Shown here piece by piece: positions 1 through 64,000 of a stretch of DNA of 64,000 bases. Position 1 is the first letter of the stretch, and each line of letters opens with the position of its first letter. The notes beneath the pieces are model-generated. The model was not told where the DNA came from. It searched no databases and was given only the letters and a program-made list of their open reading frames with translations. The translations under genes were made by a program, and so were the position numbers. The stretch covers positions 62,001-126,000 of the IMG/VR virus record IMGVR_UViG_3300045993_000425. One strand, written 5' to 3'. The DNA comes from a virus.

Positions 1-1490
1 AGCAAGTACCGTACCTACTTCGTTGAATGCCCCAGCGGTAGATTTGGTGTCGGTCCCGAGAGCCGTGACATCAGCAGCCTCGGTCCCGGTTTCAGTCAGA
101 ACCTCTGCATCGCTCGAGGAGATAGCTCCAGATGCCGAAATCGTCCCAGACTCAGAGAGCAGGAGAGTGTCGGATGAAGTGGTAGCTCCAGTAGCTGAAA
201 CCGTCCCAGATTCAGGTAGAAGGAGGCTGTCAGCGGCTGATACAGTTCCAGAAGCAGCCGTGGTTCCTGTTTCGCCCTCGAGGACCGAGTCTAGGGTCGC
301 TTGAGTAGAACTGGCTCCTGTGGATCCTGACTCTGCTGCCTGACCGGCATCGCTACCGGCTGTAGTCCAGGCAGCCGACACAGTGCCAGAATCAGCCCAA
401 GCCAGAGCTTCAGCACCAGCTACGGCACCAGAGGCTGCTACTGTGCCTGTTTCGTTCTCGGTTAGGCTCTCAGATGACGCTACCGCAACTGTCGCGGCTG
501 TAGTCCCTGACTCGGCACCCTGAAGGGCATCCGAGCCTACACCTGTCCCATCAGCTAGGACAGTGCCGGTTTCGTTGAAGACACCTCCCGCAGTCTTGGT
601 GTCAGTTGCTCCAGGTGTCCCTACGCTTGCTGCTACGGTTCCTGTTTCCGCGTATGCAGAGGCATCGGTGCCAGCCGAGGAGGCAGAGCCACCTACAGTA
701 GAGGTTTCTGCTCCGACCTGGGCATCGCTAGCTGCCGTCGCCCCAGAAGCGGCAACCGTCTCAGTTCCAGCATTGGCTGCTGCGTCAGTTGCGGCAGAGC
801 TCGAGGAACCACCAACCGTTCCGCTTTCACCTTGCTGGCCTGCGTCCGAACTGGTTCCCGTATTGCTCGCAGCAACTGTCCCTGACTCGCCCCAGTTTGT
901 TGAGTCAGAAGAAGCGGTTGCTGCTGTAGCTGAATCGGTTCCTGACTCAACGACAAGGAACGAGTCGCTACCGGCTACCGCACCAGTGGCGGCTGTTGTT
1001 CCTGACTCAGCCCACTGCAAGGCTTCAGAGCCGACAATGGTCGCAGAAGCCCCTACAGTTCCTGATTCTACCCGTAATGTGGCATCGTTGGCTGCTACCG
1101 TCGCGGCTGCTGCGACAGTCCCCGTCTCGACCTCTACGAAGATGTCTGTGGCCGCCACCGTAGCTGCGCCAGGGACTGTTCCTGACTCAGCGTCTAGGAT
1201 GGCATCGAGAGCACTAGCCGCAAAAGCTGCGCCAGTACTACCTGAATCTGACCCAACTAAGGCACCTGAGTCGGTGATCCCTGCTGTTGCGGCTACGGTC
1301 CCAGACTCGCCCCTTACAGAGGCATCGGTTCCAGCCGATGAGGCGGAACCAGCTACAGTCCCAGACTCAGCAATGATGAATTGGTCGCTACCTGCTACGG
1401 AAGCCGCTGCTGATGCGCTACCTGATTCGCCATAGACAACGGCATCAGACGCTGCAACAGAAGCTGTCGCCGCTACTGAGCCTGGCTCTG
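1..1490 (-). repeat. 60-bp tandem coding repeats (about 25 diverged copies)
   Basis: Within the partial gene, the motif GAxTCxGGxACx recurs on the minus strand with a 60-bp period, giving exact 20-residue protein units. Copies differ at many positions but the spacing is held almost perfectly; the longer unit near 560-620 carries a few extra residues. The constant period with diverged nucleotides points to old duplication and selection on protein structure rather than recent slippage. Confidence 0.8.
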
Positions 1491-1569
1491 AGTAGTTAAC
1501 GCCACCGCCAGCTGTACCAGCTAGGATGACAGCGGTAAATATGCCGCTTCTTTTAGGAAAGAAAGCCAA
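1..1569 (-). CDS. Tandem-repeat fibre/adhesin-like protein (partial, C-terminus outside window)
   Basis: The minus-strand frame stays open to the window edge, so the 3' end is missing. The start is a TTG (1567-1569) placed 5 nt after a strong ribosome site; no ATG fits. The 523 visible residues begin with a short basic then hydrophobic stretch (FFPKRSGIFTAVILAG), a possible weak signal or anchor. The rest is about 25 tandem 20-residue units with the pattern E-[ST]-G-T, then mostly Ala/Ser/Thr/Gly, then [ST]-D-A about 15 residues in. Basic residues and Cys are nearly absent. Such beta-type low-complexity repeats are typical of phage fibres and surface adhesins, but I do not recognise the family. 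It closes a minus-strand series of fibre-like genes, 30 bp after the next upstream gene. Plus-strand frames through the repeat are artefacts of its composition. Confidence 0.75.
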   Translation of the reverse strand, partial: MAFFPKRSGIFTAVILAGTAGGGVNYSEPGSVAATASVAASDAVVYGESGSASAAASVAGSDQFIIAESGTVAGSASSAGTDASVRGESGTVAATAGITDSGALVGSDSGSTGAAFAASALDAILDAESGTVPGAATVAATDIFVEVETGTVAAAATVAANDATLRVESGTVGASATIVGSEALQWAESGTTAATGAVAGSDSFLVVESGTDSATAATASSDSTNWGESGTVAASNTGTSSDAGQQGESGTVGGSSSSAATDAAANAGTETVAASGATAASDAQVGAETSTVGGSASSAGTDASAYAETGTVAASVGTPGATDTKTAGGVFNETGTVLADGTGVGSDALQGAESGTTAATVAVASSESLTENETGTVAASGAVAGAEALAWADSGTVSAAWTTAGSDAGQAAESGSTGASSTQATLDSVLEGETGTTAASGTVSAADSLLLPESGTVSATGATTSSDTLLLSESGTISASGAISSSDAEVLTETGTEAADVTALGTDTKSTAGAFNEVGTVLA

Positions 1570-1574
1570 CCGTG

Positions 1575-1584
1575 CCTCCTCTCC
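1575..1584 (-). promoter_or_regulatory. Ribosome binding site that sets a TTG start
   Basis: On the minus strand the sequence GGAGAGGAGG ends 5 nt before TTG at 1569. It is the only good start signal at the head of the repeat protein and is the reason for choosing the non-ATG codon. Confidence 0.65.
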
Positions 1585-1599
1585 GAAAGATTAGGCTGC

Positions 1600-3111
1600 T
1601 TACGGACCTGCTTTAATCTCAATGGCTACCGTAGCCCACGGGTTCGTCGTGGGTGCTGACAATCCGCCGACGACCGTACCTGCGCTGGTAGCGGGGGTTG
1701 TGACTGTTTCGCAGGCATACGTCCACTGACCCGTGTCTTGGTCGGTCACCAGCAGGGTATTGCTCGATTCCGCAGTAGGAGGAGCACCTGCGTTGTGGTA
1801 TTTTGTGACCGTCAAAACGACAGATCCCGCCGCACTGACCGGCGTAGATAGCGACATGGTTCCCGTGGTGCCATTCGCGGAGTTATAGTTACCAAGAGAT
1901 GTGCTTGCGTTGTCGAAGATGTAGACTGATCCTTCACCCTTGAATGAGCTTCCGAATGTGACAACTTCTGCCGTTAGCGGCGAGCCGCCTACTAGCGCGG
2001 ACCAAAGATACGATTCCTCGAAGGTTCCACTGCCGACCGCTGTCGAGGTAACTGCCACCCAGGTCAGGTTTGCACTAGTTGGAACCATCGTGGTTGAGGA
2101 GACAGCTCCTGTGTTTGAGTATGTATACGTTAGATAAACCCTATCACCGGCAAGTGCGTTGAATGTCGTCTTATGGAATCCGGCAGTTTGACCTAAGTTA
2201 AGGCTGTGGTTGTTGGCGAGAGGAAAGCCTGTACGGACGGTTACGGACGCGCCCCCGCCGGAGCTTGCCTTTGCGATATTGAAGCCGCGACGACGGTAGC
2301 CGTTAGTTGGCGGGCCACCTAGAGCGAAGGTGCTATTGCCGCTCCCCACGCCACCACCACTCGAGTTGCCCGCCAGAACAATTTCAACCGCAGCCGCACC
2401 CATCGACGTGTTACCAGTCAGAAACGCGGCTAGGTCCGATGATCCGAACGTTACAGGCCCGGGCCCTGACGTGTTTGCGGTAAGCATGCCGGTAAAGCCG
2501 TAATGATCCGATGCGTTGTGACTAAACAAATAGGTTGTGTTTGCCAGCGGGTTGAGCGTGCCGCCACCTGTTGACGACGCGGCGGGGGCGGCCCACGCTC
2601 CCAGGAGCCAGTTATTGGCTGCGGTTGCGGTGATGGTCACATCCGCGTTGATCCTAGTGGTGCCGTTGCCCGTATTGGTCGAGGTTGCGCCAATCGGCGT
2701 TGATGTATTGTGCCCGGTGATCGCACCCACGGTGAAGTTTATTGCGTGACCTGCTGATGCGGCCAGGGTCAGCGTTATCACTTGACTAGTAATCGCGGTT
2801 GGGGCTGGCGCGGTCCAGATTTCAGCGGTGTTCCAGACGACCCCGCCGGTAGATCCAGGGGATGACACCCTCTTGGTCCACGTCAGGCCGCCACCAGAGA
2901 CGCTTGTGATACCGCTATTGCCTACCGCACTACCAAGACCTACTAGAGCGACTATGAGACGGTCAGTACCAGAGGTGGTAATAGTGACGAAACGACTAGA
3001 AGTGGCAACGCCAGCGTTCATACCTCCATCTAGCCACGAGCCGTCGAGAGCCAGAGCGGCGCGTGCCTCGTTGGCGAGCAGGAGTAGGAGGAGCGGGAGG
3101 ATGCGGCGCAT
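1600..3111 (-). CDS. Secreted-type beta-rich tail/fibre-like protein
   Basis: 503 residues. The N-terminus (MRRILPLLLLLLANEARA, then ALALDGS) is a textbook Sec signal peptide with an AxA cleavage site, unusual for a phage virion-type gene. The mature part is Ser/Thr/Gly-rich. Two comparable segments, roughly residues 20-255 and 285-500, each contain surface-protein-like beta-strand patterns and end in an xAxxVEI strand (AAAVEIVLAG; WATVAIEIKAG), so this looks like an internal duplication of a beta-sandwich module. No catalytic motif is seen. It sits between the repeat protein and another signal-peptide protein in the same operon. Role inferred: surface or fibre component; family not recognised. 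Confidence 0.6.
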   Translation of the reverse strand: MRRILPLLLLLLANEARAALALDGSWLDGGMNAGVATSSRFVTITTSGTDRLIVALVGLGSAVGNSGITSVSGGGLTWTKRVSSPGSTGGVVWNTAEIWTAPAPTAITSQVITLTLAASAGHAINFTVGAITGHNTSTPIGATSTNTGNGTTRINADVTITATAANNWLLGAWAAPAASSTGGGTLNPLANTTYLFSHNASDHYGFTGMLTANTSGPGPVTFGSSDLAAFLTGNTSMGAAAVEIVLAGNSSGGGVGSGNSTFALGGPPTNGYRRRGFNIAKASSGGGASVTVRTGFPLANNHSLNLGQTAGFHKTTFNALAGDRVYLTYTYSNTGAVSSTTMVPTSANLTWVAVTSTAVGSGTFEESYLWSALVGGSPLTAEVVTFGSSFKGEGSVYIFDNASTSLGNYNSANGTTGTMSLSTPVSAAGSVVLTVTKYHNAGAPPTAESSNTLLVTDQDTGQWTYACETVTTPATSAGTVVGGLSAPTTNPWATVAIEIKAGP

Positions 3112-3122
3112 TGGCGTGCTTC

Positions 3123-4400
3123 CTAGTTATCGCTCTCGCAGTACATCAAGATGAAGCTCATGCCGAAGTTTGCCGCAGAGCCATTCGCGCCGATGATGCG
3201 CGGGGCCAGGAAAGCCGTGCTGCTGGGTAGGTCAGTAACTGCGCTGATCGTCGTCGTGCAGGAGGCGATGTTCGCGTCGAGTCGCTTCAGCTCCAGTGAT
3301 GCGCTCGTGCTCGACTGTGCAGCGTAGATGGAGAGAGCGAACGTGCTGGTTGGGCTGTTCTTTGCGTAGTTCGCGCCGCAATCCACGCAGGTAGCGGGGC
3401 CGGTCGCGTCGTTGCCACAGAGTGAGATCGTAGTCGATGCGCTCGACCAGCTCGCGAACAGAGAAGAAGTTGCGTTGACGACAGCCTGCGTTCCAGACGG
3501 CGCGGCGATGTTGGTGGACAAGCCGATAAATGCCTGCGACGTGGATAGCGGGACGTGATTGATCCATCGAAACTGGCAGAAGAAGCCGCCCAGACCAGCC
3601 TGATCTCCTCGCCAGTTGGTTGCTGGAGACGAAACGTAAAGGCCGACAGGCGTGCCGTTGGTAGCGCCCGTGCTGTATGGAGCGCGCTTCGTTGACGATG
3701 CCATATTGCCGCCAGCGAACACAGGTGTCGCTGCCGTGCCCGTGAACGTAGAGGCCCAGCCGCTATCGCTTTTACCTGCCGATGCGCCCGTGGCGAGCGT
3801 GTAGCCGGAACCGTTAGACCAGATGGCTGGCTGCGCAAACTGATCGACGCCCGAGGGGGCCATCCATGCCATAAGTGCTCGGTTAGCTCGCGTCCTGGCG
3901 AACAACGTGACCCCGTTGCTGGGCGGGTTGGGGATGGGCGACGAAGGGATCGTCAGGTATCCTGCACCGTCGCTGGCTGCGTAGACGAGGCCGCCCAGAG
4001 AGCCGCCGCCCGCGTTGAACTGGACAGCGTTAGTAGAGCCGCCAGGAGCGGTGGCAATCGTGGCTCCTACTGTGCAGTCGGTCCTGGTAGACCCCGAGTT
4101 ATCAACGCAAGTGATACCAGCCCCGGTGAAGTTGAGGTTGGTTCTAGCCGTCAGCGAAACGGCCTCGTCCTGAATCGTGAGCCCGCCGCCGCTGCCGCCC
4201 GAAGACGAAGACGGGCTGGAGATCGTGAGGATGCCGCCCGTCAGCGAGCAGGTCGAGCTACCGGAGCAGTTGAGAACCGTCGCCGCACCGAGAGGAGTAC
4301 CCGCGTTCTGAGCCTGGAGCGGCATTTGCGAGACTCCCGCTCCGATCAAGATGACGGCTACTAGGGCTGTTAGTCCACCCGCTAGGAATGGTCGATTCAT
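3123..4400 (-). CDS. Signal-peptide/anchor protein with beta-rich C-terminal half
   Basis: 425 residues. The N-terminus (MNRPFLAGGLTALVAVILIG) is a signal peptide or uncleaved membrane anchor followed by QMPLQAQ. Residues about 40-150 look like a virion-type collar or fibre region (Ser/Gly-rich, containing AVQFNAGGGSLGG, a motif style common in tail fibres). Residues 160-425 form a Ser/Thr-rich beta domain with several Cys, compatible with a lectin-like or jelly-roll receptor-binding fold. The start ATG overlaps the stop of the upstream 91-residue gene (TAATG), which indicates coupled translation. A fibre or receptor-binding role is inference; no family was recognised. Confidence 0.55.
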   Translation of the reverse strand: MNRPFLAGGLTALVAVILIGAGVSQMPLQAQNAGTPLGAATVLNCSGSSTCSLTGGILTISSPSSSSGGSGGGLTIQDEAVSLTARTNLNFTGAGITCVDNSGSTRTDCTVGATIATAPGGSTNAVQFNAGGGSLGGLVYAASDGAGYLTIPSSPIPNPPSNGVTLFARTRANRALMAWMAPSGVDQFAQPAIWSNGSGYTLATGASAGKSDSGWASTFTGTAATPVFAGGNMASSTKRAPYSTGATNGTPVGLYVSSPATNWRGDQAGLGGFFCQFRWINHVPLSTSQAFIGLSTNIAAPSGTQAVVNATSSLFASWSSASTTISLCGNDATGPATCVDCGANYAKNSPTSTFALSIYAAQSSTSASLELKRLDANIASCTTTISAVTDLPSSTAFLAPRIIGANGSAANFGMSFILMYCESDN

Positions 4401-4675
4401 TAGTAGGCTCCCAGGTAGTGGACGAGGATCGTCGGATTGGCCGGTGCCCCTTCATTGGCCTCAAATACTATCGACACTGTATCCTCGCGAAGGACTACCA
4501 GAGGGGGTGTAAAGCGAGTCATGCCGGTACACTGAAACGCGACACTGTCGACACCAGTCGCGACCTTCAGAGAACCATCTGCATCACCGCAGTCGATTGA
4601 GACAATGAGACGATCTGCTGATGGCAGGTTGTCAAATGGCTGCGCTGCACCTGGAATCCACTGTGCGATGCTCAT
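4400..4675 (-). CDS. Small beta-rich virion-type protein
   Basis: 91 residues, with no signal peptide and no membrane segment. The sequence alternates short hydrophobic and polar stretches (RLIVSIDCGD, SVAFQCTG, PTILVHYLG), as expected of a compact beta-sandwich. Its stop shares one base with the ATG of the following gene. It lies between two signal-peptide proteins in the fibre-type operon, so an accessory structural role is the simplest guess. Not recognised. Confidence 0.6.
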   Translation of the reverse strand: MSIAQWIPGAAQPFDNLPSADRLIVSIDCGDADGSLKVATGVDSVAFQCTGMTRFTPPLVVLREDTVSIVFEANEGAPANPTILVHYLGAY

Positions 4676-4678
4676 GGC

Positions 4679-5752
4679 TTACCACTCCGTAATGCAGACG
4701 GTGACAGAAGTTCCCGTCTCAGAAATAAAGCTGACGGCACCCTTGTAGGTCGGATCAAGTGTGAACGACTGACCGGGCTCTAGTGGCATTTGCGTAGCTG
4801 TTGCTGTAGCGGCGAACGAGTAGCGAACGCGCACTGTGTTTGTGGAGAGCGAGGTCACGATTGCTCCCGCTCTAGTTCCGTTCACAGCCATCAGGTTGTT
4901 GCTGGTGGTTACCGCAGTGCATGTTCCTGTTTTGGTAGCGGCTACGGAGAAGGTCTGGTACATCAGCGTCCCGCTTGCGGAGCTTCCTCGCTGACGATCC
5001 CAAGTCGTTCCGTTGAAAACCATCCCATGTGACTCGACATCAACAGCCCCCGCAGTAGTAACCGCTTCAGCATCTGTATTGGTGCCACCACTATTGGTAC
5101 GCTCCCAGGTGGCCCCATTCCACGTCAGCAGGTAGGCACCGGCCTTTACTGCATCGGTTGGGTTGCCTAGAGCGTCACTCAACGTAGTCGCGCCGCCTGT
5201 TGTCCCAGTAACCGACACAGTGCCTGTGATCCCTACCGAGCCTGACACCACAGCGGTGCCGGTGGTCGCAATCGCCTGTCCACCCAAAATCCCCTGGATT
5301 GCGTTGCCAATAATAGTAATTGTAGTTGCGCTGATTGTCGAGGTGGCAGTTCCGCTCGTCACGGCTCCAGCTCTTACCCGACAGAACCTGGCTCCACCAC
5401 CAAGAGCAGCAGAAAGGTTGTATCCGGTTCCGCTAGCTGTTGCAGTGCTGGTAACTGCGTTTCCTGCGTAGTCAACCCATACTGTATTTGTCCAGACGTT
5501 TCCATCCATTGAGTAGTCTGTCTGAAGGACGCCAACTAGAGTAGAGCTGGTCGGTACTACCACTCCGCAGCCGTTCTCTCCAGCCAGGGCTACCTTGACG
5601 GTTGAGTTAGCAGCGCAGGCATTGATGGAGGCATCGGCGCAAGCCACAGATAAAGTCCCAGACACGATGACATCTGGTGTCTGAGTCGGGAGCGTAGCTG
5701 CCCAGGAGGGAGCCGCAAGCAAGGCAAGAAGGATGAGAAGTCTCAGTCGCAT
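4679..5752 (-). CDS. Secreted-type fibre-like protein with WNGxTW repeats
   Basis: 357 residues. A clear Sec signal peptide (MRLRLLILLALLAAPSWA, cut before ATLP) is followed by a Thr/Ala/Gly/Val-rich body. Around residues 215-265 there are two related motifs, LTWNGATWER and MVFNGTTWDRQRG, a pattern I know from phage fibre and structural proteins where NGTxWxR hairpins follow a repeat region. The C-terminus (about 270-357) is a separate beta domain ending in VTVCITEW. It starts 6 bp after the lysis-like group. Structural role inferred. Confidence 0.6.
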   Translation of the reverse strand: MRLRLLILLALLAAPSWAATLPTQTPDVIVSGTLSVACADASINACAANSTVKVALAGENGCGVVVPTSSTLVGVLQTDYSMDGNVWTNTVWVDYAGNAVTSTATASGTGYNLSAALGGGARFCRVRAGAVTSGTATSTISATTITIIGNAIQGILGGQAIATTGTAVVSGSVGITGTVSVTGTTGGATTLSDALGNPTDAVKAGAYLLTWNGATWERTNSGGTNTDAEAVTTAGAVDVESHGMVFNGTTWDRQRGSSASGTLMYQTFSVAATKTGTCTAVTTSNNLMAVNGTRAGAIVTSLSTNTVRVRYSFAATATATQMPLEPGQSFTLDPTYKGAVSFISETGTSVTVCITEW

Positions 5753-5758
5753 ATGTCC

Positions 5759-6001
5759 TCAATCGTTCAGAAATGCCCTAACCATCGTAGCCAGCGCAGC
5801 CCCACAAAGTGCCCCAACTAGATCGGCAAGGAAGTCAAGCGCACCTGGATCACCTTTGTGAAGCAGGCCATCCCAGAACACTTCCTTAAGTGCCCCTACT
5901 GTCAGTACCAACACAAAAGCAGGGATGGTGCCAATCTGAAGGGACAGCAACGCTACCAGACCGGCAGAGGCAGTGATATGCAATAGTTTGTCACTGGTCA
6001 T
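5759..6001 (-). CDS. Small membrane protein with YfiM/VanZ-like motifs
   Basis: 80 residues if started at the ATG at 6001, which overlaps the spanin-like gene stop as ATGA; a longer frame exists but lacks this coupling. Two or three hydrophobic segments (LHITASAGLVALLSLQIG; PAFVLVLTVGALKEVFWD; DLVGALCGAALATMV). The order DK-x2-H near the N-terminus, then G-x2-KE-x3-D, then D-x2-AD-x2-GA resembles the pattern in YfiM/DUF2279 and VanZ-like membrane proteins. Its place beside a spanin-like gene and a holin candidate suggests a lysis or envelope role (inference). Confidence 0.6.
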   Translation of the reverse strand: MTSDKLLHITASAGLVALLSLQIGTIPAFVLVLTVGALKEVFWDGLLHKGDPGALDFLADLVGALCGAALATMVRAFLND

Positions 6002-6546
6002 GGCAGCTTCTCCTTGATGTACTTGCCAATACCTGCCAGCAAAGCGAAGCCTAGAAGAATACCTACAAGCCAAGCCCACCAAGGGGGTCCAACCTTCAGT
6101 TCTTTGTGTAGTTCTTCGTGGTTGGTGCTTGTGGTGGCGAGCTCTACTCTGACCGAGCTAGTAGCTGATGCCTCGGTATGCTCTACCCGTCTCTCGACCT
6201 TTGCAGTCTCGAGGGGGCGTTCGATGCGCCTGATCTTGAGCTTCCCCATGACTGAGGAACCAGGAGTGCTAGTGGGAACCACAGAGACAGGCTGCGTAGA
6301 AGACTGGTTCCGCTCCCTAGCCTCTGCCTCGAGGATGGCAGCGATGACCTCTGGAGGCAATTCCGCCTCAGTTTCGGTGATCACCTCGACCGCAGGGGTC
6401 CTACGCTCCTCAGTGACCGTGCTGCTGGTAGATGTCTGAGCAACCGAGACGACTTCTGTTTGGGTCGACTTTTCATCTTGTTTGATTGTATCTTTGACGG
6501 TCGAACATGCCGCCAAGAGAACCAAACCGGCGACTAGGAGCCTCAT
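5998..6546 (-). CDS. Unimolecular spanin-like lipoprotein with C-terminal membrane anchor
   Basis: 182 residues from the ATG at 6546, preceded by an AGGAAGAG ribosome site; an upstream extension in this frame is unlikely. The N-terminus MRLLVAGLVLLAAC is a lipoprotein signal with a lipobox (LLAA-C), so Cys14 would be lipidated and placed in the outer membrane. Residues about 20-145 are polar, Glu/Thr/Ser/Val-rich and likely extended. Near the C-terminus a strong transmembrane helix (WWAWLVGILLGFALLAGIG) is followed by basic residues. An outer-membrane lipid anchor plus an inner-membrane anchor in one chain is the architecture of u-spanins such as phage T1 gp11, which fuse the two membranes in the last step of lysis. 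Function inferred from topology, not from sequence identity. Confidence 0.7.
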   Translation of the reverse strand: MRLLVAGLVLLAACSTVKDTIKQDEKSTQTEVVSVAQTSTSSTVTEERRTPAVEVITETEAELPPEVIAAILEAEARERNQSSTQPVSVVPTSTPGSSVMGKLKIRRIERPLETAKVERRVEHTEASATSSVRVELATTSTNHEELHKELKVGPPWWAWLVGILLGFALLAGIGKYIKEKLP

Positions 6547-6548
6547 AG

Positions 6549-6845
6549 CTACGACTCTTCCTCGACATACAGCACAGTTGCCGCAGCTGAGATGGCATAC
6601 AGGTCTACAGCTGGTCCCAGGGCTCGTTCCTCTGGGATACCAGCCTGCATCGGGTAGCCTGTAGAGGTAGTGACACCAAGAGGACCCAGATACACCTGGG
6701 TGTTTGTATCGTTTGACACTCCCCGCCACAGGAGTCGGCTAGCTAGGGGAACCCCAGAAGCTCCACTCCCGACCTTGGTAGCCGTGTTCGCTGCGAGGGA
6801 GATCTGGTTTGTTGCGACAGCCGTATTGGCGTATGGAGTCGTCAT
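6549..6845 (-). CDS. Small beta-rich virion-type protein
   Basis: 98 residues. The sequence (ISLAANTATKVGS, then VYLGPLGVTTSTGYPMQAG, then DLYAISAAATVLYVEE) matches a pattern I often see in short phage proteins of the head-decoration or tail-accessory type: a strand, a hairpin with TSTGxP and a closing DLYAISA strand. It has no signal peptide, no membrane segment and no catalytic motif. It directly precedes the spanin-like gene, whose ribosome site lies inside the last codons of this gene. A second, related-looking small protein lies at 8072-8383. Confidence 0.6.
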   Translation of the reverse strand: MTTPYANTAVATNQISLAANTATKVGSGASGVPLASRLLWRGVSNDTNTQVYLGPLGVTTSTGYPMQAGIPEERALGPAVDLYAISAAATVLYVEEES

Positions 6846-6848
6846 GGG

Positions 6849-7223
6849 CTAGCCGCCCGGTTTTGCCGATGTCAGAACAGCCGCCTTGACACCAGCCCAC
6901 CCACCACCCTGCGCCAGAGCCTCGAAGGTCGACTTACCGGCCTGACCTACTGCAATGACGCTGGTGTAGAAGCAGAGGCTGTCGAAGCTGCGAAGGTTGA
7001 ACTCGTTCCAACCCTTGTTTGTGCTGAACAAGTAGGAGGCGAGCAACATGGCGATGGAAGCCAGAGCAGTTACAACCGTCCGATACGCAGGAATGGCTGA
7101 CTGTTCAGGTGTCTCGATGACAACCTTGCTAGTTGGCGCAGTTGCCTGGGGGGCAGTTGCCTGGGGGGCAGTTGCCTGGGGGGCAGTTGCCTGCACCCCC
7201 GTATCGGTCGTCGTATCCGCCAT
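6849..7223 (-). CDS. Holin-like membrane protein with QATAP repeats
   Basis: 124 residues. Residues 11-30 are four QATAP units encoded by near-identical 15-bp DNA repeats. One clear transmembrane helix follows at about 48-68 (YRTVVTALASIAMLLASYLF) and a second weaker hydrophobic segment at about 82-97 (SLCFYTSVIAVGQAG). Small size, an N-terminal polar tail, one or two membrane helices and adjacency to a spanin-like gene make a holin plausible. A structural membrane-anchored protein is an alternative. No endolysin gene is seen next to it. Confidence 0.5.
   Translation of the reverse strand: MADTTTDTGVQATAPQATAPQATAPQATAPTSKVVIETPEQSAIPAYRTVVTALASIAMLLASYLFSTNKGWNEFNLRSFDSLCFYTSVIAVGQAGKSTFEALAQGGGWAGVKAAVLTSAKPGG
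7136..7195 (-). repeat. 15-bp tandem repeat encoding QATAP
   Basis: Three perfect units and one near-perfect unit of CAGGCAACTGCCCCC (minus strand) lie side by side inside the holin-like gene. Each unit adds Gln-Ala-Thr-Ala-Pro. Perfect identity at synonymous sites marks this as a recent, slippage-prone expansion. Confidence 0.85.
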
Positions 7224-7227
7224 ATTA

Positions 7228-7644
7228 CTAGCTGATGGAGATCGAGGTGATGTTCTCAGTCAGCGAGTCCGCAGTCGTTAGGCTGCGAGTCGCGGACAGA
7301 GCGCCCCAGCAGAAGATCTTGCCGGTGGTCCCAGAGGCAGTAGTGCAAACGAACCAGTGGGTGGCGTTCGTTAGCGTGATGCCGGTGCCCCACTGAACCG
7401 CCGCGCCCATGCTGAGAACACCAGCGCCGCTGATGGTAGCGTTGGCCGAGGTCCAGTTCTTTCGCGCATAGCCGCCAACCGTGGTGTGTTCGGTAATGGT
7501 GGCAAGCGTCGAGGTAGCAGTCGGGGCTACTGTAGCGAGTCCGACATATAGAGCGTCAGCAACGATGGTGCCGCCACCGGCAGTCGTCCCCTTCGCCAGC
7601 TGGTTGAGAAGAAATGCGCTGCCTTCTTGCGTAAAGTTAGCCAT
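7228..7644 (-). CDS. Tail-fibre/structural-type protein
   Basis: 138 residues. Opens with ANFTQEGSAFLLNQLAKG, followed by LYVGLAT and a GGYARKNW motif, then strands rich in Thr/Ala and a C-terminal SLTENITSISIS. The N-terminal helix followed by a YVGL strand and GYARK is typical of a family of short phage structural proteins found near tail fibres. No signal peptide. The following gene (6849-7223) begins 4 bp after its stop. Structural role inferred with moderate confidence. Confidence 0.6.
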   Translation of the reverse strand: MANFTQEGSAFLLNQLAKGTTAGGGTIVADALYVGLATVAPTATSTLATITEHTTVGGYARKNWTSANATISGAGVLSMGAAVQWGTGITLTNATHWFVCTTASGTTGKIFCWGALSATRSLTTADSLTENITSISIS

Positions 7645-7654
7645 CGGATCCTCG

Positions 7655-8059
7655 TTACAGGCTGGTCACTAGCATTGACCAGTTGCCGGTTGTCAAGTCA
7701 GAGATTACTGTTCCCAATAGTGAACCCGTAGATTGGTTGGTCAGTTTGACTAGCTGCCCAGGTGGAGTGCAGGTTCCGGTCACAGTAAAGGGTAGGAGAA
7801 CCTCCCCATTCGGAGGAGGACTTGTGATAGTGATTACTGTCGGAGTGGGCTGATCAACCGGCCAGCTAGCGGTTGGGCTGCTTTTCCAGTCAAGTTCAGA
7901 TGTTGCCGCTGCCCCACCAGCGAACCCGAACTCGCGAAAGACAACCCCATCAGAAGACGCAGCAGAAGCCGCAGCAGCAACGGTGTCATACTCAGCAAAA
8001 GTGGGAGTCGGATCGAGCAGTAGGAGTCTTGCTGCTCTCTCCTGGGAGGCACCAGCCAT
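7655..8059 (-). CDS. Ig-like-domain virion-type protein
   Basis: 134 residues. The N-terminal half is Ala/Ser-rich and includes FREFGFAGGAAATSELDW. The C-terminal half, from about residue 72, reads PTVITITSPPPNGEVLLPF, then TVTGTCTPPGQLVKL and ends GNWSMLVTSL; this is the strand pattern of a bacterial Ig-like domain of the type that decorates phage heads and tails. No signal peptide. It lies between two other small virion-type genes on the minus strand. Confidence 0.55.
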   Translation of the reverse strand: MAGASQERAARLLLLDPTPTFAEYDTVAAAASAASSDGVVFREFGFAGGAAATSELDWKSSPTASWPVDQPTPTVITITSPPPNGEVLLPFTVTGTCTPPGQLVKLTNQSTGSLLGTVISDLTTGNWSMLVTSL

Positions 8060-8071
8060 CTAAGTCTCCGG

Positions 8072-8383
8072 CTATGACCACTCGCAGAGGATGAGGGCAG
8101 CCCCAGCAGACATGGGTCCGCTTTCGGTTCGAGCGTATACCGCACATTGCTGACCAGCTGGAACGATAGGTAGGGAGTCGCCCTTCATGACCTGGCGACC
8201 CTGATTCCAGGCCAGACCTGATGTCGGTGCGGTGCCGCTGGTGATCACGATCCCAACAGATTGAGTGGTATCGTTGTTCAGAACCTCAACATAACTGCGA
8301 GGATTCAGGGGTGTAATGTCAAGCTGCGTCCAGCCGGTACTGACAGCGGTCACCACTTCTGTTTGTTTGGATGCTGAACTCAT
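8072..8383 (-). CDS. Small beta-rich virion-type protein
   Basis: 103 residues. Strand-like segments (TGWTQLDITP, YVEVLNNDTTQSVGIVIT, DSLPIVPAGQQCAVYART, GAALILCEWS) suggest a beta-sandwich similar in layout to the 98-residue protein at 6549-6845. No signal peptide or membrane segment. It is 9 bp downstream of the large Gly-rich gene, so it may be an accessory or adaptor of that protein (inference). Confidence 0.55.
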   Translation of the reverse strand: MSSASKQTEVVTAVSTGWTQLDITPLNPRSYVEVLNNDTTQSVGIVITSGTAPTSGLAWNQGRQVMKGDSLPIVPAGQQCAVYARTESGPMSAGAALILCEWS

Positions 8384-8392
8384 TCGACACCT

Positions 8393-11215
8393 CTAGCGAT
8401 AGATTAGAACTACACGACCCGGTTGCCCCGCGCCGCCGGACGCCGCCCCACCATTTCCGATGGTGCCCCGGAACGGATGCTTCGATTGCCCCGGCACGCT
8501 TGAGATCGCCGCTTCTAGGTAGCCGCTGGTGATGAAACTAGATCCGCCGCCGCCGCCGCCCGAGCCGCTGCTGCCGTTATTACTAGCGCCGCCGCCGCCG
8601 CCGCCGTAGTAGCCACCGCCACCGCCACCGCCAGAGGTCCTGATGCCCGCCCCTGCCCCGCCCTGACCAAATGCTCCCGCCGCGCCCGAGGTAACCGCGC
8701 AACCGCCAGCGCCGCCAGCGCCGCCCGTAGACGAGGTAGCGCCGTAGCCGAACCCTCCGAGGCAGCCTCCGATGGCGGGAAATCCGTTCTGCCCAATGCC
8801 TGCGCCGCCGCCGCCGCCGCCGTTGTATGTCGAGAATCCTAATAGAGCGCCGCCGCCACCTCCGGCCGCGACCGCCAGGAAGCCGGTCGTCGATACCGAG
8901 GTGGCGCCGCCTCCACCGGCCCCTCCGTAAGTACCGCTACCGCCCGCGCCGCCGCCGCCGAATCCTCCCCCTCCACCCGTCCCCGAAGTGGAGATGCCGC
9001 CGCCGCCGCCGCCGACCGTAACGACGATCATCTGTCCAGCAGTCACGCTGATCGTCGAAGATGCGAACGCGCCGCCGCCGCCAGTGACGTTGCAGACACC
9101 GCCACAGGCAGTGTCGGTGTCGCCACCGCCACCCGCACCCCACAGGTAGACATCTGCGGTTGTCGCGCCGGCCGGGACGACGACGCTTGTGGTCGTGCCG
9201 GTGTAGTCGATCACATTTGCCTTGTTGCTGGCAAGAGTAGGTGACACAGACACCTTGTAAAAGCGCAGCAAAGCATACCCGTCGCCCGGTGTGGGACGGT
9301 TCACGTCACCCCCGTATCCAACCGCCGTCGGGCGAAGCGGGTTTGATACCTGCGCCGGAGTCGATGTCACGGCTGCTTCGGCGTACTGTCCTGTTCCAGA
9401 CCCGCCGCCGCCAGGGCCAGCTCCCGCAGAGTTGGTCGTATCCGCGCCCCCGCCCCCCCCGCCGTAGTAGCCACCGCCACCGCCACCGCCGGAACGGCCG
9501 CCACCACCAATACCGCCTGCGCCACCGAGCCGGTAAGAGCCGCTAGAGCCCGAGACCGTACCGTTGACGACGGACGGGCCGCCCGATCCTCCGCTCATCT
9601 GCGATCCGCTGCCGCCAGCGCGGGCCGTCCAAGGATAGATCGACCACTCCATTTCACTCAGCACGCCGCCGGTCCAGCCGCCGCCTGGGCCGCCCCAATC
9701 GAACATAAACGGAGCAACCGAGCCGTTGAGCGCAGCTCCGCCGCCGCCGCCAGCCACGATAGACTCGCCAGTAGACACGCGAGTGACCCAGGTGCCGCCG
9801 CCGCCAGAGCCGGCACCGTAGCCGCCGGCAGTCGTGGATCCGCCACCGTTGAAGCCTCCAGCGTGCGCCGCGCCGCCACAGTCAAAACACCCGCTGCCGC
9901 CGCCACCGACGGACACAGACAACCGCTCGCCCGGTGTTACGGACCAAACACCGTACGAGAAGCCGCCGCCGCCGCCGCCTTGGCTACAGTAATTAAGGCC
10001 CACGCCGCACGCACTGGCATAAAAGCCGCCGCCGCCAGCGCCCCAGGTGAGCACTTCTACTGCGTTCATGCCGGCAGGCACTGCGATGGTGGATGACACT
10101 CCAGCGACGATGGCTACGGGAAACACCCCTGTTCCGGCAGTCCGGTTGAAAACGATCACCGCACGACCATTGTATCCATTTTGCACACTGTTAGTAGTTG
10201 TTGACATCCCACCCATACCGGCGTTCCCACCGTAGTATGGACTGCTAGTCATCGCTGCTACTGTGTAAACATCAGATCTTCGCGTATCCCCCCCGCCTCC
10301 GGCATATCCTGACCCACCACCTCCGCTGCCTCCACCCGCCCAGACCGGACCTGATGGTGAGTAGCCACCACCAGCTCCTCCACCAAAGTAACCACCGCCC
10401 CCTCCTCCAGCCAGACCCCCAACGGCTAGTCCGCTGCCGCCCAGAAAGTAGCTTCCCGCCGCCGAGGCTCCGTTGATGGCTTGGTTTCCCTGATCTCCTC
10501 CGGATGTCTGTCCTCCTGGCATGCCTCCACCACTGAAAAATAGTCCCGCACTTCCTTCAAGTGAGCAACAAGCACCTCCAGGAGACGGATAGCCTTCGAG
10601 GCCATATCCGCCGCCGCCCATGCCCCCATACGCATTCGTTCGTCCACCAGCCCCAGAAACGCCCCCACCACCACCAGCTACCAGAAGATCATATGTCGAG
10701 GTAACAACGGTGCCACCCCCTCCACCTCCACCTCCCTTGTTAGTGCTGGCGCAGGTGCTAGCATAGTCTCCGGGCCCACCTGGCGCGATGCCGCTACCTC
10801 CTAGTGCGTATGTGACCACTGAGGACGTTGGGGTACAGATTCCACCACCACCACCACCACCAACTGTTACTGATATTTGACCGTCTAGCGGCACGATTAT
10901 GGTACTGGATGTGAAACCTCCACCCCCACCACCACTTGTCGCGTATTGATGTACGCTGAGTCCACCACCACCGCCACCCCACAAGTAGACATCTACCGCA
11001 GGAACATCCGCCGGAACCGTGCAGGTAATGGTGCTGGTCGAGGTGAATACCTGACCATCGGTACACCAGCCACCGGCAGTCAATACTCTGGTCGATTCAT
11101 CGCTCTGAAAGGATAGCGTTCGACCCTTGCGACCGAGCCCACCTGTGGTCGAAAGCGTCTGGGCTAGTCCAGCGAAAGCTACCAGCAATGTAAGCGCACT
11201 TAGCAGTCTACGCAT
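8393..11215 (-). CDS. Large secreted-type glycine-rich adhesin, three tandem domains
   Basis: 940 residues. MRRLLSALTLLVAFAGLAQ is a Sec signal peptide. The mature chain holds three copies of a roughly 290-300-residue module starting near residues 60, 370 and 680. Each opens with a V-P-A-x(4-5)-[VT]-[DE]-V-x3-WGxGGGG motif, continues through SVTVGGGG and long polyglycine runs, contains GYYGGGGGGA or FGGGAGGG, and ends near a xEAA(V/I)xSxP motif. Gly-rich domains of this kind occur in phage adhesins (for example the polyglycine-helix receptor-binding tips of T-even-type phages) and in bacterial surface proteins. GCC/GGC triplet runs give the DNA extreme local composition. The signal peptide is unexpected for a virion fibre. 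Receptor binding is inference. Confidence 0.7.
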   Translation of the reverse strand: MRRLLSALTLLVAFAGLAQTLSTTGGLGRKGRTLSFQSDESTRVLTAGGWCTDGQVFTSTSTITCTVPADVPAVDVYLWGGGGGGLSVHQYATSGGGGGGFTSSTIIVPLDGQISVTVGGGGGGGICTPTSSVVTYALGGSGIAPGGPGDYASTCASTNKGGGGGGGGTVVTSTYDLLVAGGGGGVSGAGGRTNAYGGMGGGGYGLEGYPSPGGACCSLEGSAGLFFSGGGMPGGQTSGGDQGNQAINGASAAGSYFLGGSGLAVGGLAGGGGGGYFGGGAGGGYSPSGPVWAGGGSGGGGSGYAGGGGDTRRSDVYTVAAMTSSPYYGGNAGMGGMSTTTNSVQNGYNGRAVIVFNRTAGTGVFPVAIVAGVSSTIAVPAGMNAVEVLTWGAGGGGFYASACGVGLNYCSQGGGGGGFSYGVWSVTPGERLSVSVGGGGSGCFDCGGAAHAGGFNGGGSTTAGGYGAGSGGGGTWVTRVSTGESIVAGGGGGAALNGSVAPFMFDWGGPGGGWTGGVLSEMEWSIYPWTARAGGSGSQMSGGSGGPSVVNGTVSGSSGSYRLGGAGGIGGGGRSGGGGGGGYYGGGGGGADTTNSAGAGPGGGGSGTGQYAEAAVTSTPAQVSNPLRPTAVGYGGDVNRPTPGDGYALLRFYKVSVSPTLASNKANVIDYTGTTTSVVVPAGATTADVYLWGAGGGGDTDTACGGVCNVTGGGGAFASSTISVTAGQMIVVTVGGGGGGISTSGTGGGGGFGGGGAGGSGTYGGAGGGGATSVSTTGFLAVAAGGGGGALLGFSTYNGGGGGGAGIGQNGFPAIGGCLGGFGYGATSSTGGAGGAGGCAVTSGAAGAFGQGGAGAGIRTSGGGGGGGYYGGGGGGASNNGSSGSGGGGGGSSFITSGYLEAAISSVPGQSKHPFRGTIGNGGAASGGAGQPGRVVLIYR

Positions 11216-11653
11216 TTAGAACCCGATAGCTGAGACATCGATAGAGCTGTTGGTGGATGTCGCGAAGCTCAAGCATGAGATCGCGCCAAGATAGGTGCCG
11301 GGACCCTGGTTGCAGGTATAGGACAGACCGTCGCCTGTGCTGGTGGCAGTACTAGCCTTCAAGATGAAGTGTCGAGTCGTGGTGGGTGTCGAGTGGGCGC
11401 AGAACAGAGGAGTAGTTCCCGTGTTCTGAAGCAAGCACTGGAATCTCTTGGCGTTTGCGCTCAGGACGAGTGTCGATGTTGTATTTAGGTTTAGACAAGG
11501 GCTCGTGCCACAAGCTGGCTGCTCATTGACAGTGCCACCGCTGGGAGAAATACCGACAGGGGTTCCATTGGATAGCCCCTGAACCCTGGTTGTCTGAGCT
11601 ACAGCAACGCTGGCAAGAAGCAAAATCGCAAGAAATGCAAGTAGACGGCTCAT
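11216..11653 (-). CDS. Small exported protein
   Basis: 145 residues from the ATG at 11653, chosen because a GGAGG ribosome site sits 5 nt upstream; the frame also has a start four codons earlier. MSRLLAFLAILLLASVAVA is a signal peptide with cleavage before QTTRVQG. The mature 125 residues carry six Cys in regions such as PACGTSPCLN, FQCLLQNTGTTPLFC and YTCNQGPG, so disulfides are possible after export. It abuts the Gly-rich adhesin gene with no gap. Not recognised; probably a partner of that adhesin. Confidence 0.6.
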   Translation of the reverse strand: MSRLLAFLAILLLASVAVAQTTRVQGLSNGTPVGISPSGGTVNEQPACGTSPCLNLNTTSTLVLSANAKRFQCLLQNTGTTPLFCAHSTPTTTRHFILKASTATSTGDGLSYTCNQGPGTYLGAISCLSFATSTNSSIDVSAIGF

Positions 11654-11694
11654 CAAGGCCTCCAAGCCTGTTCAGAGCAAAGATTGCCGCCAGA

Positions 11695-12120
11695 TTAAAC
11701 TAGAACCTGACCAACGGAATCGATTGCCTTGACATAGAGGCCAATCCTGCTACCCAGCCAACCATCTGTTCTCTTTAGGACGAATCGGAAACCACTAGAG
11801 ATGGGGGTCTTGTTGCAGCCTAAGAAGTCTGACGTGAATGTCAGGCTGTCATAGATCGTCTCAAACTGCTGTGTCCCGATATAGTTAACGTAAATGATGA
11901 TCGTCGCGAACATACCGCTACCGGTCGTCAAGTCGAACTGGACCGGGTCGTGTGGCAGCAGGTGCGTAGCCAGGTTGGGCAGGATGTTAGTGATGCTAGG
12001 GCCAAGTGGCAGGTAGGAACCTGGGCGTGGGGCTCTAGGAATAGGAGACGGATTTCTGACGATGCCAGATACCCGAATCATCGCTCTAGAGCTGCTAGAG
12101 TCTATAGTCTGGTATCTCAC
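11695..12120 (-). CDS. Virion-type protein of unknown function
   Basis: 141 residues, no signal peptide. The N-terminus is Ser/Pro/Arg-rich; the remainder has alternating strands (SGMFATIIIYVNYIG, FETIYDSLTF, GFRFVLKR, IGLYVKAIDS), so a compact beta domain is likely. It lies 41 bp upstream of the exported small protein in the fibre-type operon. Not recognised. Confidence 0.55.
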   Translation of the reverse strand: MRYQTIDSSSSRAMIRVSGIVRNPSPIPRAPRPGSYLPLGPSITNILPNLATHLLPHDPVQFDLTTGSGMFATIIIYVNYIGTQQFETIYDSLTFTSDFLGCNKTPISSGFRFVLKRTDGWLGSRIGLYVKAIDSVGQVLV

Positions 12121-12130
12121 CTAAGCCACC

Positions 12131-13321
12131 TTACATCGCTGGCACGACGGTCTGGGTTCCTAGAGGCAGCCAAACATGCCCAGCGACCATCGAGGCGTAG
12201 GGAGGAGTTCCAGGCTCGCAGGTTCCACCTGCCACCCCAAGCTGAAACGAAATATCTACCAATCTGCCGCGTCTGGTCATCGGGCTTGTATTCAGCAGGA
12301 ACACTGCGCTATCGACCCATGCCGTAAACACGCTGTCGATACCTGAAATGAAGGCGGGCCAAGTGTCATACCCGCCAGAAAAAGCATCGATGTTCGTAGT
12401 TGATCTCGAGTACGAGACAAAGCCAGCCTTTAGAACGCAGGTGGAGCCACTCTGCCGACTCTTGAAATATGGCGACCAGCTATTGACCAGAGTACCGACG
12501 ACAAGTGAGATACCGTAGGTGAGAGAGCAGTCACGGTAGATAACAGCCGGCCAAGGGTCGGAGAGGTATGGGTCACCCATCTCCTGCACGATCAATGCAG
12601 AGTCAAACTTACCTACTGCGGTTCTACCGCTTACGATCCAGAATGCTCCGTCAGATGCAAGACCAGCATGGTATCGAACGGTTCCTGCTGTATTGCTGGC
12701 TCCATGCCGGTTGCTGAACGCATCCCACATGTTGCCGTATCTAGCTACCTCAGACACAACAGACCCAGCTCCAATAGAGCCAGCATTACCGAACGCATCA
12801 AACCCAGTATCGTCTGTGCTCCAGGGTCTACGGATGACGCTACCACCTGTCGGCATGGTCTTGCACAGGTATACAGAACTTGCACCGTCATCAGCCCCGA
12901 TGCAGTCCAAGATCAAGTAGTAGGATGCTCCTGATGTCATCACTGGAGACTTCAGGACGCACCAACTATGGCAGGTTACGTTTGCTGTTCCAGCGAACTG
13001 CGGGGAGGTGCGGTTGGTGGTGTCCCAGTACAGCTTGGCTTCTGCCGTTCCATTCCAGACGCTTCCCCAGGTGCCGCCGGTCCCATTATCTACGATTGCA
13101 GCAGAACCATCTCCAGTGACTGCGAAGTCGCTGTTATTCGTCGTGGAATATCCAGTTCGACCACAAGACTGAACCAACGTCCACAGTCCCTGCGTCAATC
13201 CACCGATCTGCCCAGTCAGAAACGCTTTGATGAACCATACTCCATACTTACCACTGCTCGTACCAGCAGTCGCTAGGTTGTTCGTGCTGCTCTGCCAGAC
13301 TTTTTCAAACGAGGTCGCCAT
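12131..13321 (-). CDS. Large virion-type protein
   Basis: 396 residues. Opens MATSFEKVWQSSTNNLATAG and shows a Trp/Gly/Thr-rich beta-type composition with motifs such as GLWTLVQSCGRTGYSTTNNSD and WGSVWNGTAEAKLYWDTT, in the style of tail or baseplate-associated proteins. No signal peptide, no membrane helix and no catalytic motif seen. It ends 10 bp before the 141-residue gene and follows a 122-residue gene on the same strand. Structural role inferred. Confidence 0.55.
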   Translation of the reverse strand: MATSFEKVWQSSTNNLATAGTSSGKYGVWFIKAFLTGQIGGLTQGLWTLVQSCGRTGYSTTNNSDFAVTGDGSAAIVDNGTGGTWGSVWNGTAEAKLYWDTTNRTSPQFAGTANVTCHSWCVLKSPVMTSGASYYLILDCIGADDGASSVYLCKTMPTGGSVIRRPWSTDDTGFDAFGNAGSIGAGSVVSEVARYGNMWDAFSNRHGASNTAGTVRYHAGLASDGAFWIVSGRTAVGKFDSALIVQEMGDPYLSDPWPAVIYRDCSLTYGISLVVGTLVNSWSPYFKSRQSGSTCVLKAGFVSYSRSTTNIDAFSGGYDTWPAFISGIDSVFTAWVDSAVFLLNTSPMTRRGRLVDISFQLGVAGGTCEPGTPPYASMVAGHVWLPLGTQTVVPAM

Positions 13322-13329
13322 CTGGTCTC

Positions 13330-13698
13330 CTAGCTACTGTTTCTCATCGACAGTTCTGAGGCTTCCAACTGCGACACAGGGAGGTCGCGAGTCGAAACAT
13401 TCGTCTTGCCGTCAGGCTGGATAGTCAGCCGGTGCTCAACGAACGACACCTCACCCACGATGCCGATGATCTTGGCAACTAGGCGGCCAGGGCCACCTAC
13501 CCAGGAGAGAACCTCATTCGCGAAGTAAAATCGAAGACCTGGGTGACCAGTGAAAGAAGCCAGCTCCTCTCGGCCCTTGTCACCGTAGTGAACCAGGGAG
13601 AGCTTAGAGATGCCATCTTTGACATCATCCCAGTAGCAGCCACCCTCGGCCATCTCCTGACCGTCAGGGTAGCTGGCGACGAATCCAACGAATGCCAT
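13330..13698 (-). CDS. Virion-type protein of unknown function
   Basis: 122 residues. Begins MAFVGFVASYPDGQEMAEGG and includes WDDVKDGISKLSLVHYGDKG followed by a short SH3-like run of strands (RFYFANEVLSWVGG, LVAKIIGIVGEVSFVEHRLTI). Soluble, no signal. Gaps of 8 and 11 bp to its neighbours place it firmly in the structural operon. Not recognised. Confidence 0.55.
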   Translation of the reverse strand: MAFVGFVASYPDGQEMAEGGCYWDDVKDGISKLSLVHYGDKGREELASFTGHPGLRFYFANEVLSWVGGPGRLVAKIIGIVGEVSFVEHRLTIQPDGKTNVSTRDLPVSQLEASELSMRNSS

Positions 13699-13709
13699 CT
13701 TAGCTCCTA

Positions 13710-14426
13710 TTAGGTGGTGATCCAGCCCTCTTGCGAGTCAACCGTACCTGTCGGAGGGATGTCGAGCTTGTAGAGGGGAGCGACGGTGCCCGAGTTGCAG
13801 TGCCGTAGACCGTTGATACCGGGAGTGAGCTTGGTCCAGACCGGCGAAAGCTCAGTTCCACCGTCATTGTAATACCAGGAGACGGTCGGAGCGGGACCAG
13901 TGTACTGATACCGGATCATGAGGTCATAAGTCATGTTGTCGCTGGTCTGAACGTCGCTCGACATCTCGAGCATTTCGTTCCAGCGCATGCAGCCAGTCGG
14001 GTTGTCTGGGTTGCCTACGGCTCCCGACCCGTTGCCAAGGGCTCCAGTAGCCGCTGAGAAGCCGGTTCCGTAGCAGCCCACCCCAAAGGCCCCACCAGCA
14101 GTCATGCCGCTCTGAACGTAGCTGCTGCGTCCAGAGAGCCGGTTCGGGTTAGCAGCTCCTGCCGTGGCATTCGTAGGCTTCCAACCACTCGCTGGAGCCG
14201 TCGCCGAGGTGTCCACGACGCTGACCATTGGTCGGTTGCCGTTACCTGTCGTCCCAACCAGCACCTTGCCGACGTTGGTGGTTCCAGAGCCGACTAGAGG
14301 AAAGATTGAGCCATCGTAGGCCTCTAGCGTGGGAGCCGCACTCAGTGGCTGCGAGAATGTGGCGGCAAACACGTTTCGAGCGGGACTGTTGTTGCCGTAA
14401 CCGATTGCTTTTGATGGGATTGACAT
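13710..14426 (-). CDS. Virion-type beta protein, first gene of the fibre operon
   Basis: 238 residues. MSIPSKAIGYGNNSPARNVFAATFSQ leads into a Gly/Thr/Ser-rich body with LEAYDGSIFPLVGSGTTNVG and VSWYYNDGGTELSPVWTKL, typical of tail-sheath-distal or fibre-associated proteins. It is the most upstream gene of the contiguous minus-strand fibre block, so any late promoter for that block should lie in or beyond the interval to 14487. That interval is shared with the divergent gene at 14488. Function not recognised. Confidence 0.55.
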   Translation of the reverse strand: MSIPSKAIGYGNNSPARNVFAATFSQPLSAAPTLEAYDGSIFPLVGSGTTNVGKVLVGTTGNGNRPMVSVVDTSATAPASGWKPTNATAGAANPNRLSGRSSYVQSGMTAGGAFGVGCYGTGFSAATGALGNGSGAVGNPDNPTGCMRWNEMLEMSSDVQTSDNMTYDLMIRYQYTGPAPTVSWYYNDGGTELSPVWTKLTPGINGLRHCNSGTVAPLYKLDIPPTGTVDSQEGWITT

Positions 14427-14487
14427 TCTTTGCCCTCTGTTGCGGGTCGTGCCTTAGAGATTACCACCAATGTGCTATGGGTAGGGT

Positions 14488-14871
14488 ATGCGCCAAGACA
14501 TCGACCTGATCGTGGACGTGCTGGGCTCTGCCGCTGCTAGAGTCAACGACGAGTCCCTCCGACTCAAGAGAGCTGTCGAGCAGAGGAACCTCATTCACAA
14601 GCTAGCTGCTCGAGGTGAGCCTCCAGTAGACCACCCACGCTACCGCTGGGTCATGGAGCACACAAACCTGATGGCCCTGCAATTCAAGGAGTGGGCAGAC
14701 CAGTACGAGCTCGAGAACCCAGGAGAAGCCATAGGTCCGCTAGACATGTACGACCTAGCCGACAATGTCCACAGCGTGCTACTGGATGGCCTCAGGGAGT
14801 GCGGCATCGACCCAACCAAGCCGATAGAGGTCATCGATGAAGAGGCTGATAAGACAGAAGGGGATGCCTAG
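14488..14871 (+). CDS. Soluble protein in a plus-strand island (moron-like)
   Basis: 127 residues, mostly helical, acidic C-terminus (EVIDEEADKTEGDA). It runs against the structural genes on both sides. A TGCTATGG element a few bases upstream could be an extended -10, but no good -35 is visible. Its stop overlaps the stop of the convergent intein-bearing gene through the palindrome CTAG (14868-14871). Position and orientation fit a moron or an early regulator embedded in the late region. No family recognised. Confidence 0.6.
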   Translation: MRQDIDLIVDVLGSAAARVNDESLRLKRAVEQRNLIHKLAARGEPPVDHPRYRWVMEHTNLMALQFKEWADQYELENPGEAIGPLDMYDLADNVHSVLLDGLRECGIDPTKPIEVIDEEADKTEGDA

Positions 14872-16916
14872 TCGACCCCTAGTGCTGACTTGATATCTGG
14901 GAGAAACTTGGTTTCCCATTCCCTCTGGGCCCAGATGAGACCCTGGTCAAAGAACCTCATCCCCTCCATACCAGGGTGCTCCCACTTGACACCCTCGTGT
15001 TTGCTGGAGACGATTCGGAAGGTCAGAATGGATCTATTGACCATCTGCTGCCCCTTCTTGTCCGTCTTGGGGATAGTGCGACCATCGCCTGCCTTCTCAA
15101 AGATGGGGTTCTGGTAGATCCTGACACCCTGGAGAAGAGGTGTACCTGTCGGCCCCACCATCGGAGCCCCGATGGCACCTCTCCCGAAGCCGTGATCGTT
15201 TGGTGGCTTTCCGGCGACATTCCCGAGGTTTGGAGTAGCTACTCCGAAATCAGGCCTGTTCGGGGTAGGCATGTACCCCCTATTATTCTTTCCACCCATC
15301 CCGAACGAGTGCAGCATCCCGGTCTTAGCCGAACCGTCATCATTGCGCTCGATTTTGGCGTATGGAATGCCTCTGGTTTTCAGTTCCTTCTTGATGGTGG
15401 CAGTCAGAGTCTGCTCTGCCATCGTCTGGCTGGCGGGTCCCTTGTTCTTGACGAATGGGATCACTCGGTATGTGCTGTTGTGGATGAATACTGTCTCACA
15501 ACAAAACGAGTGTTCGTCTGCGTCTAGTACGATGTCGTACTTCTTGGCATAGACATGATCTGCTCGGTTCACGACACCCTTCTTGATGCTTCCAACCCTA
15601 ACCCAAGCCAGTCCGATTTCGCTTGAATGGTTTTTGATCCAAAGGGCCAAGTGTCGCGCCATTTCTTGGCCTATCTTATAAATCTTGTGCGACGGGACTC
15701 TGAGTATCCTCACGTCAGCTTCCCTGCACGCCTCATCCTTGGCTCGATCACGCTCTATTTGTTCAGGTCGCGAATGCCACTTCGTTCCATCGAGTTCTAT
15801 CAACAGTCTCAGTCTCGGAATGTAAAAGTCACCGTATAGAATGGACTTTCTGGTCATTCCCCTTCCTGCGTTGACGATCCTGTCTGTTTCAATTGGGATT
15901 TCACGTTCATACGAAACCATAGCCTCGTTGAGACATTTCTCAAAATAGGCCTCGGGCCTCCAACTGCCACCGTGCGACAAAGCGGCTCTCATAGACTTTG
16001 AACTAGCGTCTCTCATCTTCTTCAGATGCGACGGATTTCTGGCCCCCCAATCAGGACGATCAAAGCACCCACTGTCTCTAGCTGCCTTATTCGCCTTGAT
16101 CCCATTTCGGCGGCGATCTTCTTTATTGATCGGCAACGCACGCCCCTCAAGTACCGAGGCTCTTCTGGCGCATTTGTTGTTCAGGCAATACTGAGTCAAC
16201 TTGGCGTTGATCGGCAGCGGAGCATGACACGATCTGCAACGTCTTAGCAGGTCTGCCGGGGTTGCGATCAAGTCATCCTTCTTCAATTCTCCGGCCGGTT
16301 TCCATCCTTCTGGAGTTAGTACTGGGTGATCGATTGTCAATGACAGAGCAGGCAGAGTCAGGTCAGAGTTAACTTTGGATGCGTTACCGGGGCCTGCCGT
16401 TTTCGGTCTGATGCGAACATACTCGGTGCCGATTCCTGCTGGACGCACCAGCAACTCCTTTACCTCCCTGAACTTGCCAGAGTGACTCAACACCATATCT
16501 CCAGCAACGATATCTTTGATCTTTTTCCACCCAAGGTTGGTCAGAACTTTGTTTCGTGGATTTAGAACACATCCATCTTTCGCACGCTTAGGCCCAGACT
16601 TGCTGTTCCCTCGAGATGACTGCCGTAGTAGGTCTTTCACCATGCTGTGCTGCGGCATCCCCATCTCAATCCACCCAGCTGGGGCTAGTAGGGTGATCAT
16701 CCAGACACCTGGAGCTATCTCGACAGGTTCTTTCAGGTTTTCTAGGTACGATGCTCGCCTGGTGTGTAGCTTGACCTGGGCTTGCTCCGCGATTTTGGCG
16801 TGTGTTTGCCCTGCTAGTCGCTTGGCTGTCAGATGTAGCAGCTTGTCTAGCTGGCCCAGCTTCTCGGCCGCCACCTCGAGGTCACCTACATCTAGAGTGA
16901 GTGATAGGTCTGCCAT
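14868..16916 (-). CDS. Virion-type protein interrupted by an intein with a Vsr/DUF559-like nuclease
   Basis: 682 residues as translated. Residues 1-115 and 481-682 are the exteins; splicing would yield a 317-residue protein. The N-extein is a long helix region (VGDLEVAAEKLGQLDKLLHL) followed by APGVWMITLLAPAGWIEMGM, a layout seen in phage neck or minor tail proteins. The C-extein continues with STYRVIPFVKNK and several Gly/Pro-rich loops and ends with FDQGLIWAQREWETKF. The intein is described separately. The host protein is upstream of the fibre block and downstream of the connector-like genes, consistent with a neck or tail role. Exact function not recognised. Confidence 0.7.
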   Translation of the reverse strand: MADLSLTLDVGDLEVAAEKLGQLDKLLHLTAKRLAGQTHAKIAEQAQVKLHTRRASYLENLKEPVEIAPGVWMITLLAPAGWIEMGMPQHSMVKDLLRQSSRGNSKSGPKRAKDGCVLNPRNKVLTNLGWKKIKDIVAGDMVLSHSGKFREVKELLVRPAGIGTEYVRIRPKTAGPGNASKVNSDLTLPALSLTIDHPVLTPEGWKPAGELKKDDLIATPADLLRRCRSCHAPLPINAKLTQYCLNNKCARRASVLEGRALPINKEDRRRNGIKANKAARDSGCFDRPDWGARNPSHLKKMRDASSKSMRAALSHGGSWRPEAYFEKCLNEAMVSYEREIPIETDRIVNAGRGMTRKSILYGDFYIPRLRLLIELDGTKWHSRPEQIERDRAKDEACREADVRILRVPSHKIYKIGQEMARHLALWIKNHSSEIGLAWVRVGSIKKGVVNRADHVYAKKYDIVLDADEHSFCCETVFIHNSTYRVIPFVKNKGPASQTMAEQTLTATIKKELKTRGIPYAKIERNDDGSAKTGMLHSFGMGGKNNRGYMPTPNRPDFGVATPNLGNVAGKPPNDHGFGRGAIGAPMVGPTGTPLLQGVRIYQNPIFEKAGDGRTIPKTDKKGQQMVNRSILTFRIVSSKHEGVKWEHPGMEGMRFFDQGLIWAQREWETKFLPDIKSALGVD
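15477..16571 (-). mobile_element. Intein with EDxHD/Vsr-like homing endonuclease domain
   Basis: 365 residues (116-480 of the host protein). Block A starts with Cys116 (CVLNPRNKVLT); block B is LTIDHPVLTPEGW with the expected Thr-x-x-His spacing; the C-terminal block reads VFIHN before Ser481. All nucleophiles for protein splicing (Cys1, penultimate His, terminal Asn, Ser+1) are therefore present. The middle holds a Cys-rich finger-like segment (CRSCHAPL, then YCLNNKCA, about 227-249) and then, about 355-410, YGDFYIPRLRLLIELDGTKW followed by H and, after nine residues, RD. This is the E-x-D-G-x3-H pattern of DUF559/Vsr-like PD-(D/E)xK nucleases, a rarer class of homing enzyme than LAGLIDADG or HNH. 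Confidence 0.85.
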
Positions 16917-16945
16917 CGACTGCTAGATTGCAGCTGTGCTACTAT
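16917..16945 (+). promoter_or_regulatory. Promoter for the 16952 plus-strand island
   Basis: CGACTG, 17 bp, then TGC-TACTAT. The extended -10 matches the phage promoter family; the -35 is poor. It overlaps the start region of the divergent intein-bearing gene. Confidence 0.4.
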
Positions 16946-16951
16946 CATTCC

Positions 16952-17236
16952 ATGACCAAGCCAGCGTTCAGCGTTCGGAAGGAACAGCGTCATCACTTCG
17001 ATGTCGAGCAGAGGGATGATGCGATTCAGGAACTAGCCAAAATCATGACTGACGACCCCACCCTGCCTCAGGCCTTCTTGAGCAGTGGTGACTTCCTGGT
17101 CCTCGCCTCCAGGGATGCCGAGTCGACTGATTTTGAGATCTACGACTGCACCATCGAGCGCACCGGCTCCAGCTACGATCAGAAGGAAGAAACCCATCTG
17201 TGTCGGGCGTGTCGACAGTGCTCCTGCCGTGCTTAG
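16952..17236 (+). CDS. Small protein with Cys-rich tail, island gene
   Basis: 94 residues from the ATG at 16952; an upstream in-frame start overlaps the promoter and the divergent gene and is rejected. The N-terminal two thirds are polar and helical (VEQRDDAIQELAKIMTDD). The C-terminus is CRACRQCSCRA, a possible metal-binding tail. It starts a three-gene plus-strand island (16952-17702) inside the minus-strand structural region. No family recognised. Confidence 0.6.
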   Translation: MTKPAFSVRKEQRHHFDVEQRDDAIQELAKIMTDDPTLPQAFLSSGDFLVLASRDAESTDFEIYDCTIERTGSSYDQKEETHLCRACRQCSCRA

Positions 17237-17275
17237 GCAGAGGCAATCATTTATCCTGAACTTCCGAGGACATAA

Positions 17276-17530
17276 ATGAGATCAGAAGAGTCGAACCCCG
17301 ATTGGTTCCAGGACTTTATCGTTCCGCAAGACACAGACAGCGTGGTCTGCCAGAAGTGCAAGGAGGCCTCCCCCTTGCCTGATTGGCAGCTGAGTTTCGC
17401 TGGGTGCGACAGTTGCGGAGAGCACGCTGTCCTCCAGTGCCCTAGCTGTTTGGATTGGGTTGACATGGTCGATGAACTAGAGGACCCCCTAGAGATTCTA
17501 CCAGGAGGAAAAGATGTGCCAGTCGTGTGA
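17276..17530 (+). CDS. Zinc-ribbon-like small protein, island gene
   Basis: 84 residues. Two CxxC pairs (CQKC and CDSC) and a third (CPSC) with spacing VVCQKCKEASPL...GCDSCGEHAVLQCPSCLDW suggest one or two zinc ribbons. The C-terminus (DELEDPLEIL) is acidic. A GAGG ribosome site precedes the ATG. It overlaps the next gene by 17 bp in a different frame. Probably a nucleic-acid or protein-binding regulator; not recognised. Confidence 0.6.
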   Translation: MRSEESNPDWFQDFIVPQDTDSVVCQKCKEASPLPDWQLSFAGCDSCGEHAVLQCPSCLDWVDMVDELEDPLEILPGGKDVPVV

Positions 17531-17702
17531 TTGGGAGGATGCGGCTTACAGGGCGAGGCGAGTCTCGGAAGACCAGCCAGCCTGGAAGAACCGGTCGAGC
17601 GAGTTCTTCCTGAGCCTGTCCGACTCGATTGAGTCAAGTCACCATGTGACGACCCGGCAGATCGAGGTCATCGAGCAGGGCGAGGCAGAACTGGAAGACT
17701 AG
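17514..17702 (+). CDS. Small acidic protein, last gene of island
   Basis: 62 residues starting MCQSCDWEDAAYRARRVSED; the ATG lies behind an AGGAGG site located within the end of the previous gene, so translation is coupled. Only one CxxC pair is present. Its TAG stop directly abuts the CTA (TAG on the minus strand) of the convergent 433-residue gene. Not recognised. Confidence 0.6.
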   Translation: MCQSCDWEDAAYRARRVSEDQPAWKNRSSEFFLSLSDSIESSHHVTTRQIEVIEQGEAELED

Positions 17703-19004
17703 CTAGCCAGCCTGCCCTGACTGTCCATCGACACCTACCGGCTGACCGGCTTGGTTGAGGACAGTCTGGGTCTTGTGGGAGCATCCCTGCTGCCTAGATG
17801 AGGTAGTGTGACCATCTGGGCTAGTGACGGTTCCCGCCCTCTCCTGCACCCAGCCAGCCTTGCCGTCACCGTGCATGACCTTTGACCGGCCATCTCGGAC
17901 ACTTCCTACGGGTAGGTGCAGTTCGTGGCGACCTGTCTTGGTTGGCTTCAGAGGCTTGGAGGCTGACGGCTCATCCTTATGGATCTCCTGGGTAGGGGGA
18001 ACCAGCTTCAGGCCACTGTAATGCTTGGGGTTCCTGAGGATGTTGTGTAGCACCTTGAGGGTAGCCTCATGGTCGTCCACCTTCCCCTTCCCTTGAGCCT
18101 GCTCGTGCCGGAATCCGTTGGCGAACTCGTCCCAGTCGATGGGTGGTTCTGCCTTGAATAGGCGACCGAATACATTAGCCACCTTGTCACCATAGGTCCT
18201 CCTCACCCGGCCGTTCCAAGCTGACTTCTGTACCGGCTGACCCTGCTGCCCGCCACCTAGCTGCTGGGCGAGGGCGACGACTGCCTGCGTCATAGCCATG
18301 ACTGCCTGGTAGGCTCCCGGGTTCTGCTTCTTCATCTCCTCGAGCCCAGGAAGCTGCTTCTTGACATCGGCCAGGACCTGACCCACCGCCTGGAGGAGCT
18401 GCTGATTGCTAGGCTTGCCACCCTGAGCTGGAGCTCCCTGCTGACCAGGAGGGGCAGCATCGCTGGGGCTGGGAGGACTCGGAGGGCTAGGTTCGGCTGC
18501 TGTCGCTGAGAGCTGTCCTTGCTGGATCTTGGTCGCCTCGCCACCCGAAGGCTGACCATCCGCCTTCGTCAACCCATCCTTGCTCTTCTCGTCAAAGATC
18601 GACTCGTGGCTCACCTCCTGGTTCTTTCGGTCCTCATCAGCTACGGAAGGCGTAAAGAGGACAACGGCTGGGTCCCCGCCACGATTTCTGGCCACCCTGA
18701 GAGCAATTGCGGCTTCCCTTAGGTCTGCTCCCACTCCACAGGCTAGGCTGTCGCCTGTAGTCTCTCCCGCTTGAGTCAAGACAACTAGAAGCTCATCGAG
18801 ACGCTCTGCCGGGACGGAAGCCTGAATGTCGCAGCCGTCAGAGCGGATCATCTGCCCGCGACTGGTCAGAACCCAGCTTTCGAGAGTCCGCACTGCTCTC
18901 TCGATTCCCTGGCCCAATCGGCGCACTTGTTCAGTTTCGCTCGCAATCGTGGCATGTTCGAGCTTTCGGTCTACATTTAGATGGCAAGCAATGACGAGGT
19001 CCAT
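17703..19004 (-). CDS. Two-part protein: palm/nucleotidyl-cyclase-like N-terminus, low-complexity virion-type C-terminus
   Basis: 433 residues. Residues 1-120 read as beta-alpha-beta: MDLVIACHLNVDRKLEH, a long helix, then QMIRSDGCDIQASVP, a helix, and GDSLACGVGADLREAAIALR followed by GGDPAVVLF. This order (an Asp at the end of the first strand, a DG hairpin between strands 2 and 3, then an S-x-G-x-G-like strand followed by an Ala-rich helix) resembles the palm fold of GGDEF, mCpol or GTP cyclohydrolase III enzymes; Asp12 and Asp56/59 would be candidate metal ligands. Residues 165-260 are Pro/Gln/Gly-rich; residues 260-433 are basic and polar with PIDWDEFANGFRHEQ. It lies in the connector/neck region, so a structural or virion-borne role is possible. 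The palm assignment is a fold-level guess. Confidence 0.5.
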   Translation of the reverse strand: MDLVIACHLNVDRKLEHATIASETEQVRRLGQGIERAVRTLESWVLTSRGQMIRSDGCDIQASVPAERLDELLVVLTQAGETTGDSLACGVGADLREAAIALRVARNRGGDPAVVLFTPSVADEDRKNQEVSHESIFDEKSKDGLTKADGQPSGGEATKIQQGQLSATAAEPSPPSPPSPSDAAPPGQQGAPAQGGKPSNQQLLQAVGQVLADVKKQLPGLEEMKKQNPGAYQAVMAMTQAVVALAQQLGGGQQGQPVQKSAWNGRVRRTYGDKVANVFGRLFKAEPPIDWDEFANGFRHEQAQGKGKVDDHEATLKVLHNILRNPKHYSGLKLVPPTQEIHKDEPSASKPLKPTKTGRHELHLPVGSVRDGRSKVMHGDGKAGWVQERAGTVTSPDGHTTSSRQQGCSHKTQTVLNQAGQPVGVDGQSGQAG

Positions 19005-19014
19005 GAGAGCAAGA

Positions 19015-19043
19015 TTGCTGCCACGGTGACTCTATGCTAGAAT
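19015..19043 (+). promoter_or_regulatory. Promoter for the 19069 island gene
   Basis: TTGCTG, 17 bp, TGC-TAGAAT. Spacing and extended -10 match the promoter family found throughout the early region. It lies in the gap between divergent genes. Confidence 0.55.
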
Positions 19044-19068
19044 CACCCAAACAGCTGAAAGGGGCACC

Positions 19069-19539
19069 ATGAAGCTTTCAAAGCCAGAAACCGAGAGACG
19101 ACACAAGGCAGTCTTCGACTACTTCACCCAGAACCCATCGGCCACGGGAGAATCTCTCAACAGAGCTTTAACAGACGGGATTCTGACAGGTGCAAAGGAG
19201 CCAGCCCTCAACATCGCCAAGATCTACCAGATACGACGAGAGGCGAGAGCCAAACTGGCCGATGCCATGCGTCCCCCAGGCATGCCCCAGGAGCAGTTCA
19301 TGAATGCCATGCGATTCGACCAGAGCGTTCCACCTGCTCCCATCATCCCTCAGAGTCACTCTGTCGCCCCACCAGCCAGGTCACCGCAGCTGACCGACCA
19401 GGTACGCAAGGGGATCTCCGAGGTGGTGTCAGGGTTTCCGTTCTGCTCGCCAGACATCACCTGGGTCACGATCCGCAGAGACGGAGGTGTCAGCCTTGGT
19501 CGCGTGATCCAGCAGGAGGAGCAGGTGTCTCTGAGTTAG
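19069..19539 (+). CDS. Putative DNA-binding protein, single-gene island
   Basis: 156 residues. The N-terminal 70 residues (RRHKAVFDYFTQNPSATGES, then LNRALTDGI and IAKIYQIRREARAKL) look like a helix-turn-helix of the type that reads phage or plasmid operators. The middle is Pro/Met-rich and the C-terminus has strands (ITWVTIRRDGGVSLGRVI). GAAAGGGG precedes the ATG. It has its own promoter and opposes the surrounding structural genes; its stop overlaps the convergent stop at 19536-19539. Regulatory role is inference. Confidence 0.55.
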   Translation: MKLSKPETERRHKAVFDYFTQNPSATGESLNRALTDGILTGAKEPALNIAKIYQIRREARAKLADAMRPPGMPQEQFMNAMRFDQSVPPAPIIPQSHSVAPPARSPQLTDQVRKGISEVVSGFPFCSPDITWVTIRRDGGVSLGRVIQQEEQVSLS

Positions 19540-19922
19540 GACACCAGGAAGTCGTCTGATGGGTGTGCCTTGTAGCGGTATGCCTTCTCAGCACCTTCCC
19601 CCTCTGCGTAGCGACGAACTTCTGTTGGCACTGGGTCATTTGGTTGGTGACCTAGTGCTTTGATGTGAAGCCTGTACATCTCATAGTGCCTCTTGGCATC
19701 GTCTGTGGCTCCACTAGCTGACGCTGCCTTGAGGGACTGAAGGTGATGGGCTGCTCCTCGAGCATGGTGCTCTCGCCGGTACTCATCCAGAGCCATCTTT
19801 TCGGCTGTCTTTCGGTCATGCCCAGCGTGAAACTCATGCACTGCCGCAGCTAGTTCAAGACGCTCTGAGTGCTTGGGGTCGATGAGCTTGTGCCCTCCCC
19901 AGCTAGCTTTAGCTGTCGGCAT
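19536..19922 (-). CDS. His/Ala-rich helical phage protein
   Basis: 128 residues from the ATG at 19922; a GTG four codons earlier is possible. It is mainly helical with several His-rich helices (LELAAAVHEFHAGHDRKT, YRREHHARGAAHHLQSLKAA, AKRHYEMYRLHIKALG). Such AHHL...A...H...Y..H patterns occur in small virion-associated proteins, but I cannot name a family. It overlaps the upstream gene by 14 bp. Confidence 0.55.
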   Translation of the reverse strand: MPTAKASWGGHKLIDPKHSERLELAAAVHEFHAGHDRKTAEKMALDEYRREHHARGAAHHLQSLKAASASGATDDAKRHYEMYRLHIKALGHQPNDPVPTEVRRYAEGEGAEKAYRYKAHPSDDFLVS

Positions 19923-20682
19923 GGCTTGCTCCACCCAGGATGTCGATGAGGACTCGACGGCTCCCTACTGTCCAATCCGGCCCAAATGTCAGGTCAAATC
20001 CGCTCTCCACCTGACGACAGTCTACTGACTTGGCTAGGGCCCTCAGGCAGTAGCAGCCTGTGAAGTCGCCCTTCTTGAAGCTCTTCGACTCACAGACAGT
20101 GCAGATGCTCTCAGCTTGAGCCTTGGTGACGTGAAGGCTGCTCTGCCCAGTACTCTGCTTGGTACTCTGAGGAGTCTGACCAGGCTGGGCCGCTTTGGTT
20201 CGACGGCTCTGGATTTCTGGCCCCTTTGGTTCGATGGGCCCATGAGGAGCAGCTACAGCTCCAGACTCCTGGGCAGCCTTTAGCATCTGAACCAATCGAG
20301 ACTTGCATAGTAAATCCACAGACTTCCCTAAGCCGACTAGGTCACCGTCTCGGAGCTTGCCGGTTGGGGTAGATCCGCCCAGGACGACCGTCATCGTGGC
20401 TGCTAGCTGGGTCAGGTCAGCGTCAGCGAAGTCGAAGATGTCGTCGTCTAGACCGATGCTCCCCTCGAGCCCACCTTCAGCCTTCCGAAACGCGAGGACA
20501 GACCCCTCGACTCCTGGGATCTGGCCACTGTACTCATGACCACCCACCAGCTCTAGCCAGCCGAGGACTACTCGAGGTCCCAGCCATCCAGCCAAAGCCT
20601 CCGACCGGTCGGTAGCCTTAGAAAGAGCACTAGCAGCATCTGCTCCTAGAACATCAGAAATGAAATCACCAAAGTGGCTCAT
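19909..20682 (-). CDS. Virion-region protein with C-terminal metal-binding motif
   Basis: 257 residues from the ATG at 20682, which follows the upstream stop by one base (TAG-C-ATG); a longer frame upstream is excluded by that gene. Residues 1-140 (MSHFGDFISDVLGADAASAL; DFADADLTQLAATMTVVLGG) look like a compact alpha/beta domain, then a Pro/Gln/Ser-rich linker (165-190), then CTVCESKSFKKGDFTGCYC around 205-225, a likely zinc-binding knuckle, and a C-terminal DLTFGPDWTVGSRRVLIDIL strand region. Located between connector-like and palm-like genes. Not recognised. Confidence 0.55.
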   Translation of the reverse strand: MSHFGDFISDVLGADAASALSKATDRSEALAGWLGPRVVLGWLELVGGHEYSGQIPGVEGSVLAFRKAEGGLEGSIGLDDDIFDFADADLTQLAATMTVVLGGSTPTGKLRDGDLVGLGKSVDLLCKSRLVQMLKAAQESGAVAAPHGPIEPKGPEIQSRRTKAAQPGQTPQSTKQSTGQSSLHVTKAQAESICTVCESKSFKKGDFTGCYCLRALAKSVDCRQVESGFDLTFGPDWTVGSRRVLIDILGGASHADS

Positions 20683-20683
20683 G

Positions 20684-21520
20684 CTATACCTGCTCGTCGA
20701 TGTCGGGGAGTTGCTTCTGCTGCTTCTGCTTGTCTGGTGCCTGGTCATCCGGCGTTTGGGTACGATGGACGTATTCCCGCTGGAGGACAGCCCCGAAACC
20801 AAGCCTTTCCATCCGAACCTCTTCTGGGCTCAGATAGTCTGCGGTCGGATAGAGGCGAAGTTCATGGATTAGTCGCTCGACATAGTAGTAAGGGCGATAC
20901 TGATACCATGCCGTATAGACACTCCCGACATTGGGCCCCTTGCCGTCCCGCCAAGAGAGGTCGCCACTAGCTAGGATGTCGAAGTCGATGTGCTGGAAAT
21001 ACTCTTTCTGGCAGCTATCTATGAGGTGCTCGACCTGCACGATAGCGAACTCAAACTTGTCTGGAGCTCCATCGAGTCGCCTCTTGGTGAGCTCCCAGGT
21101 TCCAGTCAGAAGGTCCTGCTGCTCAAGGTAGAATCGGTCATACGGCTTGATGAGCACCCTCTTGTCGCCATCCGAGTCATAGTAGCGTGGGAAGGTGGCC
21201 ATCACAGTAGAGCCATCAAACCAGCCAAACTCCTGGCGTTTAATCTCAGCGGCGTTGCTCGTCAGGGTGGTCGTCACCCTACCGATTGCCTTGTAGAGGA
21301 ATCCATTCGAGCAGCCAGAGTGGTCCTCGTGGATGCGCCGAACATCAGTCGGGTCGATTAGGCCTACTGGGCAACGCATCGCTCGGTGATGGATGAGAGG
21401 GACACCCTTCCCTCGCACTACGTTGTCGAACGACTCCAGATCCATGCCCATCTGCTCAGATGGCAGCATGATGCCACCATCGAGGACGCCTAGTCTGGGC
21501 TGTTTAGTCGCTGGAGCCAT
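20684..21520 (-). CDS. Virion structural protein (connector/neck-type candidate)
   Basis: 278 residues. The chain carries MRCPVGLIDPTDVRRIHEDH, TVMATFPRYYDSDGDKRVLI, KPYDRFYLEQQ and VEHLIDSCQKEYFQHIDFDI, then a Tyr-rich WYQYRPYYYVERLIHELRLY. The KPYDRFYL and IDxxDxR elements are reminiscent of connector or tail-terminator proteins of contractile-tailed phages, but this is a weak resemblance. The C-terminal 30 residues are Gln/Lys-rich and probably disordered. It forms a four-gene minus-strand run (19536-21834). Confidence 0.5.
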   Translation of the reverse strand: MAPATKQPRLGVLDGGIMLPSEQMGMDLESFDNVVRGKGVPLIHHRAMRCPVGLIDPTDVRRIHEDHSGCSNGFLYKAIGRVTTTLTSNAAEIKRQEFGWFDGSTVMATFPRYYDSDGDKRVLIKPYDRFYLEQQDLLTGTWELTKRRLDGAPDKFEFAIVQVEHLIDSCQKEYFQHIDFDILASGDLSWRDGKGPNVGSVYTAWYQYRPYYYVERLIHELRLYPTADYLSPEEVRMERLGFGAVLQREYVHRTQTPDDQAPDKQKQQKQLPDIDEQV

Positions 21521-21525
21521 CTGTA

Positions 21526-21834
21526 TTACTCGCCAGCGATGATCTGATTCATTCGCTCAGTCAGAGCCAGATAGCGGTCGGACACAGAGAGGATGCTCGC
21601 CTCATCTAGCCAGTCACTCTTGCTTAGTTCAGTGATGACGAGGTCTGGCTCCTTCTTCATAGCGAGCCAGCGGCTGACACCACGGTGAGGTCCAGAGCCG
21701 AGGATGGTCGTCTTGCCGTTCGTTTCGGTCACTACCAGATTGAGCCCGCCATGTGTCGTCAGCTCCACGACAGGCTTGCCCTTCAGGGTTCCGATTCGCT
21801 TTTTGGTAGCAATATGCTTGGCTTGGATGTCCAC
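21526..21834 (-). CDS. Small basic virion-region protein
   Basis: 102 residues. A strand-rich N-terminal half (KRIGTLKGKPVVELTTHGGL, NLVVTETNGKTTILG) followed by helices (RWLAMKKEPDLVITEL, ILSVSDRYLALTERMNQI). No signal, no Cys, no obvious catalytic site. It is the first gene of its minus-strand run, 5 bp before the connector-type gene. Not recognised. Confidence 0.55.
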   Translation of the reverse strand: MDIQAKHIATKKRIGTLKGKPVVELTTHGGLNLVVTETNGKTTILGSGPHRGVSRWLAMKKEPDLVITELSKSDWLDEASILSVSDRYLALTERMNQIIAGE

Positions 21835-21895
21835 TATGTGCCTCCAGCCTAGAAGATTGCTACGCTGTGCTATTGGACAATGAAAGGAGCATCAA

Positions 21896-22498
21896 GTGAC
21901 CACACAGGCAAAACAACTGACCATCCTCCTCGACATGGACTCAATCGTCGTCGATTTCATGCCGGGGCTTCTGGATGCCTACAACAAGCGGTACGGTCGG
22001 GATGTCACCATCGAGCAGATCATCACCTGGGATGTAGGCAAGTGCGTACCAGATGGGGACCTGATCTACGATGTCATGAGGGAGCCAGGTCTTTTCCTGA
22101 ACCTGAAGCCGGTTCCTGGGGCCCTAGCTGCCATCCAGCGACTCAGCGATGAGGGGCACCGCATCTGCTTGGTCACCTCTGCCTCAGGGACAGCTATGGC
22201 TGAGAAGGAAGCGTGGGTTCGGCAATACATCCCTCTCCTCTTCCACCGGATGATCATCGCTAGGGGGCTGACACCTAAGAGCTTCGTCCAGGGGGATGTC
22301 TTCATCGATGACGCTCCGCACAATATCATCAACTACCGCCACAGCCATCCTACCGCCCTCATCATGGGCATCTGCTACCCGTACACGGTGTCTGCTCTGA
22401 ACTACGCCAACGTCCTCTTCGACTACCGCGACCCCAAAGAGGCCTGGAAGCAGATGGTTGAGCGGATCGAGTGTTTCGCCCGCCAGGAGACTGTCTAG
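21896..22498 (+). CDS. 5'(3')-deoxyribonucleotidase (HAD superfamily)
   Basis: 200 residues from a GTG start behind AAAGGAG. It carries the HAD motifs in order: LLDMDSIVVDF (motif I; the two Asp of DMD are nucleophile and acid), VTSAS (motif II), a Lys around residue 123 and FIDDAPHNI (motif III). A cap region with WDVGK is typical of the NT5C family of 5'-deoxynucleotidases, which dephosphorylate deoxynucleoside monophosphates in the cytoplasm. Length matches the family. In a phage this balances dNMP pools; ThyX and a deaminase-like protein are encoded nearby. An extended -10-like TGCTATTG is present 35 bp upstream. Confidence 0.85.
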   Translation: MTTQAKQLTILLDMDSIVVDFMPGLLDAYNKRYGRDVTIEQIITWDVGKCVPDGDLIYDVMREPGLFLNLKPVPGALAAIQRLSDEGHRICLVTSASGTAMAEKEAWVRQYIPLLFHRMIIARGLTPKSFVQGDVFIDDAPHNIINYRHSHPTALIMGICYPYTVSALNYANVLFDYRDPKEAWKQMVERIECFARQETV

Positions 22499-22668
22499 TG
22501 GACTTCACATTTCTGGCACTGGTGAGGCTCGTCCTCTGCTGCCTCTGGGTGGGATTCTGGTACGGTGAGAACCGCTCTGTTCGCCGGGACTCAGAGAGGC
22601 ACCTGATTCTATGGGGCTTTGTCGTCCTTACTGTGTCTGCTGCCACCTTCATCCTAGATAGCCGGTAG
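22498..22668 (+). CDS. Small two-helix membrane protein
   Basis: 56 residues from a GTG that overlaps the nucleotidase stop (TAGTG). Two hydrophobic helices: FTFLALVRLVLCCLWVGFWY and ILWGFVVLTVSAATFIL, separated by a charged loop with four Arg. Coupled to the upstream nucleotidase. Function unknown; size and topology fit a superinfection-exclusion or holin-like protein. Confidence 0.6.
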   Translation: MDFTFLALVRLVLCCLWVGFWYGENRSVRRDSERHLILWGFVVLTVSAATFILDSR

Positions 22669-22676
22669 TATCGGAC

Positions 22677-22705
22677 TTGACTGCCTGACGGGCTTCTGCT
22701 AGTAT
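22677..22705 (+). promoter_or_regulatory. Sigma70-type promoter for the ligase unit
   Basis: TTGACT, 17 bp, TGC-TAGTAT: a strong consensus match with extended -10, 22 bp upstream of the ligase start. It may also drive the tmRNA, tRNA and thyX behind it. Confidence 0.8.
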
Positions 22706-22726
22706 CGGTTCATGGAGGAAACACCG

Positions 22727-23857
22727 ATGACAAGCCTTCCGACGCTCTACAAGCTGACCAAGACGGGCGCGGTCCAGCAATGGACCGTCTCCTACGAGGA
22801 CAACAAGGTGATCACCCGCTGGGGTCAGCAGGGTGGAGCCATCCAGACCACATCCGAGGTGGTGACCGGCAAGAACACCGGGAAGTCGAACGAGACGACC
22901 GACACCCAGCAGGCAGCCATCGAGGCTCTTGCTCAGTGGGTCAAGCAGACCAAGAAAGGGTATGTCGAGACGGTCGAGAAGGCGAAGGCTGGCGAGGTCG
23001 GGGATGTGATCAAGGGAGGGATCAACCCGATGCTGGCCGAAAAGTTCAGCGACTTCGGCAACGAGGTGGTGTGGCCAGCTTACGCCCAACCCAAACTGGA
23101 TGGGCACCGCTGCATCGCTGTCATCACCAACAGCAGCGTGACCCTCTGGAGCCGCACTCGCAAGGAGATCCTCTCTGTGCCGCACATCGCAGAGGCTCTT
23201 CGCAGCCACATCGACATACCTGAGGCAGGGAAGCGGATCATCCTCGATGGGGAGTTGTACAACCATTCCTTGAAGAGCGACTTCGAGGAACTGACATCCG
23301 CCATCCGCAAGCAGAAGCCCAGCGAGGCGTCCAAGAAGGTCGTGTACCACATCTATGACTTCCCTACCGCCTTCGGAGGCTTCGGGGAGCGTCATCAGCA
23401 GCTGCTCGACTTGCTTCTCAAGAACGGAATGCCTCCTCGTTGCCTGGTGTCGGTCGCCACCCACAAGGTGCAGAGCGAGGAGACGATGAGAGATTTGTTC
23501 AGTGTCTTCCTCGATGAGGGCTATGAGGGTCTCATGGTCAGGTCTGCCGCCGGTCACTACGAGGAGCGGCGCAGTCGCAACCTGCTCAAGGTCAAGGAGT
23601 TCCAGGACGCTGAGTTCCCTATCATCGGGGTCGAGGAGGGGAAGGGGAAGTTGGCTGGTCATGCCATCTTCGTCTGCAAGACCGACTCTGGTCAGGAGTT
23701 CCGCTGCAAGCTCAAGGGTGAGCAGTCACACCTCAAGAGCTACTTCCTGTGTCCAGAGTTGGTCATCGGTCGGTTGTTGACGGTCAAGTTTCAGGAGCTC
23801 ACCAAGGACGGGATCCCCCGCTTCCCGGTTGGGGAGCGAATCAGAGAGGATGTGTGA
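22727..23857 (+). CDS. ATP-dependent DNA ligase with N-terminal WGR domain
   Basis: 376 residues from the ATG at 22727; an ATG five codons upstream is possible, but a GGAGG site lies 8 nt before 22727. Residues 1-80 form a WGR domain (YKLTKTGAVQQWTVSYED, then VITRWGQQGG), a nucleic-acid-binding module known from PARPs and some ligases. Residues about 105-376 are the nucleotidyltransferase core: the adenylated Lys lies in AQPKLDGHRC (KxDG), followed by ILDGELYN, EGLMVRS and LLKVKEF (the K-V-K motif V) and an OB-type C-terminus. It seals nicks in phage DNA, and the WGR part may direct it to DNA ends. The tmRNA gene follows 13 bp later. Confidence 0.9.
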   Translation: MTSLPTLYKLTKTGAVQQWTVSYEDNKVITRWGQQGGAIQTTSEVVTGKNTGKSNETTDTQQAAIEALAQWVKQTKKGYVETVEKAKAGEVGDVIKGGINPMLAEKFSDFGNEVVWPAYAQPKLDGHRCIAVITNSSVTLWSRTRKEILSVPHIAEALRSHIDIPEAGKRIILDGELYNHSLKSDFEELTSAIRKQKPSEASKKVVYHIYDFPTAFGGFGERHQQLLDLLLKNGMPPRCLVSVATHKVQSEETMRDLFSVFLDEGYEGLMVRSAAGHYEERRSRNLLKVKEFQDAEFPIIGVEEGKGKLAGHAIFVCKTDSGQEFRCKLKGEQSHLKSYFLCPELVIGRLLTVKFQELTKDGIPRFPVGERIREDV

Positions 23858-23870
23858 CAATCTAGAATAC

Positions 23871-24210
23871 GGGCATGTAACGGTATCGATTTCGGGACGA
23901 GAGGATAGAACGCGAGCAGGGCAAGCCTATGGCCCTTCAAACCCAAGGCAACGCAACAACTGCCAACGACAACGTTGAGCAGGCCGCTTACGCTCTCGCA
24001 GCGTAGCGACCCGGAGAACGGTGAGATACCTCTGGTAACCGTCAACTCCGTCAGCACAAGAGGCGCCTAGACTCGGGTCACCGGGGTCCAAGGTAGACAA
24101 ACAGGTGCTGCAAGGTAGCCGAAGACCACGCCTGGAGCCGCCAGGACACGCTCGTAGGGTTCTACCAAACAACCTGAAAGACATGGGTTCGACTCCCATC
24201 ATGTCCACCA
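23871..24210 (+). ncRNA. ssrA: Phage-encoded tmRNA (one-piece)
   Basis: The 5' end GGGCATG pairs with CATGTCC at the 3' end to make a tRNA-type acceptor, followed by encoded ACCA. The T-arm is ATGGG-TTCGACT-CCCAT. The tag frame begins at 23962 and encodes ANDNVEQAAYALAA followed by TAG (24004-24006), with the typical ALAA end recognised by ClpXP-type proteases. Total length 340 nt is normal for one-piece tmRNA. tmRNA rescues ribosomes stalled on broken or stopless mRNA and tags the product for degradation. It sits between ligase and tRNA-Tyr. No separate promoter is convincing: a TAGAAT at 23863-23868 is too close to the mature 5' end. Confidence 0.93.
23962..24006 (+). other. tmRNA tag-peptide reading frame
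   Basis: 14 codons plus TAG within the tmRNA. The resume codon is inferred as GCC by analogy to the Ala resume codon of known tmRNAs. The frame is also open upstream, so the exact resume point needs experiment. Confidence 0.75.
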
Positions 24211-24379
24211 ACTACCTGATCTCACTCAGGGTTGCGGTAAGTGAGATGGTGGAGGCGGCGAAAGTCGCCCTCCTGGTCAGTATAGAGCCCCTGGCCAGGG
24301 ATGTCTGCGAAGTGGTTCTTATACAGTAGTTTCCACATGCAGCCGGTAGCGCAGTACCGGTTGTGCTTCACCAAGATAC
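24211..24379 (+). other. Non-coding interval with several stable hairpins
   Basis: 169 nt between tmRNA and tRNA-Tyr without a credible ORF. It can form a 7-bp stem (24220-24226 with 24240-24246), a stem of about 9 bp capped by a GAAA tetraloop (GGAGGCGGC-GAAA-GTCGCCCTCC), a GTGG/CCAC stem and a perfect 6-bp CCGGTA/TACCGG stem just before the tRNA. This density of stems, including a GNRA loop, suggests a structured RNA or a processing spacer. I do not recognise a known class. Confidence 0.35.
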
Positions 24380-24464
24380 GGACTGGATGGGCAACTGGTA
24401 GCCCAGCGGGCTGTAAACCCGTCCCCTAACGGGGCAGGAGGTTCGAGTCCTCCCCGGTCCACCA
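24380..24464 (+). tRNA. tRNA-Tyr (GUA)
   Basis: Acceptor GGACTGG pairs with CCGGTCC (one G-T); the D-arm is GGGC-AACTGGTA-GCCC. The anticodon stem GCGGG/CCCGT encloses loop CTGTAAA with anticodon GTA. The long variable arm CCCC-TAA-CGGGG marks a class II tRNA, as expected for bacterial Tyr. The T-arm is GGAGG-TTCGAGT-CCTCC, and ACCA is encoded. Confidence 0.95.
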
Positions 24465-24477
24465 CTGCGAGGGCGAG

Positions 24478-26049
24478 ATGCGACTGATCGAGCAGACGGT
24501 AGAGCTAGAGTGGATCACCCCTGATGCCCTCAAGGTCATCGAGACGGCAGGTCGGGTATCCTACAAGTCGGAAGACCTCATCACCGACACCTCCGCTGCT
24601 GTCTTCGTAAATAAATTGAACCGGCTCGGTCACCACAGCGTCCTGGAGCATGCCTGTGCCTCTGTCAGGGTTGTGACAGATAGAGGTATCTCTCACGAAC
24701 TGGTTCGGCACAGGATTGCCAGTTTCACCCAAGAATGCGTATCTGGAGATACGAAGATCGACAAGAACCTTACGATCAAGGAAGCGTTTGATCGTCGGAA
24801 GCAAGGTCTACGCATCAAGAGCGAGATGGCCGGTCGAATCGTTCCAAATTGGATCGATGAGGTTCTTTACAATGGGAAAGCCCCTGTATACAGGGTTACC
24901 ACCAGGCTTGGCTATTGCATCAAGACGACATTGGCTCATGAGTTCAAGAAATCAGATGGAGAGTTCGTCAGACTCGAGTCACTAACGGTCGGTGACAAGG
25001 TAATGGTCAACGGAAGACCATGCTTGTTAACTATATCTGACGATGCACTAGAGTATGAGTACTTTGGGCTCCACCTGGCTCCGACAGAGATAGCTGAGAA
25101 GTACATGGTTTCTGCTCAGGTGGTTCGGCGGCGGCTCCATAAGCTTGGCATCTTTGAGAAACACATCAACGACAAGAACCCCGACAAGTACAGCAAGAAC
25201 GTCACGCAGTACAGCATTGAGAAGATGAGAGAGGCTATTCTCGATCAGTACTCCAATGGACGAAAGCCTTGGAATCTTGGGCTCACAGAACATGACCACC
25301 CAGGTGTCGCGACACAAGCAGATACACTCCGCACTCATCACTGGGATAATTCCCAACGACCAAACCACGGTCCCGGTATCGTCGATACTGTAGGTCACAT
25401 GAGAGCTCGCGAATTGAAGATCGATGTAACGTCGTGCGAGTTATGCTCTTGCGACACCGACCTACACGTTCATCACATCAACTCACTTCCACATGACAAC
25501 AGAATGGAGAATCTGATCAAGGTATGTGTCAAGTGCCATGCTAGACTTCACTGTGGGTGGTGGTTGGCGGTTGTTGCCCATCCAGATGAAATCGTCTCTA
25601 TCGAACTAGTCGGTGAAGAGGATGTCTACGACCTAAGAATGCGCCCTCCGCTGCACAACTACATAGCAAATGGCTTTGTTGTGCATAATTCCACGAGATA
25701 CGTCTCCTATGCCAAGGAGAAGCATGGGGGAGGCGACATCCGCTTCATCCTCCCTGTCGGCCTGGATGAGTACCAGCAGAGGCTATTTGAGCAGGCCTAT
25801 CGGGACTCTGAGAGGCACTACCTCGAGGCTATCCGGCTTGGCTGCTCTCCCCAGCAGGCGAGAGACATCCTCCCCTGCGGTGTCAAGACAGAACTAGTGA
25901 TAACCGCTAACTTCCGCGAATGGATCCATATCCTTACCCTCAGGACGGACAAAGCTGCCCATCCCAAGATGCGAGTCCTGGCTGGGATGATCAGAGATGT
26001 ACTATCAGAGCAGTGTCCTGTCGTTTTCAAGACTGAGGAGAAGCCGTGA
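24478..26049 (+). CDS. thyX: Flavin-dependent thymidylate synthase ThyX, interrupted by an intein
   Basis: 523 residues as translated; splicing gives 205, a normal ThyX length. It converts dUMP to dTMP with FAD/NADPH and methylene-tetrahydrofolate. The signature RHRxxS...S-x-R is split: the N-extein ends RHRIASFTQE and the C-extein begins STRYVSYAKE, so the active-site motif is complete only after splicing. Other ThyX hallmarks are present: SVLEHACASVRV, ELVRHR, ARDILPCGVKTELVITANFR and RTDKAAHP. The gene follows tRNA-Tyr by 13 bp and overlaps the next gene (GTGA). It fits with the neighbouring nucleotidase in nucleotide supply. Confidence 0.93.
   Translation: MRLIEQTVELEWITPDALKVIETAGRVSYKSEDLITDTSAAVFVNKLNRLGHHSVLEHACASVRVVTDRGISHELVRHRIASFTQECVSGDTKIDKNLTIKEAFDRRKQGLRIKSEMAGRIVPNWIDEVLYNGKAPVYRVTTRLGYCIKTTLAHEFKKSDGEFVRLESLTVGDKVMVNGRPCLLTISDDALEYEYFGLHLAPTEIAEKYMVSAQVVRRRLHKLGIFEKHINDKNPDKYSKNVTQYSIEKMREAILDQYSNGRKPWNLGLTEHDHPGVATQADTLRTHHWDNSQRPNHGPGIVDTVGHMRARELKIDVTSCELCSCDTDLHVHHINSLPHDNRMENLIKVCVKCHARLHCGWWLAVVAHPDEIVSIELVGEEDVYDLRMRPPLHNYIANGFVVHNSTRYVSYAKEKHGGGDIRFILPVGLDEYQQRLFEQAYRDSERHYLEAIRLGCSPQQARDILPCGVKTELVITANFREWIHILTLRTDKAAHPKMRVLAGMIRDVLSEQCPVVFKTEEKP
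24736..25689 (+). mobile_element. Intein with HNH endonuclease inside ThyX
   Basis: 318 residues (87-404). It begins CVSGDTKI, has block B TTLAHEFKK and ends IANGFVVHN before Ser405, so Cys1, the block-B His, the final His-Asn and Ser+1 are all present and splicing should work. The insert holds a helix-turn-helix-like stretch (TEIAEKYMVSAQVVRRRLHK) and then an HNH nuclease: CELCSCDTDLHVHHINSLPH, an N in NRMENLIKVCVKC and HARLH, with CxxC pairs for zinc. Target choice inside the ThyX signature motif is typical of inteins, which favour invariant sites. Confidence 0.92.
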
Positions 26050-26402
26050 GCGAAACACCCAAGGTCTGCCAGATCTGCGAGAGCGACCTTTTTGAGGGAG
26101 TGTGTAGGAGCAGAGTCAGTCTCGGGGTTTCTGCCTGCTTTGAGTCTGGATACCATATGCTTCGCTCCCGCCTGGATGCGGTCAGTGAGGACCAAGCCAA
26201 GACAGCTACTAGGCTTTTCGCCTCTGAACTCGCCCGTGAAGAACTCGACAAGGCACTGACTCAACTCATCTACGCATCCGAAACCATCGCTCTAGCCATC
26301 GACACCCCCACTCCGGTGGGTCCCACCCACAGTGACGCTCAAGACCTATGGGCTGTCATCCGCAGTGCAGAGAAGGCTCTTCTTACAAAAGGAATGAAAT
26401 AA
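26046..26402 (+). CDS. Helical protein with N-terminal Cys knuckle
   Basis: 118 residues from a GTG overlapping the ThyX stop (GTGA) behind a GAGGAGAAG site encoded by the ThyX C-terminus. The N-terminus VCQICESDLFEGVC could bind zinc; the remainder is helical (RLFASELAREELDKALTQLI). Coupled to thyX. Not recognised. Confidence 0.6.
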   Translation: MSETPKVCQICESDLFEGVCRSRVSLGVSACFESGYHMLRSRLDAVSEDQAKTATRLFASELAREELDKALTQLIYASETIALAIDTPTPVGPTHSDAQDLWAVIRSAEKALLTKGMK

Positions 26403-26710
26403 TGGGCACCATCGTCATCGACACGATCACAGGCAAGACCATCGACACAGAGTCGGAGATCACCTCCCTGCGTCGGCAGCTACATGCAGCAGAGCATGAA
26501 ATTGCCTGGTCGCAGCGAGAGACATCTGAAAAGCTCAAGCAGCTTCAGGCAGAGAACAAGCTGCTCCATGACCGGCTGGCGGATGCCGAGAAGACCCTCG
26601 AGAAGAAGGAAGAGCTGATGCGGGCTCAGAGGCAGGTCATCGACCAGTTCCTCTACGGCTCAAAGGTGTTACAAGAGAAAGGTGGAGGCGCACATGGAAA
26701 AGTCCCTTGA
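26402..26710 (+). CDS. Coiled-coil protein
   Basis: 102 residues from the ATG in TAATG, shared with the previous stop; the longer upstream frame is rejected. After a short strand (GTIVIDTITGKTID) nearly the whole chain is a coiled coil (EITSLRRQLHAAEHEI, EKLKQLQAENKLLHDRLADA, KTLEKKEELMRAQRQVI). Probably a small scaffold or adaptor. No family recognised. Confidence 0.6.
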   Translation: MGTIVIDTITGKTIDTESEITSLRRQLHAAEHEIAWSQRETSEKLKQLQAENKLLHDRLADAEKTLEKKEELMRAQRQVIDQFLYGSKVLQEKGGGAHGKVP

Positions 26711-26879
26711 GGCCCAGGAAGTCGAGCGTCTGACCAAAGAGAACAAGATGAAGCAGGAGATGATCGACCTTCTCAACCGGCGACGGCAGCAGATCATGCT
26801 CCAGCTAGAGCGAGGCGACTTCAAGAAGGCTCTCCGCTTCAGCCATATGCCTCTCGGGGCAGACTTTGAGGAGCCTTAG
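26694..26879 (+). CDS. Short coiled-coil protein
   Basis: 61 residues from the ATG at 26694, with AGGTGGAGG just upstream; a GTG at 26682 is an alternative. Helical and charged (EAQEVERLTKENKMKQEMI, then LLNRRRQQIMLQLERG). It overlaps the end of the preceding coiled-coil gene and may form a hetero-oligomer with it. A promoter for the next unit starts 8 bp after its stop. Confidence 0.55.
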   Translation: MEKSLEAQEVERLTKENKMKQEMIDLLNRRRQQIMLQLERGDFKKALRFSHMPLGADFEEP

Positions 26880-26886
26880 TACTGCA

Positions 26887-26915
26887 TTGACCGGCATCCT
26901 GCCTGCTGCTATCAT
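26887..26915 (+). promoter_or_regulatory. Promoter for the excisionase-like/integrase unit
   Basis: TTGACC, 17 bp, TGC-TATCAT. Good match with extended -10, 45 bp upstream of the HTH gene. Confidence 0.75.
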
Positions 26916-26928
26916 TGCGGGATGCCGG
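26891..26928. promoter_or_regulatory. Operator-like inverted repeat over the integrase promoter
   Basis: CCGGCATCCTGC at 26891-26902 is repeated inverted at 26917-26928 (GCGGGATGCCGG), matching at 11 of 12 positions. One arm lies in the -35/-10 spacer and the other at the expected transcription start, exactly where a dimeric repressor would block the promoter. Confidence 0.55.
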
Positions 26929-26959
26929 TCGAGAGCCCTGGTTGTGCTTCTAGAGTACT

Positions 26960-27277
26960 ATGTCAGAACACTGCCAAGGCCTCCTGCTCTGTCGTAGTTG
27001 CTGCGCCTCCTACCTGGGCGTTAGCCTCAAGACATTCCAGCGACATATCAGACCCAGCCTCAAGGGTGTGCGTGTCGGAGATGTCCGATGGACCAAGGCC
27101 GGCCTCGATGAGTGGGTCAAGTCCCACCAGGAGGCTCCATGTCAGGCTACGAAGTATTCCAGAAAAAGAACGGATCAGGCAAGGTTAGCCCCTTCTACAG
27201 GGTCCGCTTCACCCTCGACGGCAAGCAGGTTAGTTTCCCAACGGGTGAGAGAGATGGAGCGGCTGCTGACCGGGTAG
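26960..27277 (+). CDS. Excisionase/MerR-type helix-turn-helix protein
   Basis: 105 residues. After a CRSCC motif comes an HTH of the excisionase/HTH_17 kind: ASYLGVSLKTFQRHIRPSLK, then VRVGDVRWTKAGLDEWVKSH, where the wing and a final DEW-type helix are typical. The last 35 or so residues overlap the integrase coding region in another frame and look like non-selected sequence. It would bind att arms or the integrase promoter and steer excision versus integration. No clear ribosome site precedes the ATG. The integrase frame is -1 relative to this gene. Confidence 0.65.
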   Translation: MSEHCQGLLLCRSCCASYLGVSLKTFQRHIRPSLKGVRVGDVRWTKAGLDEWVKSHQEAPCQATKYSRKRTDQARLAPSTGSASPSTASRLVSQRVREMERLLTG

Positions 27278-28392
27278 GTGCTCAGATCTACCTGACTCAC
27301 CACCAGCAGGCTGGGAAGCCGGTTCCTGAGGGTACAGTCGACGCAGAAGACATCACCCTGGTCAGGGTCGGAGCCATCCTTCTGGTAGCCCTAGAGGATG
27401 AACTCGCCAGGGGAGACATCAAAAGGGGCCCCAGGTTTGTGAAGGATGTCCGCTTTGATATCCGAGGCATCCAGACCAAGTTCCAGACGATCACCCAGCT
27501 AACCGGGCCAGAGTGGACCAAAGCCGTCAAAGAGTGGCACGCTGGCTATCCTGACAGGAAGGAAGCCCTTAGCTGGCGCTACCTCCAGCGATGGACCATC
27601 ACAGCTAGAGCTCTGACCAGGCACGCGAAGCTGCTAGGGCTGATCGATGTCGTCCCGACCCTTGTCGCTCCCAGCAATGAGCAGGTCAAGAACGAAGAGG
27701 CTCATCGCAGAGCCTACTCGCTGGACGAGAGGGACCTCTTCCTGGCCACTGTAGCCGAGATGGCTAAGGACTCCCCCAGAGGCAAGAGGAAGGGGAGGAG
27801 AGCCTACAGGGCCTTCCTGGTGCTCTTCACGACAGGTCTAAGGAAGTCGGCCCTCGAGCGGATGAGAGTCAGGCAGATCAACTGGGATACCGGCTTCGTC
27901 GTTCTACCGGCTGGAACGATGAAGAAGAGGAACAGGGATCGCGAGATCTGGCTGCGCCCAGAAACCAAGCAGGCCATTCTGGAGGAGCTGGAGGAGGTCA
28001 GGGCAGACCTGGGACGCGACCTCCTGCCTTCCGACTTCGTCTTTGGCGAGATGGACCTCCGCTATTGGTTCAGGTCTGCCATCAGAAAGGCGGGCATCGA
28101 CCCTCGAGGTCTGACAGCTCACCATGCGACCAGGCACACCCTAGCCACCCAGCTAGGTGACGCTGATGCCACCCTGGCCCAGATGCTAAACACCTTCCAC
28201 TGGGAAACACCTACGATGCCAGCTCGGTACATGCACGACAACGCCCAGCTCGCTAAGGCTGCATTAGAGCGACTCCCACCGCCGGTACTACCTCTGCCTC
28301 AATCAAAAGCTAGCGTTGCAGGAGAGCCCGTTTCCGTTCGCCTGGATGCCGCTCCTGAATCCGGTCGCAATCTGCCTAACCAGACCACTTAG
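27139..28392 (+). CDS. int: Tyrosine-type site-specific recombinase (integrase)
   Basis: 417 residues from the ATG at 27139 behind AGGAGG; an in-frame start 9 codons earlier exists. N-terminal arm-binding region (FYRVRFTLDGKQVSFPTGER), a core-binding SAM-like helix domain (about 90-190), then the catalytic domain with all key residues: Arg in TTGLRKSALERM, Lys in AGTMKKRNRD, HxxR in TAHHATRHTLATQLGD, His/Trp in LNTFHWET and nucleophile Tyr in MPARYMHDN. The unusual Pro-rich C-terminal tail of about 40 residues extends beyond the Tyr helix. It carries out phage integration and, with the HTH protein, excision. Att-like repeats follow 250 bp later. Confidence 0.93.
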   Translation: MSGYEVFQKKNGSGKVSPFYRVRFTLDGKQVSFPTGERDGAAADRVGAQIYLTHHQQAGKPVPEGTVDAEDITLVRVGAILLVALEDELARGDIKRGPRFVKDVRFDIRGIQTKFQTITQLTGPEWTKAVKEWHAGYPDRKEALSWRYLQRWTITARALTRHAKLLGLIDVVPTLVAPSNEQVKNEEAHRRAYSLDERDLFLATVAEMAKDSPRGKRKGRRAYRAFLVLFTTGLRKSALERMRVRQINWDTGFVVLPAGTMKKRNRDREIWLRPETKQAILEELEEVRADLGRDLLPSDFVFGEMDLRYWFRSAIRKAGIDPRGLTAHHATRHTLATQLGDADATLAQMLNTFHWETPTMPARYMHDNAQLAKAALERLPPPVLPLPQSKASVAGEPVSVRLDAAPESGRNLPNQTT

Positions 28393-28400
28393 GAGATCCC

Positions 28401-28646
28401 GTGACACCCATCAGCGCAACCCAGACCATCGGCAGCAAGAGGTACTCGACCGACAACTCGACATTGCTGGGCGACGACAGCATCACCATGCTCTTCCGCA
28501 CCCCCAACGGCCATTACTTCGGACAGAAGTCGGATGGAATCCTCTTCAAGCTAGATCTGGACGATGCCATCGACCTCTTTTTGACCCTAGTCCCCACGAT
28601 GTCATTCTGGGAAGCCTTCCCTGGAATCACCATCCAGGATGCCTAA
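28401..28646 (+). CDS. Small protein downstream of integrase
   Basis: 81 residues from a GTG behind AGGAGATCCC. A strand-rich chain (KRYSTDNSTLLGDDSITMLF, FGQKSDGILFKLDLDDAIDL) with a C-terminal aromatic WEAFPGITIQ. Transcribed with the integrase. Not recognised; could be an immunity or recombination-direction factor by position only. Confidence 0.55.
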   Translation: MTPISATQTIGSKRYSTDNSTLLGDDSITMLFRTPNGHYFGQKSDGILFKLDLDDAIDLFLTLVPTMSFWEAFPGITIQDA

Positions 28647-28820
28647 ATTAGGGACCAGCTAGGGACCGATAGCGGCTAAGTGCCTGTATTTCGGTGCTGA
28701 GTCATGGATTTTGAGTCCTTAACCCAGCCTAGCATGAGAGTAAAATCATAGGCTTGAATGGGTCCTAGCGGGTCCTAGACTCCCCTCTCGGGCCCTAATT
28801 TAGGGACCGGCTAGGGACCG
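28644..28820. repeat. att-like repeat array beside the integrase unit
   Basis: TTAGGGACCAGCTAGGGACCG at 28648-28668 recurs with one change at 28800-28820. Between them 28760-28778 carries GGGTCCTAGCGGGTCCTAG, a similar element in the opposite orientation. The outer ends TAAATTAGGG (28645-28654) and CCCTAATTTA (28794-28803) are perfect inverted copies. Paired arm-type sites in both orientations next to an integrase gene are typical of an attP region. The crossover core itself cannot be identified without the host sequence. Confidence 0.6.
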
Positions 28821-29107
28821 GAAATACACTGAAAGGGCTTGACTCCCAGGAGGCTGCTGATCACGGTCCCGAGGACAGCCCCAGCAACCGTGAAGACAGA
28901 GCCGGTGGCGACGACCCCGAGGAGCATCCCGAAGCCAACCAGAGCCCTGGCGGCCAGGAGAGCTGGAACCGGGTTGCCGAAGATGCCGCCAGCCAGAAGG
29001 AGGCCTGCATAGCCTCCGTAGACGAGGGCGGGGACTAGCGCGAAGACGATGAAGAGGGAGGCGCCAGCGAATGCGCCGAGGACAGCCGCTGTCTTGTTCT
29101 GAGTCAT
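28811..29107 (-). CDS. Small Gly/Ala-rich membrane protein
   Basis: 98 residues from the ATG at 29107, which has AGGAGATTCAC upstream. Three or four hydrophobic segments (AVLGAFAGASLFIVFALVPA, LVYGGYAGLLLAGGIFG, LLAARALVGFGMLLGVVAT, VFTVAGAVLGTVISSLLG). Its 3' end overlaps the att-like repeats. It has its own promoter facing away from the integrase, a common arrangement for lysogeny-expressed membrane proteins that exclude other phages (inference). Confidence 0.6.
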   Translation of the reverse strand: MTQNKTAAVLGAFAGASLFIVFALVPALVYGGYAGLLLAGGIFGNPVPALLAARALVGFGMLLGVVATGSVFTVAGAVLGTVISSLLGVKPFQCISGP

Positions 29108-29161
29108 GTGAATCTCCTTGACCCAGGATATTAGCAAGCTGCGTGCCAACAAAAATCACTG

Positions 29162-29189
29162 ATAATACAGGAACTGGCAGAATAGTCAA
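29162..29189 (-). promoter_or_regulatory. Promoter for the 28811 membrane protein
   Basis: Minus strand: TTGACT, 16 bp, TG-TATTAT. Good -10 and -35; the transcript would have a leader of about 48 nt. Confidence 0.65.
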
Positions 29190-29254
29190 GTCCTATTCTG
29201 GCGAAAGATGTCTGGAAAAGCAGACAGTCAGAGATGTAGGGAAAAGGTGACTAG

Positions 29255-29340
29255 TGGTGCCCCGAGTCGGACTCGAACCGACAAGCCCCTGAGGGCAGCT
29301 ACTTTTGAGGCAGCCGTGTAAACCGTTCCACCATCGGGGC
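29255..29340 (-). tRNA. tRNA-Leu (CAA)
   Basis: Minus strand: acceptor GCCCCGA pairs with TCGGGGC. The anticodon stem GCTGC/GTAGC (one G-T) encloses loop CTCAAAA with anticodon CAA, reading UUG. A long class II variable arm and T-arm GTCGG-TTCGAGT-CCGAC follow, with encoded CCA at 29255-29257. It lies 435 bp from the att-like repeats. Confidence 0.95.
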
Positions 29341-29356
29341 TATGCCTGACACTAGC

Positions 29357-29686
29357 CTACAACGATCTGCAAGGGAAGGGGTCGATGCGATACTGCACCT
29401 CCGACCCAAGAGTCTGAGCAATCGCCAGCCTGCCCTTGACGCTGGTCGAGTGGATGATGACCTCGCCAGGTCGAAACTCCTTGGGCGTGCTGAACCTGAT
29501 GAAATGGGCCAAGTCGGACCCATTCCTGTCTGGCTGGAAGTCGAAGTCGAGAAAGAGACGACCGACCCTCCACCCCTGGAGGATGACCACTGCCTCCTCG
29601 TAAGTCGACACCATGTGGGCCTTGGGCAGCCGCTCCCTGAACCAAGCGAGCCTGCCGGGGTCATCATCTACAACGAGGTCGATCAC
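29357..29686 (-). CDS. Cyclic-phosphate-processing receiver-like (cREC) protein
   Basis: 109 residues from a GTG that overlaps the upstream stop (GTGA); longer frames are ruled out by that gene. A receiver-like alpha/beta fold: IDLVVDDDPGRLAWFRERLP, then GRLFLDFDFQPDRNGSDLAH and a strand with EVIIHSTSVKGRLAIAQTLG. The DDD cluster, the DFD strand, the NG-D-x-A and the H-S-T-S-x-K-G elements match the cREC domain family, predicted in the literature to process cyclic phosphate ends during RNA repair. It is the last gene of a coupled minus-strand unit that also encodes a polynucleotide kinase. Activity is inferred from family. Confidence 0.7.
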   Translation of the reverse strand: MIDLVVDDDPGRLAWFRERLPKAHMVSTYEEAVVILQGWRVGRLFLDFDFQPDRNGSDLAHFIRFSTPKEFRPGEVIIHSTSVKGRLAIAQTLGSEVQYRIDPFPCRSL

Positions 29687-30075
29687 AGCGAGGCTCTGTC
29701 CAGCTTTAGGGGTCTGTCCGGAAACCCTGGACGATGAGCCATCACCGCACAAGAGCAGAAGGCGCAGTGAGTCAACTTGCCTTCTTCCAGGTGGCACTCG
29801 ATGTCATGTCCGCACCGGCAGAAGATAGGCGGATCGACCTCCTCTTTCCGCTTGGATGACATGACGAACAAGCTGGGGATCTCCTCCAGGCCCACTGTCA
29901 CGCTACGCACCTCCATCTTGCCCTCCTGCCTGACAAGCCAATCATCGCAGAAACGCCGCATCCGAATGTAGGTGTCGCTGGCTACCATGACAACAGCAGC
30001 TTCTGCACTGTCGGCCTCTACGAAAACTCCGTTCGTCTCTTCGTAGTCTCTGCACCACACCCAGTATCTGCTCAT
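29683..30075 (-). CDS. Protein with C-terminal Cys/His metal-binding motif
   Basis: 130 residues. The N-terminal half (MSRYWVWCRDYEETNGVFVE, AEAAVVMVASDTYIRMRRF) is alpha/beta. Around residues 84-108, IFCRCGHDIECH and LTHCAFCSCAVMAH give a CxC-x4-CH...CxxCxC arrangement able to bind zinc. The upstream gap is 12 bp and its stop overlaps the cREC start. Not recognised. Confidence 0.6.
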   Translation of the reverse strand: MSRYWVWCRDYEETNGVFVEADSAEAAVVMVASDTYIRMRRFCDDWLVRQEGKMEVRSVTVGLEEIPSLFVMSSKRKEEVDPPIFCRCGHDIECHLEEGKLTHCAFCSCAVMAHRPGFPDRPLKLDRASL

Positions 30076-30087
30076 TTTAGGCCTCCC

Positions 30088-30258
30088 CTACGGTTGTCCA
30101 CGAGACAGCGCAGCCTTGTGGAGGATCGCTTGCTCGTCTTCCTCTTCTTCAGCACCATCAGCCTGCTTGCTGTCCTTGCTGTAGCACTCATCGATGGCTT
30201 TGACCTCTGCCATAAAGAGGTCGATCTCCTCCTCGGTCATGTTGTCTCGGTACTTCAC
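30088..30258 (-). CDS. Short acidic protein
   Basis: 56 residues from a GTG in the GTGA overlap with the upstream micro-gene; the first ATG is six codons further in. Charged helix (TEEEIDLFMAEVKAIDE, then ADGAEEEEDEQAILHKAALS). No hydrophobic core visible, so likely disordered or a partner-binding peptide. Confidence 0.5.
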   Translation of the reverse strand: MKYRDNMTEEEIDLFMAEVKAIDECYSKDSKQADGAEEEEDEQAILHKAALSRGQP

Positions 30259-30365
30259 TTGATCGCCCCGATTCGCCTGAGAGCTTTGAAGAAGAACAAA
30301 GGAACGGATGCGAACAGAAGCATCGAAAAGACGAGCCAGAAGTCTGGATTTCTATCTGATTTCAT
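30255..30365 (-). CDS. Single-helix membrane micro-protein
   Basis: 36 residues: MKSDRNPDFW, then the transmembrane helix LVFSMLLFASVPLFFF, then a basic tail KALRRIGAIK. The ATG is preceded by AGGAGGG at optimal distance and overlaps the upstream stop (ATGA), and its stop overlaps the next start (GTGA), which is strong evidence that it is real. Topology suggests N-out or a type with a positive-inside tail. Function unknown. Confidence 0.7.
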   Translation of the reverse strand: MKSDRNPDFWLVFSMLLFASVPLFFFKALRRIGAIK

Positions 30366-30688
30366 GACTTCCCTCCTGAGATGACTACAGCAGCACCAGC
30401 CAGCAACATCCCAACAACCTGCCTACCGCCTGGTGCCTGCCTAGTCAGGTAGTACACAATCAGCGGCTCTGCGATCACCACCGATGATACGGATGCCACA
30501 GACACGACCCAGATGTCCCCGATGTGCTTGAGGCCTTGGTTGTAGAGCACCAGCAGGGCTAGGGCAGAGGACATCTGGACCACCAGGACAGGAGGAGCCC
30601 ACCAATTGCTCTGAGCGGCTAGCACCTCGGCGTAGATCATGGCTCCTTCAGCAGCAGCCATTCCGAGGCAGAACAGGACGATACTCAC
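30362..30688 (-). CDS. Four-helix membrane protein, DMT/EamA-half-like
   Basis: 108 residues from a GTG overlapping the upstream stop (GTGA). Four hydrophobic helices (IVLFCLGMAAAEGAMIYAEV; PPVLVVQMSSALALLVLYNQ; IWVVSVASVSSVVIAEPLIV; QVVGMLLAGAAVVISGG). The pattern with a C-terminal GMLLAGAAVVISG helix resembles the small DMT/EamA-type or SMR-type transporters that work as dimers. Substrate unknown. Confidence 0.65.
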   Translation of the reverse strand: MSIVLFCLGMAAAEGAMIYAEVLAAQSNWWAPPVLVVQMSSALALLVLYNQGLKHIGDIWVVSVASVSSVVIAEPLIVYYLTRQAPGGRQVVGMLLAGAAVVISGGKS

Positions 30689-30969
30689 TGATTCTCCACC
30701 TTGAGGGCGGCGCGGGCCAGTTCGTTCACGGCACGATCCGCCATGTCTCCTGCGGGGCGCGTCCGATCCTCGATCTCCCGCAGCGCCGCCTCCAGCTTCC
30801 CTGCGTAGATCTCCCAGCACTCTGCCAGGGCTGTATCCTCAGGCGAGTGTCCAGAGATGTCGAGGTGCGCCCCACAGAGCTCGCCGGGACGACTCATGGC
30901 AAATCCGCTAGAGTGAACAGCCTGCTCCTTCTTGCAGCGAGGGCAGAACTCAGGTGTATATTCGCTCAC
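30685..30969 (-). CDS. Protein with N-terminal zinc knuckle
   Basis: 94 residues from a GTG overlapping the upstream stop. FCPRCKKEQAVHS with a later CGAH could form a zinc ribbon; a helical C-terminus (AECWEIYAGKLEAALREIED, VNELARAALKVE) follows. The ribosome site is encoded inside the KEKP C-terminus of the upstream gene. Not recognised. Confidence 0.6.
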   Translation of the reverse strand: MSEYTPEFCPRCKKEQAVHSSGFAMSRPGELCGAHLDISGHSPEDTALAECWEIYAGKLEAALREIEDRTRPAGDMADRAVNELARAALKVENQ

Positions 30970-31346
30970 GGCTTCTCCTTGAGGGCGGCGCGGGCCTTGT
31001 CCAGAACCCTTTGGATGCTCTCATCCACTTCGCCGTCCACCCTGACTAGCTTCTCCCAGGCAGCGACAGCGAGGACATCTTGCAACGCCGCCTCCAGGCG
31101 ATTGATGCGGTCGGTCGCCACCTTGTTCGCCACATAGAGCTGTGCATTCTGGATAATGCCCTGAACAGACAGCACCTTCTCCAGCTTGCTCTCCAGCGTC
31201 ATGCTGTAGGCCACCTGCCTCTCGTAGCCCAGCTTGTAGCAATCGCCGGTAGCCCGATCTGGCAGCCCAACTGCACAATGAGCGGCGTAGCACCCATCCC
31301 CATCGGGGGTGTTTCGGTGACGACCGCAGACCTCACAGATGTCCAT
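30966..31346 (-). CDS. Protein with N-terminal Cys cluster and coiled helices
   Basis: 126 residues from the ATG in TGATG; a GTG four codons upstream also fits. MDICEVCGRHRNTPDGDGCY begins with a CxxC pair followed by two further Cys, then a helical region (SMTLESKLEKVLSVQGI, DRINRLEAALQDVLAVAAWE) ending RAALKEKP. It is coupled on both sides, to the kinase upstream and the zinc-knuckle gene downstream. Not recognised. Confidence 0.6.
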   Translation of the reverse strand: MDICEVCGRHRNTPDGDGCYAAHCAVGLPDRATGDCYKLGYERQVAYSMTLESKLEKVLSVQGIIQNAQLYVANKVATDRINRLEAALQDVLAVAAWEKLVRVDGEVDESIQRVLDKARAALKEKP

Positions 31347-31813
31347 CACGGCTGCCACCCGATGGCCAGGATGGACTCAAATCCCTCCTCCAGCTTGGGC
31401 TCGTCCAGCTTGCCAGCCACCCGCTCGAAGTCCCGGTCAGGAACCCGCCGATCAGGGGGGCGAGCCTGGTTACGCTTCCGGCAGACCTCGATGGGGGTAT
31501 TCATGAAGACGGCCTCGACGCGGAGTGCCGCCCCAGCGCAGATGTTGATGATGGCAGCACGGTCGATCTCCCGGCTGAACTTAGCGTCGAAGATCACGGG
31601 ACGACGGTCGTCCAGGTCGATGATCCATCCCCCAAGCCGGTTATAGGAGGCTCGCCATGCCCTCGCCGCCCGCTGGGGGCTCCAGTTGTAGCGACCATCG
31701 ACACCCACCAGCTGGGCATCGGGAGAGATGACGAGAGCGTCCCCCTTGTGCTGTTCCAGCCAGGTCGTCTTGCCAGAGCCGGGAAGTCCCACCATCAGCG
31801 TCAGCATCTTCAT
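31346..31813 (-). CDS. Polynucleotide kinase (P-loop, T4 Pnk-like)
   Basis: 155 residues. Walker A is MVGLPGSGKTTWLEQ; ISPDAQLVG and FDAKFSREIDRAAIINI follow, the latter matching the region that positions the 5'-OH substrate in Pnk-type kinases; the lid and C-terminal segment is CRKRNQARPPDRRVPDRDFE with KLDEPKLEEGFESI. It would transfer phosphate from ATP to a 5'-OH RNA or DNA end. The 3'-phosphatase half of T4 Pnk is absent; the cREC protein four kilobases-scale downstream in the same unit may supply end processing (inference). Length is typical for stand-alone kinase domains. Confidence 0.82.
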   Translation of the reverse strand: MKMLTLMVGLPGSGKTTWLEQHKGDALVISPDAQLVGVDGRYNWSPQRAARAWRASYNRLGGWIIDLDDRRPVIFDAKFSREIDRAAIINICAGAALRVEAVFMNTPIEVCRKRNQARPPDRRVPDRDFERVAGKLDEPKLEEGFESILAIGWQP

Positions 31814-31827
31814 CGCATCCTCCTAGT

Positions 31828-32157
31828 TTAGCTTCTGTTCATTTCCAGAATAGCACCATCGCTCGTACTGTACTGCACCCTCCTGACACCCGCCTTCCGA
31901 AGGGCCTCCTGACACTCAGGGCAGGGCTTGGCGAGCCCCCACTCCCCTCTGATGCGAACCCTGATCGAGAGGACATCTGCTCCCTTGGCAGCCTCTCCTG
32001 CCTGCTCCAGAGCGTGGATCTCAGCATGTTTCGTAGCTGAGTTCCAGCCGGTAGCGATGACCCTGCGACCGACGAAGATGAGAACGGCATGCTTGTGCTG
32101 CCGATGCCTCGCCTTCCTGACCGCGAGCCTCTCTGCGACTCTGATAGGAGCGTTCAT
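31828..32157 (-). CDS. Zinc-dependent deaminase-like protein
   Basis: 109 residues. The cytidine/deoxycytidylate deaminase motifs are present: THAEIHAL at residues 42-49 (here read KHAEIHALEQ, with His and catalytic Glu) and KPCPECQEAL (PCxxC). The N-terminus contains KHAVLIFVGRRVIATGWNSA, the usual substrate strand. The ATGA overlap couples it to the upstream gene. It might deaminate a nucleotide or an RNA/DNA base; substrate specificity cannot be read from sequence. Confidence 0.8.
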   Translation of the reverse strand: MNAPIRVAERLAVRKARHRQHKHAVLIFVGRRVIATGWNSATKHAEIHALEQAGEAAKGADVLSIRVRIRGEWGLAKPCPECQEALRKAGVRRVQYSTSDGAILEMNRS

Positions 32158-32588
32158 GCCGCCCCACTGATGAGTCGCTCCAAGTCGAACCGCTCTCCGA
32201 TCACTTCAGAAGCGAAGACCTCCAGCCCAGAGGCGAAGACCACCCTCCCCTCCTGCTCGAGGACGTATTCTGGAACCCTCTGCTCACCCAGAATGAACCC
32301 AACCCCAAGAGGGGTGGGCCTCCAGGCTCCGTAGCTGGGGTCCTTGCTGTCTTCTGCCTGATACTTCTCGATCAGCCCCCAGAGGGCCAATCGGGAGTAG
32401 TCATCCCCCTGAGGGGGAGCGTCCGTCCTCTTCCCAGCCTTGGGAACCCAAGGGAGCAGCCCTTGCTTGACCTGCTTCCGGCTCTCCTGAACCAACCAGG
32501 CGAGCCACTTGACTTGGGACTTCCTGAGGGTCCGCTTATACTCTCGGACCTCATGCCCGCAAGCCCGACATTTGTGGGCGACCCTCAT
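32154..32588 (-). CDS. Protein with N-terminal zinc finger-like motif
   Basis: 144 residues. Begins HKCRACGHEVREYKRTLRKS, a single CxxC. A likely winged or helical domain follows (VKWLAWLVQESRKQVK, YSRLALWGLIEKYQAE) and then LGVGFILGEQRVPEYVLEQE, a layout reminiscent of small transcriptional regulators with a winged helix. It overlaps the micro-gene upstream (TGATG) and the deaminase downstream (ATGA). Function unknown. Confidence 0.6.
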   Translation of the reverse strand: MRVAHKCRACGHEVREYKRTLRKSQVKWLAWLVQESRKQVKQGLLPWVPKAGKRTDAPPQGDDYSRLALWGLIEKYQAEDSKDPSYGAWRPTPLGVGFILGEQRVPEYVLEQEGRVVFASGLEVFASEVIGERFDLERLISGAA

Positions 32589-32665
32589 CAGTTCTCCCCC
32601 AGGTCCTTGAGGGTGATGAGGCAGAAGAGGACGATTGCCATCAGCGGGAGCAGGACGATTTCCAT
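32588..32665 (-). CDS. Micro-protein, single hydrophobic helix
   Basis: 25 residues: MEIVLLPLMAIVLFCLITL followed by KDLGEN. The start follows a GGAGACAAAA ribosome site, and its stop overlaps the ATG of the next gene (TGATG). Likely a membrane micro-protein or a translational coupling leader. Confidence 0.5.
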   Translation of the reverse strand: MEIVLLPLMAIVLFCLITLKDLGEN

Positions 32666-32675
32666 TTTTGTCTCC

Positions 32676-33020
32676 TTAGTCAGCGTAGATGGCCGAGTAC
32701 CAGCCGGTGCAGGCCTCTGCCCACAGGTCCTTCGCGTCGAGAGCCTTCTGCATCCCGTCGATCAGGCTCCACCCGTACTCGAGGGCGGTATCGGAGTTGA
32801 AAAAGTACCGGATGTCGCCACCGTCGTAGACGACGATGAGAGCTGCACCCTTGCCGTACTCCTCGCCCCGCGCCGACCACTCCTGAGGCGAGTAGAAGGT
32901 CTTGCAGCCACCCGAGTCGGTCAGGCCGTTCTTCTCCAGCTGCTTGATGATTGCCCGGTAGGCCTTCTTGCCTGCGCCGGAGAGTCCTTCGGGCTGCTCG
33001 AGGTTCTTGATGTCGGCCAT
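32676..33020 (-). CDS. Small soluble alpha/beta protein, first gene of the unit
   Basis: 114 residues from the ATG at 33020 behind AAGGAGCTC; a longer frame would start inside the promoter. Helix (GKKAYRAIIKQLEKNG), then strands ALIVVYDGGDIRYFFNSD and a helical end (YGWSLIDGMQKALDAKD). Small proteins of this type are common in phage early regions; no function recognised. It sits directly behind a strong promoter, so it should be among the most highly expressed in this unit. Confidence 0.65.
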   Translation of the reverse strand: MADIKNLEQPEGLSGAGKKAYRAIIKQLEKNGLTDSGGCKTFYSPQEWSARGEEYGKGAALIVVYDGGDIRYFFNSDTALEYGWSLIDGMQKALDAKDLWAEACTGWYSAIYAD

Positions 33021-33058
33021 TTTGAGCTCCTTGGTTCGGGGTGAACTGCGATGAAGAG

Positions 33059-33087
33059 ATACTATCAAAACACCGAGCAGAGGTCAA
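33059..33087 (-). promoter_or_regulatory. Promoter for the 29357-33020 unit
   Basis: Minus strand: TTGACC, 17 bp, TGA-TAGTAT. Strong match of the phage promoter family, 39 bp upstream of the first start. Confidence 0.8.
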
Positions 33088-33117
33088 CGTCTTTCGACAT
33101 CACCAGCCTGCTGCCTA

Positions 33118-34578
33118 CTACGGCAGCCCCGAGACGCGGACCAGAACCCGCTTGGTACGGGTCACGGCAACGTACTCGATGTTCGTCTCCTCCTGCCGGT
33201 CAGCGTTCTTGATGTAGAAGGTGTCGTCGAGGACATAGACAGTGTCCCGCTCCAACCCCTTCGCCTTGTGAACCGAGGAGCAGACGATGTAGCACTCAGG
33301 GGTCGCGTTGTCCGCGAACAGCCCATCCACGCGAGCCTCGATCTCCTGAATGGAGGTGGCAGCGGTGGCGATTGCATACAGACACGCCGCCTGGTCGCAG
33401 ACCTGATCGAGTTTGGCAGCCAGCTTCTTGTTGCCCGACAGCTTGGCGGTTTCCTTCTCTTCCCAAGCCTCGACCTTTGCGATGAACTCGCGAACGTCCT
33501 TCGCCTTCGCCTTCAGGTTCTTGATGACAGCCTTGAGCCCTGCCCCTATGTCGCGACCCTCCACCTTCGCAGGCTTGTTGAGGGCGAGCAGCTTGAGAGC
33601 GGTGCGAACCAGAGGTGCATTCTTGCGGGAGAGGACGAAGCTGCCGACGTTGGCATCCGCGAGCATCCCCTCGTAGTTGGTCTTGCGGACCTCGCCCTGA
33701 GGAGCCTCAGGAGCCGCCTGGTAGTCGGGAACCAGCTTGGCGGCGATCTCGACCACCAACTTGGGGCAACGGTAGGTCGTCGTCAGAGGGAGCTCCTTCG
33801 CCTTCAGTTCGACCTTGAGGCGGTCGAGGCTGCCAGAGTCGGCACCCCGAAAGCCGTAGATCGCCTGCCGGTCGTCACCGATGACCACCACCCTCCCGCC
33901 CTTCTTGACCACCTTCTGAGCGAGCAGGATCTGCGCCTCATTCATGTCCTGGCACTCATCGATGACCACCAGATCGTACCGACCATTCGCCCATCCCGGC
34001 TGGGCGACAGCGAGGTACACCATGTCGTCGAAGTCAACCGTCCCGTCCTTGATGAGGGCGAGAGCCATCGCCTTCTTGGCGCAGTCAGCGACCCGAGAGG
34101 TGGTCCAGTTGTCCTGCTGCCACTCTTCCTTGGGCTCCAGGTCGAACTCAACTGCGATCTCGACCAGCCGCTCGATGGTCGGGAAGAGAGAGATCCCCTT
34201 CGCCTTGCTGGCGAGGTTTGCGATGAGTTTGGTCATGTCGTCGGGGGTCGCGTCCCCGACCGCCGCCTTCTTGGCGAGCCTCCAGCCACGGTCCTTGTCG
34301 ACCCGAACCCCAGACCAGTTCCTGCGAACGATCTCGAAGCCCACAGAGTGCAGGGTCGCGGAGGAGGCCTTGGGGTTCTTGATCTTGCGACCGAGTTCGT
34401 CCGCGATCTTCTTGTTGAAAGCGGCGAAGAGCAGCTTGCCCTCAGGGGCAAATGAAATTGCCTCCACCGCAGTGGTGGTTTTGCCAGTGCCCGCCCTCGC
34501 CCGCACGACGAGGTTCCCAGAGCCGGTCGCGAACCACTGGAAGATGTCCTTCTGCTGCTGGGACCAGGTCGTCGTCAT
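33118..34578 (-). CDS. UvrD/PcrA-like superfamily 1 DNA helicase
   Basis: 486 residues. All SF1A motifs are visible in order: Walker A VRARAGTGKTTTAVEA, motif Ia FAAFNKKIADEL, Walker B DLVVIDECQDMNEAQ, motif III VVVIGDDRQAIYGFRGAD, motif IV TTYRCPKLVVEIA, motif V SSVHKAKGLERDTVYVL and motif VI EYVAVTRTKRVLV. It is shorter than UvrD (about 720), with reduced 1B/2B regions. It would unwind DNA in replication, recombination or repair. Its promoter lies 42 bp upstream. A long plus-strand frame through this gene is a codon-bias artefact. Confidence 0.9.
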   Translation of the reverse strand: MTTTWSQQQKDIFQWFATGSGNLVVRARAGTGKTTTAVEAISFAPEGKLLFAAFNKKIADELGRKIKNPKASSATLHSVGFEIVRRNWSGVRVDKDRGWRLAKKAAVGDATPDDMTKLIANLASKAKGISLFPTIERLVEIAVEFDLEPKEEWQQDNWTTSRVADCAKKAMALALIKDGTVDFDDMVYLAVAQPGWANGRYDLVVIDECQDMNEAQILLAQKVVKKGGRVVVIGDDRQAIYGFRGADSGSLDRLKVELKAKELPLTTTYRCPKLVVEIAAKLVPDYQAAPEAPQGEVRKTNYEGMLADANVGSFVLSRKNAPLVRTALKLLALNKPAKVEGRDIGAGLKAVIKNLKAKAKDVREFIAKVEAWEEKETAKLSGNKKLAAKLDQVCDQAACLYAIATAATSIQEIEARVDGLFADNATPECYIVCSSVHKAKGLERDTVYVLDDTFYIKNADRQEETNIEYVAVTRTKRVLVRVSGLP

Positions 34579-34619
34579 TGCGCTCTCCTTGGAAGGTGGT
34601 TGGCGTCGAAGACAAAAGC

Positions 34620-34648
34620 AGACTATCAGAACGCTCCGAAGCCGTCAA
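34620..34648 (-). promoter_or_regulatory. Promoter for the helicase gene
   Basis: Minus strand: TTGACG, 17 bp, TGA-TAGTCT. One base from the family -10 consensus. Confidence 0.75.
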
Positions 34649-34660
34649 CCGGTTTTGATA

Positions 34661-34987
34661 CTATTTCTTCAGGTCTGGGTGCTGCTTGGGGTCGTCCCAT
34701 CCGCAGTCACAGCCAGGAAGGCAGGAAACCAGCCCGGTTAGCCGCTCCAGGACTGTCTCCCAGACCCAGATTCGAGCCTCGGTTTCGTCTCCGTAGGCAG
34801 TTGCCGCTCCCGCAACATGCCCATCATCGATCCATCGCCAGCCCTCTGGCGAGCAGACATCGACCCTCAGGAATCGCCCATCCTGCTCGACCTCGAGGTC
34901 CAGATTCTGACCGGCGACCTCCTCGATCTTCTTGATCTTTGCCTCGACCTTCTTTCGGAGGGCGAGTTCCTTCCTTGTGGGTTTCAT
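34661..34987 (-). CDS. Small phage early-type protein
   Basis: 108 residues. N-terminal charged coiled helix (RKELALRKKVEAKIKKIEE), then strands LDLEVEQDGRFLRVDVCSPE, and a C-terminus with CLPGCDCGW. It overlaps the upstream gene by 4 bp (ATGA). Not recognised. Confidence 0.6.
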   Translation of the reverse strand: MKPTRKELALRKKVEAKIKKIEEVAGQNLDLEVEQDGRFLRVDVCSPEGWRWIDDGHVAGAATAYGDETEARIWVWETVLERLTGLVSCLPGCDCGWDDPKQHPDLKK

Positions 34988-35250
34988 GCTGCCCTCTCTG
35001 CCTCGTCAAGGCTATCCTCGACCTCGACCAGGTGCTTGAGTGCCTCCATCTGATCCTGTCGGAGGTAGTCGAGAACGTCGAACTTTCCAGCAGTTGTTGC
35101 GTACTTGATCGCTGACTTGCACACCCTGAAGACGCGAGCAGCTTTCTCGTATTCCTGACGCAGGGCTGCCAGCTTGATGAGACTGAGCCGCTTCCGCTTG
35201 AGAGCGGGGGTCAGCTTGGTTGCCTTCTTCTTCGGCTTCTTGGTTGCCAT
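34984..35250 (-). CDS. Basic helical protein
   Basis: 88 residues. The first 25 are Lys-rich (MATKKPKKKATKLTPALKRK), as in DNA- or RNA-binding proteins; the rest is helical (LSLIKLAALRQEYEKAARVF, DVLDYLRQDQMEALKHLVEV). Middle gene of a three-gene unit from the promoter at 35566. Not recognised. Confidence 0.6.
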   Translation of the reverse strand: MATKKPKKKATKLTPALKRKRLSLIKLAALRQEYEKAARVFRVCKSAIKYATTAGKFDVLDYLRQDQMEALKHLVEVEDSLDEAERAA

Positions 35251-35262
35251 TTTGCTCCTTGG

Positions 35263-35559
35263 TTAGAGATGGGTGTCGAGCCCAGTGATGGAGGTGAACA
35301 CCTTCGCCAGGTCTTCTGCGTAGATCCCGTTGAGCAGCGTCGGCTTGATCGACTTCTTGCGGCTGACACCGAAGACCGTATAGGTGTCATCGGCTTCCAG
35401 CCGAACGTCCACCGACTTCATGCTGCCGATGGTCAGCTTGATCGACACCGAGTCCGACAGGAAGAGGAACTTTGCCCCTGTCATCATGACGAACCGGTTG
35501 CCACCCAGCTGCTGGACGATGGTCTTGCCGACTTGGAAGTAGTCTTCTTCGTTGGTCAT
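35263..35559 (-). CDS. Conserved-type mobile-element protein (GGNRFVMMTGAK)
   Basis: 98 residues. The signature IVQQLGGNRFVMMTGAKFLF is a sequence style I have seen in many small proteins of phages and conjugative elements without known function; strands VSIKLTIGSMKSVDVRLEAD and a C-terminal IYAEDLAKVFTSITGLDTHL complete it. It is directly behind a strong promoter. No catalytic residue is evident. Confidence 0.65.
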   Translation of the reverse strand: MTNEEDYFQVGKTIVQQLGGNRFVMMTGAKFLFLSDSVSIKLTIGSMKSVDVRLEADDTYTVFGVSRKKSIKPTLLNGIYAEDLAKVFTSITGLDTHL

Positions 35560-35565
35560 GGTGTG

Positions 35566-35594
35566 AGACTATCAGAAGCCGACGAGGCTGTCAA
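35566..35594 (-). promoter_or_regulatory. Promoter for the 34661-35559 unit
   Basis: Minus strand: TTGACA, 17 bp, TGA-TAGTCT. The -10 is only 7 bp from the ATG, so the leader must be very short or start selection shifted. Confidence 0.7.
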
Positions 35595-35605
35595 CTACGA
35601 TAGGA

Positions 35606-36199
35606 TCACTTGCTCCAGCGGAGGGGCGGCAGGATAGGCAAGCGACCTCCAGACCTCTTCCAGACGAACAGCCCATATTCTGAACTGTCAGTGCCACCAT
35701 CTGTGAAGGAGGGTCTACCGGCTATGGGCTGAAGCGCATATAGAGGGTAGCGTTCGTAGAGGTCAGCCCTCTTCTGCCCAGCTAGGAAGGCGAGCCTGAG
35801 GAGGAAGGCGAGGCAACCACCATCGTTGAGAAGCGGGAGGCAGTGCCTGACCGTCTCTTCTGCCTTTGAGTAGTCAGGGTTGCCCACGATGAGGTCTACA
35901 GGCTCGCTCCAGTCGAAGACGTTCATCTTGCTGACTAGCCCAGGTCCAGAGCAGGCAGGGAGGAGGTCGATGCCTTCCAGGCTTGACTCAGGCCAGATGC
36001 TATCAGCAGCCCGAAGGAATGCCCCTCCTCCGCAGCCTGGCTCGAGGACGGTCCTGGGCGCGATTCCGAGCCTGTCCCTAAGGGAGCGGCAGATCGCCAG
36101 GGCTAGGCCATCTGGGGTGTAGAAGGCCCCTCGTTCCTTTCGGCCTGTTTCGCCATCTGGAGCGAGGATATTGATGAGCAGCTTGTGGTCTTCAGTCAT
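35606..36199 (-). CDS. N6-adenine DNA methyltransferase-like protein
   Basis: 197 residues. GAFYTPDGLALAICRSL matches the FYTP opening of TaqI/Eco57I-type enzymes; VLEPGCGGGAFLRAAD is motif I (AdoMet binding), SLEGIDLLP is motif II, and DLIVGNPDYSKAEET is motif IV, with NPDY in place of the common NPPY. No target-recognition domain is visible, so it may act alone as a small modification enzyme or methylate another substrate. It is 15 bp downstream of a second methyltransferase-like gene. Confidence 0.75.
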   Translation of the reverse strand: MTEDHKLLINILAPDGETGRKERGAFYTPDGLALAICRSLRDRLGIAPRTVLEPGCGGGAFLRAADSIWPESSLEGIDLLPACSGPGLVSKMNVFDWSEPVDLIVGNPDYSKAEETVRHCLPLLNDGGCLAFLLRLAFLAGQKRADLYERYPLYALQPIAGRPSFTDGGTDSSEYGLFVWKRSGGRLPILPPLRWSK

Positions 36200-36214
36200 G
36201 CTCGATTGATAGCA

Positions 36215-36844
36215 CTAACGCTTGACAGACCTAGCCAATCCGATGAGCATGTCTCTGAACTCAAGAGGGGTAGCTGCTCGCTTCTTTTTGCCCATGAGCT
36301 CGACGGCATCATTCGGACCTCGAGCGCCACGCACTCGATCCTCGGGGCTCCCCTTCCACTTATGGGTGGAGGTGCCGTCACCGTGCCATATCTGGGGTCT
36401 ATCTGTTCCTACGGCATAGAGCCAAGTCGGCTTGATCGCTCCATGACCGTAAGCTCCCTGCTCGACCTCGACGGTGTGCCCGATGCCATCTCCGGCGGGG
36501 GTCCAAGGCGAATAGATGCCCCCTACCGGCTTGGCGATACCAAACATTTTCCAAGCCAGGGTGCCCGCTGGGTGCTCGAGGACGCCACCATACCGCCTGA
36601 CCTGCTGTAGAGCGTGCTCAAAGAGCCCTCCATCCATGCCAGGACGCTCGTATCGCACCTTGCCGCTGGGACCACCTGACCAGTATTTACCGAAGCGGGC
36701 ACAGGGCGGGTGTGCAATCACCGGGTGAGGCCCCTGGTAGGTCCGAGCGTCCCTCTTCTCGTCATAGGGGTCGACTCCCGGCACGTCGGAGTAGATACCT
36801 TTTGACTGTACATAGAGGGCAGCGATGGGACTTTTGCTAGTCAT
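36215..36844 (-). CDS. Putative cytosine-methyltransferase-like phage protein
   Basis: 209 residues. The central motif PVIAHPPCARFGKYWSGGPS includes a PPC similar to the catalytic loop of DNA cytosine methyltransferases, followed by GGVLEHPAGTLAWKMFG, comparable to the ENV/EHP region. The N-terminal AdoMet loop is not obvious, and the C-terminus has HGAIKPTWLYAVGTDRP. A catalytically distinct or AdoMet-independent enzyme is possible. It lies next to an N6-methyltransferase-like gene, and the two may modify phage DNA against host restriction (inference). Confidence 0.5.
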   Translation of the reverse strand: MTSKSPIAALYVQSKGIYSDVPGVDPYDEKRDARTYQGPHPVIAHPPCARFGKYWSGGPSGKVRYERPGMDGGLFEHALQQVRRYGGVLEHPAGTLAWKMFGIAKPVGGIYSPWTPAGDGIGHTVEVEQGAYGHGAIKPTWLYAVGTDRPQIWHGDGTSTHKWKGSPEDRVRGARGPNDAVELMGKKKRAATPLEFRDMLIGLARSVKR

Positions 36845-36868
36845 GCACAGAAGATTGGTACTATTAGC

Positions 36869-36897
36869 TGGACGAGCGGCTAGCCTTCTGCTAGTAT
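36869..36897 (+). promoter_or_regulatory. Promoter for the 36904 plus-strand unit
   Basis: TGGACG, 17 bp, TGC-TAGTAT. The -10 is 7 bp from the ATG, implying a near-leaderless mRNA or a slightly downstream start. Confidence 0.65.
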
Positions 36898-36903
36898 CGC
36901 TGC

Positions 36904-37221
36904 ATGTTCACTCAAGCCGATTGGGTCGAGGGGTCGGGAGCTCGCAGGAAGCTCTTCGACTTCGTCTGCCAGAAGCTCAATGACATCTCGCCTGGCTTTG
37001 AGGTCCAGGACGGTGTCACGGGACCTCTCATCAGGCACATCCCCTCCAACGTGGCTGTTGGGGTGCGCCCCACCCTGCCTGCTAACTCGTTGAAACCGTT
37101 CTACATTCACTGCCGTCTCACTCGCAAGTTCCCAGTGAAGGCTGACGGCACCTTCAACGCTGACCTGCTCGTCCAGCGGGTCCTAGAGGTCGAGGAACTA
37201 TTCGGAGAGGTGGAGTCATGA
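36904..37221 (+). CDS. Small early protein
   Basis: 105 residues. A DNA- or protein-binding style domain with KLFDFVCQKLNDISPGFE, VGVRPTLPANSLKPFYIHCR and a C-terminal ADLLVQRVLEVEELFGE. First of six coupled plus-strand genes; its stop overlaps the next start (ATGA). No ribosome site is apparent between promoter and ATG. Not recognised. Confidence 0.6.
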   Translation: MFTQADWVEGSGARRKLFDFVCQKLNDISPGFEVQDGVTGPLIRHIPSNVAVGVRPTLPANSLKPFYIHCRLTRKFPVKADGTFNADLLVQRVLEVEELFGEVES

Positions 37222-37406
37222 GCGAGGCGAGGTTGGAGGAATCTGTCGAGCCCTTGAGGTCTAGGAGGCACCGCTGCAAGTCCTGTGACAGGTCAGCGGC
37301 GTTCCTGTCGCCAGATGGGCGCTACCGGGCTGACCCAGAGCATGACCTCTGCCGACAGTGCTACAGGTCAGCAGCACAGAGTGCCAGAATGAGGAGAGCA
37401 TCATGA
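37218..37406 (+). CDS. Zinc-finger-like small protein
   Basis: 62 residues. RRHRCKSCDRSAAF and DLCRQCYRSAAQ give two CxxC pairs 30 residues apart, the layout of a treble-clef or ribbon zinc finger; Arg-rich. Coupled both sides by ATGA overlaps. Likely nucleic-acid or protein binding. Not recognised. Confidence 0.6.
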   Translation: MSEARLEESVEPLRSRRHRCKSCDRSAAFLSPDGRYRADPEHDLCRQCYRSAAQSARMRRAS

Positions 37407-37666
37407 GCGACGAGGTAGCATTCCTGAAGAAGGACATCACCGACCTGGAGCGGGAGTTGGAGCGGCACCGGCATGGTGAGACGCTGGAGGGCGACTTCAT
37501 CTGCCCTGACAGCCTCATGATGACCCAGCTGGCGAGTACTCTCGAAAAGACGATGATGTGTCTGGAGGGAATCCTCTCTGACCCTGACCTCGACGCTCTC
37601 GCAATCCGCAATAAAATCGATGGCATCCTCATGGCCATCGATGCAGCGACGACCATCGACCCATGA
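37403..37666 (+). CDS. Helical early protein
   Basis: 87 residues from the ATG in ATGA; the longer frame is rejected. Charged helix (DEVAFLKKDITDLERELERH), then LMMTQLASTLEKTMMCLEGI. Possibly dimeric by coiled coil. Its ATGA overlap leads to the next gene. Confidence 0.6.
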   Translation: MSDEVAFLKKDITDLERELERHRHGETLEGDFICPDSLMMTQLASTLEKTMMCLEGILSDPDLDALAIRNKIDGILMAIDAATTIDP

Positions 37667-37914
37667 CACTCCCAACCGCCAAAAGACTAGCTAGAGGCCT
37701 CTGGAACATCACCCAGGTGATGGGGTCAGAGGAGCGTCTAGAGGTGCATATGCAGGCGACTACCGGCGATTGGCACCTCCACTATGGCAAGGGGTCCAAG
37801 AAGCCAGACCAGATGGGGCATTGGGCTACAGGTACGGTGACGGCTGGGATGTCGGACAGACAGCTGTTTGATGTAGCCGTACAGATGCTGACACAGTTGG
37901 AGGGAACATGCTGA
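37663..37914 (+). CDS. Small early protein
   Basis: 83 residues: AKRLARGLWNITQVMGSEER, then a strand with VHMQATTGDWHLHYGKGSKK, then a helical end SDRQLFDVAVQMLTQLEG. Small alpha/beta fold. Coupled upstream by ATGA and overlapping the next gene by 7 bp. Not recognised. Confidence 0.6.
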   Translation: MTLPTAKRLARGLWNITQVMGSEERLEVHMQATTGDWHLHYGKGSKKPDQMGHWATGTVTAGMSDRQLFDVAVQMLTQLEGTC

Positions 37915-38159
37915 TTTCTGCCGGAGAGGACAACTACTACGCCAAGCAGTCTGGCGGTCCTGATTGCGATGACGACGTGCCTGAGCCAGACGAGGACGAT
38001 CTCGATGAGGAAATGGCTCGTCTTGGGAAGCAGATCCTAGAGGACTACATCCCCGAGGCGTGGCCCGAGATGTTCGCGGAATTGCTCAAGAACAAAGTCG
38101 AGATCGCCTACCAGTGGGGACTCGCCAAAATGAAGGAGCCGGTAGACTATGACGACTGA
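37908..38159 (+). CDS. Acidic early protein
   Basis: 83 residues, with an Asp/Glu run around residues 22-35 (CDDDVPEPDEDDLDEEMARL) and a helical C-terminus (EDYIPEAWPEMFAELLKNKV, EIAYQWGLAKM). GGAGGGAAC precedes the ATG. Strong acidity is shared with several early genes here and may indicate DNA mimicry or adaptor function (inference). Confidence 0.6.
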   Translation: MLISAGEDNYYAKQSGGPDCDDDVPEPDEDDLDEEMARLGKQILEDYIPEAWPEMFAELLKNKVEIAYQWGLAKMKEPVDYDD

Positions 38160-38388
38160 ATACGAGCCAAGCACCTGGAATGGGGACTTCTCTGAACTGC
38201 TAGGAATGGAGAAGATTTCTCGGCACCCAGACGAGATCCAAGCCCTGAAGAAGGCGATCTCCGACATCCAGTGGGCAAAAAAGCAGGTCGGATGCACCTG
38301 CGATCCGCACTGCGACCTGAAGTGGAACGAACAAGAACAGCAGTTCTCAGCCTACACCAGCCACTCTGACAAGTGCGCTAGCCGGTAG
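38149..38388 (+). CDS. Small Cys/His-containing early protein
   Basis: 79 residues. The C-terminal half QVGCTCDPHCDLKWNEQEQQ followed by HSDKCASR holds four Cys and two His, a plausible zinc site. N-terminal helix EIQALKKAISDIQWAKK. Its stop overlaps the convergent 38378 gene by 11 bp. Not recognised. Confidence 0.6.
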   Translation: MTTEYEPSTWNGDFSELLGMEKISRHPDEIQALKKAISDIQWAKKQVGCTCDPHCDLKWNEQEQQFSAYTSHSDKCASR

Positions 38389-38854
38389 AGTCCATTCCTG
38401 GGTTGCTGTCCGTCTTGCTATTGAAGGACGGCAGCACCGCAGGCGTAAGACCATGACCTTGCTGGCTATTTGCTCTCATAACCTGAAGCAAGATTGAGAT
38501 CTGGTCCTTCGTCGCACGCTGGCTCTTCAGGATGGCATCGAAGCGGGCTTCCTCCTGTTTCGTGTGTTCCGACAGAGCCTTACTCACAGCACCGACGACT
38601 CTAGCGTCAACCTTCGCCAGGAATGACTCATAGAGCCGAATCAGGTTCTGCCCACCCACGAAGAGGCTCATCATGCCGCCACAGATGAGCACCAGAAGAG
38701 GCCAGTGCTCTGCCAGCTGCCACTCCCCGGTGCCGTTAGCCGCAGCCGCAGCTAGAGTAGAACCGGCGTAGATGCTCAGACCAGAGAAGGCCTTGGTCTT
38801 GACTGAAAATCCTGTCATTCTAGTTACTTCTGACCACAGCATCCCTACGCTCAT
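38378..38854 (-). CDS. Membrane protein with coiled-coil tail, antisense to the early run
   Basis: 158 residues from the ATG at 38854 behind a GAGGAG site; a frame starting further up would overlap the divergent promoter. Two membrane segments (GLSIYAGSTLAAAAANG; WPLLVLICGGMMSLFVGG) are followed by a charged helical region (LYESFLAKVDARVVGAVSKA, LSEHTKQEEARFDAILKSQR) and a disordered end. Topology recalls holin-like or toxin/exclusion membrane proteins. It is the only minus-strand gene inside the 36.9-46.6 kb plus-strand early region. TGA-TAGTAT at 38896-38901 could be an extended -10 for it. Confidence 0.6.
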   Translation of the reverse strand: MSVGMLWSEVTRMTGFSVKTKAFSGLSIYAGSTLAAAAANGTGEWQLAEHWPLLVLICGGMMSLFVGGQNLIRLYESFLAKVDARVVGAVSKALSEHTKQEEARFDAILKSQRATKDQISILLQVMRANSQQGHGLTPAVLPSFNSKTDSNPGMDSTG

Positions 38855-38910
38855 AGCTGACTCCTCAACAAGGCATGAGGTAGAGATTACATCCGACCAT
38901 ACTATCAGAG

Positions 38911-38939
38911 TTGACACCATCAGAACGGTCTGGTAGTAT
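38911..38939 (+). promoter_or_regulatory. Promoter for the 38969 gene
   Basis: TTGACA, 17 bp, TGG-TAGTAT: the best -35 of the family. It lies next to a minus-strand TGATAGTAT, so the two may form a divergent pair. Confidence 0.8.
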
Positions 38940-38968
38940 CCTTCTCACCTCAGACAAGGAGACACACA

Positions 38969-39352
38969 ATGGCAAAGCTGACCAAGAAGTCCCTGGAGCA
39001 AGACCTGGAGTCCGCGAAGTTCAGCAACGAGCGTCTCGCCTATCAGGTCAGCACCCTCGAGGAGGAGCTCAAGAAGAAGTCGCTGCCGCTGGTGACCCCG
39101 ACGATCCACCTCAACGGGTCGGGTCGGAACGCTTTGGTCGAGAAGGTCTGCTGCTCGATGGACGGTGTTCGCAAGGCCATCGAGGCCCTCTCCGATGCCT
39201 CCCCCCACGGTCGCGACTACTACCCGCAGGGGAACGACGCCTACCTGAAGGCGGAACTCGCCTGGCAGCAGCGGCTGGGGCTCCTGCGCGACCTCTACAA
39301 GGAGCTGGTGGAGCACGCCCAAGAGATCGATGAGTCTGGGCGGAAGAAGTAG
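38969..39352 (+). CDS. Coiled-coil early protein
   Basis: 127 residues. An N-terminal coiled coil (KSLEQDLESAKFSNERLAYQ, VSTLEEELKKKSL), then DGVRKAIEALSDASPHG and a helical end (WQQRLGLLRDLYKELVEHAQ). GGAGACACACA precedes the ATG. The next promoter begins directly at its stop codon. Not recognised. Confidence 0.65.
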   Translation: MAKLTKKSLEQDLESAKFSNERLAYQVSTLEEELKKKSLPLVTPTIHLNGSGRNALVEKVCCSMDGVRKAIEALSDASPHGRDYYPQGNDAYLKAELAWQQRLGLLRDLYKELVEHAQEIDESGRKK

Positions 39353-39381
39353 TTGACGGCTAGTCCCAGTTCTGATAGTAT
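39353..39381 (+). promoter_or_regulatory. Promoter for the 39407 unit
   Basis: TTGACG, 17 bp, TGA-TAGTAT, starting at the base after the preceding TAG stop. Confidence 0.8.
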
Positions 39382-39406
39382 CGCTTTCACCTTCAGGGGA
39401 GGTCAC

Positions 39407-39625
39407 ATGGCGAACCAACCAGAAATCTGTGAGTCATGCGACACCAAGGCGGCGAAGGTTCTGTTCCGCCCCACCCGCTTCCACAAGGATGACCTCCTCG
39501 CCTCCTGCGATACCTGCCTCAACTTGGTCTGCGAGGAGTGCATCGGAGAGCAGAATGAGGGGCAGATCGTCTGCATCGACTGCCTCTCACAGCAGTGTCT
39601 CGTCGAACAGTCATCCCACCTGTAG
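39407..39625 (+). CDS. Cys-rich double zinc-finger early protein
   Basis: 72 residues from the ATG at 39407 behind GGGGAGG. Three or four Cys pairs: ICESCDTKAA, LASCDTCLNLVCEEC and IVCIDCLSQQC. The spacing suggests a RING/treble-clef or double zinc-ribbon fold. Small zinc proteins of this kind often bind host RNA polymerase or other regulators (inference). Confidence 0.6.
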   Translation: MANQPEICESCDTKAAKVLFRPTRFHKDDLLASCDTCLNLVCEECIGEQNEGQIVCIDCLSQQCLVEQSSHL

Positions 39626-39642
39626 TACCAGAGGAGCCCACA

Positions 39643-39921
39643 ATGGCAAAGACCAAGTTCCCCAGCATCAAAGATGTCGCCAATGACCTGCGGCTCGCCA
39701 ACAAGCAGGTCGAGGGCTCCTGCGACGTTCGACTCCAGGTGAGCGAGTCTGGCTCCTGGGAGATCCGAGTCGGAGATGCCTCATACGACCTCGACCACCG
39801 GGGCTACTGGGGTGCGTCGGGGGTGCCGGGAGATGGGCACCGGTTCAACAGCATCGAAACGGCGAGGGAACTGCTCGACCAGGCGAAGGACCAGTACCAC
39901 TGCTGCCAGGAGAACGACTAA
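39643..39921 (+). CDS. Small early protein
   Basis: 92 residues from the ATG at 39643 with AGGAG upstream. Helix (IKDVANDLRLANKQV), strands CDVRLQVSESGSWEIRVGDA, then YWGASGVPGDGHRFNSIETA and a helix ARELLDQAKDQYH. A compact alpha/beta fold; seen commonly in phage early regions but not assigned by me. Its stop overlaps the next start (TAATG). Confidence 0.6.
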   Translation: MAKTKFPSIKDVANDLRLANKQVEGSCDVRLQVSESGSWEIRVGDASYDLDHRGYWGASGVPGDGHRFNSIETARELLDQAKDQYHCCQEND

Positions 39922-40241
39922 TGGATGCCTACTGCTACCAAGCTGCACTTCTCTGCGGCTCCTGCGGGTCGAACGCAGCTTCTGACCTCCTCAAGGAGGG
40001 GGCAGAGGACACGGGGGACTCCAACGACTTCCCTCAGGGTCCGTTCGCGGACGGTGGAGGAGAGTCGGACTCGCCGCAGCACTGCGACCACTGCGGCGAG
40101 TTCCTCGAGAACCCCCTCACCAGCGAGGGGGTCGAGTACGTCATGCAGGCCCTGCTGGAGGACAAAGGCTCCTCTGAGGTGCTGGCTGAGTGGTCGCAGT
40201 TCTACGACATCAAGCTGCCCGAGGCCGACGATGAAGGATAG
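39921..40241 (+). CDS. Early protein with two Cys pairs
   Basis: 106 residues. ALLCGSCGSNAA near the N-terminus and QHCDHCGEFLENPLTSEG in the middle give two CxxC pairs for one zinc; the C-terminus (VEYVMQALLEDKGSSEVLAE, WSQFYDI) is helical. Acidic overall. Overlaps upstream (TAATG) and downstream (11 bp). Family not named by me. Confidence 0.65.
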   Translation: MDAYCYQAALLCGSCGSNAASDLLKEGAEDTGDSNDFPQGPFADGGGESDSPQHCDHCGEFLENPLTSEGVEYVMQALLEDKGSSEVLAEWSQFYDIKLPEADDEG

Positions 40242-40620
40242 CATCCTGAGGGAGGAGACCTACGACCTGTCCGGTGGCAGCTACCTGCTGACCACTTGGG
40301 ACTCTGGCAGGCTGGACGGTCGAGGCTGCACCGTCATCGGCTACCGCTTCGAGCAGAAGCTGCCGGTCGAGAAGATGCTCTTTGAGGCAGAGGACTTCTG
40401 CCACAGCCCGCTAGACGCTGACGATTCGGACGAGTCGCTCTGGGCACTCCTCGGGTTCCTCACCCTGCGTAAGGGCGACACCGATAGTGAGTACTTCCAG
40501 ACCTACAACGAGGATCAACTCGCCTGGTCGGAGTCCAGCGACTGCGAGGAACTGTCTGGAGTTGTTGCGGTGGCGCAGGACAGACCGAACGACGACTCGG
40601 GCGAACAGAGGTGGAAGTAG
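40231..40620 (+). CDS. Acidic early protein
   Basis: 129 residues from the ATG at 40231, chosen because it lies 11 bp inside the previous gene as in neighbouring overlaps; the longer frame is a shadow. Strand-rich N-terminus (YDLSGGSYLLTTWDSGRLDG, CTVIGYRFEQKL), then helical acidic regions (FEAEDFCHSPLDADDSDESL, DQLAWSESSDCEELSG). Not recognised. Confidence 0.6.
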   Translation: MKDSILREETYDLSGGSYLLTTWDSGRLDGRGCTVIGYRFEQKLPVEKMLFEAEDFCHSPLDADDSDESLWALLGFLTLRKGDTDSEYFQTYNEDQLAWSESSDCEELSGVVAVAQDRPNDDSGEQRWK

Positions 40621-40629
40621 AAATGACGC

Positions 40630-40658
40630 TTGACGCAGTATCACACTTCTGATAGTAT
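40630..40658 (+). promoter_or_regulatory. Promoter for the 40691 unit
   Basis: TTGACG, 17 bp, TGA-TAGTAT, 32 bp upstream of the ATG, with AAAGGAGG as ribosome site in between. Confidence 0.8.
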
Positions 40659-40690
40659 CTCTTCATCGCAGCACACAAAGGAGGCACACA

Positions 40691-41056
40691 ATGACCGAAA
40701 TCGACAGCAACGCGAACACCATCGACAGCCGCGACGTGATCACCCGCATCAAGGAGCTGCAGCTGGAGATCTCGGAGGAGGACAAGGTCGAGTTCGAGGG
40801 CCAGGAGGAGCTGGACAAGCTGGTCGACCTCCAGGAGCGGTGCGAGGGGTACTGCGCCGACTGGAAGTACGGGGCAATCCTCGTCTCGGACAGCTACTTC
40901 ACCGAGTACGCTCAGACGTTGGCAGAGGACATCGGGGCGGTCGGGAGCAAGGTGGAGTGGCCCTACACCTGCATCGACTGGGAGGCAGCGGCGCGGGACC
41001 TCAGGATGGACTACACGCCCGTCGACTTCGACGGCACCACCTTCTGGTATCGCTAG
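40691..41056 (+). CDS. Acidic conserved-type early protein
   Basis: 121 residues. Long helix (SRDVITRIKELQLEISEEDK, VEFEGQEELDKLVDLQER), then ILVSDSYFTEYAQTLAEDIG and WPYTCIDWEAAARDLRMDYT with a final VDFDGTTFWYR. The IDWEAAA-x5-DY...F-x-G-x3-WYR end is a pattern I have seen in proteins of mobile elements, sometimes near antirestriction genes; I do not claim that activity. Strongly acidic. First gene after a strong promoter. Confidence 0.65.
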   Translation: MTEIDSNANTIDSRDVITRIKELQLEISEEDKVEFEGQEELDKLVDLQERCEGYCADWKYGAILVSDSYFTEYAQTLAEDIGAVGSKVEWPYTCIDWEAAARDLRMDYTPVDFDGTTFWYR

Positions 41057-41065
41057 GAGAAACCA

Positions 41066-41809
41066 ATGGGATACGACCTGTCCACGCTGGACCTCAAGAA
41101 GATCAAGAGCCTGCCGGTACTCGACCTACCGGCTGGCTACTCTGTCCAGAAGAACCCCGGCAGCGGCTGCTTCCTCGACCCGCCTGGCTACCCGTCCTAC
41201 TTCATCAGAGCCGTCTACAACAAGTACGGCAACGAGCCAGCGAACTACGACCCCTACTGCTTTGAGGTCGATGGGGTGCGGTACGGCTTCTCGCTGGAGG
41301 GGAAGGGGCCAGAGTTTCTCGAAAGCTTCTGGCTCGCCCTTCCTCCGAACCACCCTCGGGTCCACGCCTGGTTCCTGGCCGTCTACCAGCACCTCGTTCA
41401 CTGTTACGAAAACGAGTCAGCTACCGGGCATGACAAGCTGCTGATCTACCCGGTGCCTAGCTACCAGCTGAAGAAGGCGAAGATCGACCCTCGCTTCAAG
41501 ACGGAGATCAACGAAGCCCTCACCAAGGAGGCTGAGAAGAGCAACAAGGAGCTCCTCGAGCACGCCGAAAAGGTGGGCATCCCTGAGAATCACAAGGGCT
41601 ACCGGCTGATCAAGGACTTCTACCCGAACGTCCAGCCCGACCTGGAGTTGATCAAGGACCCAGGAGTCAGGAAGCCTGGAGACTGGTGGGAGCGGTACTC
41701 CACGAAGCCCTCCCACGAGGACTGCCCTGGAGACGAAATCGGTGGGCATCGGACTCACCCGACCAGCAATAACTGGTGCCAGCTTTGCGGCTGGAAGGAC
41801 GGAGAGTAA
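41066..41809 (+). CDS. Early protein of unknown function
   Basis: 247 residues. N-terminal part with SVQKNPGSGCFLDPPGYPSY and FEVDGVRYGFSLEGKGPEFL, then helices (WFLAVYQHLVHCYENESAT; INEALTKEAEKSNKELLEHA) and a C-terminal HEDCPGDEIGGHRTHPTSN with WCQLCGWKDG, a probable zinc site. Longest protein of this unit. Two genes downstream are coupled. Not recognised. Confidence 0.6.
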   Translation: MGYDLSTLDLKKIKSLPVLDLPAGYSVQKNPGSGCFLDPPGYPSYFIRAVYNKYGNEPANYDPYCFEVDGVRYGFSLEGKGPEFLESFWLALPPNHPRVHAWFLAVYQHLVHCYENESATGHDKLLIYPVPSYQLKKAKIDPRFKTEINEALTKEAEKSNKELLEHAEKVGIPENHKGYRLIKDFYPNVQPDLELIKDPGVRKPGDWWERYSTKPSHEDCPGDEIGGHRTHPTSNNWCQLCGWKDGE

Positions 41810-41810
41810 C

Positions 41811-41984
41811 ATGACAAAGACGGAAAAGACGAAGAAGGCAAGGGACATCTACCAGAAGCTGGGCTGCAACCTCATGAAGGCGACAGCCGTCTGGAGGCAG
41901 TTGGAGCCTACTGCGACTGAGCAGGAGGTCGCAGGCCTCATCGAGGACCGGCACAGCAAGCAGCAGCGAAACGAGATCTACTGA
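41811..41984 (+). CDS. Small helical early protein
   Basis: 57 residues from the ATG at 41811, one base after the previous stop; the longer frame overlaps that gene. Basic N-terminus (TKTEKTKKARDIYQKLG), then ATAVWRQLEPTATEQEVAGL. An HTH-like arrangement is possible. Its TGA shares a base with the ATG of the next gene. Confidence 0.6.
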   Translation: MTKTEKTKKARDIYQKLGCNLMKATAVWRQLEPTATEQEVAGLIEDRHSKQQRNEIY

Positions 41985-42439
41985 TGGACGCCCCCGAGAT
42001 GACAGAGTCCCGTCTGGCTGCCTATCTGGAGGCAGGCAAGCAAGCGGCTGAAAACAGCTCCCAGCCTGCTCAGGCGAAGGGCAGGAAGACCAGGCGAGCC
42101 AAGGAGGAGGTGGCAGCCGCGCGAGCCGCCAGGGCAGCCTATGAAGCTGAGAGGGTGCTCTACGAGGGGCGCTACCGGCTGCGCTCTGAGATCCTCGAGC
42201 GGATGCTGGAGGGTGCCTGGAAGGGAGCGACGGTGTCAGAGACGGATACCGAGCACGTCTTACAGCTAGCAGGGGCGGAACTCCACCTCCGCAAGGGCAA
42301 CATTGACCTAGACGGCTGGAGCAAGCAAGCGTGCGAACGAGGGATCCATCACCGGACGGCTCGTGATGACTATGGATTTGAGAACAGGACTTGCTTCTGC
42401 CAGAGCAGGAAGGGTCGAAAGGCTATCAAAAGCACTTGA
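41984..42439 (+). CDS. Basic, Ala/Arg-rich early protein
   Basis: 151 residues. A long basic helix region (KGRKTRRAKEEVAAARAARA, AYEAERVLYEGRYRLRSEIL), then VLQLAGAELHLRKGNIDLDG and an Arg-rich tail (NRTCFCQSRKGRKAIKST). Likely nucleic-acid binding. Its TGA stop lies inside the -35 (TTGACC) of the next promoter. Confidence 0.6.
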   Translation: MDAPEMTESRLAAYLEAGKQAAENSSQPAQAKGRKTRRAKEEVAAARAARAAYEAERVLYEGRYRLRSEILERMLEGAWKGATVSETDTEHVLQLAGAELHLRKGNIDLDGWSKQACERGIHHRTARDDYGFENRTCFCQSRKGRKAIKST

Positions 42440-42464
42440 CCGCTAGCTGGCTGTCTGGTAGTAT
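42436..42464 (+). promoter_or_regulatory. Promoter for the 42491 gene
   Basis: TTGACC, 17 bp, TGG-TAGTAT. The -35 contains the stop codon of the upstream gene (42437-42439). Confidence 0.78.
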
Positions 42465-42490
42465 CCTTCTCACCTCAGACAAGGGAGCCC

Positions 42491-42910
42491 ATGATGGTAG
42501 CCAAGAACATCACCCCCTCGCTCGCCTCCATCCTGCGGCTCCTCCTCGACCAGGGTGGGTCGCGCCGCCTGGTCTACAAGAATGGGACCCGTCTCCAGCT
42601 GCGGGGGCTCGCCGGGAAGCTGATTCGGCTCCAGAAGGCTGGGCTGGTCGAGAACGTCAAGACGGAGAACTACAAGACCTACGAACAAGAGGAGGTCTTG
42701 GTCCTCCAGGCTGCCCACTTGGCAAGTGTCGAGGAGTCCAAGAACCACAACGCTATGGTCCTAGCCAAGAATGGGGTGGTCGAGAACCCAATGTTCGTCG
42801 GTCCCTACTTCGGACCCAAGGTCGGTGACAAGATCTTGGTCGAGGTGGAGTGGCACCACTTCGTGACTGCCGCCGGTTGCGAGGCTCTCAACGCTTTCGA
42901 GCAGAAGTAG
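42491..42910 (+). CDS. Winged-helix-like early protein
   Basis: 139 residues. PSLASILRLLLDQGGSRRLV, then NGTRLQLRGLAGKLIRLQKA and GLVENVKTENYKTYEQEEVL form the helix-helix-helix-wing pattern of small winged-helix regulators. The C-terminal part FVGPYFGPKVGDKILVEVEW and FVTAAGCEALNAF may be a second subdomain. Single gene behind its own promoter and directly followed by another. A regulatory role is inference. Confidence 0.6.
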   Translation: MMVAKNITPSLASILRLLLDQGGSRRLVYKNGTRLQLRGLAGKLIRLQKAGLVENVKTENYKTYEQEEVLVLQAAHLASVEESKNHNAMVLAKNGVVENPMFVGPYFGPKVGDKILVEVEWHHFVTAAGCEALNAFEQK

Positions 42911-42939
42911 TTGACGGCTGGTTCCCGTTCTGATAGTAT
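42911..42939 (+). promoter_or_regulatory. Promoter for the 42966 unit
   Basis: TTGACG, 17 bp, TGA-TAGTAT, starting immediately after the preceding TAG. Nearly identical to the promoter at 39353 through the leader GCTTTCACCTTCAGGGGA. Confidence 0.8.
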
Positions 42940-42965
42940 CGCTTTCACCTTCAGGGGAGAACACA

Positions 42966-43835
42966 ATGACCAAGACCAAGCTGACCGATGCCGCCAAGGA
43001 GCTCGACCTCACCATCAGCAACTACATCCTCTGCAAGTTCGAGGAAGAGGGAGCCCCGCTCTACGAGAGCCGCAGCGACACCGAGGTGGGTCAGGCCTAC
43101 CTGAACCTCGACCTGGAGGACGGGGAGGTTTCGGTGACGACCGGTCACTACCAGGGTGACGGCATCCCCATGAGGGAGTGGCACGGTGAGATCCAGAGCT
43201 GGAAGTTCGGCTCGACCTGCATCTCGGGGGAGCAGCTGGAGAAGCTGGTCCAGAAGGCCCTCCCGCTGCTCGCCCGCGTCAACGACGGGGGGTACATCGA
43301 GTGGGATGGCAGCAACCACGTCGGTCAGCTGAACGAGGATGCCAGCGATGCAGAGCGGGAACTGGAGGACCTGCTGGAGCAGGTGGAGGGCGACATCGAG
43401 GCCTGGCAGGCTGGCGACTGGTTCTGCGAGTACCGCGACTCCCAGTTCCTCCAGGAGCTCTCCGATGCCGGCAGCGTCGAGGCCCTGATCGAGCAGTTGG
43501 AGTCGGAAGTCGACCACGACACCGTCATCGAGGGGCTCTCCTCCTACATCGAGGAGCGGGTGGAGGAGTTCCTGAAGGCCATCGAGGAGTGGATCGAGGA
43601 CGACCGCCTGGTCGAGGTCCGCTACCGGCTGACCGGGCAGGACCCTGAGATGGACGAGGAGAGCGGAATCTGGGAGGGGGAGTCGAGCGAGCAGGCCCTC
43701 TCCAAGCACATCGGGGGCATCATCGACTGGCCCACCGACGAGCGGCCAGAACTCAAGGCGAAGGTCGTCGGGCTGACCATCGATGTAGACAAGGACGGGG
43801 ACCTCCTGGCGCACTTCACCGTCGAGACGATCTAG
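42966..43835 (+). CDS. Strongly acidic early protein
   Basis: 289 residues. N-terminal strands (ISNYILCKFEEEGAPLYESR, AYLNLDLEDGEVSVTTGHY), then a long stretch dominated by Glu/Asp helices (ASDAERELEDLLEQVEGDIE, EERVEEFLKAIEEWIEDDRL), and a C-terminal strand pair (KAKVVGLTIDVDKDGDLLAH). Net charge is very negative, which recalls DNA-mimic antirestriction proteins such as Ocr/ArdA or ssDNA mimics, but no family motif confirms that. Antisense frames are codon-bias artefacts. Confidence 0.6.
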   Translation: MTKTKLTDAAKELDLTISNYILCKFEEEGAPLYESRSDTEVGQAYLNLDLEDGEVSVTTGHYQGDGIPMREWHGEIQSWKFGSTCISGEQLEKLVQKALPLLARVNDGGYIEWDGSNHVGQLNEDASDAERELEDLLEQVEGDIEAWQAGDWFCEYRDSQFLQELSDAGSVEALIEQLESEVDHDTVIEGLSSYIEERVEEFLKAIEEWIEDDRLVEVRYRLTGQDPEMDEESGIWEGESSEQALSKHIGGIIDWPTDERPELKAKVVGLTIDVDKDGDLLAHFTVETI

Positions 43836-44081
43836 GTGGCTGCTTACTTCATCGTACCTGCCCCTGGTAGCTATGGGGGCAGGACGAGGGTGATCTCCAG
43901 CCATCACACCCTCAAGGCTGCCGAGAGGGCCTTGGGGTCGCAGAAGGGGCATGCAGTGCAGTACTGCGTCAGGAGGGGCTGGCTGGTGAAAGGCGATCCC
44001 TTCTACCAGGCAGATCTCGCCCGCTTCCCGGTAGTCTACCCCTATTCTCCATCGAATGTTGACACGCCCGTCCCGTTTTGA
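43836..44081 (+). CDS. Small early protein, GTG start
   Basis: 81 residues from a GTG that follows the previous TAG with no gap. Strand AYFIVPAPGSYGGRTRVISS, helix LKAAERALGSQKGHAVQYCV, then RRGWLVKGDPFYQADLARFP. Its TGA stop lies within the extended -10 of the next promoter. Function unknown. Confidence 0.5.
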   Translation: MAAYFIVPAPGSYGGRTRVISSHHTLKAAERALGSQKGHAVQYCVRRGWLVKGDPFYQADLARFPVVYPYSPSNVDTPVPF

Positions 44082-44087
44082 TAGTAT
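44059..44087 (+). promoter_or_regulatory. Promoter for the 44131 unit
   Basis: TTGACA, 17 bp, TGA-TAGTAT. The TGA preceding the -10 is also the stop of the upstream gene, which means promoter and coding sequence overlap over 23 bp. Confidence 0.8.
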
Positions 44088-44130
44088 CCCTTCATCAGTC
44101 AGCCAGCCGGTACAACCAAAGGAGAACACA

Positions 44131-44751
44131 ATGGCCAAGTTCACGAAGGCGTCCGCGAAGAAGTTCATCAAGAACGCCAAGATCACGGTCTACGTCAGCA
44201 AGCGTAGCGAGTACAACTGCTCGCACGCATTCATCGTCTTCCAGGAAGGTGAGGACAAGGGCTGGGGTCTGGCTCGGCAGTTCCGCATCGAGTTCCAGGC
44301 CAATAACCTGACCCACGCAGAGGATACGTTCTCAGATGTATCGCCCTACAAGCTGTTCGACTACGGGAACGTCCCGTTCGGCGGCTTCTACGGTGGGCAC
44401 CTCGACGTGGGGCACGATCTCTCCTTCGACTCCGACTGGTCTGAGAAGCTGGTCGTCCCGCAGTTGGTCTGCAGCCTCCTTCAGGAGCAGATCCGCAACT
44501 GCAACCTGCACCTCGTCACCGAGTGCCAGCTGGGCGGGATCTGCGAGGCCATCGAGAAGCTGGGTGGCACCTACACCCTCGTTCGCCGGAACCACAACGA
44601 CCGGGAGATCCTCGACATCCACTCCGATGAGATCAAGTTCGGAGTCGGGGCAGAGAAGGTCGCTCAGATCCGGGCCAACCTCGCCGCCAGGGACGCAGAG
44701 GTGAGGGCGAAGAGGGCGGCAGAGCTGGGGCTGTCCGAGGAGGTGGCGTAA
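44131..44751 (+). CDS. Early protein of unknown function
   Basis: 206 residues from the ATG at 44131 with AAAGGAG. Basic N-terminus (AKFTKASAKKFIKNAKITVY), then strand-rich region (HAFIVFQEGEDKGWGLARQF, RIEFQANNLTH), a Gly/Phe-rich loop (NVPFGGFYGGHLDVGHDLSF) and helices (VAQIRANLAARDAEVRAKRA). Its stop overlaps the next ATG. Not recognised. Confidence 0.6.
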   Translation: MAKFTKASAKKFIKNAKITVYVSKRSEYNCSHAFIVFQEGEDKGWGLARQFRIEFQANNLTHAEDTFSDVSPYKLFDYGNVPFGGFYGGHLDVGHDLSFDSDWSEKLVVPQLVCSLLQEQIRNCNLHLVTECQLGGICEAIEKLGGTYTLVRRNHNDREILDIHSDEIKFGVGAEKVAQIRANLAARDAEVRAKRAAELGLSEEVA

Positions 44752-44987
44752 TGGCACTCTCCACCCTCGACCAGCAGGCCCTGAAGGCCCTCCTGGCTGG
44801 CAACCAGGAGAAGACCAAAGAACTCTCCAACTACGCTCGCCAGGTTCGAGGGAACACGCTTCCTTGCCCTGCCTGCGACGACACTGGGCCTCACGACGAC
44901 AACGGAGAGAACGGATATGATCGGATGCTCTGCTGCCGGAAGTGCGGCGAGCACTGGGATGTCTACACCGAGGCTGTGTACTGGTAG
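44751..44987 (+). CDS. Zinc-ribbon-like early protein
   Basis: 78 residues. LPCPACDDTGPHDDNGENGY followed by MLCCRKCGEHW gives two CxxC pairs plus His, the classic layout of a zinc ribbon. N-terminal helix (LDQQALKALLAGNQEKTKEL). TAATG-type overlap with the upstream gene. Not recognised. Confidence 0.6.
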   Translation: MALSTLDQQALKALLAGNQEKTKELSNYARQVRGNTLPCPACDDTGPHDDNGENGYDRMLCCRKCGEHWDVYTEAVYW

Positions 44988-45030
44988 TTTGTACTAGATA
45001 TCTGACAGGTAGTACCACAAGGAGAACAAC

Positions 45031-45420
45031 GTGAAGAATCTGACCAAGGCGCAGCTCATCAAGAAGACCGAACTCACCGACGCTATCCAGAAGGCACAGG
45101 AGGTACTGGAGGCGAAGATCGCAACCTTCAACGAGATCAAGGCCACTGAGTGGTGTGAGGTGGAGGATGCTCTCGCCAAACTCAACGACGAGGTCGAGGA
45201 GTTCAACGACTTCCGGCAGGAGATCGTGGACGAGCAGAACGAGTACTACGAGGGGAAGAGCGAGAGGTGGCAGGAGAGCGATGCGGGGCAGGACTACGAC
45301 GCCTGGCGGCAGGAGTGGGACAACGAGATCTCCACCGCCAACGACATCGACGAGCCCGACGACGCCACGTTCGACGAAACCCCCGCTGACGACATCGAGA
45401 ACCTTCGCGAGGAGCCGTGA
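45031..45420 (+). CDS. Acidic coiled-coil early protein
   Basis: 129 residues from a GTG behind AAGGAGAACAAC. Helical and charged (KAQLIKKTELTDAIQKAQEV, EDALAKLNDEVEEFNDFRQE), with an Asp/Glu-rich C-terminal 35 residues ending NLREEP. The terminal codons supply the ribosome site for the next gene (GTGA overlap). No promoter of the family is seen in the 43-bp gap, so it probably belongs to the 44131 unit. Confidence 0.6.
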   Translation: MKNLTKAQLIKKTELTDAIQKAQEVLEAKIATFNEIKATEWCEVEDALAKLNDEVEEFNDFRQEIVDEQNEYYEGKSERWQESDAGQDYDAWRQEWDNEISTANDIDEPDDATFDETPADDIENLREEP

Positions 45421-45548
45421 CCACAATACTGACCATCGTCATCACCCTGGCCGCCAGCCTTGTCATCGACATCCTGGCGGCTGTTTTCATCCTCCGCAGC
45501 CGTAGCCGGTCACAGCAGCTAGTCAACTTGATCAAGAGGTGGCTATGA
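45417..45548 (+). CDS. Membrane micro-protein
   Basis: 43 residues from the GTG in GTGA. A single transmembrane helix TILTIVITLAASLVIDILAA continues into VFILRSRSRS, then a basic tail (QQLVNLIKRWL). Its stop overlaps the next ATG (ATGA). Both overlaps support reality. Function unknown. Confidence 0.6.
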   Translation: MTTILTIVITLAASLVIDILAAVFILRSRSRSQQLVNLIKRWL

Positions 45549-45601
45549 GCATACAGGAAGACGATAACGCCGCCCGAGCCGCCCTGAAGGAGGAGCCGTG
45601 A
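45545..45601 (+). CDS. 18-codon linking ORF ending KEEP
   Basis: MSIQEDDNAARAALKEEP, between an ATGA overlap upstream and a GTGA overlap downstream. The last codons contain AAGGAGGAG, the ribosome site for the next gene. It may be a real micro-peptide, but its main function could be translational coupling. Its end (RAALKEEP) resembles the end of the gene at 30966-31346 (RAALKEKP). Confidence 0.4.
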   Translation: MSIQEDDNAARAALKEEP

Positions 45602-45837
45602 ACCAGATCGGATGCGACATGTGCGTGCATGAACTTATCGCCATGCAGTTGCGTGAGCGGGTGAAGGTGCTGGAGGCTGACTTCCAGAGCTGCGCGCACG
45701 AACTGGAAATCTCAGACGCCGCTGCGGACAGGGCTGTGGCCCGCGCCTCCCAGCTGGAGGCGGCGCTGGTGTGCCCCTGCGGAGGTGACTACGGCACCCA
45801 CAGGTGCATCCGCTGTGACTCGGAGGTGGGGCCGTGA
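45598..45837 (+). CDS. Early protein with several Cys pairs
   Basis: 79 residues from the GTG in GTGA. IGCDMCVHELIAMQLRERV begins with CxxC; a coiled helix (VLEADFQSCAHELEISDAAA) is followed by VCPCGGDYGTHRCIRCDSE with CxC and CxxC pairs and a His. A zinc-binding domain at each end of a helix. Not recognised. Confidence 0.6.
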   Translation: MNQIGCDMCVHELIAMQLRERVKVLEADFQSCAHELEISDAAADRAVARASQLEAALVCPCGGDYGTHRCIRCDSEVGP

Positions 45838-45875
45838 GCCTGCTATCAAACACGTCTCTAAGAGGTGGGCTATGA
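45834..45875 (+). CDS. 13-codon linking ORF (doubtful)
   Basis: GTG start overlapping the upstream stop and an ATGA overlap with the next gene: MSLLSNTSLRGGL. The arrangement imitates the coupled micro-ORF at 45545, but the peptide is too short for any inference. It may just be a coupling device. Confidence 0.25.
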   Translation: MSLLSNTSLRGGL

Positions 45876-46141
45876 CTGACAATAGCGATGAATCTCACAA
45901 GCGTTATGAGTTCATAGAACTGCACGCTGAGATCTATCGCCTGCGCGCAAATTGTGAGAGTCTAGAAGCCATCGTAACCGACCTGCTAGTTGGAGCCAGA
46001 GATCTCAAGTCTAGAAACGAGCTGCTGAAAACAGCACTACATGAGATTGTGGCCATAACCAGCGATGCCGACACAAACCATAGAGTTTTCACAGCCATGA
46101 CAATTGCCAGAGCTGCTATTGAACAGGAGAATGGGCTATGA
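45872..46141 (+). CDS. Helical early protein
   Basis: 89 residues from the ATG at 45872, preceded by AAGAGGTGG; the longer frame overlaps upstream genes. Almost wholly helical (YEFIELHAEIYRLRANCESL, ARDLKSRNELLKTALHEIVA). Codon use is less GC-rich than its neighbours. Its stop overlaps the next ATG (ATGA). Confidence 0.6.
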   Translation: MTDNSDESHKRYEFIELHAEIYRLRANCESLEAIVTDLLVGARDLKSRNELLKTALHEIVAITSDADTNHRVFTAMTIARAAIEQENGL

Positions 46142-46266
46142 GCGACAAGGCTGAGATCACATGCCCATTCTGCCGGTCGAGCGACATAGCAGAACTCTGG
46201 ATCCTCGACCGGCTCCTTCACCTTCGCTGCCTGGCTTGCTGGGGTCTTTTCTGCAAGGCTAGCTAG
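46138..46266 (+). CDS. Zinc-ribbon micro-protein
   Basis: 42 residues: ITCPFCRSSDIAELWIL, then LHLRCLACWGLFCKAS. Two CxxC pairs 26 residues apart make a minimal zinc ribbon like those of transcription factor or ribosomal proteins. ATGA overlap upstream. Possibly an RNA-polymerase- or ribosome-binding peptide (inference). Confidence 0.6.
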   Translation: MSDKAEITCPFCRSSDIAELWILDRLLHLRCLACWGLFCKAS

Positions 46267-46277
46267 CAGCAATCTTG

Positions 46278-46307
46278 TTGACAGAAAACCCATCGATATG
46301 TTATTCA
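46278..46307 (+). promoter_or_regulatory. Promoter for the 46345 gene
   Basis: TTGACA, 18 bp, TGT-TATTCA. Good -35, weaker -10, more AT-rich surroundings than the other promoters. Confidence 0.45.
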
Positions 46308-46344
46308 TCTATCATGCTGCAACGACGCGGCTAGGGAGATACCA

Positions 46345-46584
46345 ATGGCGAACGAATTGACGGCAGCAGAGCAGGCATACGAGGCGGCACTCATCGGGTG
46401 CAAGCGTGCGGCCTATGCTATGCATCGCGCCGCCGACGAGGCCACCCAAGAGCAGTACGCGGCACTCAAGGTGCGCCATGTCATGTCACGGGCCACTCTG
46501 GCCGCCGCCTCCGCGTCGATGGGATCGTCGGTGAACCGCGAGGAGATCGAGTCCCGCGTGGCGACGATGAGGATCTCCCGGTAA
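46345..46584 (+). CDS. Small helical early protein
   Basis: 79 residues, Ala-rich helices (TAAEQAYEAALIGCKRAAYA, DEATQEQYAALKVRHVMSRA). GGGAGATACC precedes the ATG. Last plus-strand gene; its TAA is two bases from the stop of the convergent 1130-residue protein. Not recognised. Confidence 0.6.
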   Translation: MANELTAAEQAYEAALIGCKRAAYAMHRAADEATQEQYAALKVRHVMSRATLAAASASMGSSVNREEIESRVATMRISR

Positions 46585-46586
46585 GG

Positions 46587-49500
46587 CTAGCAGCCAGACC
46601 ACAGTTTGTTCATGCCCTCTGACAGGTTGCCGTGGATGTCTCGCAGCTGCCGCAGCCTAGTCATAGGGCATTCAGTACCAACCCCATAAAGTCTAAGCGT
46701 TTTCTCGATGACATTCTCATTCAGGTCGAGTAGCCACTCCCTGAGGTCGATATCGTCCTGACCAGCCAGCTTAGGCATGTAGACAAGCCGGTCCTCTGGG
46801 GCCATCTTCATGAAGTCTAGAGGAGCCCATGCTCGCAGGATGTAAGGCACGAAGCTGCTAGGGTCAGTTCCAGGCGAGTAGTCCGTACCGGCGAAAGCTG
46901 ACCCATGATCGATGAGGGCGATAGCACCGGCTGGCTCGACCAGAATGTTCTGGCCATGAGCATCAGTCTCCCCAATGACCCAGAGGTAGCAGGCTAGCCG
47001 GTGTAGGAGGCCTGACTTCAGGTAGGGGATGAGCACCTCAGAGGCTAGCTGCTCTGCCTGCCTGTTCTGCTCGTCCAAGGGCTTGAATTGCGCCCCTAGC
47101 AGCCTCATGGCGGCGGTTTCGCGCCCATTGATGAGGAGCAGGTCGCAGTGGGGGATCGACTGCCCTAGCCCCATCTCCTTCGCAATATGGTAGGCTGCCG
47201 CTTCCCTGGCCGACTGGCTGGCGGTTTCCTGCCTGACTCCAGCAGCCGGTGAAAGTTTCCCACTGCCTGGCTTGAGGAGCCAGATGCCACCAGACTTAGG
47301 GTCACGAGCAGCTAGAGCCCCCTTGGAGTGCTTGCCGTTGAGGTTGAGAGGCCAGACGAGGCCTTCCTTCGCCGCTCTCCCTACCTCGAGTGCTGTGTCA
47401 CGCGCCTCGAGGACAGCCGGTGTGACAGTCTTGACCCAGTGCTTCTCCTCTTCAGCCTTCCCAAGGTCCCTTCCGCCAAGCTCTAGGACAGCCTCCAGGG
47501 CTCGGAGGTTCTGTTCGTTGTCGGCTAGCTGGACAGCGAAGAGGACAGCCTTCTTCTTGTCTCCAAGCACCCTGTAGGCAATCTGGTACTGGTCATGGTC
47601 GAACGGCCTACCGGCGGCCAGGAAGATAGCTGCACTGACCAAGCGGTCTAGGTCTGGGTCGTGCCCAAGCTGCCTGGAGGCCTGGATGATCTCCCAGGAC
47701 TCAAGCTTACCGGCTTCTGGGTCGAGCCCGAGTAGCTGCTCTGACTTCTTGGTCTTGTTGGGACTAGCAGGAGCCATCTGAAGGCTGTGACGGTCCGGCT
47801 TGCCGGGAGTGCCTTGCTGCACCTTTAGGTCTGGCTGTGTCTCTAGTGAGTCCCACAGAGCGTAAGACTCTGGTGAGTTTGTGGTGTCTGACCATACCGT
47901 CCCGAACCTAGAAGCTAGATGGCGATACAGAGCAGTAGCGACCCCTTGTCGCTGGAACTTGGGATGGACGACTGTATTGAAAATGGTCATTCCGGTTCTA
48001 TTCGAGATACCTCTTAGGGTTGCGATGGTCGGTCGCTCTTCGATGTGAGTTGGCACGTCTGTTGCCGTGACATTGAAGCGGGACCACGGGATATCTCCTT
48101 CGTCCTCTGAGTCTCGATAGTGATGTACCCACCTGCCTTCCCCCAAGGGGTGAGTGTCGATGTAGGTATCAGGGGTTCCTGGGCGAGCGTCTTCGGCCTG
48201 ATACCTAGCCTCATTGTCTGGCCATGAAGGGTACTCTAGTGGCATCTTTCTTAGCCGCTCTGACTTCCGAGTACTATCAGGTGCAGGAGGCAGCTGACCC
48301 GGCAATCTGCGGCGACGAGGGATGGCTCCAGCAGCTGCAATGCCACCAGCAATGCCCAAGCCAACAGCACCCAGACCGAATCCGACCCGGCTGCCGGTTT
48401 GGGCTCCTTCGTAGGTAGACAGGGCGGCCTCTCGCATCTCGGGATCAACCGGCATAGGAGCGTGGTCCCAAGCTCTCTTCTCTGACTCCAGAGTGGCCCC
48501 ACTCAAGGTATTCGCTATAGTCCCCGGTGCAGGAGGGTTGGGGTCTAGGATGTGACCTGCCTCATGGGAGACTGCACTCGGGTGAGCAGTGTCATTGGCA
48601 AAGATGTGCCCCTCGGATGGAATCGAGAAGGGGCTCATCTTTACGGAGGTCTTGAACTTCGCCCAGCGTGCTTCCTCCTTTGGGGTGGTGGGAGCTCGTA
48701 GGTCTGCTGGGGTAGTCAGCTTGATCCCAGGAAGCTTGGAGGCATTGCGGTCGAATATGGCTCGAGTCGGCTCTACTTCATGTGCGTGCCTGGCATTGAC
48801 CTGACTCCAGTGCTTGGCCTGAGTCAAACTGCCAACCCCACTACCCGCCTTGGCTCCCGCTAGCCCACCGGCAGTCGCCATGCCAAGAGCAAGCGCACCT
48901 ATGACTCCATTACGGATAGCTCCCTTCTCAAGAGAGTCGTCGCTCTCGGCAATGGAGTCGATCAACCCGTAAATCCAGGTCAGGTTGACCTCGTCCACCT
49001 TGGCCTTGTCGGCTGTCAGGGATGTCTCGACAGTGACCGTCAGAGGGCAGCCCAGATGCTCGAAGACCCCTTGCGTCGTATTGTCAATATCCTTGCAGAT
49101 GAGCAAGCCGTCTGGGTCTACTGTCCCTTTATTCCCCTCGACATCGTAGAGCTCGACCTTCTGCCCAGCCGCAGCCGGTAGAATCTCGGCAGCCTTCTTA
49201 GCCACCTCTCGGAGCTGGTCATCGAAGACATAGGCATAGGTAGATGGAGGTAGGTCTTTCTTGTCTAGGTCAGAGTCCTGGTGGAGGTCTACCATCGCAT
49301 CCGGCGTAGGGATGGAGATGATGTCCTCATAGAAGGCTTTAGCCTCGTCTGAGGCATCAGGAGCTACTCGGACATCGTCATACCGCCGGTCAGCTACCTC
49401 GAGCACCCATTTCCCTTTGACCCGGTACTCGATCAAGTGGTTGGAAGGCGTCCCATCCTTGATGTTTCTCTTGCCTCGCCCCCAGCCGGTAGGATTGTAG

Positions 49501-49979
49501 AGGGGGTAGATATTCAGACCCACACCCTTCTCCTTGGCGTATTTCAGGATGTCAGGAAGCCTCTCGAGGACTGTCAGGGGGCCAACTTGCTCCTCCCCAT
49601 GTACCCCAGAGATGATCGTCAAGTGCTTCTCACCCTCGGTCACCAGCTTGACGAGGGGTAGACCCTCCACCTCGCCATAGCTATCTGAGCCAGCCACCTT
49701 CTCCCACTCCTTCAGGAAGGCCTTGTAGGGAGTCTTCCAATCCTTGGATGTGAAGACGGAGGGCTCAGGCTGCTCTGCCTTGTGGACAGGCTCCTCATGG
49801 TGATGGTGCGCCTCATGCTGCAAGGTGCGCCTCAAGGCCTTGATGCAGTCAACGTCCTTGGTAGCGATGACTCTGGCGACAGCAGCATCCACCTCCCCCT
49901 TGCTCGAGGAGGGATCGAGGATGACTCTCTCGGCATCGATGAGGATATCGATAGGCTTACTTGTTGTCATGACGTTCAT
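46587..49979 (-). CDS. Polyvalent protein: M14 carboxypeptidase-like, HExxH, GNAT and HipA-like kinase domains
   Basis: 1130 residues. The start ATG at 49979 follows GGGAGG and overlaps the upstream gene. Domain order: (1) residues about 80-350, zinc carboxypeptidase-like, with ISGVHGEEQVGP (His and Glu of HxxE), NIYPLYNPTGWGRGKRN, MVDLHQDSD and VTVETS; (2) a hydrophobic Gly/Ala stretch at about 365-395; (3) AVSHEAGHILDPN (HExxH) at about 470-480; (4) a GNAT-like domain with VVHPKFQRQGVATALYRHLA, about 620-720; (5) C-terminal HipA/PI3K-like kinase, about 860-1100, with GIWLLKPGSG, HxxN in GETDAHGQNILVEP and metal-binding Asp in IALIDHGSAF. Such mixtures are characteristic of phage polyvalent proteins, thought to be delivered into the host. 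Individual activities are inferred from motifs. Confidence 0.75.
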   Translation of the reverse strand: MNVMTTSKPIDILIDAERVILDPSSSKGEVDAAVARVIATKDVDCIKALRRTLQHEAHHHHEEPVHKAEQPEPSVFTSKDWKTPYKAFLKEWEKVAGSDSYGEVEGLPLVKLVTEGEKHLTIISGVHGEEQVGPLTVLERLPDILKYAKEKGVGLNIYPLYNPTGWGRGKRNIKDGTPSNHLIEYRVKGKWVLEVADRRYDDVRVAPDASDEAKAFYEDIISIPTPDAMVDLHQDSDLDKKDLPPSTYAYVFDDQLREVAKKAAEILPAAAGQKVELYDVEGNKGTVDPDGLLICKDIDNTTQGVFEHLGCPLTVTVETSLTADKAKVDEVNLTWIYGLIDSIAESDDSLEKGAIRNGVIGALALGMATAGGLAGAKAGSGVGSLTQAKHWSQVNARHAHEVEPTRAIFDRNASKLPGIKLTTPADLRAPTTPKEEARWAKFKTSVKMSPFSIPSEGHIFANDTAHPSAVSHEAGHILDPNPPAPGTIANTLSGATLESEKRAWDHAPMPVDPEMREAALSTYEGAQTGSRVGFGLGAVGLGIAGGIAAAGAIPRRRRLPGQLPPAPDSTRKSERLRKMPLEYPSWPDNEARYQAEDARPGTPDTYIDTHPLGEGRWVHHYRDSEDEGDIPWSRFNVTATDVPTHIEERPTIATLRGISNRTGMTIFNTVVHPKFQRQGVATALYRHLASRFGTVWSDTTNSPESYALWDSLETQPDLKVQQGTPGKPDRHSLQMAPASPNKTKKSEQLLGLDPEAGKLESWEIIQASRQLGHDPDLDRLVSAAIFLAAGRPFDHDQYQIAYRVLGDKKKAVLFAVQLADNEQNLRALEAVLELGGRDLGKAEEEKHWVKTVTPAVLEARDTALEVGRAAKEGLVWPLNLNGKHSKGALAARDPKSGGIWLLKPGSGKLSPAAGVRQETASQSAREAAAYHIAKEMGLGQSIPHCDLLLINGRETAAMRLLGAQFKPLDEQNRQAEQLASEVLIPYLKSGLLHRLACYLWVIGETDAHGQNILVEPAGAIALIDHGSAFAGTDYSPGTDPSSFVPYILRAWAPLDFMKMAPEDRLVYMPKLAGQDDIDLREWLLDLNENVIEKTLRLYGVGTECPMTRLRQLRDIHGNLSEGMNKLWSGC

Positions 49980-52900
49980 AGTCGAGGCCTCCCATAGGAG
50001 ACTGATAGTAGTATGGGTTCTCGTCCTCTAGGATATGTGTTGGCGCGTCAAGTAGATGGAAATGCATTTCCCGAACCAGCGAATCGAACATACCACCACG
50101 AATCGGAGTCTTTAGGTCAAACCAACCAGAAGAGCCAGTTGTTGGATGTAGGATGTGTGAGAACTTCCTCGCAGCCCAGACATACCTGTGCCTATCAGTA
50201 GAAGCTGGCGGCAGGAGGCCAAATCTCCGATGCAGGAACATCTGGGAGAGGAACTTCAACCTCTCAGAATGAGACAGCTTCTTGCATTGCAGCGCATACC
50301 AGACGACCATGTGGTTTAGCTGCTTGCGCTTCCCTTCCAAGCCTACCACCGTATTGTCGGGCTTGTTGTCACTGTATGTCGGGTCATCGAGTCCCTCAAT
50401 GTGTGCGACTAGAGCCCCGAACCTCTGTACCCAACCAACGTAGGCACAAGCTCGCCTCGCTTGGATGAGCTGTGGCCTCTTGGCTCCCTCTGGCAAGTCA
50501 TCTGGGTATACACCACCAGGGTAGTCATCTTTGTCATATGAGTTTTCAGCATGGAGCAACCCACCTCCATCCCCCCACTTCCAAGGAGTTCTGTCGCTCC
50601 CTAAGATGTGTCTTATGAACTCAGGAGTGTAGTGCTGGGCCAAGATCTCCGTCGTCGCCTCCTCTAGGGCCTTGGCGCTATCTGAGTCGTAGTCGTGATA
50701 TTGGGAGGCACCATGCATGGCTTCGTGCAGGTAGACAGTTACAGCATCATCATAATCCCACAGGTTCGCACCCGAGTCAGCATCCGACAGTACCTTGGCG
50801 AAGTCAGACGCATCCTGGCGACCCATCACGATCTTGCCAGCCCAGGTGTGATGAGCTCTGGCTTCAGGCAGAGGCAATGCCCGGTCAATCGCACCACCTA
50901 AGCGGTTGCCTACAGGATTGCGTGCCCCCACCATAGCAACAACAGCTCCACCCAGCTTGATCAGAGCCGACTGGTTGCGAGTGAAGTCATCAGCCCTGTT
51001 ACCATCCACATCTTCCTGGTCATAGTCCCAGATGGGCTTCCCTTGGATGTGGGTCGTCGGCTTCCAGTCATCCTTCAGGTCAGGAGCATGGCTCCCCCAA
51101 GCCGGTAGAGGGAACTCGATCTCGTGGTTCGGCTTGGAGTCATAGGGCTCACCTGACCAGTACAGCTTGGGCTGTGGAGGCAGAGGAGCAATAGCTGGTG
51201 CAGGGACGACCTCCACCTTGGGCTCAGACTTGGGCGCCTTCTTGCGAGGCTTCTTGGCCTTAGGCGGCTCTGCCTTCTCGAGTGCGCCGATGTTGACCTC
51301 AGAGCAGGGCACAGCCTCCACCCAGTAAGCCCTTCCATCAGGGAGTTTCCCTCGAGGTGGCTGGTCGGTGCGGAAGAAGACCAGCTGGCTGCCTGGGGGC
51401 AGAGCTAATTGGAGCTCCTGGTAGAGAGGGATCGAGGATGGCCAAGCTGTTACGGCTTTCCCTTCCACCACCTCGTCTGTCACCTCTGTCGGGATGAGCC
51501 TGTCAGCTAGATGCTGCGCTGCGGCAACGATAGGCATGATCGTCATCCAGCCTGGCACCTCTCGCTTCCGCTCTGCGATCCACCCATGCAATTGAGACAA
51601 CCAGACGGCCTGCTGGTCATCATCTGAGGATTTACCCAGTTTGTTCCTCTCTGCATGAGCCGCAATCTCGGCAGGGTTACGCCACCAGTGACCTCCACCC
51701 CATCTCTCCTCTACCTGCTGCCTAATGAAACCAGCAGCACCGAATGCCCTCTGGGACCCAATGTTGTTGGTCGCAATAAATGCGCGAGCTGGCTTGTCCC
51801 CAATGTACTGCTTGAGAGCCCTACCCGCATGACCATTGCCTCGAGCGGCTGGAGTGATATAAGTCGCACCAGCTCGAATAACACCATCCTCAGTCCTGGG
51901 TGTGAAGAAACCTACCGGCTTACCAGCGTGGTCCAGAATGGGGTGGCGATAGGCTCCATCCTCTGAGTCAACATGCCCACGCAGCTCTGGGTCATTTGAG
52001 GCCTCATCGATTAGGTGAGCCAGATTTGGTTGCTCCCCCTTCGCCAATCCAGCCGGTAGCGGCTTGATGAGGTGTTTCTCTGACCTGTCCTTCTCATACT
52101 GCAACCGGAACTGAATCGCCTTCTGAATATCCCTGTAAGCCACAGACTTGGCATCAGCCGGTAGGGACTCGTGAAGGAGAGCTATAGGAACCTTCCTGTT
52201 GCTCAAGACGGCCTTCCTGACCTTAGGGCTGGTGTGGTTGGCCAGGAGGGAGATGATCTCAGGGCTCAGGTTCTTCTGTTGAGCCAAGTCCCGTAGCTGA
52301 GACTCGATGTTATTGGAGTTTCTGGGATGATTGAATAGCCGGTATGCGACCGCCTGAAGGCGAGGAGATATCCCGATATTCACCATCCTCCGACTGAGAT
52401 CGTCAGCATTCGTCTGTAAGTCGTCGACACCTACACTAGAGCTTCCAAACCTGTCGAGAGCGGCCTCAATCGCCTCATCACTAAGGCGATGGTTGTGGAG
52501 TAGCATCTCAGTCAAGAGATTCTTTGTGCCGACATGCTGCTGGTGGTTGATCGGGTTCCGACACTTGCTAGCTAGAGACTCCACCGCAGCAGCAGACAGT
52601 GGAGCGTTTGCCACCATCTGATTCCCCATGCCAACGGCTGTTACCGCTTGCTGGGCGCGAAACAGTCGGTCTGCCTGCTGCTCTGTAAGGTTTGGGTTTC
52701 CAGCTAGCCAGTCAATATGATTCAGAGGCTTGCGATTGCTGTGGTTCTTGGTCGCCCAATCTACCATTTCATCTAGGAGTGAACCCGACACCAGATTGGA
52801 TTCAACCAAGGGTTGAGGAGCCTCCTCTGGCTTGATTCTCCTCCATAGCCTTTCCATGTGGGCACTTGTTGCGTTTGGGTGCATGGTCAGGCGTGTGACA

Positions 52901-53919
52901 CCCATGTGGTCATCTGGAGGCACCCGATCGGCAATCAGATTGAGGTCTTCCGATGTCAGAGTTTTTGCTCTAGCTGACTCACTATCTGTTCTGGCCAGAT
53001 CTTCCTTGAACTTATCAAAATGCCTTCGTCTTGATGCAAGGTCGCCCTTTTTCAGGCCCCTCCACCAGCTGCTGCCGTTATTCAGTATCGACCGCCTGAT
53101 GTCCTCTGCTCTCGCCTCATATCTAGTGCCTGAGTTGGACACCAGATACTCATTCTCGTGATTATCGTCACAGTACGAACGGTGGAAGTGCGGATACGCG
53201 AACCAGATGTCTTTCAAGGGCACCCAGGCATGGTGCATATTCGAGCCGAAGCCGGTATCGACTTGGTCAGCGAAGCTCGACAGAGCATGCTCTTGGGTCA
53301 TTAGGTGGGTGTCGAGCCCCCTAGTGAGGGCGACGTGAGTTTCCCCATTGATGAGCCGAGTATTCAGCCCACAGCCCCCAAGGATGTCGTTGTGAAGTTC
53401 CTGCCGGTGGTCAAGCAGGTCCTGCATGAGACGCGGGTTCTTCTGAACCCAGAGGTGAAGCTGCTTACTAGTGAGGTGCTTGGTCCTGCTGTTCGCCTCA
53501 CCTGTCTGGATCAGCTTTAGGAAGTCCCTATCGAGGGTGTGACCCGTCTCTGGGTCATCATAGGCTGCCAGATTGTTGAAGCGATGGACGAAGTACTTGG
53601 CTACGACAGCCGGTGGCTGGTGGGGGCTCGCCTTGTAGGCCCTAAATAGATGCTGGGCGGTAGACTCACCCTTGTCGAGGGCTGTGGCACGCTCCCAAGC
53701 ATCATCATCGACATCAATCGAATCCCACCCACCATTCGTCTTCCTCTTGGTGTTCGGGTCGACAGGGGTTGGGTGACCTGACTCTAGGTGCTGTTGCTTG
53801 AGGTCTGCCCTGGAGGGATGCCTTAGCCACCTCTCCTGGGCGCGATTCTGCCTGACCATCTGGTCTGCATGGTCAAGACCAACGTCTGCATTTTGGCTTG
53901 CGCCTGACTTGTCTGGCAT
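49957..53919 (-). CDS. Polyvalent protein: ART-like, helical repeats, GNAT and zincin domains
   Basis: 1320 residues. Residues about 150-260 look like an R-S-E type ADP-ribosyltransferase: ETHVALTRGLD (Arg), EHALSSFADQV (S-S-F) and HENEYLVSNSG (E-x-E-like). Residues about 300-660 are a run of helical repeats with regular Leu/Asn (VAPxxH-like units such as LSPEIISLLANHTSPKVRKA). Residues about 690-760 form a GNAT-type acetyltransferase (GATYITPAARGNGHAGRALK, QRAFGAAGFIRQ). After a Lys/Pro-rich linker (KAKKPRKKAPKSEPKVE), residues about 1060-1110 hold a zincin: TVYLHEAMHGASQYH followed by ALEEATTEILA, giving HExxH and a downstream Glu. Activities are inferred. The gene overlaps the 46587 gene by 23 bp. 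Confidence 0.7.
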   Translation of the reverse strand: MPDKSGASQNADVGLDHADQMVRQNRAQERWLRHPSRADLKQQHLESGHPTPVDPNTKRKTNGGWDSIDVDDDAWERATALDKGESTAQHLFRAYKASPHQPPAVVAKYFVHRFNNLAAYDDPETGHTLDRDFLKLIQTGEANSRTKHLTSKQLHLWVQKNPRLMQDLLDHRQELHNDILGGCGLNTRLINGETHVALTRGLDTHLMTQEHALSSFADQVDTGFGSNMHHAWVPLKDIWFAYPHFHRSYCDDNHENEYLVSNSGTRYEARAEDIRRSILNNGSSWWRGLKKGDLASRRRHFDKFKEDLARTDSESARAKTLTSEDLNLIADRVPPDDHMGVTRLTMHPNATSAHMERLWRRIKPEEAPQPLVESNLVSGSLLDEMVDWATKNHSNRKPLNHIDWLAGNPNLTEQQADRLFRAQQAVTAVGMGNQMVANAPLSAAAVESLASKCRNPINHQQHVGTKNLLTEMLLHNHRLSDEAIEAALDRFGSSSVGVDDLQTNADDLSRRMVNIGISPRLQAVAYRLFNHPRNSNNIESQLRDLAQQKNLSPEIISLLANHTSPKVRKAVLSNRKVPIALLHESLPADAKSVAYRDIQKAIQFRLQYEKDRSEKHLIKPLPAGLAKGEQPNLAHLIDEASNDPELRGHVDSEDGAYRHPILDHAGKPVGFFTPRTEDGVIRAGATYITPAARGNGHAGRALKQYIGDKPARAFIATNNIGSQRAFGAAGFIRQQVEERWGGGHWWRNPAEIAAHAERNKLGKSSDDDQQAVWLSQLHGWIAERKREVPGWMTIMPIVAAAQHLADRLIPTEVTDEVVEGKAVTAWPSSIPLYQELQLALPPGSQLVFFRTDQPPRGKLPDGRAYWVEAVPCSEVNIGALEKAEPPKAKKPRKKAPKSEPKVEVVPAPAIAPLPPQPKLYWSGEPYDSKPNHEIEFPLPAWGSHAPDLKDDWKPTTHIQGKPIWDYDQEDVDGNRADDFTRNQSALIKLGGAVVAMVGARNPVGNRLGGAIDRALPLPEARAHHTWAGKIVMGRQDASDFAKVLSDADSGANLWDYDDAVTVYLHEAMHGASQYHDYDSDSAKALEEATTEILAQHYTPEFIRHILGSDRTPWKWGDGGGLLHAENSYDKDDYPGGVYPDDLPEGAKRPQLIQARRACAYVGWVQRFGALVAHIEGLDDPTYSDNKPDNTVVGLEGKRKQLNHMVVWYALQCKKLSHSERLKFLSQMFLHRRFGLLPPASTDRHRYVWAARKFSHILHPTTGSSGWFDLKTPIRGGMFDSLVREMHFHLLDAPTHILEDENPYYYQSPMGGLDYERHDNK

Positions 53920-53949
53920 CAGAGGCTAGATTGCGGCTGATCGAAGGTG

Positions 53950-54213
53950 CTAACCGTGCCTGATCCAGGGGTCTTCGGCTTGCTTGAGGTAGTCCTCTGG
54001 GATCTGGTTCGGGTCGACATTAGGCCTATAGGGCTCGACCTTGACCTCGAGGTCGCCACGCTTGTTGGCGACAGCCACAGCCTCCTCGAGGCTCCTAGCC
54101 GTTTCTGCCTCAGGCACATGGAGGTCGATCCAGTTTCGGATGGTCTGGTGGTCACCAAATACAGCCTCCTGGCGGCCTTCTGTCAGGTGTAGTACCGTCA
54201 ATTTAAGTAGCAT
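53950..54213 (-). CDS. Small protein between two polyvalent genes
   Basis: 87 residues from the ATG at 54213, which overlaps the upstream stop by 11 bp; a longer frame is a shadow. Strand/helix chain (LLKLTVLHLTEGRQEAVFGD, ETARSLEEAVAVANKRGDLE, VKVEPYRPNVDPNQIPEDYL). It may be an accessory or immunity-type partner for the flanking multidomain proteins (position only). Not recognised. Confidence 0.55.
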   Translation of the reverse strand: MLLKLTVLHLTEGRQEAVFGDHQTIRNWIDLHVPEAETARSLEEAVAVANKRGDLEVKVEPYRPNVDPNQIPEDYLKQAEDPWIRHG

Positions 54214-57200
54214 CTTTGGCTCTAGGAGAAAGTGGAGAAACCGCTTGATTTGCTTGGTGATTCTCAATCCTATCAAAACCCATCAGCTTGATGGCAACGT
54301 CGTCCTGGTGGGCTAGGTTGCTCATGATCTCAGCCGGTACACCGCTGCTGCAATCGACCCACCGCCACTCCTCGACCTCATTGTCGGGGTCATTCGCAGA
54401 AGTGGGCTCCCCATCAGAGACGCCGAAGAAGATCGAGACAGGAACCTCTCCCTTAGGCCCACCATTCGCCTGCCCGACCTCTCTGAGGGTCTTCACCTCT
54501 AGGCCAGCCTCTTCCATCAACTCCCTCTTGGCTGCGTCCAGTGCCTGCTCTCCTGCCTCTACATGGCCACCAGGGAAGGTCCAGCCTCCAGCCTGTCGCC
54601 TTCCGAAGAGGATACGCCCATCCCAGTGCTCGATGATGCAGGTAACGGCAGAGGTCATGGAGGGAGACAACTCACCCTTGCCTAGACTAGGCTTCATTGG
54701 CATGGGCTTCATTGGCATGGGCTCCCTAGACCTGATCCCGATGTCGGAAGGTCGCAAGTCCCCAGGAACGTATCCATTGCGCTCTGGATAGGGGGTAGGG
54801 GCAGGGACAGCCGGTAGATATCTAGTGTCACCAGCTAGGTGATTGGTGGTGTTCCTCGCGACCCTGACTGGAACCTCCTTCAGTCCAGCAATTCCAGCTG
54901 CGATCAAGCGGTGATGACCCTCTCCCAAGGTCAAGGTCTTCTCTCGCTGGTGATAGGTCAGCATCAGAGGCTCCCTGATGCCGTTCGTCTTGATGTCATC
55001 AGCCAGTGCCCTGTTCTGGGCTGCATCGTTCCGGCGATCTACCTGAATGTACTTCAGAACTTCGTCAATAGGAACCAGTTCAGTATGGTCAGACCAGTTA
55101 CGTTTCATCGTGCTGTGGGCCTCCTCAGTGAACCGTCCACTCGCGTCTCGCCACTCTGGAGGCTCCTGCGAGCTCGCCTTCCTGATGTCATTGGTCATGA
55201 CAGTATCTATAACACGTTTGTCCATCTTTGGACTAGGGCCAAATGAGTCTATTTCAGAGGAGGACTTGCCGAGGCCATACTTGTACGGCTTCCCATATTC
55301 AGGGTGGTCTGGGTTGCCCTGGTCATACCCCTCCAGCTCGTGGTCCCTCGTGACAGAGACATGAGTCCTGGCAGCAGGGCCTGAGTGATAACTTCCGAGG
55401 ACAGTATGGCATCCGAAGTGGTTTCTAGCATGGGCGTTGAAAGCTTCCACCATCAGCTTCCCAAACCCCTTCTTCTTCATGTCCTCGTCCCGAATCTCCT
55501 GGTAGTCGATCCGAGCCGTCTTAGGTGCATCCCAATCAATCCGGCCATCTAGGACGCCTAGCCGGTTGCCTGAGGGGTACAGGAGAGCGACGGACTGCAT
55601 TCGTGGCTCAAGTAGAGGCTCCCCAGCAGGCCATCCATCCTGCCTCTCTCTGACCTCTCTCGTCGTGAGCTTGTCAGACCAATGTCGGACGTGCAGCTTG
55701 AAGCCCTTATCCTGGTACTCCTTCGGGAGGCGGAAGCTGTAGTCATGGCTCGTCACTACCGGCTCATCCGCTTTGGGTGCCCCAGGAGGAACCGGGATGG
55801 TAGACAAGGCCATCTTCTCGAGGTCCTCGCCCTTGCCCAGACCGTACCTGTAGGGCCCGAAGCGATTGTCGAAGCTTGACTCATTGGAATTGTGCTGGAT
55901 ACCATTCCTCTCGGGTTTCAGGTCCCTGGCCCGATAGGGTAGTTCATGCACCCTGGCCATCTTGTTGTGGACCCTGTTCGCATCAGTCGAGTGGTACTCA
56001 CCTTGGACCGTATGGCAGCCGTGGTGGTTGCGGACATGGGCGAGGAAGGTTTCGTACATCAGACTACCCAGCCCCCTCCCCTTCAGGTTGTTGTCTATTA
56101 GATCGGTATAGTCAATCTCAGCCACATTGGGAGCAGACAGATGTGCCTGCCCAGACACCTCGCCAACCTTGTTGTTGCCTTTGTCCAGCAAGTTCGCGTT
56201 GATGTGGTACACTCTAGGTCCATTCCCGATTGGTCCCTTACTGGAAGCAGGGGTGTTATTCACCACCAGCCGGTATCCAAGCCTTTGATACTCCTCAGGA
56301 AGCCTCTTGGTGTAGTCATGCTGGATAGCTCCCCTAGCCTGCTGGAATGGGGTCAGAACTGGGTTACTTACTAGTGGACCCACGGGAATGGTAGACAGGG
56401 CCATCTTGGTGAGGCTAGCTGGCAGCTCTGACTTGAGCTCCATCTCATGCGGCCCAAACATCCCATCGAATGCCGTATCGCCCTTCTTCCTTCTAGCCAT
56501 CTCAGAGGGGGTAGGGTGTGGATTCAGGACTGGCTTGTAGTCCAGCCCCTGCTGCCTGGCTACGCTTGCTCTCGCCCTCGAGGCTGCTGTGCTGTGGACA
56601 CCCGAGACATCCGTTGTGCAGCCATGGTGATTCTTGGCATGGGCCATAATAGCCGTATACATCGAACTGCCCATGCCTTGACCCTGGAAGCCGTTGTCGA
56701 GGTCCGAGAGCCCGATGTTGAGAGAGCCCTGCTGGTAATTCATAGGCTGCTTGCTATTTTGGTGCTCATGCAGGCGACCAACTACCTGCCCGAGGACGTT
56801 GTTCTCCTTGTCGTACATGGTAGCCGAGATGTCGCCAGCCTCAGGGAAACCTCTCTTGTATGTTTTGGCTGACTCGACTATTAGCTGGTGCCCTGCCTTC
56901 TGGTGCTCAGGCTTCAGAAGGTGGGAGTAGTCGAACGCTTGAGTGCCATCACTGCCAGCTGTTCCAGTAGGCTTTCCGAGGGCAATGTTGGCTAGGGCCA
57001 TCTTCTCGAGGTCTTCCGAGTCGGACTTCTTTACTGGAGGAAGAGGACGCCCATTGATTGCAGACCTCACCTGCTGGTCATGGTCGAATGGGCGGTATGT
57101 GATGTGAGTCTGAAGCTCGTCGGCACCATGGTCTTCAGGGTCTGCCAAGTGATCGTATTCTCTACTCAAAGCTTGGATCTCGCCTGGATCTTTCCCGAGT

Positions 57201-58039
57201 AGGTTTGGAGCAGCCTCGGTCACACCCTGGAAGATGTCTCTGTGGATAATACCATCATAGCCAAGTCGCTTGCCTACAACTGGCGTCCTGGGGGCATCCA
57301 CGAAGGCGAAGGTGTCAGCCCTGATGTTGTCAGCATGCTTGAAAGCTGACTTCGTATCTGTCTCCATGTCCTTGAAGTCATCCCTTGCCTGCATGAGAGG
57401 GGTGGACATGTGCATGAAACCAGACTGATCTTCGTAGGGAACCTTGTTCCAGGGGTCCATCCCTGCATTGACCTTGAAGCTAGACTCTCCATCCATATTC
57501 ATATCTTTGACATGACGTTTGGATAGGTAATTCAATACCTTGACCGCTTCTTCGTGTGTCATCCCATTCGGCTTACCATATTTCATCGCTCTCAGGTAGT
57601 GACCAAATGACATTTGAGGACCATGCTTAGTCAGGTCTAGTGGGTTCTTGAGCACCATATGGACAGGGAACACATTGGCTCCCTCTCCAAACTTGCTGCC
57701 GCCCTTGTAGGAAGGTCCTGGGGTTCCCGAGTAGATGCTGCCGATGTCGGACGAGTCTGTGTATGAACGAGTCGAAAGAGCACCATGCGGGTTGCCAGCT
57801 CGCCTAGTGCCCCGATACAGGACGATAGGCTTACCTTTACTGTCAACCAGCCTGGAGCCAGCGAACCAAGAAGGGTCGGGTTCGACAGCCTTCATAAGCT
57901 CACCCGCACTTACAACATACTCAGACCTCTTATGCAGCCGGAAACGCCCATTGGCGCTCTTTTCGGGAGAAGCCGGTACATCGGGCTCATCCGACCCCTT
58001 CGTCGCTTGGTGAGCCGCCTTCCTCGCTTTAATCTTCAT
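54203..58039 (-). CDS. Polyvalent protein: ART, three GNAT-like repeats, ParB-like and Nudix domains
   Basis: 1278 residues from the ATG at 58039, overlapping the upstream stop by 11 bp. (1) An ADP-ribosyltransferase-like domain of the polyvalent ART type, about 60-350: KPIVLYRGTRRAGNP, SDIGSIYSGTPGPSYKGG, VFPVHMVLKNPLDLTKHG. (2) Three tandem GNAT-like copies centred near nt 56650, 56040 and 55440, each with [FKL]-x-G-x-G-[MLF]-G-x-[SL]-M-[YV]-x-A-[IF] followed by H-A/V-[KR]-N-H-x-G-C-x-T; each is preceded by a linker of the LEKMALSTIPVG type. (3) ParB/sulfiredoxin-like, VPIDEVLKYIQVDRRND with TLGEGHHRLIAAG. (4) Nudix hydrolase with a complete box near nt 54495-54572 (G-x5-E-x7-REL-x-EE-x-G) . 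Activities inferred; likely virion-delivered effectors. Confidence 0.75.
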   Translation of the reverse strand: MKIKARKAAHQATKGSDEPDVPASPEKSANGRFRLHKRSEYVVSAGELMKAVEPDPSWFAGSRLVDSKGKPIVLYRGTRRAGNPHGALSTRSYTDSSDIGSIYSGTPGPSYKGGSKFGEGANVFPVHMVLKNPLDLTKHGPQMSFGHYLRAMKYGKPNGMTHEEAVKVLNYLSKRHVKDMNMDGESSFKVNAGMDPWNKVPYEDQSGFMHMSTPLMQARDDFKDMETDTKSAFKHADNIRADTFAFVDAPRTPVVGKRLGYDGIIHRDIFQGVTEAAPNLLGKDPGEIQALSREYDHLADPEDHGADELQTHITYRPFDHDQQVRSAINGRPLPPVKKSDSEDLEKMALANIALGKPTGTAGSDGTQAFDYSHLLKPEHQKAGHQLIVESAKTYKRGFPEAGDISATMYDKENNVLGQVVGRLHEHQNSKQPMNYQQGSLNIGLSDLDNGFQGQGMGSSMYTAIMAHAKNHHGCTTDVSGVHSTAASRARASVARQQGLDYKPVLNPHPTPSEMARRKKGDTAFDGMFGPHEMELKSELPASLTKMALSTIPVGPLVSNPVLTPFQQARGAIQHDYTKRLPEEYQRLGYRLVVNNTPASSKGPIGNGPRVYHINANLLDKGNNKVGEVSGQAHLSAPNVAEIDYTDLIDNNLKGRGLGSLMYETFLAHVRNHHGCHTVQGEYHSTDANRVHNKMARVHELPYRARDLKPERNGIQHNSNESSFDNRFGPYRYGLGKGEDLEKMALSTIPVPPGAPKADEPVVTSHDYSFRLPKEYQDKGFKLHVRHWSDKLTTREVRERQDGWPAGEPLLEPRMQSVALLYPSGNRLGVLDGRIDWDAPKTARIDYQEIRDEDMKKKGFGKLMVEAFNAHARNHFGCHTVLGSYHSGPAARTHVSVTRDHELEGYDQGNPDHPEYGKPYKYGLGKSSSEIDSFGPSPKMDKRVIDTVMTNDIRKASSQEPPEWRDASGRFTEEAHSTMKRNWSDHTELVPIDEVLKYIQVDRRNDAAQNRALADDIKTNGIREPLMLTYHQREKTLTLGEGHHRLIAAGIAGLKEVPVRVARNTTNHLAGDTRYLPAVPAPTPYPERNGYVPGDLRPSDIGIRSREPMPMKPMPMKPSLGKGELSPSMTSAVTCIIEHWDGRILFGRRQAGGWTFPGGHVEAGEQALDAAKRELMEEAGLEVKTLREVGQANGGPKGEVPVSIFFGVSDGEPTSANDPDNEVEEWRWVDCSSGVPAEIMSNLAHQDDVAIKLMGFDRIENHQANQAVSPLSPRAKDAT

Positions 58040-61000
58040 TGGCTTTCCTGACCTTGCCTCGCCACATCTTCCTGCCCTTCCAGGGACCGTCCTGGGTAGG
58101 GAACTCCCCGTACTTGGCCTCCTTGAAGCCCCAGAGGCGTCGAGGAAGCTCATCATAGGAGAAGCGGAAGTGAACCGGCAGTGGGTCCTTTGGGTCTAGA
58201 CCAGAGATTGGAACTTTGAACTCAGGATGCGGCCAGTGGATGTCCCCATAAAACTCTCGGTTGCGGAGGTGCTGTAGGAAAGCCTCAGAGATGAGCTCAT
58301 TAGGGTGCGTGCCACCGTAAAGAATCTCCTGGATACGCTTGAGCTGTTCTGGAGGGTATTGATTGTTGTAGTCATTCCTGAGGGCCTTTTCATGCTGCTC
58401 CCTATCTCGCTCCACGTTCTCTCGAGGTTGCCTCTCTTCGTACTCCCTCTCGCGATTGATGAGACTCTCCCTTACATTCGCAATATCTTCCTCTGTCCAG
58501 GGGTGATGGGTGTGCTCATTGGCTACATCGTACTTGTTGCCCTTCTCGTCAACGTAAACAACGTATCCCTCACGGTCATTGTACTCATGCACTCCCTCAA
58601 GCATCTTGGGGCTAAACCTCCTCCCATTCGAGATGACGGGCTGGCAGTTACCCACCTTCAAGCCTGACTCCATCAGATGGGCCATCCTCAAATCTGCCTT
58701 CTTGGCGTAGTCAGCTTCTGGGTCGTCTGGGAGGATGGTATCATCAGGGAACATATTCAATGCCCTCTGCTTGGCCTTTGACTCCATCCTCTTCGTCCAT
58801 TCATGCCCGAGGTCGCTCTGCACCTCGTCTACATGGATGGGCTTGTGCTCCTGCTTGTCCTCATCCCACTCGCCACCCGTAAACCTGACCCAGCCTGCCG
58901 TCTTCGGAGAGCCCACAGGGTTGACAGGGTGCCCGCTATTGTACCGGGAGTTGAATAACCCCTGGAATAGCTCCATGAGCCCTTCCTTCTTCAGTTGGAC
59001 CATCCGCTCCATAGGGAAGTCCAGCCGGAAGACGTTGCTCTCCTGGGCTGAGTGCTGCTGGGTAGGGAGGAGGTCATCAGGCAATACCTCACCCTTGACC
59101 TTCCTCATACCATTGCAGCTAGGACAGGTAACCGATGTCTCCTCCTCGAACTCACCCTTTCCATCGCAGATGTGACAAGGTCCCTTGAGTCCAGCAGGTA
59201 GGGCTACACCGGTCTGAGCACACATCAGGCAACGATTGACCCTTGGCTCCTCATTGAAGCAGCGTCGACATACCTTCGCCTCCGAGCTGCCGGTTCCTAC
59301 GCAGGCGTGGCAGTCAGCTTCCCCAGCACTCCCGGTCCCATGACAGGTTTCACAGTCTTTAGGCAGAGTACTGACGTGCTCTAGGGCTGAATCGAGGTCT
59401 GGCCTGTTTCCACGCTTTGTACCATTGCACTCACTGCAAGGGACCATCACCGTGGTAGGAACGTGACCCTTCCCGTGGCAATGCTGGCACCACTTCATGT
59501 AGTCAGACTCACCCTTGCCCCAGTGCCCCTTCGAGAACCGCCAGGTTTCCTCTGGCTGCTTGTCGATCTCGGCTTGGATGGACTCTACCGACACATGGCC
59601 TGGATTCCTGCTGTCTCTAGGCCAGTTCCCTGGAGGCATCTCCTTGTGATGGACCGATGTCTTCCCCTGCTCGAGGATGTGGTCCCTAGCTGCCCTGAGC
59701 TTGTTGGTACGCAGTCTGAAGGTGATGTTCTCGTCCTCTTCCTCACCGAAAGGCTGGGTCCAGCTCTCGTCCTTCTCTGTCTTCCTCACCTGCCCTGCCC
59801 ACATCTTCACCCTGCCCCAAGGCCCATCCTGAGTCGGTAGATCACCGTAATGCGCCTCCTTGAAGCCCCAGAGCCGCTTAGGGAGCTCGTCGTAGGAGAA
59901 GCGGAAATGTACCGGCGGCTCATCCTCTGGACGCCCCAGAGAGATGGGTGCCTTGAACTCTGGGTGCGGCCAGTGGATATCCCCTGTATAGCCCTGGTTC
60001 CTGAAATGCTGTAGGAATGCCTCGGCAATAAGCTCGTTAGGGTGGGTTTGACCAAACAGAATCTGGTTGACTCTCTCCAGCTTCTCGGGTGGGAACTCCT
60101 TGTCGAACTGAGCCTGTAGACCAGCAGCGTGCTTGGCTCGCATCTCCTCGATGACAGCCTTGGGCTTCCTCTTGTCATTGATCATCATGCTGGTGACGAC
60201 CTGAGACTCGAGGCTGGCGATGTCCTCCTTGGTCCAGGGATGGTGGGTGGTTGCATCTGGAACTGAAGTTACCGTGCCATCAGGATGACTAAAGCGAGTG
60301 TCTCCATAGAAGGCCTTGATCGTTTCGATCCCATCCTTCATTTTAGGATAGAATGCCATCGAACCACCGACCCTACCTCCGTCCACATACAGTGGCTTGA
60401 ACGTGCCTTCTAGCGACTGTTGGGTCCGCATAAGAGCATCCCTGACTGCCTCCTCTGCGAACTTGGCATACTCAGCCTTGACATCATCAGGCAAGATCAT
60501 CTCGTTTGGGTATTCCTCGATGGCCTTAGCTCTAGCCTCTGAGCCTGCCTTCTTCGTCCAGCTCTGACCATAGTCGGACTGCACCTCGTCTACATGGATA
60601 GGCTGTCTCTCACCATTCGCACTCACCTTATTGCCACCCGTGAAGCGAACCCACCCAAGCGTAGGCGCAGCACTATTCTCGCTTACAGGATGCCCTGCAC
60701 CCAGAGAGGCCTTGTACATATTGCCGAAGAACTCCTCCAGCCCCTCGTCTCGCAGCTGCTGGAGGTGCCTGTCATGCAGGTCGAGCCGGAAAACGTTGCT
60801 CTCCTGGGCTGAGTGCTGCTGGGTAGGGAGGAGGTCGTCCTTGTTTGGGGTTCCTCCTGTGATCATCCCGCTGCCCTCGCAGTCAACGCAGGTTTCGTTG
60901 ATAGGCTCTAGCGTGCCATCACCGTGGCAATGATGACAGTAGTTTATATAGTTGCCAGGGATGTTGACACCGGTTCCCGCACATGCTTCGCAGTCGTCGA

Positions 61001-64000
61001 CCCTGTCTGCTGCATTGCGGCACTCTCTGCACCTGTCCAGGCCACTAAAGCACTGCCCCATGCAATAATCGCAGTCGTCACCGCTGACCTTGACTACACC
61101 CTTTTCTTTGCACTCACCACAACCCTCTCCCCCTCCCTCACAGTCAGGGCACTCCTTGTGCTCATTGCCATCGCCACCACAGAACTCACAGTCCCCACAC
61201 TTCTGGCCGATATCGGTGATGTACTCGCGAGCCAGTGCTAGTGTTAGGCCTGTCCTACCAGTCCCATCACATTTCTTGCACTTAGGCACGATTCTGTCGG
61301 TGATCCCATCACCACCACAAGTGTCACAGACTTGATGACCGAGGCCATCTTCCGCCTCCCCATAGTACCCCTTGGAGAAGTTCCAGACATGCGAGGGCTG
61401 CTTGTCGATTTCAGCCTGAAGGTGCTCTGCCGAACAGTGTGAGGGATTCTTGGGGTCCCGTGGCCAGTTCCCAGGAGGCATCTGCTTGTAGTGGATCGAG
61501 GGCTTACCCGTAGCCAAGATTTGGTCCCGGCCGAGGCGCAGCTTGTTGGTCCTGAGCTTGAAGCTGATCTCGCCCTCATTCGGGTTTGAAGGGTCACTGC
61601 CTTCAGTCCAGCTCGCATCCGTCTCTGTCTTCTCGAGGTTCTTGTGCAATTGGTTATCCAGCTGCTGGCTCCCATAGCGGAATAGCTGGTCGCTGAAGTC
61701 TCTATGCACCTGAGGGTCCACCATCCAGCTCTTGATTGCCTGGTTCTCGTCCCTGTCAGCGTCAGTCTTGGCTTCCAGGTTCCGACCCAGCTCAGAGTCC
61801 TGGTAGAGGGCGAGGTTGTAGGCATTGACGTGACTGATGATGTCCTTGTGCCGGTCTAGCCAGTTGAGGGTCCTACCATATGTCTCTTGGTTCTCCCCAG
61901 GTAGCCCCACCATGATGTTCGGGATGAGGCTGACACCAGCCTGCCTGAGCTTCCCTGCCGCCTCCTCGAGTAGCTTCTCTGAGGCTGGCTTCTTGTGAGC
62001 CCTCAGGATTGGGTCATTGAAGGTTTCTACCCCTAGCTCGACGTGCCTGATGCCAGCAGCCTTCAGGAAGTCAGGAGTCATGTTCTTCATGGCAGCTGCT
62101 GTCGTCTGGATTACGAACCCCTTGAAGTTAGGGTTCTTCTCCTTGATCTTCTGGTAGATCTGAGGGAGCAGCTTATGGTTGTCAGCTTGGCCGAACGTCT
62201 TGTCATTGAGGTAAATCAGCTTTGTTGGCAGGTGCTTAGAGATGGACTCCACCTGCTGCATGACCTCATCGGTGCTCTTCTCCTCTACCTTCTTGGGGAC
62301 GCAGCAGAATGTGCATTGGTGCCTGCATCCATCCGATAGGGTCAGCCTGGGGATAGTCGGAGTCCCTTGGAAGTGTCTGTAGTCATGGCCAGGATTGTAG
62401 GGAAGTCCGAACTCCTCTACGAAGCTCCGCATGTCAGGATGCACCTTGACATTGTTGAGCCCAGCGAAGTGGCTCATGTCGGTGTAGCCCCCTACCGCGA
62501 TCTTCTGGGTAGGGACAGCCTGGGCTAGCTGCTTGATGAAATCCTTGTTGACATCCAACGCACTGAAGGCGACATGAGAATACCCAGCGTCCTTGATCAT
62601 CCTGGCTGCTTCCTCTGGGTTTCGGACTGTCAGATGGTCTGCATTCGGGACACTATGGGCCAGATGCGCTTGCCATTGGGGGATTTCCCAGAAATCCTGA
62701 GGTCTATCATAGCCTTCCCTGTTTGCGTACAGCTTGTCATAGTAGGCATCTGAGTCATCCCTCTGACGGTTCCCTTGTAGGAGGTCAGATGAGAACTGCA
62801 CCATCAGGACTCGATTGGAGTTGCTACCAGATGGATGCTGCCGTACCCACAGGTTCTGGTCTTGGGTAGGTGATTTGAAGCCCTGCGGCGGCTTTGGCTT
62901 CGCTTGGCTTGCCTGCTGGTATGTCTGGTGGGGACTCGTGTGCTTCGAGCCAGGGACCTCTCCTCCTGCCTCCTGGTGGGCTTCCTTGGGCTGTACCCTT
63001 CCAGTAGGTGTACCTAGCGTGACGAGCCCCTTGCTGAGACGCTCAGGCTCAGGTTCTGCCCATCCGTCCCTATGAGGGCTCTGGTTCAGGTGGCTAGAGA
63101 GGACAGCCTTGACTGCCTCCTCGAGCCCTTCCCTTGTGTCCTGTAGGTTTACCTTGAAGCCTCCACCGCTACCTTCGACACTACCTACCAGCCGTCCACC
63201 CTTGCTGACACTAGCGATGTGGTTGGAGTTGATAGCGAGCTTGTACCCTTCAGCCTCAAGCTGGTGAGGAAGCTGGTGGATGTGCGAAGTGACTACACCC
63301 TCGTTCTTCGCTAGCCTTACCCGATATGGACCATACCTGCCATCGTAGTCGCTGATAGCTCTCGGATTGATCCACTCTGAGAAGTCATTGTAGGAGCCAT
63401 CTACTGAGTTGCTCCCATAGTTAGGCTTGGCGGTGTAGACGAGGTTGTGCTTGTCTGCTAGACGCTCCCTGGTTCTGTGGGCAGAGGTCGAATGCACATC
63501 TCCTACCTCCTCCTTGACCCCGAGGTGCCTGACAGCATGCGTCATTGCAGCCTCGTATAGAGCCGTTCCTAGCCTATTCTCTTTGCTCCTGTGGTTCGCC
63601 TTGACGCAGACATCAATCGTCTTGAGGACCGGCTTGCCATTCTCCATCTTGATTTCGCCATCCCACATACCTACAGGGACAGAATGGTCCAATGGCTTGA
63701 CATGAGCTACCAGGCTCTTCAGTTGGGGCTTGTACCTAATGAGTAGCTGGTACTTGGATCTGGCAGGAATGGGTAGGTGCTCGGAGTAGTCATAGACATG
63801 CTCTCCGGTAGGATACTGCCTGACCAGCTTACCCTCTGGTAGTTCCTCAATTGCCTTCTGTAGCCTTGGTGAGACTGCTTCTCCGTCCTTCTCTCCCTCC
63901 TCGGCGGCTTCCTCGTTGCTCCTTACGTTGTCAATGATAGATTTTGCGTACTTCGATGGTCTATCCCAGCCAGTTAGTGGACCCTCTGCGACACCCTTGC
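58029..64000 (-). CDS. Giant polyvalent protein (5' end outside window): GNAT-like, radical SAM, duplicated zinc-finger/HVDEVQSD modules
   Basis: Open to the window edge: the frame continues beyond the TTG at 63692 through residues such as GEHVYDYSEHLPIPA to 64000, so at least 1990 residues and no true start is visible. Domains from the visible N-terminus: a GNAT-like copy related to those in the 54203 gene (LGTALYEAAMTHAVRHLG); a radical SAM domain with a preceding B12-binding-like region, cluster motif CRHQCTFCCVP near nt 62296-62331 (CxxxCxxC) and IMVGLPGEN; then two copies of a roughly 560-residue module. Each module has RTNKLR...MPPGNWPRD, up to eight DnaJ-type CxxCxGxG knuckles, QQHSAQESNVFRLD and a PIHVDEVQSDxG motif, ending HFRFSYDELP-[KR]-RLWGFKEA. 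Roles are inferred from motifs only. Confidence 0.75.
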   Translation of the reverse strand, partial: KGVAEGPLTGWDRPSKYAKSIIDNVRSNEEAAEEGEKDGEAVSPRLQKAIEELPEGKLVRQYPTGEHVYDYSEHLPIPARSKYQLLIRYKPQLKSLVAHVKPLDHSVPVGMWDGEIKMENGKPVLKTIDVCVKANHRSKENRLGTALYEAAMTHAVRHLGVKEEVGDVHSTSAHRTRERLADKHNLVYTAKPNYGSNSVDGSYNDFSEWINPRAISDYDGRYGPYRVRLAKNEGVVTSHIHQLPHQLEAEGYKLAINSNHIASVSKGGRLVGSVEGSGGGFKVNLQDTREGLEEAVKAVLSSHLNQSPHRDGWAEPEPERLSKGLVTLGTPTGRVQPKEAHQEAGGEVPGSKHTSPHQTYQQASQAKPKPPQGFKSPTQDQNLWVRQHPSGSNSNRVLMVQFSSDLLQGNRQRDDSDAYYDKLYANREGYDRPQDFWEIPQWQAHLAHSVPNADHLTVRNPEEAARMIKDAGYSHVAFSALDVNKDFIKQLAQAVPTQKIAVGGYTDMSHFAGLNNVKVHPDMRSFVEEFGLPYNPGHDYRHFQGTPTIPRLTLSDGCRHQCTFCCVPKKVEEKSTDEVMQQVESISKHLPTKLIYLNDKTFGQADNHKLLPQIYQKIKEKNPNFKGFVIQTTAAAMKNMTPDFLKAAGIRHVELGVETFNDPILRAHKKPASEKLLEEAAGKLRQAGVSLIPNIMVGLPGENQETYGRTLNWLDRHKDIISHVNAYNLALYQDSELGRNLEAKTDADRDENQAIKSWMVDPQVHRDFSDQLFRYGSQQLDNQLHKNLEKTETDASWTEGSDPSNPNEGEISFKLRTNKLRLGRDQILATGKPSIHYKQMPPGNWPRDPKNPSHCSAEHLQAEIDKQPSHVWNFSKGYYGEAEDGLGHQVCDTCGGDGITDRIVPKCKKCDGTGRTGLTLALAREYITDIGQKCGDCEFCGGDGNEHKECPDCEGGGEGCGECKEKGVVKVSGDDCDYCMGQCFSGLDRCRECRNAADRVDDCEACAGTGVNIPGNYINYCHHCHGDGTLEPINETCVDCEGSGMITGGTPNKDDLLPTQQHSAQESNVFRLDLHDRHLQQLRDEGLEEFFGNMYKASLGAGHPVSENSAAPTLGWVRFTGGNKVSANGERQPIHVDEVQSDYGQSWTKKAGSEARAKAIEEYPNEMILPDDVKAEYAKFAEEAVRDALMRTQQSLEGTFKPLYVDGGRVGGSMAFYPKMKDGIETIKAFYGDTRFSHPDGTVTSVPDATTHHPWTKEDIASLESQVVTSMMINDKRKPKAVIEEMRAKHAAGLQAQFDKEFPPEKLERVNQILFGQTHPNELIAEAFLQHFRNQGYTGDIHWPHPEFKAPISLGRPEDEPPVHFRFSYDELPKRLWGFKEAHYGDLPTQDGPWGRVKMWAGQVRKTEKDESWTQPFGEEEDENITFRLRTNKLRAARDHILEQGKTSVHHKEMPPGNWPRDSRNPGHVSVESIQAEIDKQPEETWRFSKGHWGKGESDYMKWCQHCHGKGHVPTTVMVPCSECNGTKRGNRPDLDSALEHVSTLPKDCETCHGTGSAGEADCHACVGTGSSEAKVCRRCFNEEPRVNRCLMCAQTGVALPAGLKGPCHICDGKGEFEEETSVTCPSCNGMRKVKGEVLPDDLLPTQQHSAQESNVFRLDFPMERMVQLKKEGLMELFQGLFNSRYNSGHPVNPVGSPKTAGWVRFTGGEWDEDKQEHKPIHVDEVQSDLGHEWTKRMESKAKQRALNMFPDDTILPDDPEADYAKKADLRMAHLMESGLKVGNCQPVISNGRRFSPKMLEGVHEYNDREGYVVYVDEKGNKYDVANEHTHHPWTEEDIANVRESLINREREYEERQPRENVERDREQHEKALRNDYNNQYPPEQLKRIQEILYGGTHPNELISEAFLQHLRNREFYGDIHWPHPEFKVPISGLDPKDPLPVHFRFSYDELPRRLWGFKEAKYGEFPTQDGPWKGRKMWRGKVRKANED
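58040..61560 (-). repeat. Internal duplication of about 1.75 kb inside the giant gene
   Basis: Module A (about 59790-61560) and module B (about 58040-59720) encode the same order of motifs. DNA identity is locally complete: the segment around 60795-60838 is repeated at 59030-59073 without change through at least 40 bp, whereas the zinc-finger regions have diverged strongly. Confidence 0.75.

Follow-up and report, generated by a model that had tools for sequence, protein, structure and literature searches.

A minus-strand phage operon encoding a Pnk-type kinase and a divergent cREC protein, with a possible role in RNA end repair

Organization of the transcription unit

The window analyzed here is a stretch of 64,000 nucleotides (positions 62,001 to 126,000) of the 166.8-kb virus record IMGVR_UViG_3300045993_000425. 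Minus-strand genes at 29357–33020 of this window form one transcription unit, as judged from a promoter, gene overlaps, and a tRNA at the end. Its best explanation is that a large tailed phage carries it as an auxiliary operon. Its promoter (33058..33087, minus strand) reads TTGAC-N15-TGATAGTATC with 0 mismatches and a 17-nt spacer, a sigma-70-type match with an extended -10 preceded by TG. The motif is repeated in the phage, with 11 copies in the window against 0.04 expected, and 13 leader copies across the record each lie at a gene start. Searching with a 16-nt gap gave none above chance, a gap of 15 being the right one. From the helicase gene to the tRNA, 4-nt ATGA/GTGA overlaps occur at 7 of the 13 junctions and TGATG at one.

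All genes of the unit are on the minus strand. The first (32676..33020) is an open reading frame with a ribosome-binding site that encodes 114 aa of no assigned role; its only match is a weak one to a PHROG terminase small subunit (4e-4). A 25-aa hydrophobic micro-protein, read from the sequence (32588..32665), overlaps through TGATG with the gene for a 144-aa protein with an N-terminal CxxC pair (32154..32588), which matches PHROG_2693 (5.8e-12), a family without an assigned role. After the deaminase (31828..32157) and kinase (31346..31813) genes, five small genes are each joined by 4-nt overlaps. These encode a Cys-rich protein (30966..31349, overlapping the kinase stop) and a second one of 94 aa (30685..30969), both of no family, a hydrophobic 108-aa protein that is probably membrane-bound (30362..30688, no PHROG), a 36-aa hydrophobic micro-protein (30255..30365), and a 56-aa acidic protein (30088..30258). 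A Cys-rich 130-aa protein of no family (29683..30075) starts 12 nt past the previous stop, and the cREC gene (29357..29686) closes the row. A reading of this DNA made from sequence only had proposed a coupled unit with kinase, cREC, and deaminase, and all three were found at this place and strand. The small Cys-rich and membrane-like proteins that it described are present as well, their Cys motifs and hydrophobic stretches being read from the sequence, and family searches including PHROG gave no useful match for them. The kinase, deaminase, and cREC genes are interspersed with these orphans.

The cREC stop is followed after 16 nt by tRNA-Leu (CAA) with an encoded CCA (29255..29340, minus strand; ARAGORN; Rfam, 53 bits). 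The proposed phage tRNAs and tmRNA hold in part: tmRNA, tRNA-Leu, and tRNA-Tyr were confirmed by Rfam, and the tRNA-Ala called by ARAGORN was not. This tRNA-Ala, within the helicase gene, was rejected as antisense and absent from Rfam. Phage relatives were sought for tRNA-Leu and the tmRNA, and none were found. An integrase gene ends ~0.86 kb from tRNA-Leu, which could equally be an attachment site or have a role in defense.

The kinase and the two cREC copies

The kinase (155 aa) is a Pnk-fold P-loop protein consisting of the kinase domain only (AAA_33, E 1.1e-19). Among PDB sequences it matches only Clostridium thermocellum Pnkp, whose kinase domain (PDB 4gp6) is the best match by both sequence and fold, with ~23% identity over the fold alignment. 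The structure model reached a pLDDT of 94.5, and its top 14 PDB fold matches were all Pnk/PNKP chains. Polynucleotide kinases rank ahead of metabolite kinases in both fold and sequence matches, in agreement with the earlier Pnk-type call. The protein has the P-loop GLPGSGKT (GxxGxGK[ST]) and the catalytic D32, a position at which 31 of 32 aligned kinases have Asp. The P-loop, this Asp, and the lid arginines align with C. thermocellum Pnkp, R114, R118, and R122/R123 falling on R117, R121, and R124. In contrast to the T4 and C. thermocellum type, however, the DxxR Arg is absent (SPDAQL, with Leu there). The Thr of DAT is lacking too, and the fused phosphatase and ligase domains of the clostridial enzyme are missing.

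The PHROG_2071 "ATPase" kinases of phages Amme-3 and ACP17, which come after an RNA ligase, are likewise small stand-alone proteins with D...GxYNWxP and without the DxxR Arg. They differ in the lid and C-terminus and form a separate, well supported tree branch. In the kinase tree, the window kinase pairs with that of viral record L022 at 97/90, outside the main RNA-ligase-linked clade, a placement to be read with care since the L022 segments were rearranged into matching order. The L022 record showed no ligase of PF09414 and no cREC.

The cREC-family receiver-like protein (109 aa) scores 37.4 bits against PF20274 (cut-off 27, E 4.1e-9). Its model has a pLDDT of 96.8, and the nearest folds are response-regulator receivers. 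A longer start giving 146 aa was rejected because the GTGA overlap at 29686 favors the shorter one. The role of cREC proteins in handling cyclic-phosphate RNA ends has been predicted from gene neighborhoods (PMC7824862, PMC9503650), and the family has been termed experimentally uncharacterised (PMC9503650). The window copy keeps D7 and D8 of the Asp dyad, D47 and D49 of the DxD, and H79 and S80 of the His-Ser pair, and carries F48 in place of the DHD His and S82 in place of the HSxN Asn (hence DFD and HSTS). Each of the two replaced residues is present in 26 of 27 cRECs, and the window copy alone lacks both. The sequence-only reading had named a lack of the predicted residues as counting against it. 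All four Asp and the His-Ser are retained and two near-invariant residues are lost, so that half of this objection applies. A second, canonical cREC lies at record positions 145641–146057; the copy in the window is a paralogue that has diverged.

RNA ligases in the record and in other viruses

No RNA ligase had been visible to the sequence-only reading, which is correct for the window but not for the phage. The search beyond the window that it suggested recovered an Rnl5-type RNA ligase at record positions 51706–52779, 38.6 kb from the unit and so not in the kinase/cREC operon. An N-terminal PHA02142 OB domain and an RNA_ligase domain both score over the cut-off. This architecture is shared with the best PDB match, the Rnl5-type ligase of Naegleria gruberi (PDB 5cot), at low sequence identity, and the predicted activity agrees with the annotation of homologues in cultured phages as RNA ligases. 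A T4 Rnl1-family ligase was searched for and is absent.

Searches for close relatives gave none or one for the operon DNA, the kinase, and the cREC, and our conclusions therefore rest on distant relatives. In these, kinase, cREC, and RNA ligase genes are linked. Of 14 other viral records, 7 have a cREC no more than 5 kb from a PF09414 ligase, against 1.3 expected (p 1e-4), and the count is 5 of 12 after removal of likely related records (p 0.003). Kinase-ligase proximity was also significant in other viral records (p 0.006), and cREC-kinase pairing on its own was not. Since exact peptide patterns found no helicase relatives, the helicase was unusable as a control set, and positions within each record were taken as the null. 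An Rnl5-type ligase, a Pnk-like kinase, and a cREC occur together, within ~6 kb, in at least three other phages (L080, L070, and L034/L014), in L080 all inside 2.7 kb. In L040, a cREC is directly followed by a kinase.

Proposed RNA repair and alternatives

The best reading of kinase, cREC, and distant ligase is a set that heals and seals RNA ends, a reading to which we give about an even chance. With kinase, cREC, and tRNA in one unit and the ligase and second cREC elsewhere, the phage would probably be able to mend cut RNA. A host endoribonuclease such as an anticodon nuclease would leave cut RNA with 5'-OH and 2',3'-cyclic phosphate ends, a link that we infer along with the substrates and catalytic steps. 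The Pnk-like kinase would phosphorylate the 5'-OH, either cREC copy would open the cyclic phosphate, some phosphatase would remove the remaining phosphate, and the Rnl5-type ligase would seal the ends. The tRNA-Leu of the unit may replace a damaged tRNA. No 3'-phosphatase, 2H, KptA, or sirtuin protein was identified among record ORFs of 55–700 aa, though the record does contain a HAD enzyme, NT5C. A metallophosphoesterase (record 157099–158079) was set aside as a 3' phosphatase, as it reads as an Mre11/gp47-type recombination protein, an assignment made by reading. The weak points of the repair set are the two residues lost from the window cREC, the missing DxxR Arg of the kinase, its place outside the main ligase-linked clade, and a deaminase that most likely belongs to nucleotide metabolism. 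The distance of the ligase from the operon and the non-significant cREC-kinase pairing also count against it.

The literature already predicts the association of cREC with kinase and ligase, and this phage is a variant, not a new system. The published cREC neighborhoods of the V5/Mydo type (Escherichia phage V5, Proteus phage Mydo) and the cREC-ligase pairs of jumbo phages likewise combine cREC, kinase, and RNA ligase in one phage, with the same predicted role in healing cyclic-phosphate RNA ends (PMC9503650, PMC7824862). In contrast to these, sirtuin and KptA were not found here, the ligase is of the Rnl5 type and far from the unit, one of two cRECs is divergent, and the unit also holds a deaminase and tRNA-Leu. 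The Pnkp and Rnl1 pair with which T4 repairs tRNA to counter PrrC shares the 5' kinase fold and an ATP-grasp RNA ligase, likewise in a tailed phage that encodes tRNAs. Here, however, the kinase domain stands without a phosphatase domain, there is no Rnl1, and a cREC takes the place of the known 3' phosphatase.

The deaminase points to another explanation. It matches PF00383 over the cut-off (E 2.1e-9), with HAE and PCxxC zinc motifs read from the sequence, and PHROG_174 dCMP deaminase (1.2e-10). Its best PDB matches are RibD and dCMP deaminase, above TadA, all with weak scores. Relatives were not found among viral contigs; named phages gave four weak ones, and in a single case (L058, 29% identity) a similar deaminase lies near a cREC. 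Its supposed part in RNA repair was not supported, and the protein is most likely a pyrimidine-nucleotide metabolism enzyme carried along. The whole operon could instead be a nucleotide-metabolism cluster with no part in RNA repair, the deaminase turning dCMP into dUMP for ThyX, the kinase acting on a small molecule such as a nucleoside or nucleotide, and the cREC on a nucleotide by-product. Genes for dNTP metabolism are numerous in the phage (ThyX, ribonucleotide reductase, dUTPase, DCD-like, DNMK, and NT5C). The kinase's lack of the DxxR Arg fits such a role, as do two neighborhoods assigned by reading: the L022 kinase, its nearest relative, lies near a ribonucleotide reductase frame with inteins, and DHFR- and thymidylate-synthase-like genes directly follow the L080 cREC. 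The precedence of polynucleotide kinases over metabolite kinases, the RNA ligase in the record, and the clustering of cREC relatives with ligases argue against this explanation, which we regard as possible though rather unlikely.

It is unlikely, too, that the cREC, perhaps with the kinase, breaks down an alarm nucleotide of host defense, cyclic or derived from ADP-ribose, while the ligase serves elsewhere. In the papers that defined cREC (PMC7824862, PMC9503650), cyclic ADP-ribose derivatives are proposed as alternative substrates on an equal footing, and a divergent paralogue such as the window copy would be expected if the substrate had changed. Nevertheless, no Macro, Nudix, NADAR, or sirtuin partner was found among record ORFs of 55–700 aa, and relatives show linkage to RNA ligases. 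Even less probable is a promoter-driven row of early accessory genes without a common pathway, in which tRNA-Leu serves as attachment site next to the integrase and the cREC of the window has perhaps lost its activity: the intervening orphans, the nearby end of the integrase gene, the two replaced cREC residues, and an L052 cREC relative that adjoins an RNA ligase and has lost the DHD motif entirely would suit it, but ligase, kinase, and cREC co-occur in other phages and the Asp and His-Ser residues are kept.

We further consider it improbable that the window cREC, with its DFD/HSTS, and the kinase, with its SPD-GxYNW, have been re-purposed as a pair. Their substrate would then differ from the usual 2',3'-cyclic and 5'-OH ends and could be, for instance, a tRNA end that is modified or wobble-excised. 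A replacement tRNA-Leu(CAA) would be made alongside them, and ordinary repair would fall to the canonical cREC.

Our linkage count gives independent, quantitative support to the published cREC proposal. The two cREC paralogues of this phage are natural variants of each other at two near-invariant residues. Together with the small kinase and the Rnl5-type ligase they make up four small proteins from which the whole proposed pathway could be reconstituted. For a first test, L080 is probably the best choice.

Operon structure and promoter

The interval 29357-33020, which the sequence-only reading had proposed as an operon carrying kinase, cREC and deaminase genes, was confirmed as one transcription unit almost exactly, because its genes overlap or lie close together and a promoter motif stands upstream. 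Twelve genes run on the minus strand from 33020 down to 29357. Among the 13 junctions from the preceding helicase gene to the tRNA, 7 are 4-nt ATGA/GTGA overlaps and 1 is TGATG; the remaining gaps within the unit measure about 10-16 nt. The helicase gene ends 97 nt upstream of the unit, and this gap holds the motif TTGAC-N15-TGATAGTATC, found in 11 copies in the window against 0.04 expected from shuffling. The small Cys-rich and membrane-like proteins of the unit are present as described, and all are orphans.

The motif is a repeated extended -10 promoter, with its 11 sites at window positions 22677-44088 and further copies elsewhere in the record. It precedes many phage genes, including those for DNA ligase, helicase and an ArdA-like protein, and the repeats look like an early-promoter family. 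A longer model of the leader, derived from three copies, gave 13 matches in the record, 13/13 of them at gene starts, a figure biased because the model includes the start region. The ArdA-like gene (40691-41056, plus strand) sits behind an exact copy of the operon's promoter; as an ArdA-type antirestriction candidate its match is weak (25.4 bits, below the cut-off of 27). PrrC-type nucleases respond to anti-restriction, which gives this match its interest.

A tRNA-Leu(CAA) gene with encoded CCA (29255-29340, minus strand) lies 16 nt past the last stop of the unit and shares its strand; co-transcription with the operon is therefore possible. Phage tRNAs have been proposed as replacements for tRNAs cut by host nucleases (PMC10264068), but in this phage UUG makes up only 9.6% of Leu codons. 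Alternatively, this tRNA gene is a candidate attachment site, a possible explanation offered by the tyrosine-recombinase integrase gene close by (27139-28392, plus strand).

Kinase, cREC, ligase and deaminase

The kinase (31346-31813, minus strand) matches AAA_33, and its PDB sequence matches are only four chains, all of C. thermocellum Pnkp kinase. For its confident structural model (pLDDT 94.5), 14 polynucleotide-kinase chains outranked all other fold matches, which supports a Pnk-type fold. In alignment it retains the P-loop, Asp and lid arginines and deviates at DxxR (Arg to Leu) and DAT (Thr to Lys). In the tree its partner is a relative from viral record L022 (support 97/90), and the pair falls outside the main group of ligase-linked kinases; that record, possibly incomplete, showed no PF09414 ligase and no cREC. 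In this nearest relative (L022:8004-8489) the SPD-GxYxWTP segment lies before the P-loop, not behind it, a swapped order that could be a natural permutation or an assembly artefact.

The window cREC (29357-29686, minus strand) scores above the PF20274 cut-off, its model has a receiver fold at high confidence, and D7, D8, D47, D49, H79, S80 and G85 are kept. The cREC identification thus stood, but not all motif residues did: it is the only one among 27 aligned viral cRECs with DHD His replaced by Phe and HSxN Asn by Ser. The DHD His difference is the cleaner one, since the search pattern constrained HS and, loosely, Asn and left that His free. A second, canonical cREC with DD, DHD and HSMNPxG residues lies outside the window (record 145641-146057, L012:5641-6057 in that piece of the record; minus strand); across 100 aligned positions, it and the window copy are 28% identical. 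In another viral contig, a cREC relative directly 5' of an RNA ligase (L052:230-544) has lost the DHD motif, and because of this copy non-catalytic cRECs may, to judge by sequence, occur.

The absence of an RNA ligase held for the window, but not for the phage, as a whole-record search located one PF09414 RNA ligase at record 51706-52779, outside the window. It is Rnl5-type, because it combines a PHA02142 OB domain with an RNA_ligase domain and, among PDB entries, the Naegleria gruberi ligase matches it best. An adenylation motif, EKLHGTN, was read in it, and its end lies 38.6 kb from the window cREC. A search of the phage for T4 Rnl1 found none.

The deaminase (31828-32157, minus strand) is present, carries the two zinc motifs and, by its scores, is of cytidine or dCMP type. 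It sits better with the rich set of dNTP genes in the phage than with an RNA-repair pathway.

Linkage in other viral records

Related kinases turned up in 28 viral records in an alignment-based scan, 11 of them with a PF09414 ligase and 3 with a cREC; among 28 records from a cREC scan, 16 held the ligase and 11 an AAA_33 kinase. In L040, cREC is followed by the kinase after 5 nt. A single-strand cluster spanning about 6.5 kb in L034/L014 comprises cREC, Rnl5-type ligase, the kinase and a gene resembling a metallophosphoesterase. In L080 the Rnl5-type ligase precedes a kinase and cREC that overlap by 4 nt, and L070 has the same trio. Pseudomonas phage Amme-3 and Acidovorax phage ACP17 also have a related PHROG_2071 kinase, one or two genes downstream of an RNA ligase. 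When cREC was placed at random within each record of at least 40 kb, its observed position within 5 kb of the ligase in 7 of 14 records exceeded the 1.3 expected (p = 1e-4); without likely related records the count was 5/12 (p = 0.003). Kinase-ligase linkage gave p = 0.006. In the same random-placement test cREC-kinase linkage was not significant; two cases are nonetheless directly adjacent.

Phage context and proposed RNA repair

The source record is an IMG/VR virus of 166,843 bases (window, bases 62001-126000), and DNA-level comparison of the region with a named phage collection found no similar record. The window contains the integrase gene near the operon, ThyX interrupted by an intein splicing domain (24478-26049, plus strand) and an ATP-dependent DNA ligase; its RNA genes are two tRNAs and a phage-encoded tmRNA (23871-24210, plus strand; Rfam 87.9 bits). 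ARAGORN's tag call for the tmRNA, VNSVSTRGA, seems out of place: on reading, the sequence gives GCCAACGACAACGTTGAGCAGGCCGCTTACGCTCTCGCAGCGTAG, a tag of the ordinary ANDNVEQAAYALAA type. A 301-aa protein encoded where the record begins (48-953, L005:48-953, plus strand) has a partial Cpn60 chaperonin family match (8e-12). Record bases 126001-166843 (L011-L013) encode a GGDEF domain protein, an HSP20-like protein, DUF932 and a ParB HTH domain, which are unusual phage cargo.

Two papers put cREC forward as an opener of either 2',3'-cyclic ends on RNA or cyclic ADP-ribose phosphates; they describe its linkage with RNA ligases and also, for V5-like phages, with a nucleotide kinase and a T4-like ligase (PMC7824862, PMC9503650), and the later paper calls it experimentally uncharacterised (PMC9503650). 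Our phage set fits this proposal in parts, differing from the published sets in carrying an Rnl5-type ligase and in showing no sirtuin among the ORFs scanned. One gap in the proposed pathway is a phosphatase clearing the opened phosphate; the scan, covering record ORFs of 55-700 aa, found no 2H, KptA, sirtuin or Macro candidate. RNA repair is the likeliest theme of the set, held at about an even chance.

The phage set is a variant of a kind already published as a prediction. New here are the presence of the ligase within this phage, the pair of a divergent and a canonical cREC, the promoter as defined above and the use of viral contigs for a quantitative test of linkage.

Follow-up and report, generated by a model that had tools for sequence, protein, structure and literature searches.

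Giant multi-enzyme proteins of a phage related to Myxococcus phage Mx1 share a linker peptide with head proteins and may be head-maturation polyproteins

The window analyzed here covers 64,000 nucleotides, from base 62001 to base 126000 of a virus record 166,843 bases long (IMGVR_UViG_3300045993_000425), the genome of a 167-kb phage. The nearest isolated phage found was Myxococcus phage Mx1, with a capsid identity of 54%, to which the phage of the window is distantly related. Four adjacent giant genes, designated here A to D, lie on the minus strand, on the same strand as the major capsid gene (PHROG 752, 6e-39) and downstream of it, and the portal, large terminase and Mx1-type protease genes are located upstream of the capsid gene, on the side away from the giants. 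In Mx1 the protease gene is followed by a scaffold-like gene, the capsid gene, a neck-like gene, the Nudix giant and the kinase, an order shared by the window phage, and in both phages the giants are placed in the head module, past the capsid and neck genes. The ORF calls agreed with the sizes given in the initial annotation (1130, 1320 and 1278 aa, the third being 1317 aa as a full ORF) and extended the fourth protein to its complete 2797 aa. The genes and their modules are as follows:

46587..49979, minus strand: giant A, 1130 aa, M14-like, HExxH, GNAT-like and HipA/PI3K-like kinase (ORF, profiles, motifs)
46590..47447, minus strand: A, HipA/PI3K-like kinase with DxHxxN and IDHG (Mx1 kinase match, 9e-58)
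47745..48257, minus strand: A, GNAT-like region (Pfam Acetyltransf_1 0.0076, below cut-off)
48552..48566, minus strand: A, HEAGH, HExxH at residue 472 (motif only)
48930..49757, minus strand: A, M14-like region, about aa 75-350 (NCBIfam NF052223; borders approximate, by eye)
49957..53919, minus strand: giant B, 1320 aa, N-terminal region, GNAT-like motif and C-terminal zincin-like block (ORF, motifs, match in the relative L108)
50182..51180, minus strand: B, zincin-like block with HEAMH at 50713-50727, HExxH at residue 1065 (conserved in L108)
54203..58156, minus strand: giant C, 1317-aa ORF (1278 aa from an inner ATG), ART-like, three GNAT, ParB and Nudix (ORF, Pfam, PHROGs, Mx1 alignment)
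54347..54652, minus strand: C, Nudix with a complete Nudix box (Pfam 1.9e-19)
54848..55033, minus strand: C, ParB-like (PHROG 6218, 3.8e-9; Pfam 0.024, below cut-off)
57047..57919, minus strand: C, ART-PolyVal-like region (alignment to an Mx1 protein with PF18760; borders approximate)
58029..64000, minus strand: giant D, last 1989 of 2797 aa, the gene running past the window edge (ORF and reading outside the window)
58032..59774, minus strand: D, third copy of the DnaJ-zinc/'DEVQSD' module (repeat comparison)
59781..61628, minus strand: D, second copy of the same module (repeat comparison)
61629..62981, minus strand: D, Rossmann and radical SAM module with CxxxCxxC (Pfam 2.8e-18; 12-sequence alignment; model pLDDT 82)

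The presence of several unrelated enzyme domains in single phage chains supports the initial annotation of the giants as polyvalent proteins, and the modules named at that time (M14-like, zincin-like, GNAT, ART-like, ParB, Nudix, HipA/PI3K-like kinase, radical SAM and DnaJ-zinc) were recovered through profile matches, Mx1 alignments and motifs. Our analysis adds more GNAT modules and, in D, a module weakly resembling YunG together with the three zinc/'DEVQSD' copies. Checking against Pfam profiles supported the radical SAM, DnaJ zinc and Nudix modules and GNAT in C, but left ParB in C, HipA_C in A (0.046) and GNAT in A below the cut-offs.

In giant A, residues 116-179 matched the NCBIfam N-acetyl-ornithine deacetylase model NF052223 (8.7e-6, 25 bits, the cut-off of the model being far higher, at 400), and a second HExxH-type motif, HEAHH, is found at residue 55 inside a His-rich stretch. 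The DxHxxN and D(H/N)G catalytic motifs are typical of HipA/PI3K-like kinases, and both are present in the A kinase, which is 38% identical to the Mx1 'kinase'; this homologue scored as a PI3/4-kinase at 2.9e-8. Giant B had no Pfam or PHROG match and no match at E 1e-3 among 50,697 phage records. Its zincin-like block recurs in L108 (32% identity over 356 aa, 9e-39), and the motif suggests that the HExxH blocks of both A and B are zincins. No relatives were confirmed by scans made with B, with the kinase alignments A2 and A4 or with the D module, perhaps owing to poor peptide patterns.

Giant C has GNAT matches over three stretches (Pfam, 3.7e-9). The Pfam scan gave no direct ART match in C, and its ART-like region was recognized by alignment (3e-5) with the part of an Mx1 protein that scores as ART-PolyVal at 2.8e-16. 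PolyVal-type domains were found as ART-PolyVal in this Mx1 homologue, L072 and L108 and as PBECR5 in L103 and L097, and for C itself through the Mx1 alignment only. The Mx1 'NUDIX hydrolase' was matched by both C and D. Giant D consists, in order, of a weak ParB-like N terminus, module 1, a weakly YunG-like part, a GNAT-like part, radical SAM and modules 2 and 3. The repeated module combines DnaJ-like CxxC pairs (Pfam DnaJ zinc domain, 2.8e-13) with a DEVQSD-containing part; identity to module 1 is 44% for module 2 and 46% for module 3, and the corresponding stretch of the relative L103 appears by eye to have no zinc pairs. A model of the C-terminal part of this module from a 5-sequence alignment (pLDDT 72.6, pTM 0.53) gave a best Foldseek E of 0.14 and a best VIA-align Z of 4.9, with many weak GNAT chains near Z 4.

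The radical SAM module carries CxxxCxxC, matches Pfam PF04055 and is 45-59% identical to our copy across the 11 other aligned sequences. Its AlphaFold2 model (pLDDT 82.0, pTM 0.83) matches Rossmann/radical SAM enzymes, with AprD4 first (Z 20.2, rmsd 3.7, 358 residues aligned) and MgmA, CysS, MiaB, RimO and TsrM after it. AprD4, MgmA, CysS, MiaB and TsrM share with the predicted structure the Rossmann and radical SAM fold and CxxxCxxC; however, identity to AprD4 and the other radical SAM enzymes is 10-16% (best 15 rows), and the phage module is embedded in giant chains. The modeled N-terminal Rossmann fold is that of the cobalamin-binding radical SAM subclass. The conserved cobalamin-ligand motif of this subclass is DxHxxG, which some members lack, and it is not among the invariant columns of the 12-sequence alignment. 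By sequence comparison, the module is a conserved family carried in giant phage proteins: among 40 viral loci, 30 copies are in ORFs of at least 1514 aa (six of which run off the end of the locus, some loci being near-identical), 8 are in ORFs of 392-549 aa and 2 are cut by contig ends. The stand-alone 392-549-aa versions are those of L117, L126, L127, L128, L131, L132, L133 and L134. Two of the nine records behind the radical SAM loci, those of L108 and L109, belong to the same capsid family, and seven had no match, although the records may be fragments. Neighboring modules in six radical SAM giants of other phages were GNAT, histidine phosphatase, HATPase or DUF7178. A tblastn search of the Mx1 record matched neither the radical SAM module nor the zinc/DEVQSD module, and a word search for 'radical SAM' found no occurrence in the main text of the polyvalent-protein survey (PMC5512222) or in the jumbo-phage survey (PMC7824862).

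The block had been considered unusual, which has to be qualified: a similar pool of modules is found in relatives (L108, L109 and others), radical SAM also occurs in giant ORFs of other phages, and the implied uniqueness was not upheld. The capsid proteins of L108 and L109 are 62% and 66% identical to our own. In L108, radical SAM, Nudix and the zincin block are joined in a single chain; L109 has one chain with radical SAM and Nudix and another with a B-like part and the A kinase. Since the same modules are joined differently among relatives, a fixed covalent order is not needed.

Tripeptides of the form K[STAG]E seemed to fall between the domains of the giants. The pattern [LIMV]xK[STAG]E, hereafter the delimiter, was then fixed from the scaffold-like genes that directly precede the capsid gene of relatives (52 distinct genes among 76 loci). 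These 52 genes contain K[STAG]E 343 times, usually with L, M or I two residues before, and 278 of the occurrences fit the full pattern; reordered versions of the same residue classes occur 2-15 times, and D replaces E 32 times. The delimiters in the giants, all found by pattern match, are as follows:

47451..47465, minus strand: LGKAE (A 839)
49773..49787, minus strand: VHKAE (A 65)
51268..51282, minus strand: LEKAE (B 880)
52033..52047, minus strand: LAKGE (B 625)
53665..53679, minus strand: LDKGE (B 81)
54671..54685, minus strand: LGKGE (C 1158), before Nudix
55826..55840, minus strand: LGKGE (C 773)
59775..59789, minus strand: VRKTE (D 2212), between modules 2 and 3
61623..61637, minus strand: LEKTE (D 1596), between radical SAM and module 2
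Outside the window, minus strand: two further D delimiters (128, 701)

Shuffling within 40-aa windows, which keeps the local composition, served as a control. Of the 22 delimiters of our genome, the giants carry 11, four named head genes carry 4 and other genes carry 7, against shuffle means of 1.6, 0.9 and 7.4. None of 1000 shuffles reached the 11 sites found in the 6,564 aa of the giants, the 7 sites outside the giants and the four head genes are spread over 41,316 aa, and the density in the giants is about tenfold above that of the rest of the genome. Counts of reordered motifs in the giants are 0-2. Because three of the 11 sites begin copies of the repeated module of D, about nine are independent, and because K[STAG]E was first noticed in these same giants, the own-genome count is not a fully independent test. 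In Mx1, 18 of 26 matches lie in the head module including the giants (5 in the giants against a shuffle mean of 0.64, 13 in other head-module ORFs against 1.9, and 8 in the rest against 8.3); here the pattern came from the scaffolds of other genomes, the Mx1 head proteins having been seen by eye before it was fixed.

The position of the delimiter was analyzed in 23 giants (our four, two of L108, three of L109, two of Mx1 and 12 of further relatives), defined as ORFs of roughly at least 630 aa with such modules, using homology blocks of at least 60 aa from all-against-all BLASTP. Of 62 sites, 82% are within 20 aa of a block edge, as against 44% (sd 6) for random positions, with 0 of 1000 randomizations as high; the median distance is 5 aa for sites and 26 aa for random positions. 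The control patterns E[STAG]K (44%, 41 sites) and [LIMV]x[DE][STAG]E (41%, 22 sites) were at the random level, whereas looser controls were partly edge-biased: [LIMV]xK[STAG] followed by another residue (58%, 110 sites), K[STAG]E lacking a hydrophobic residue at its usual place (61%, 33 sites) and [LIMV]xE[STAG]K (80%, 5 sites). Some 58% of the sites also lie at least 25 aa inside some longer block, as compared with 72% of random positions. The same arrangement recurs at individual modules: Nudix starts at 1169 in giant C, 1961 in L108 and 1386 in L109, with sites at 1158, 1950 and 1377, and the zincin block of L108 starts at 2263, with a site at 2252. Among the L108 giants, one reaches 9 delimiters against 0.68 expected, and L109 has 3; other radical SAM giants have 0-4 each. 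The idea that the delimiter is generic to radical SAM giants was rejected, as 15 loci outside the capsid lineage showed no excess over shuffles. A 'QFQ' peptide in giants of other phages (L009 4790-15070 and L010 6362-16429; 5 and 4 copies against about 0.25 expected) is possibly the delimiter of another lineage and stands as a weak lead.

Counts across the family were made on the non-redundant ORFs of the 76 capsid loci, called mechanically and sorted by best match to our own or Mx1 proteins. The excess is mainly in the scaffold, two unnamed head-region proteins, the protease/kinase (90 found, 15.8 expected), the giants (Nudix type 31 and 4.6, kinase type 9 and 1.7) and the portal (29 and 5.4), and at least one site is present in 16/28 Nudix-type, 7/8 kinase-type, 43/56 protease-type and 21/35 portal ORFs. 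The large terminase (2 and 3.3), neck (0 and 2.4) and tail completion (0 and 1.1) proteins are flat, and unclassified ORFs of at least 150 aa are mildly enriched (80 against 44.6, 1.8-fold). The minus-strand ORFs did not hold as a negative control, being enriched too (113 against 25.9), several lineages having protease-type genes there. Twelve of the 28 Nudix-type ORFs, some of them truncated, have no delimiter, including the L031 giant, complete at 1344 aa, and the L097 giant, truncated and 1413 aa long; with only these two cases, one truncated, a co-variation of motif use between scaffold and giants was not upheld. The capsid protein is normally a main substrate of the head protease. In 55 major capsid proteins, the delimiter is at chance level (4 matches, 3.8 expected), and they have an ALQxE arm instead, so one protease would need two types of site.

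A phage-encoded protease, by sequence a head maturation protease, lies in the head module. It is 1590 aa long, and its N-terminal 500 aa or so are 33% identical to the Mx1 protein annotated as 'putative prohead protease' (WNM70322). Of the 16 members aligned, 11 match PHROG 1028 'head maturation protease' in the protease domain (best 3.1e-6, our own 0.0028), and His48 and Ser128 are invariant. The domain had no Pfam, NCBIfam or PDB sequence match, and its identification as a confirmed assemblin or gp21 relative was dropped for want of Pfam and PDB support. In the protease homologues, sites peak 0-40 aa past the catalytic domain: a delimiter follows within 60 aa in 25 of the 46 anchored homologues (of 52), against a shuffle mean of 1.9 and maximum of 6, in 15/46 the same place is taken by a copy of the N-terminal arm of the capsid protein, with ALQxE at its end, and either element is found in 36/46. 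The sites of the giants resemble those of the scaffold and of the protease itself. The protease is fused to a C-terminal PI3K/HipA-like kinase (L021:946-5718, L023:8251-11970), and in the window phage an LSKGE delimiter stands just before this kinase.

Other features of the phage may be recorded here. Intein-like insertions were seen in a ThyX-like and a tail-completion-like gene as well as in the protease and, twice, in the portal, at window 24478-26049 and 14868-16916 and at L021:946-5718 and L022:1-3984; Pfam supports those of the portal only, the others having been recognized by eye. The head genes include a small heat-shock-like protein (L020:10588-10917, by eye) and, at genome 134843-135631, a homologue-like neighbor of the Mx1 'nucleotide cyclase' (by position and eye) with a KKSE site near its C terminus. 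A phage tmRNA at window 23871-24210, plus strand (Rfam 87.9 bits, gathering 47; tag peptide VNSVSTRGA by ARAGORN), adjoins a tRNA-Tyr gene.

Several known systems offer a framework for these observations. The head proteases T4 gp21 and SPN3US gp245 cut behind short motifs whose last residue is Glu and undergo processing on their own C-terminal side, and the T4 scaffold gp22 is cut into several fragments (PMC9026906, PMC10052503). On this basis, the sites following the catalytic domain in our protease family may be read as cleavage sites, and since the same short repeat fills the scaffold protein of relatives, the head protease may cut the giants as well. We therefore consider it probable that the giants are head-maturation polyproteins of an Mx1-related tailed phage, cut by the head protease, packaged and probably ejected. 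They would be made together with the head proteins and enter the prohead alongside the scaffold, their packaging being suggested indirectly by their position in the head module and the delimiter common to scaffold, portal and head protease of relatives. There, the phage's own protease, itself bearing a C-terminal kinase module, would cut the [LIMV]xK[STAG]E linkers and leave single-module enzymes in the mature head: a kinase, an ART, acetyltransferases, a Nudix hydrolase, zinc peptidases and a radical SAM enzyme. These enzymes would probably be ejected with the DNA and may, at an early stage of infection, modify proteins, RNA or nucleotides of the host. The gene order, module content, shared delimiter, its place at module edges and the shuffling of modules between chains are features of the sequences themselves, upon which the timing, the cleavage with its exact bond, the packaging, the ejection and the host targets are predicted, as is the disarming or reprogramming of the host proposed in the initial annotation.

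The peptide could, alternatively, serve in docking or encapsulation by tethering cargo to the scaffold or shell, the giants being packaged and ejected uncut in the manner of the N4 virion RNA polymerase, which is packaged unprocessed (PMC5512222). A short motif situated in linkers and missing from the capsid protein would suit such a role. However, a site right after the protease catalytic domain and many copies in the scaffold are what is expected of peptides cut by a protease, the T4 and SPN3US head proteases cut after Glu, and the modules move between chains; a docking function is accordingly rather unlikely in our opinion.

The giants might also be processed not by the head protease but by the zincin-like peptidases that A and B contain, following the proposal made for P1 DdrB. 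Both proteins have HExxH motifs, and autoprocessing by such domains was put forward by Iyer et al. (PMC5512222), but C and D have sites and no HExxH, and both Mx1 giants carry sites, one having an HEELH of unclear meaning and the other no HExxH. The linker motif is, moreover, common to the scaffold, portal and head protease of relatives, and we judge such processing improbable. Finally, the giants may be ordinary polyvalent proteins in which the motif reflects a favored linker composition and repeat copying and has no function. The linkers look rich in K, S, E and A by eye, some sites are repeat copies and related looser motifs are also somewhat edge-biased; nevertheless, shuffles that keep the composition of 40-aa windows give 1.6 sites where 11 are found, reordered motifs are nearly absent from the giants, and neither the edge test nor the site position in the protease fits, which makes a functionless motif very improbable.

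The polyprotein reading may be set beside what has been described for related systems. The polyvalent proteins of Iyer et al. (2017; PMC5512222) resemble the giants as chains with zincin, ART, GNAT, ParB and nuclease modules, for which delivery with DNA and processing by embedded peptidases were both proposed. The giants add a lineage-wide linker peptide common to scaffold, portal and head protease and a radical SAM module, and neither 'radical SAM' nor 'HipA' occurs in the main text of that survey. Assemblin-like domains are placed there at C termini, whereas here the protease domain is N-terminal in a separate protease-kinase chain. Mx1 has homologous modules in WNM70333 (NUDIX) and WNM70334 (kinase), at the same post-capsid place and with the same delimiter, but in two giants rather than four. 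The T4 internal proteins (Alt, IPs) and the SPN3US ejection proteins offer a parallel in head-internal enzymes, such as the ADP-ribosyltransferase Alt, and in a head protease that cuts after Glu; virion-retained proteins of these phages mostly lose terminal propeptides, whereas in the giants several inner sites per chain would free separate enzymes. The literature on phage radical SAM, polyvalent proteins, prohead proteases and polyproteins, covered in part through titles and abstract openings with most subscription papers missing, did not contain the present claim.

As a tentative generalization, less secure than an even chance, giants in this family, and perhaps in tailed phages generally, may be polyproteins with lineage-specific delimiters for their own head protease, which would release separate effectors in the capsid, so that cassettes of effectors could be acquired, lost or rearranged, the radical SAM enzyme being one virion-borne effector. 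The Mx1 announcement (PMC10720576) reports no proteomics; Mx1 grows on the laboratory strain M. xanthus DK1050 (PMC10720576), so the delimiter claim is testable by virion proteomics. If true, it would offer an answer to the question of how multi-enzyme polyvalent proteins could be accommodated and set free by phages. The delimiter may serve as a sequence marker in the search for head-packaged effectors in uncultured phages, and our analysis draws attention to a family of phage radical SAM modules borne by giant proteins.
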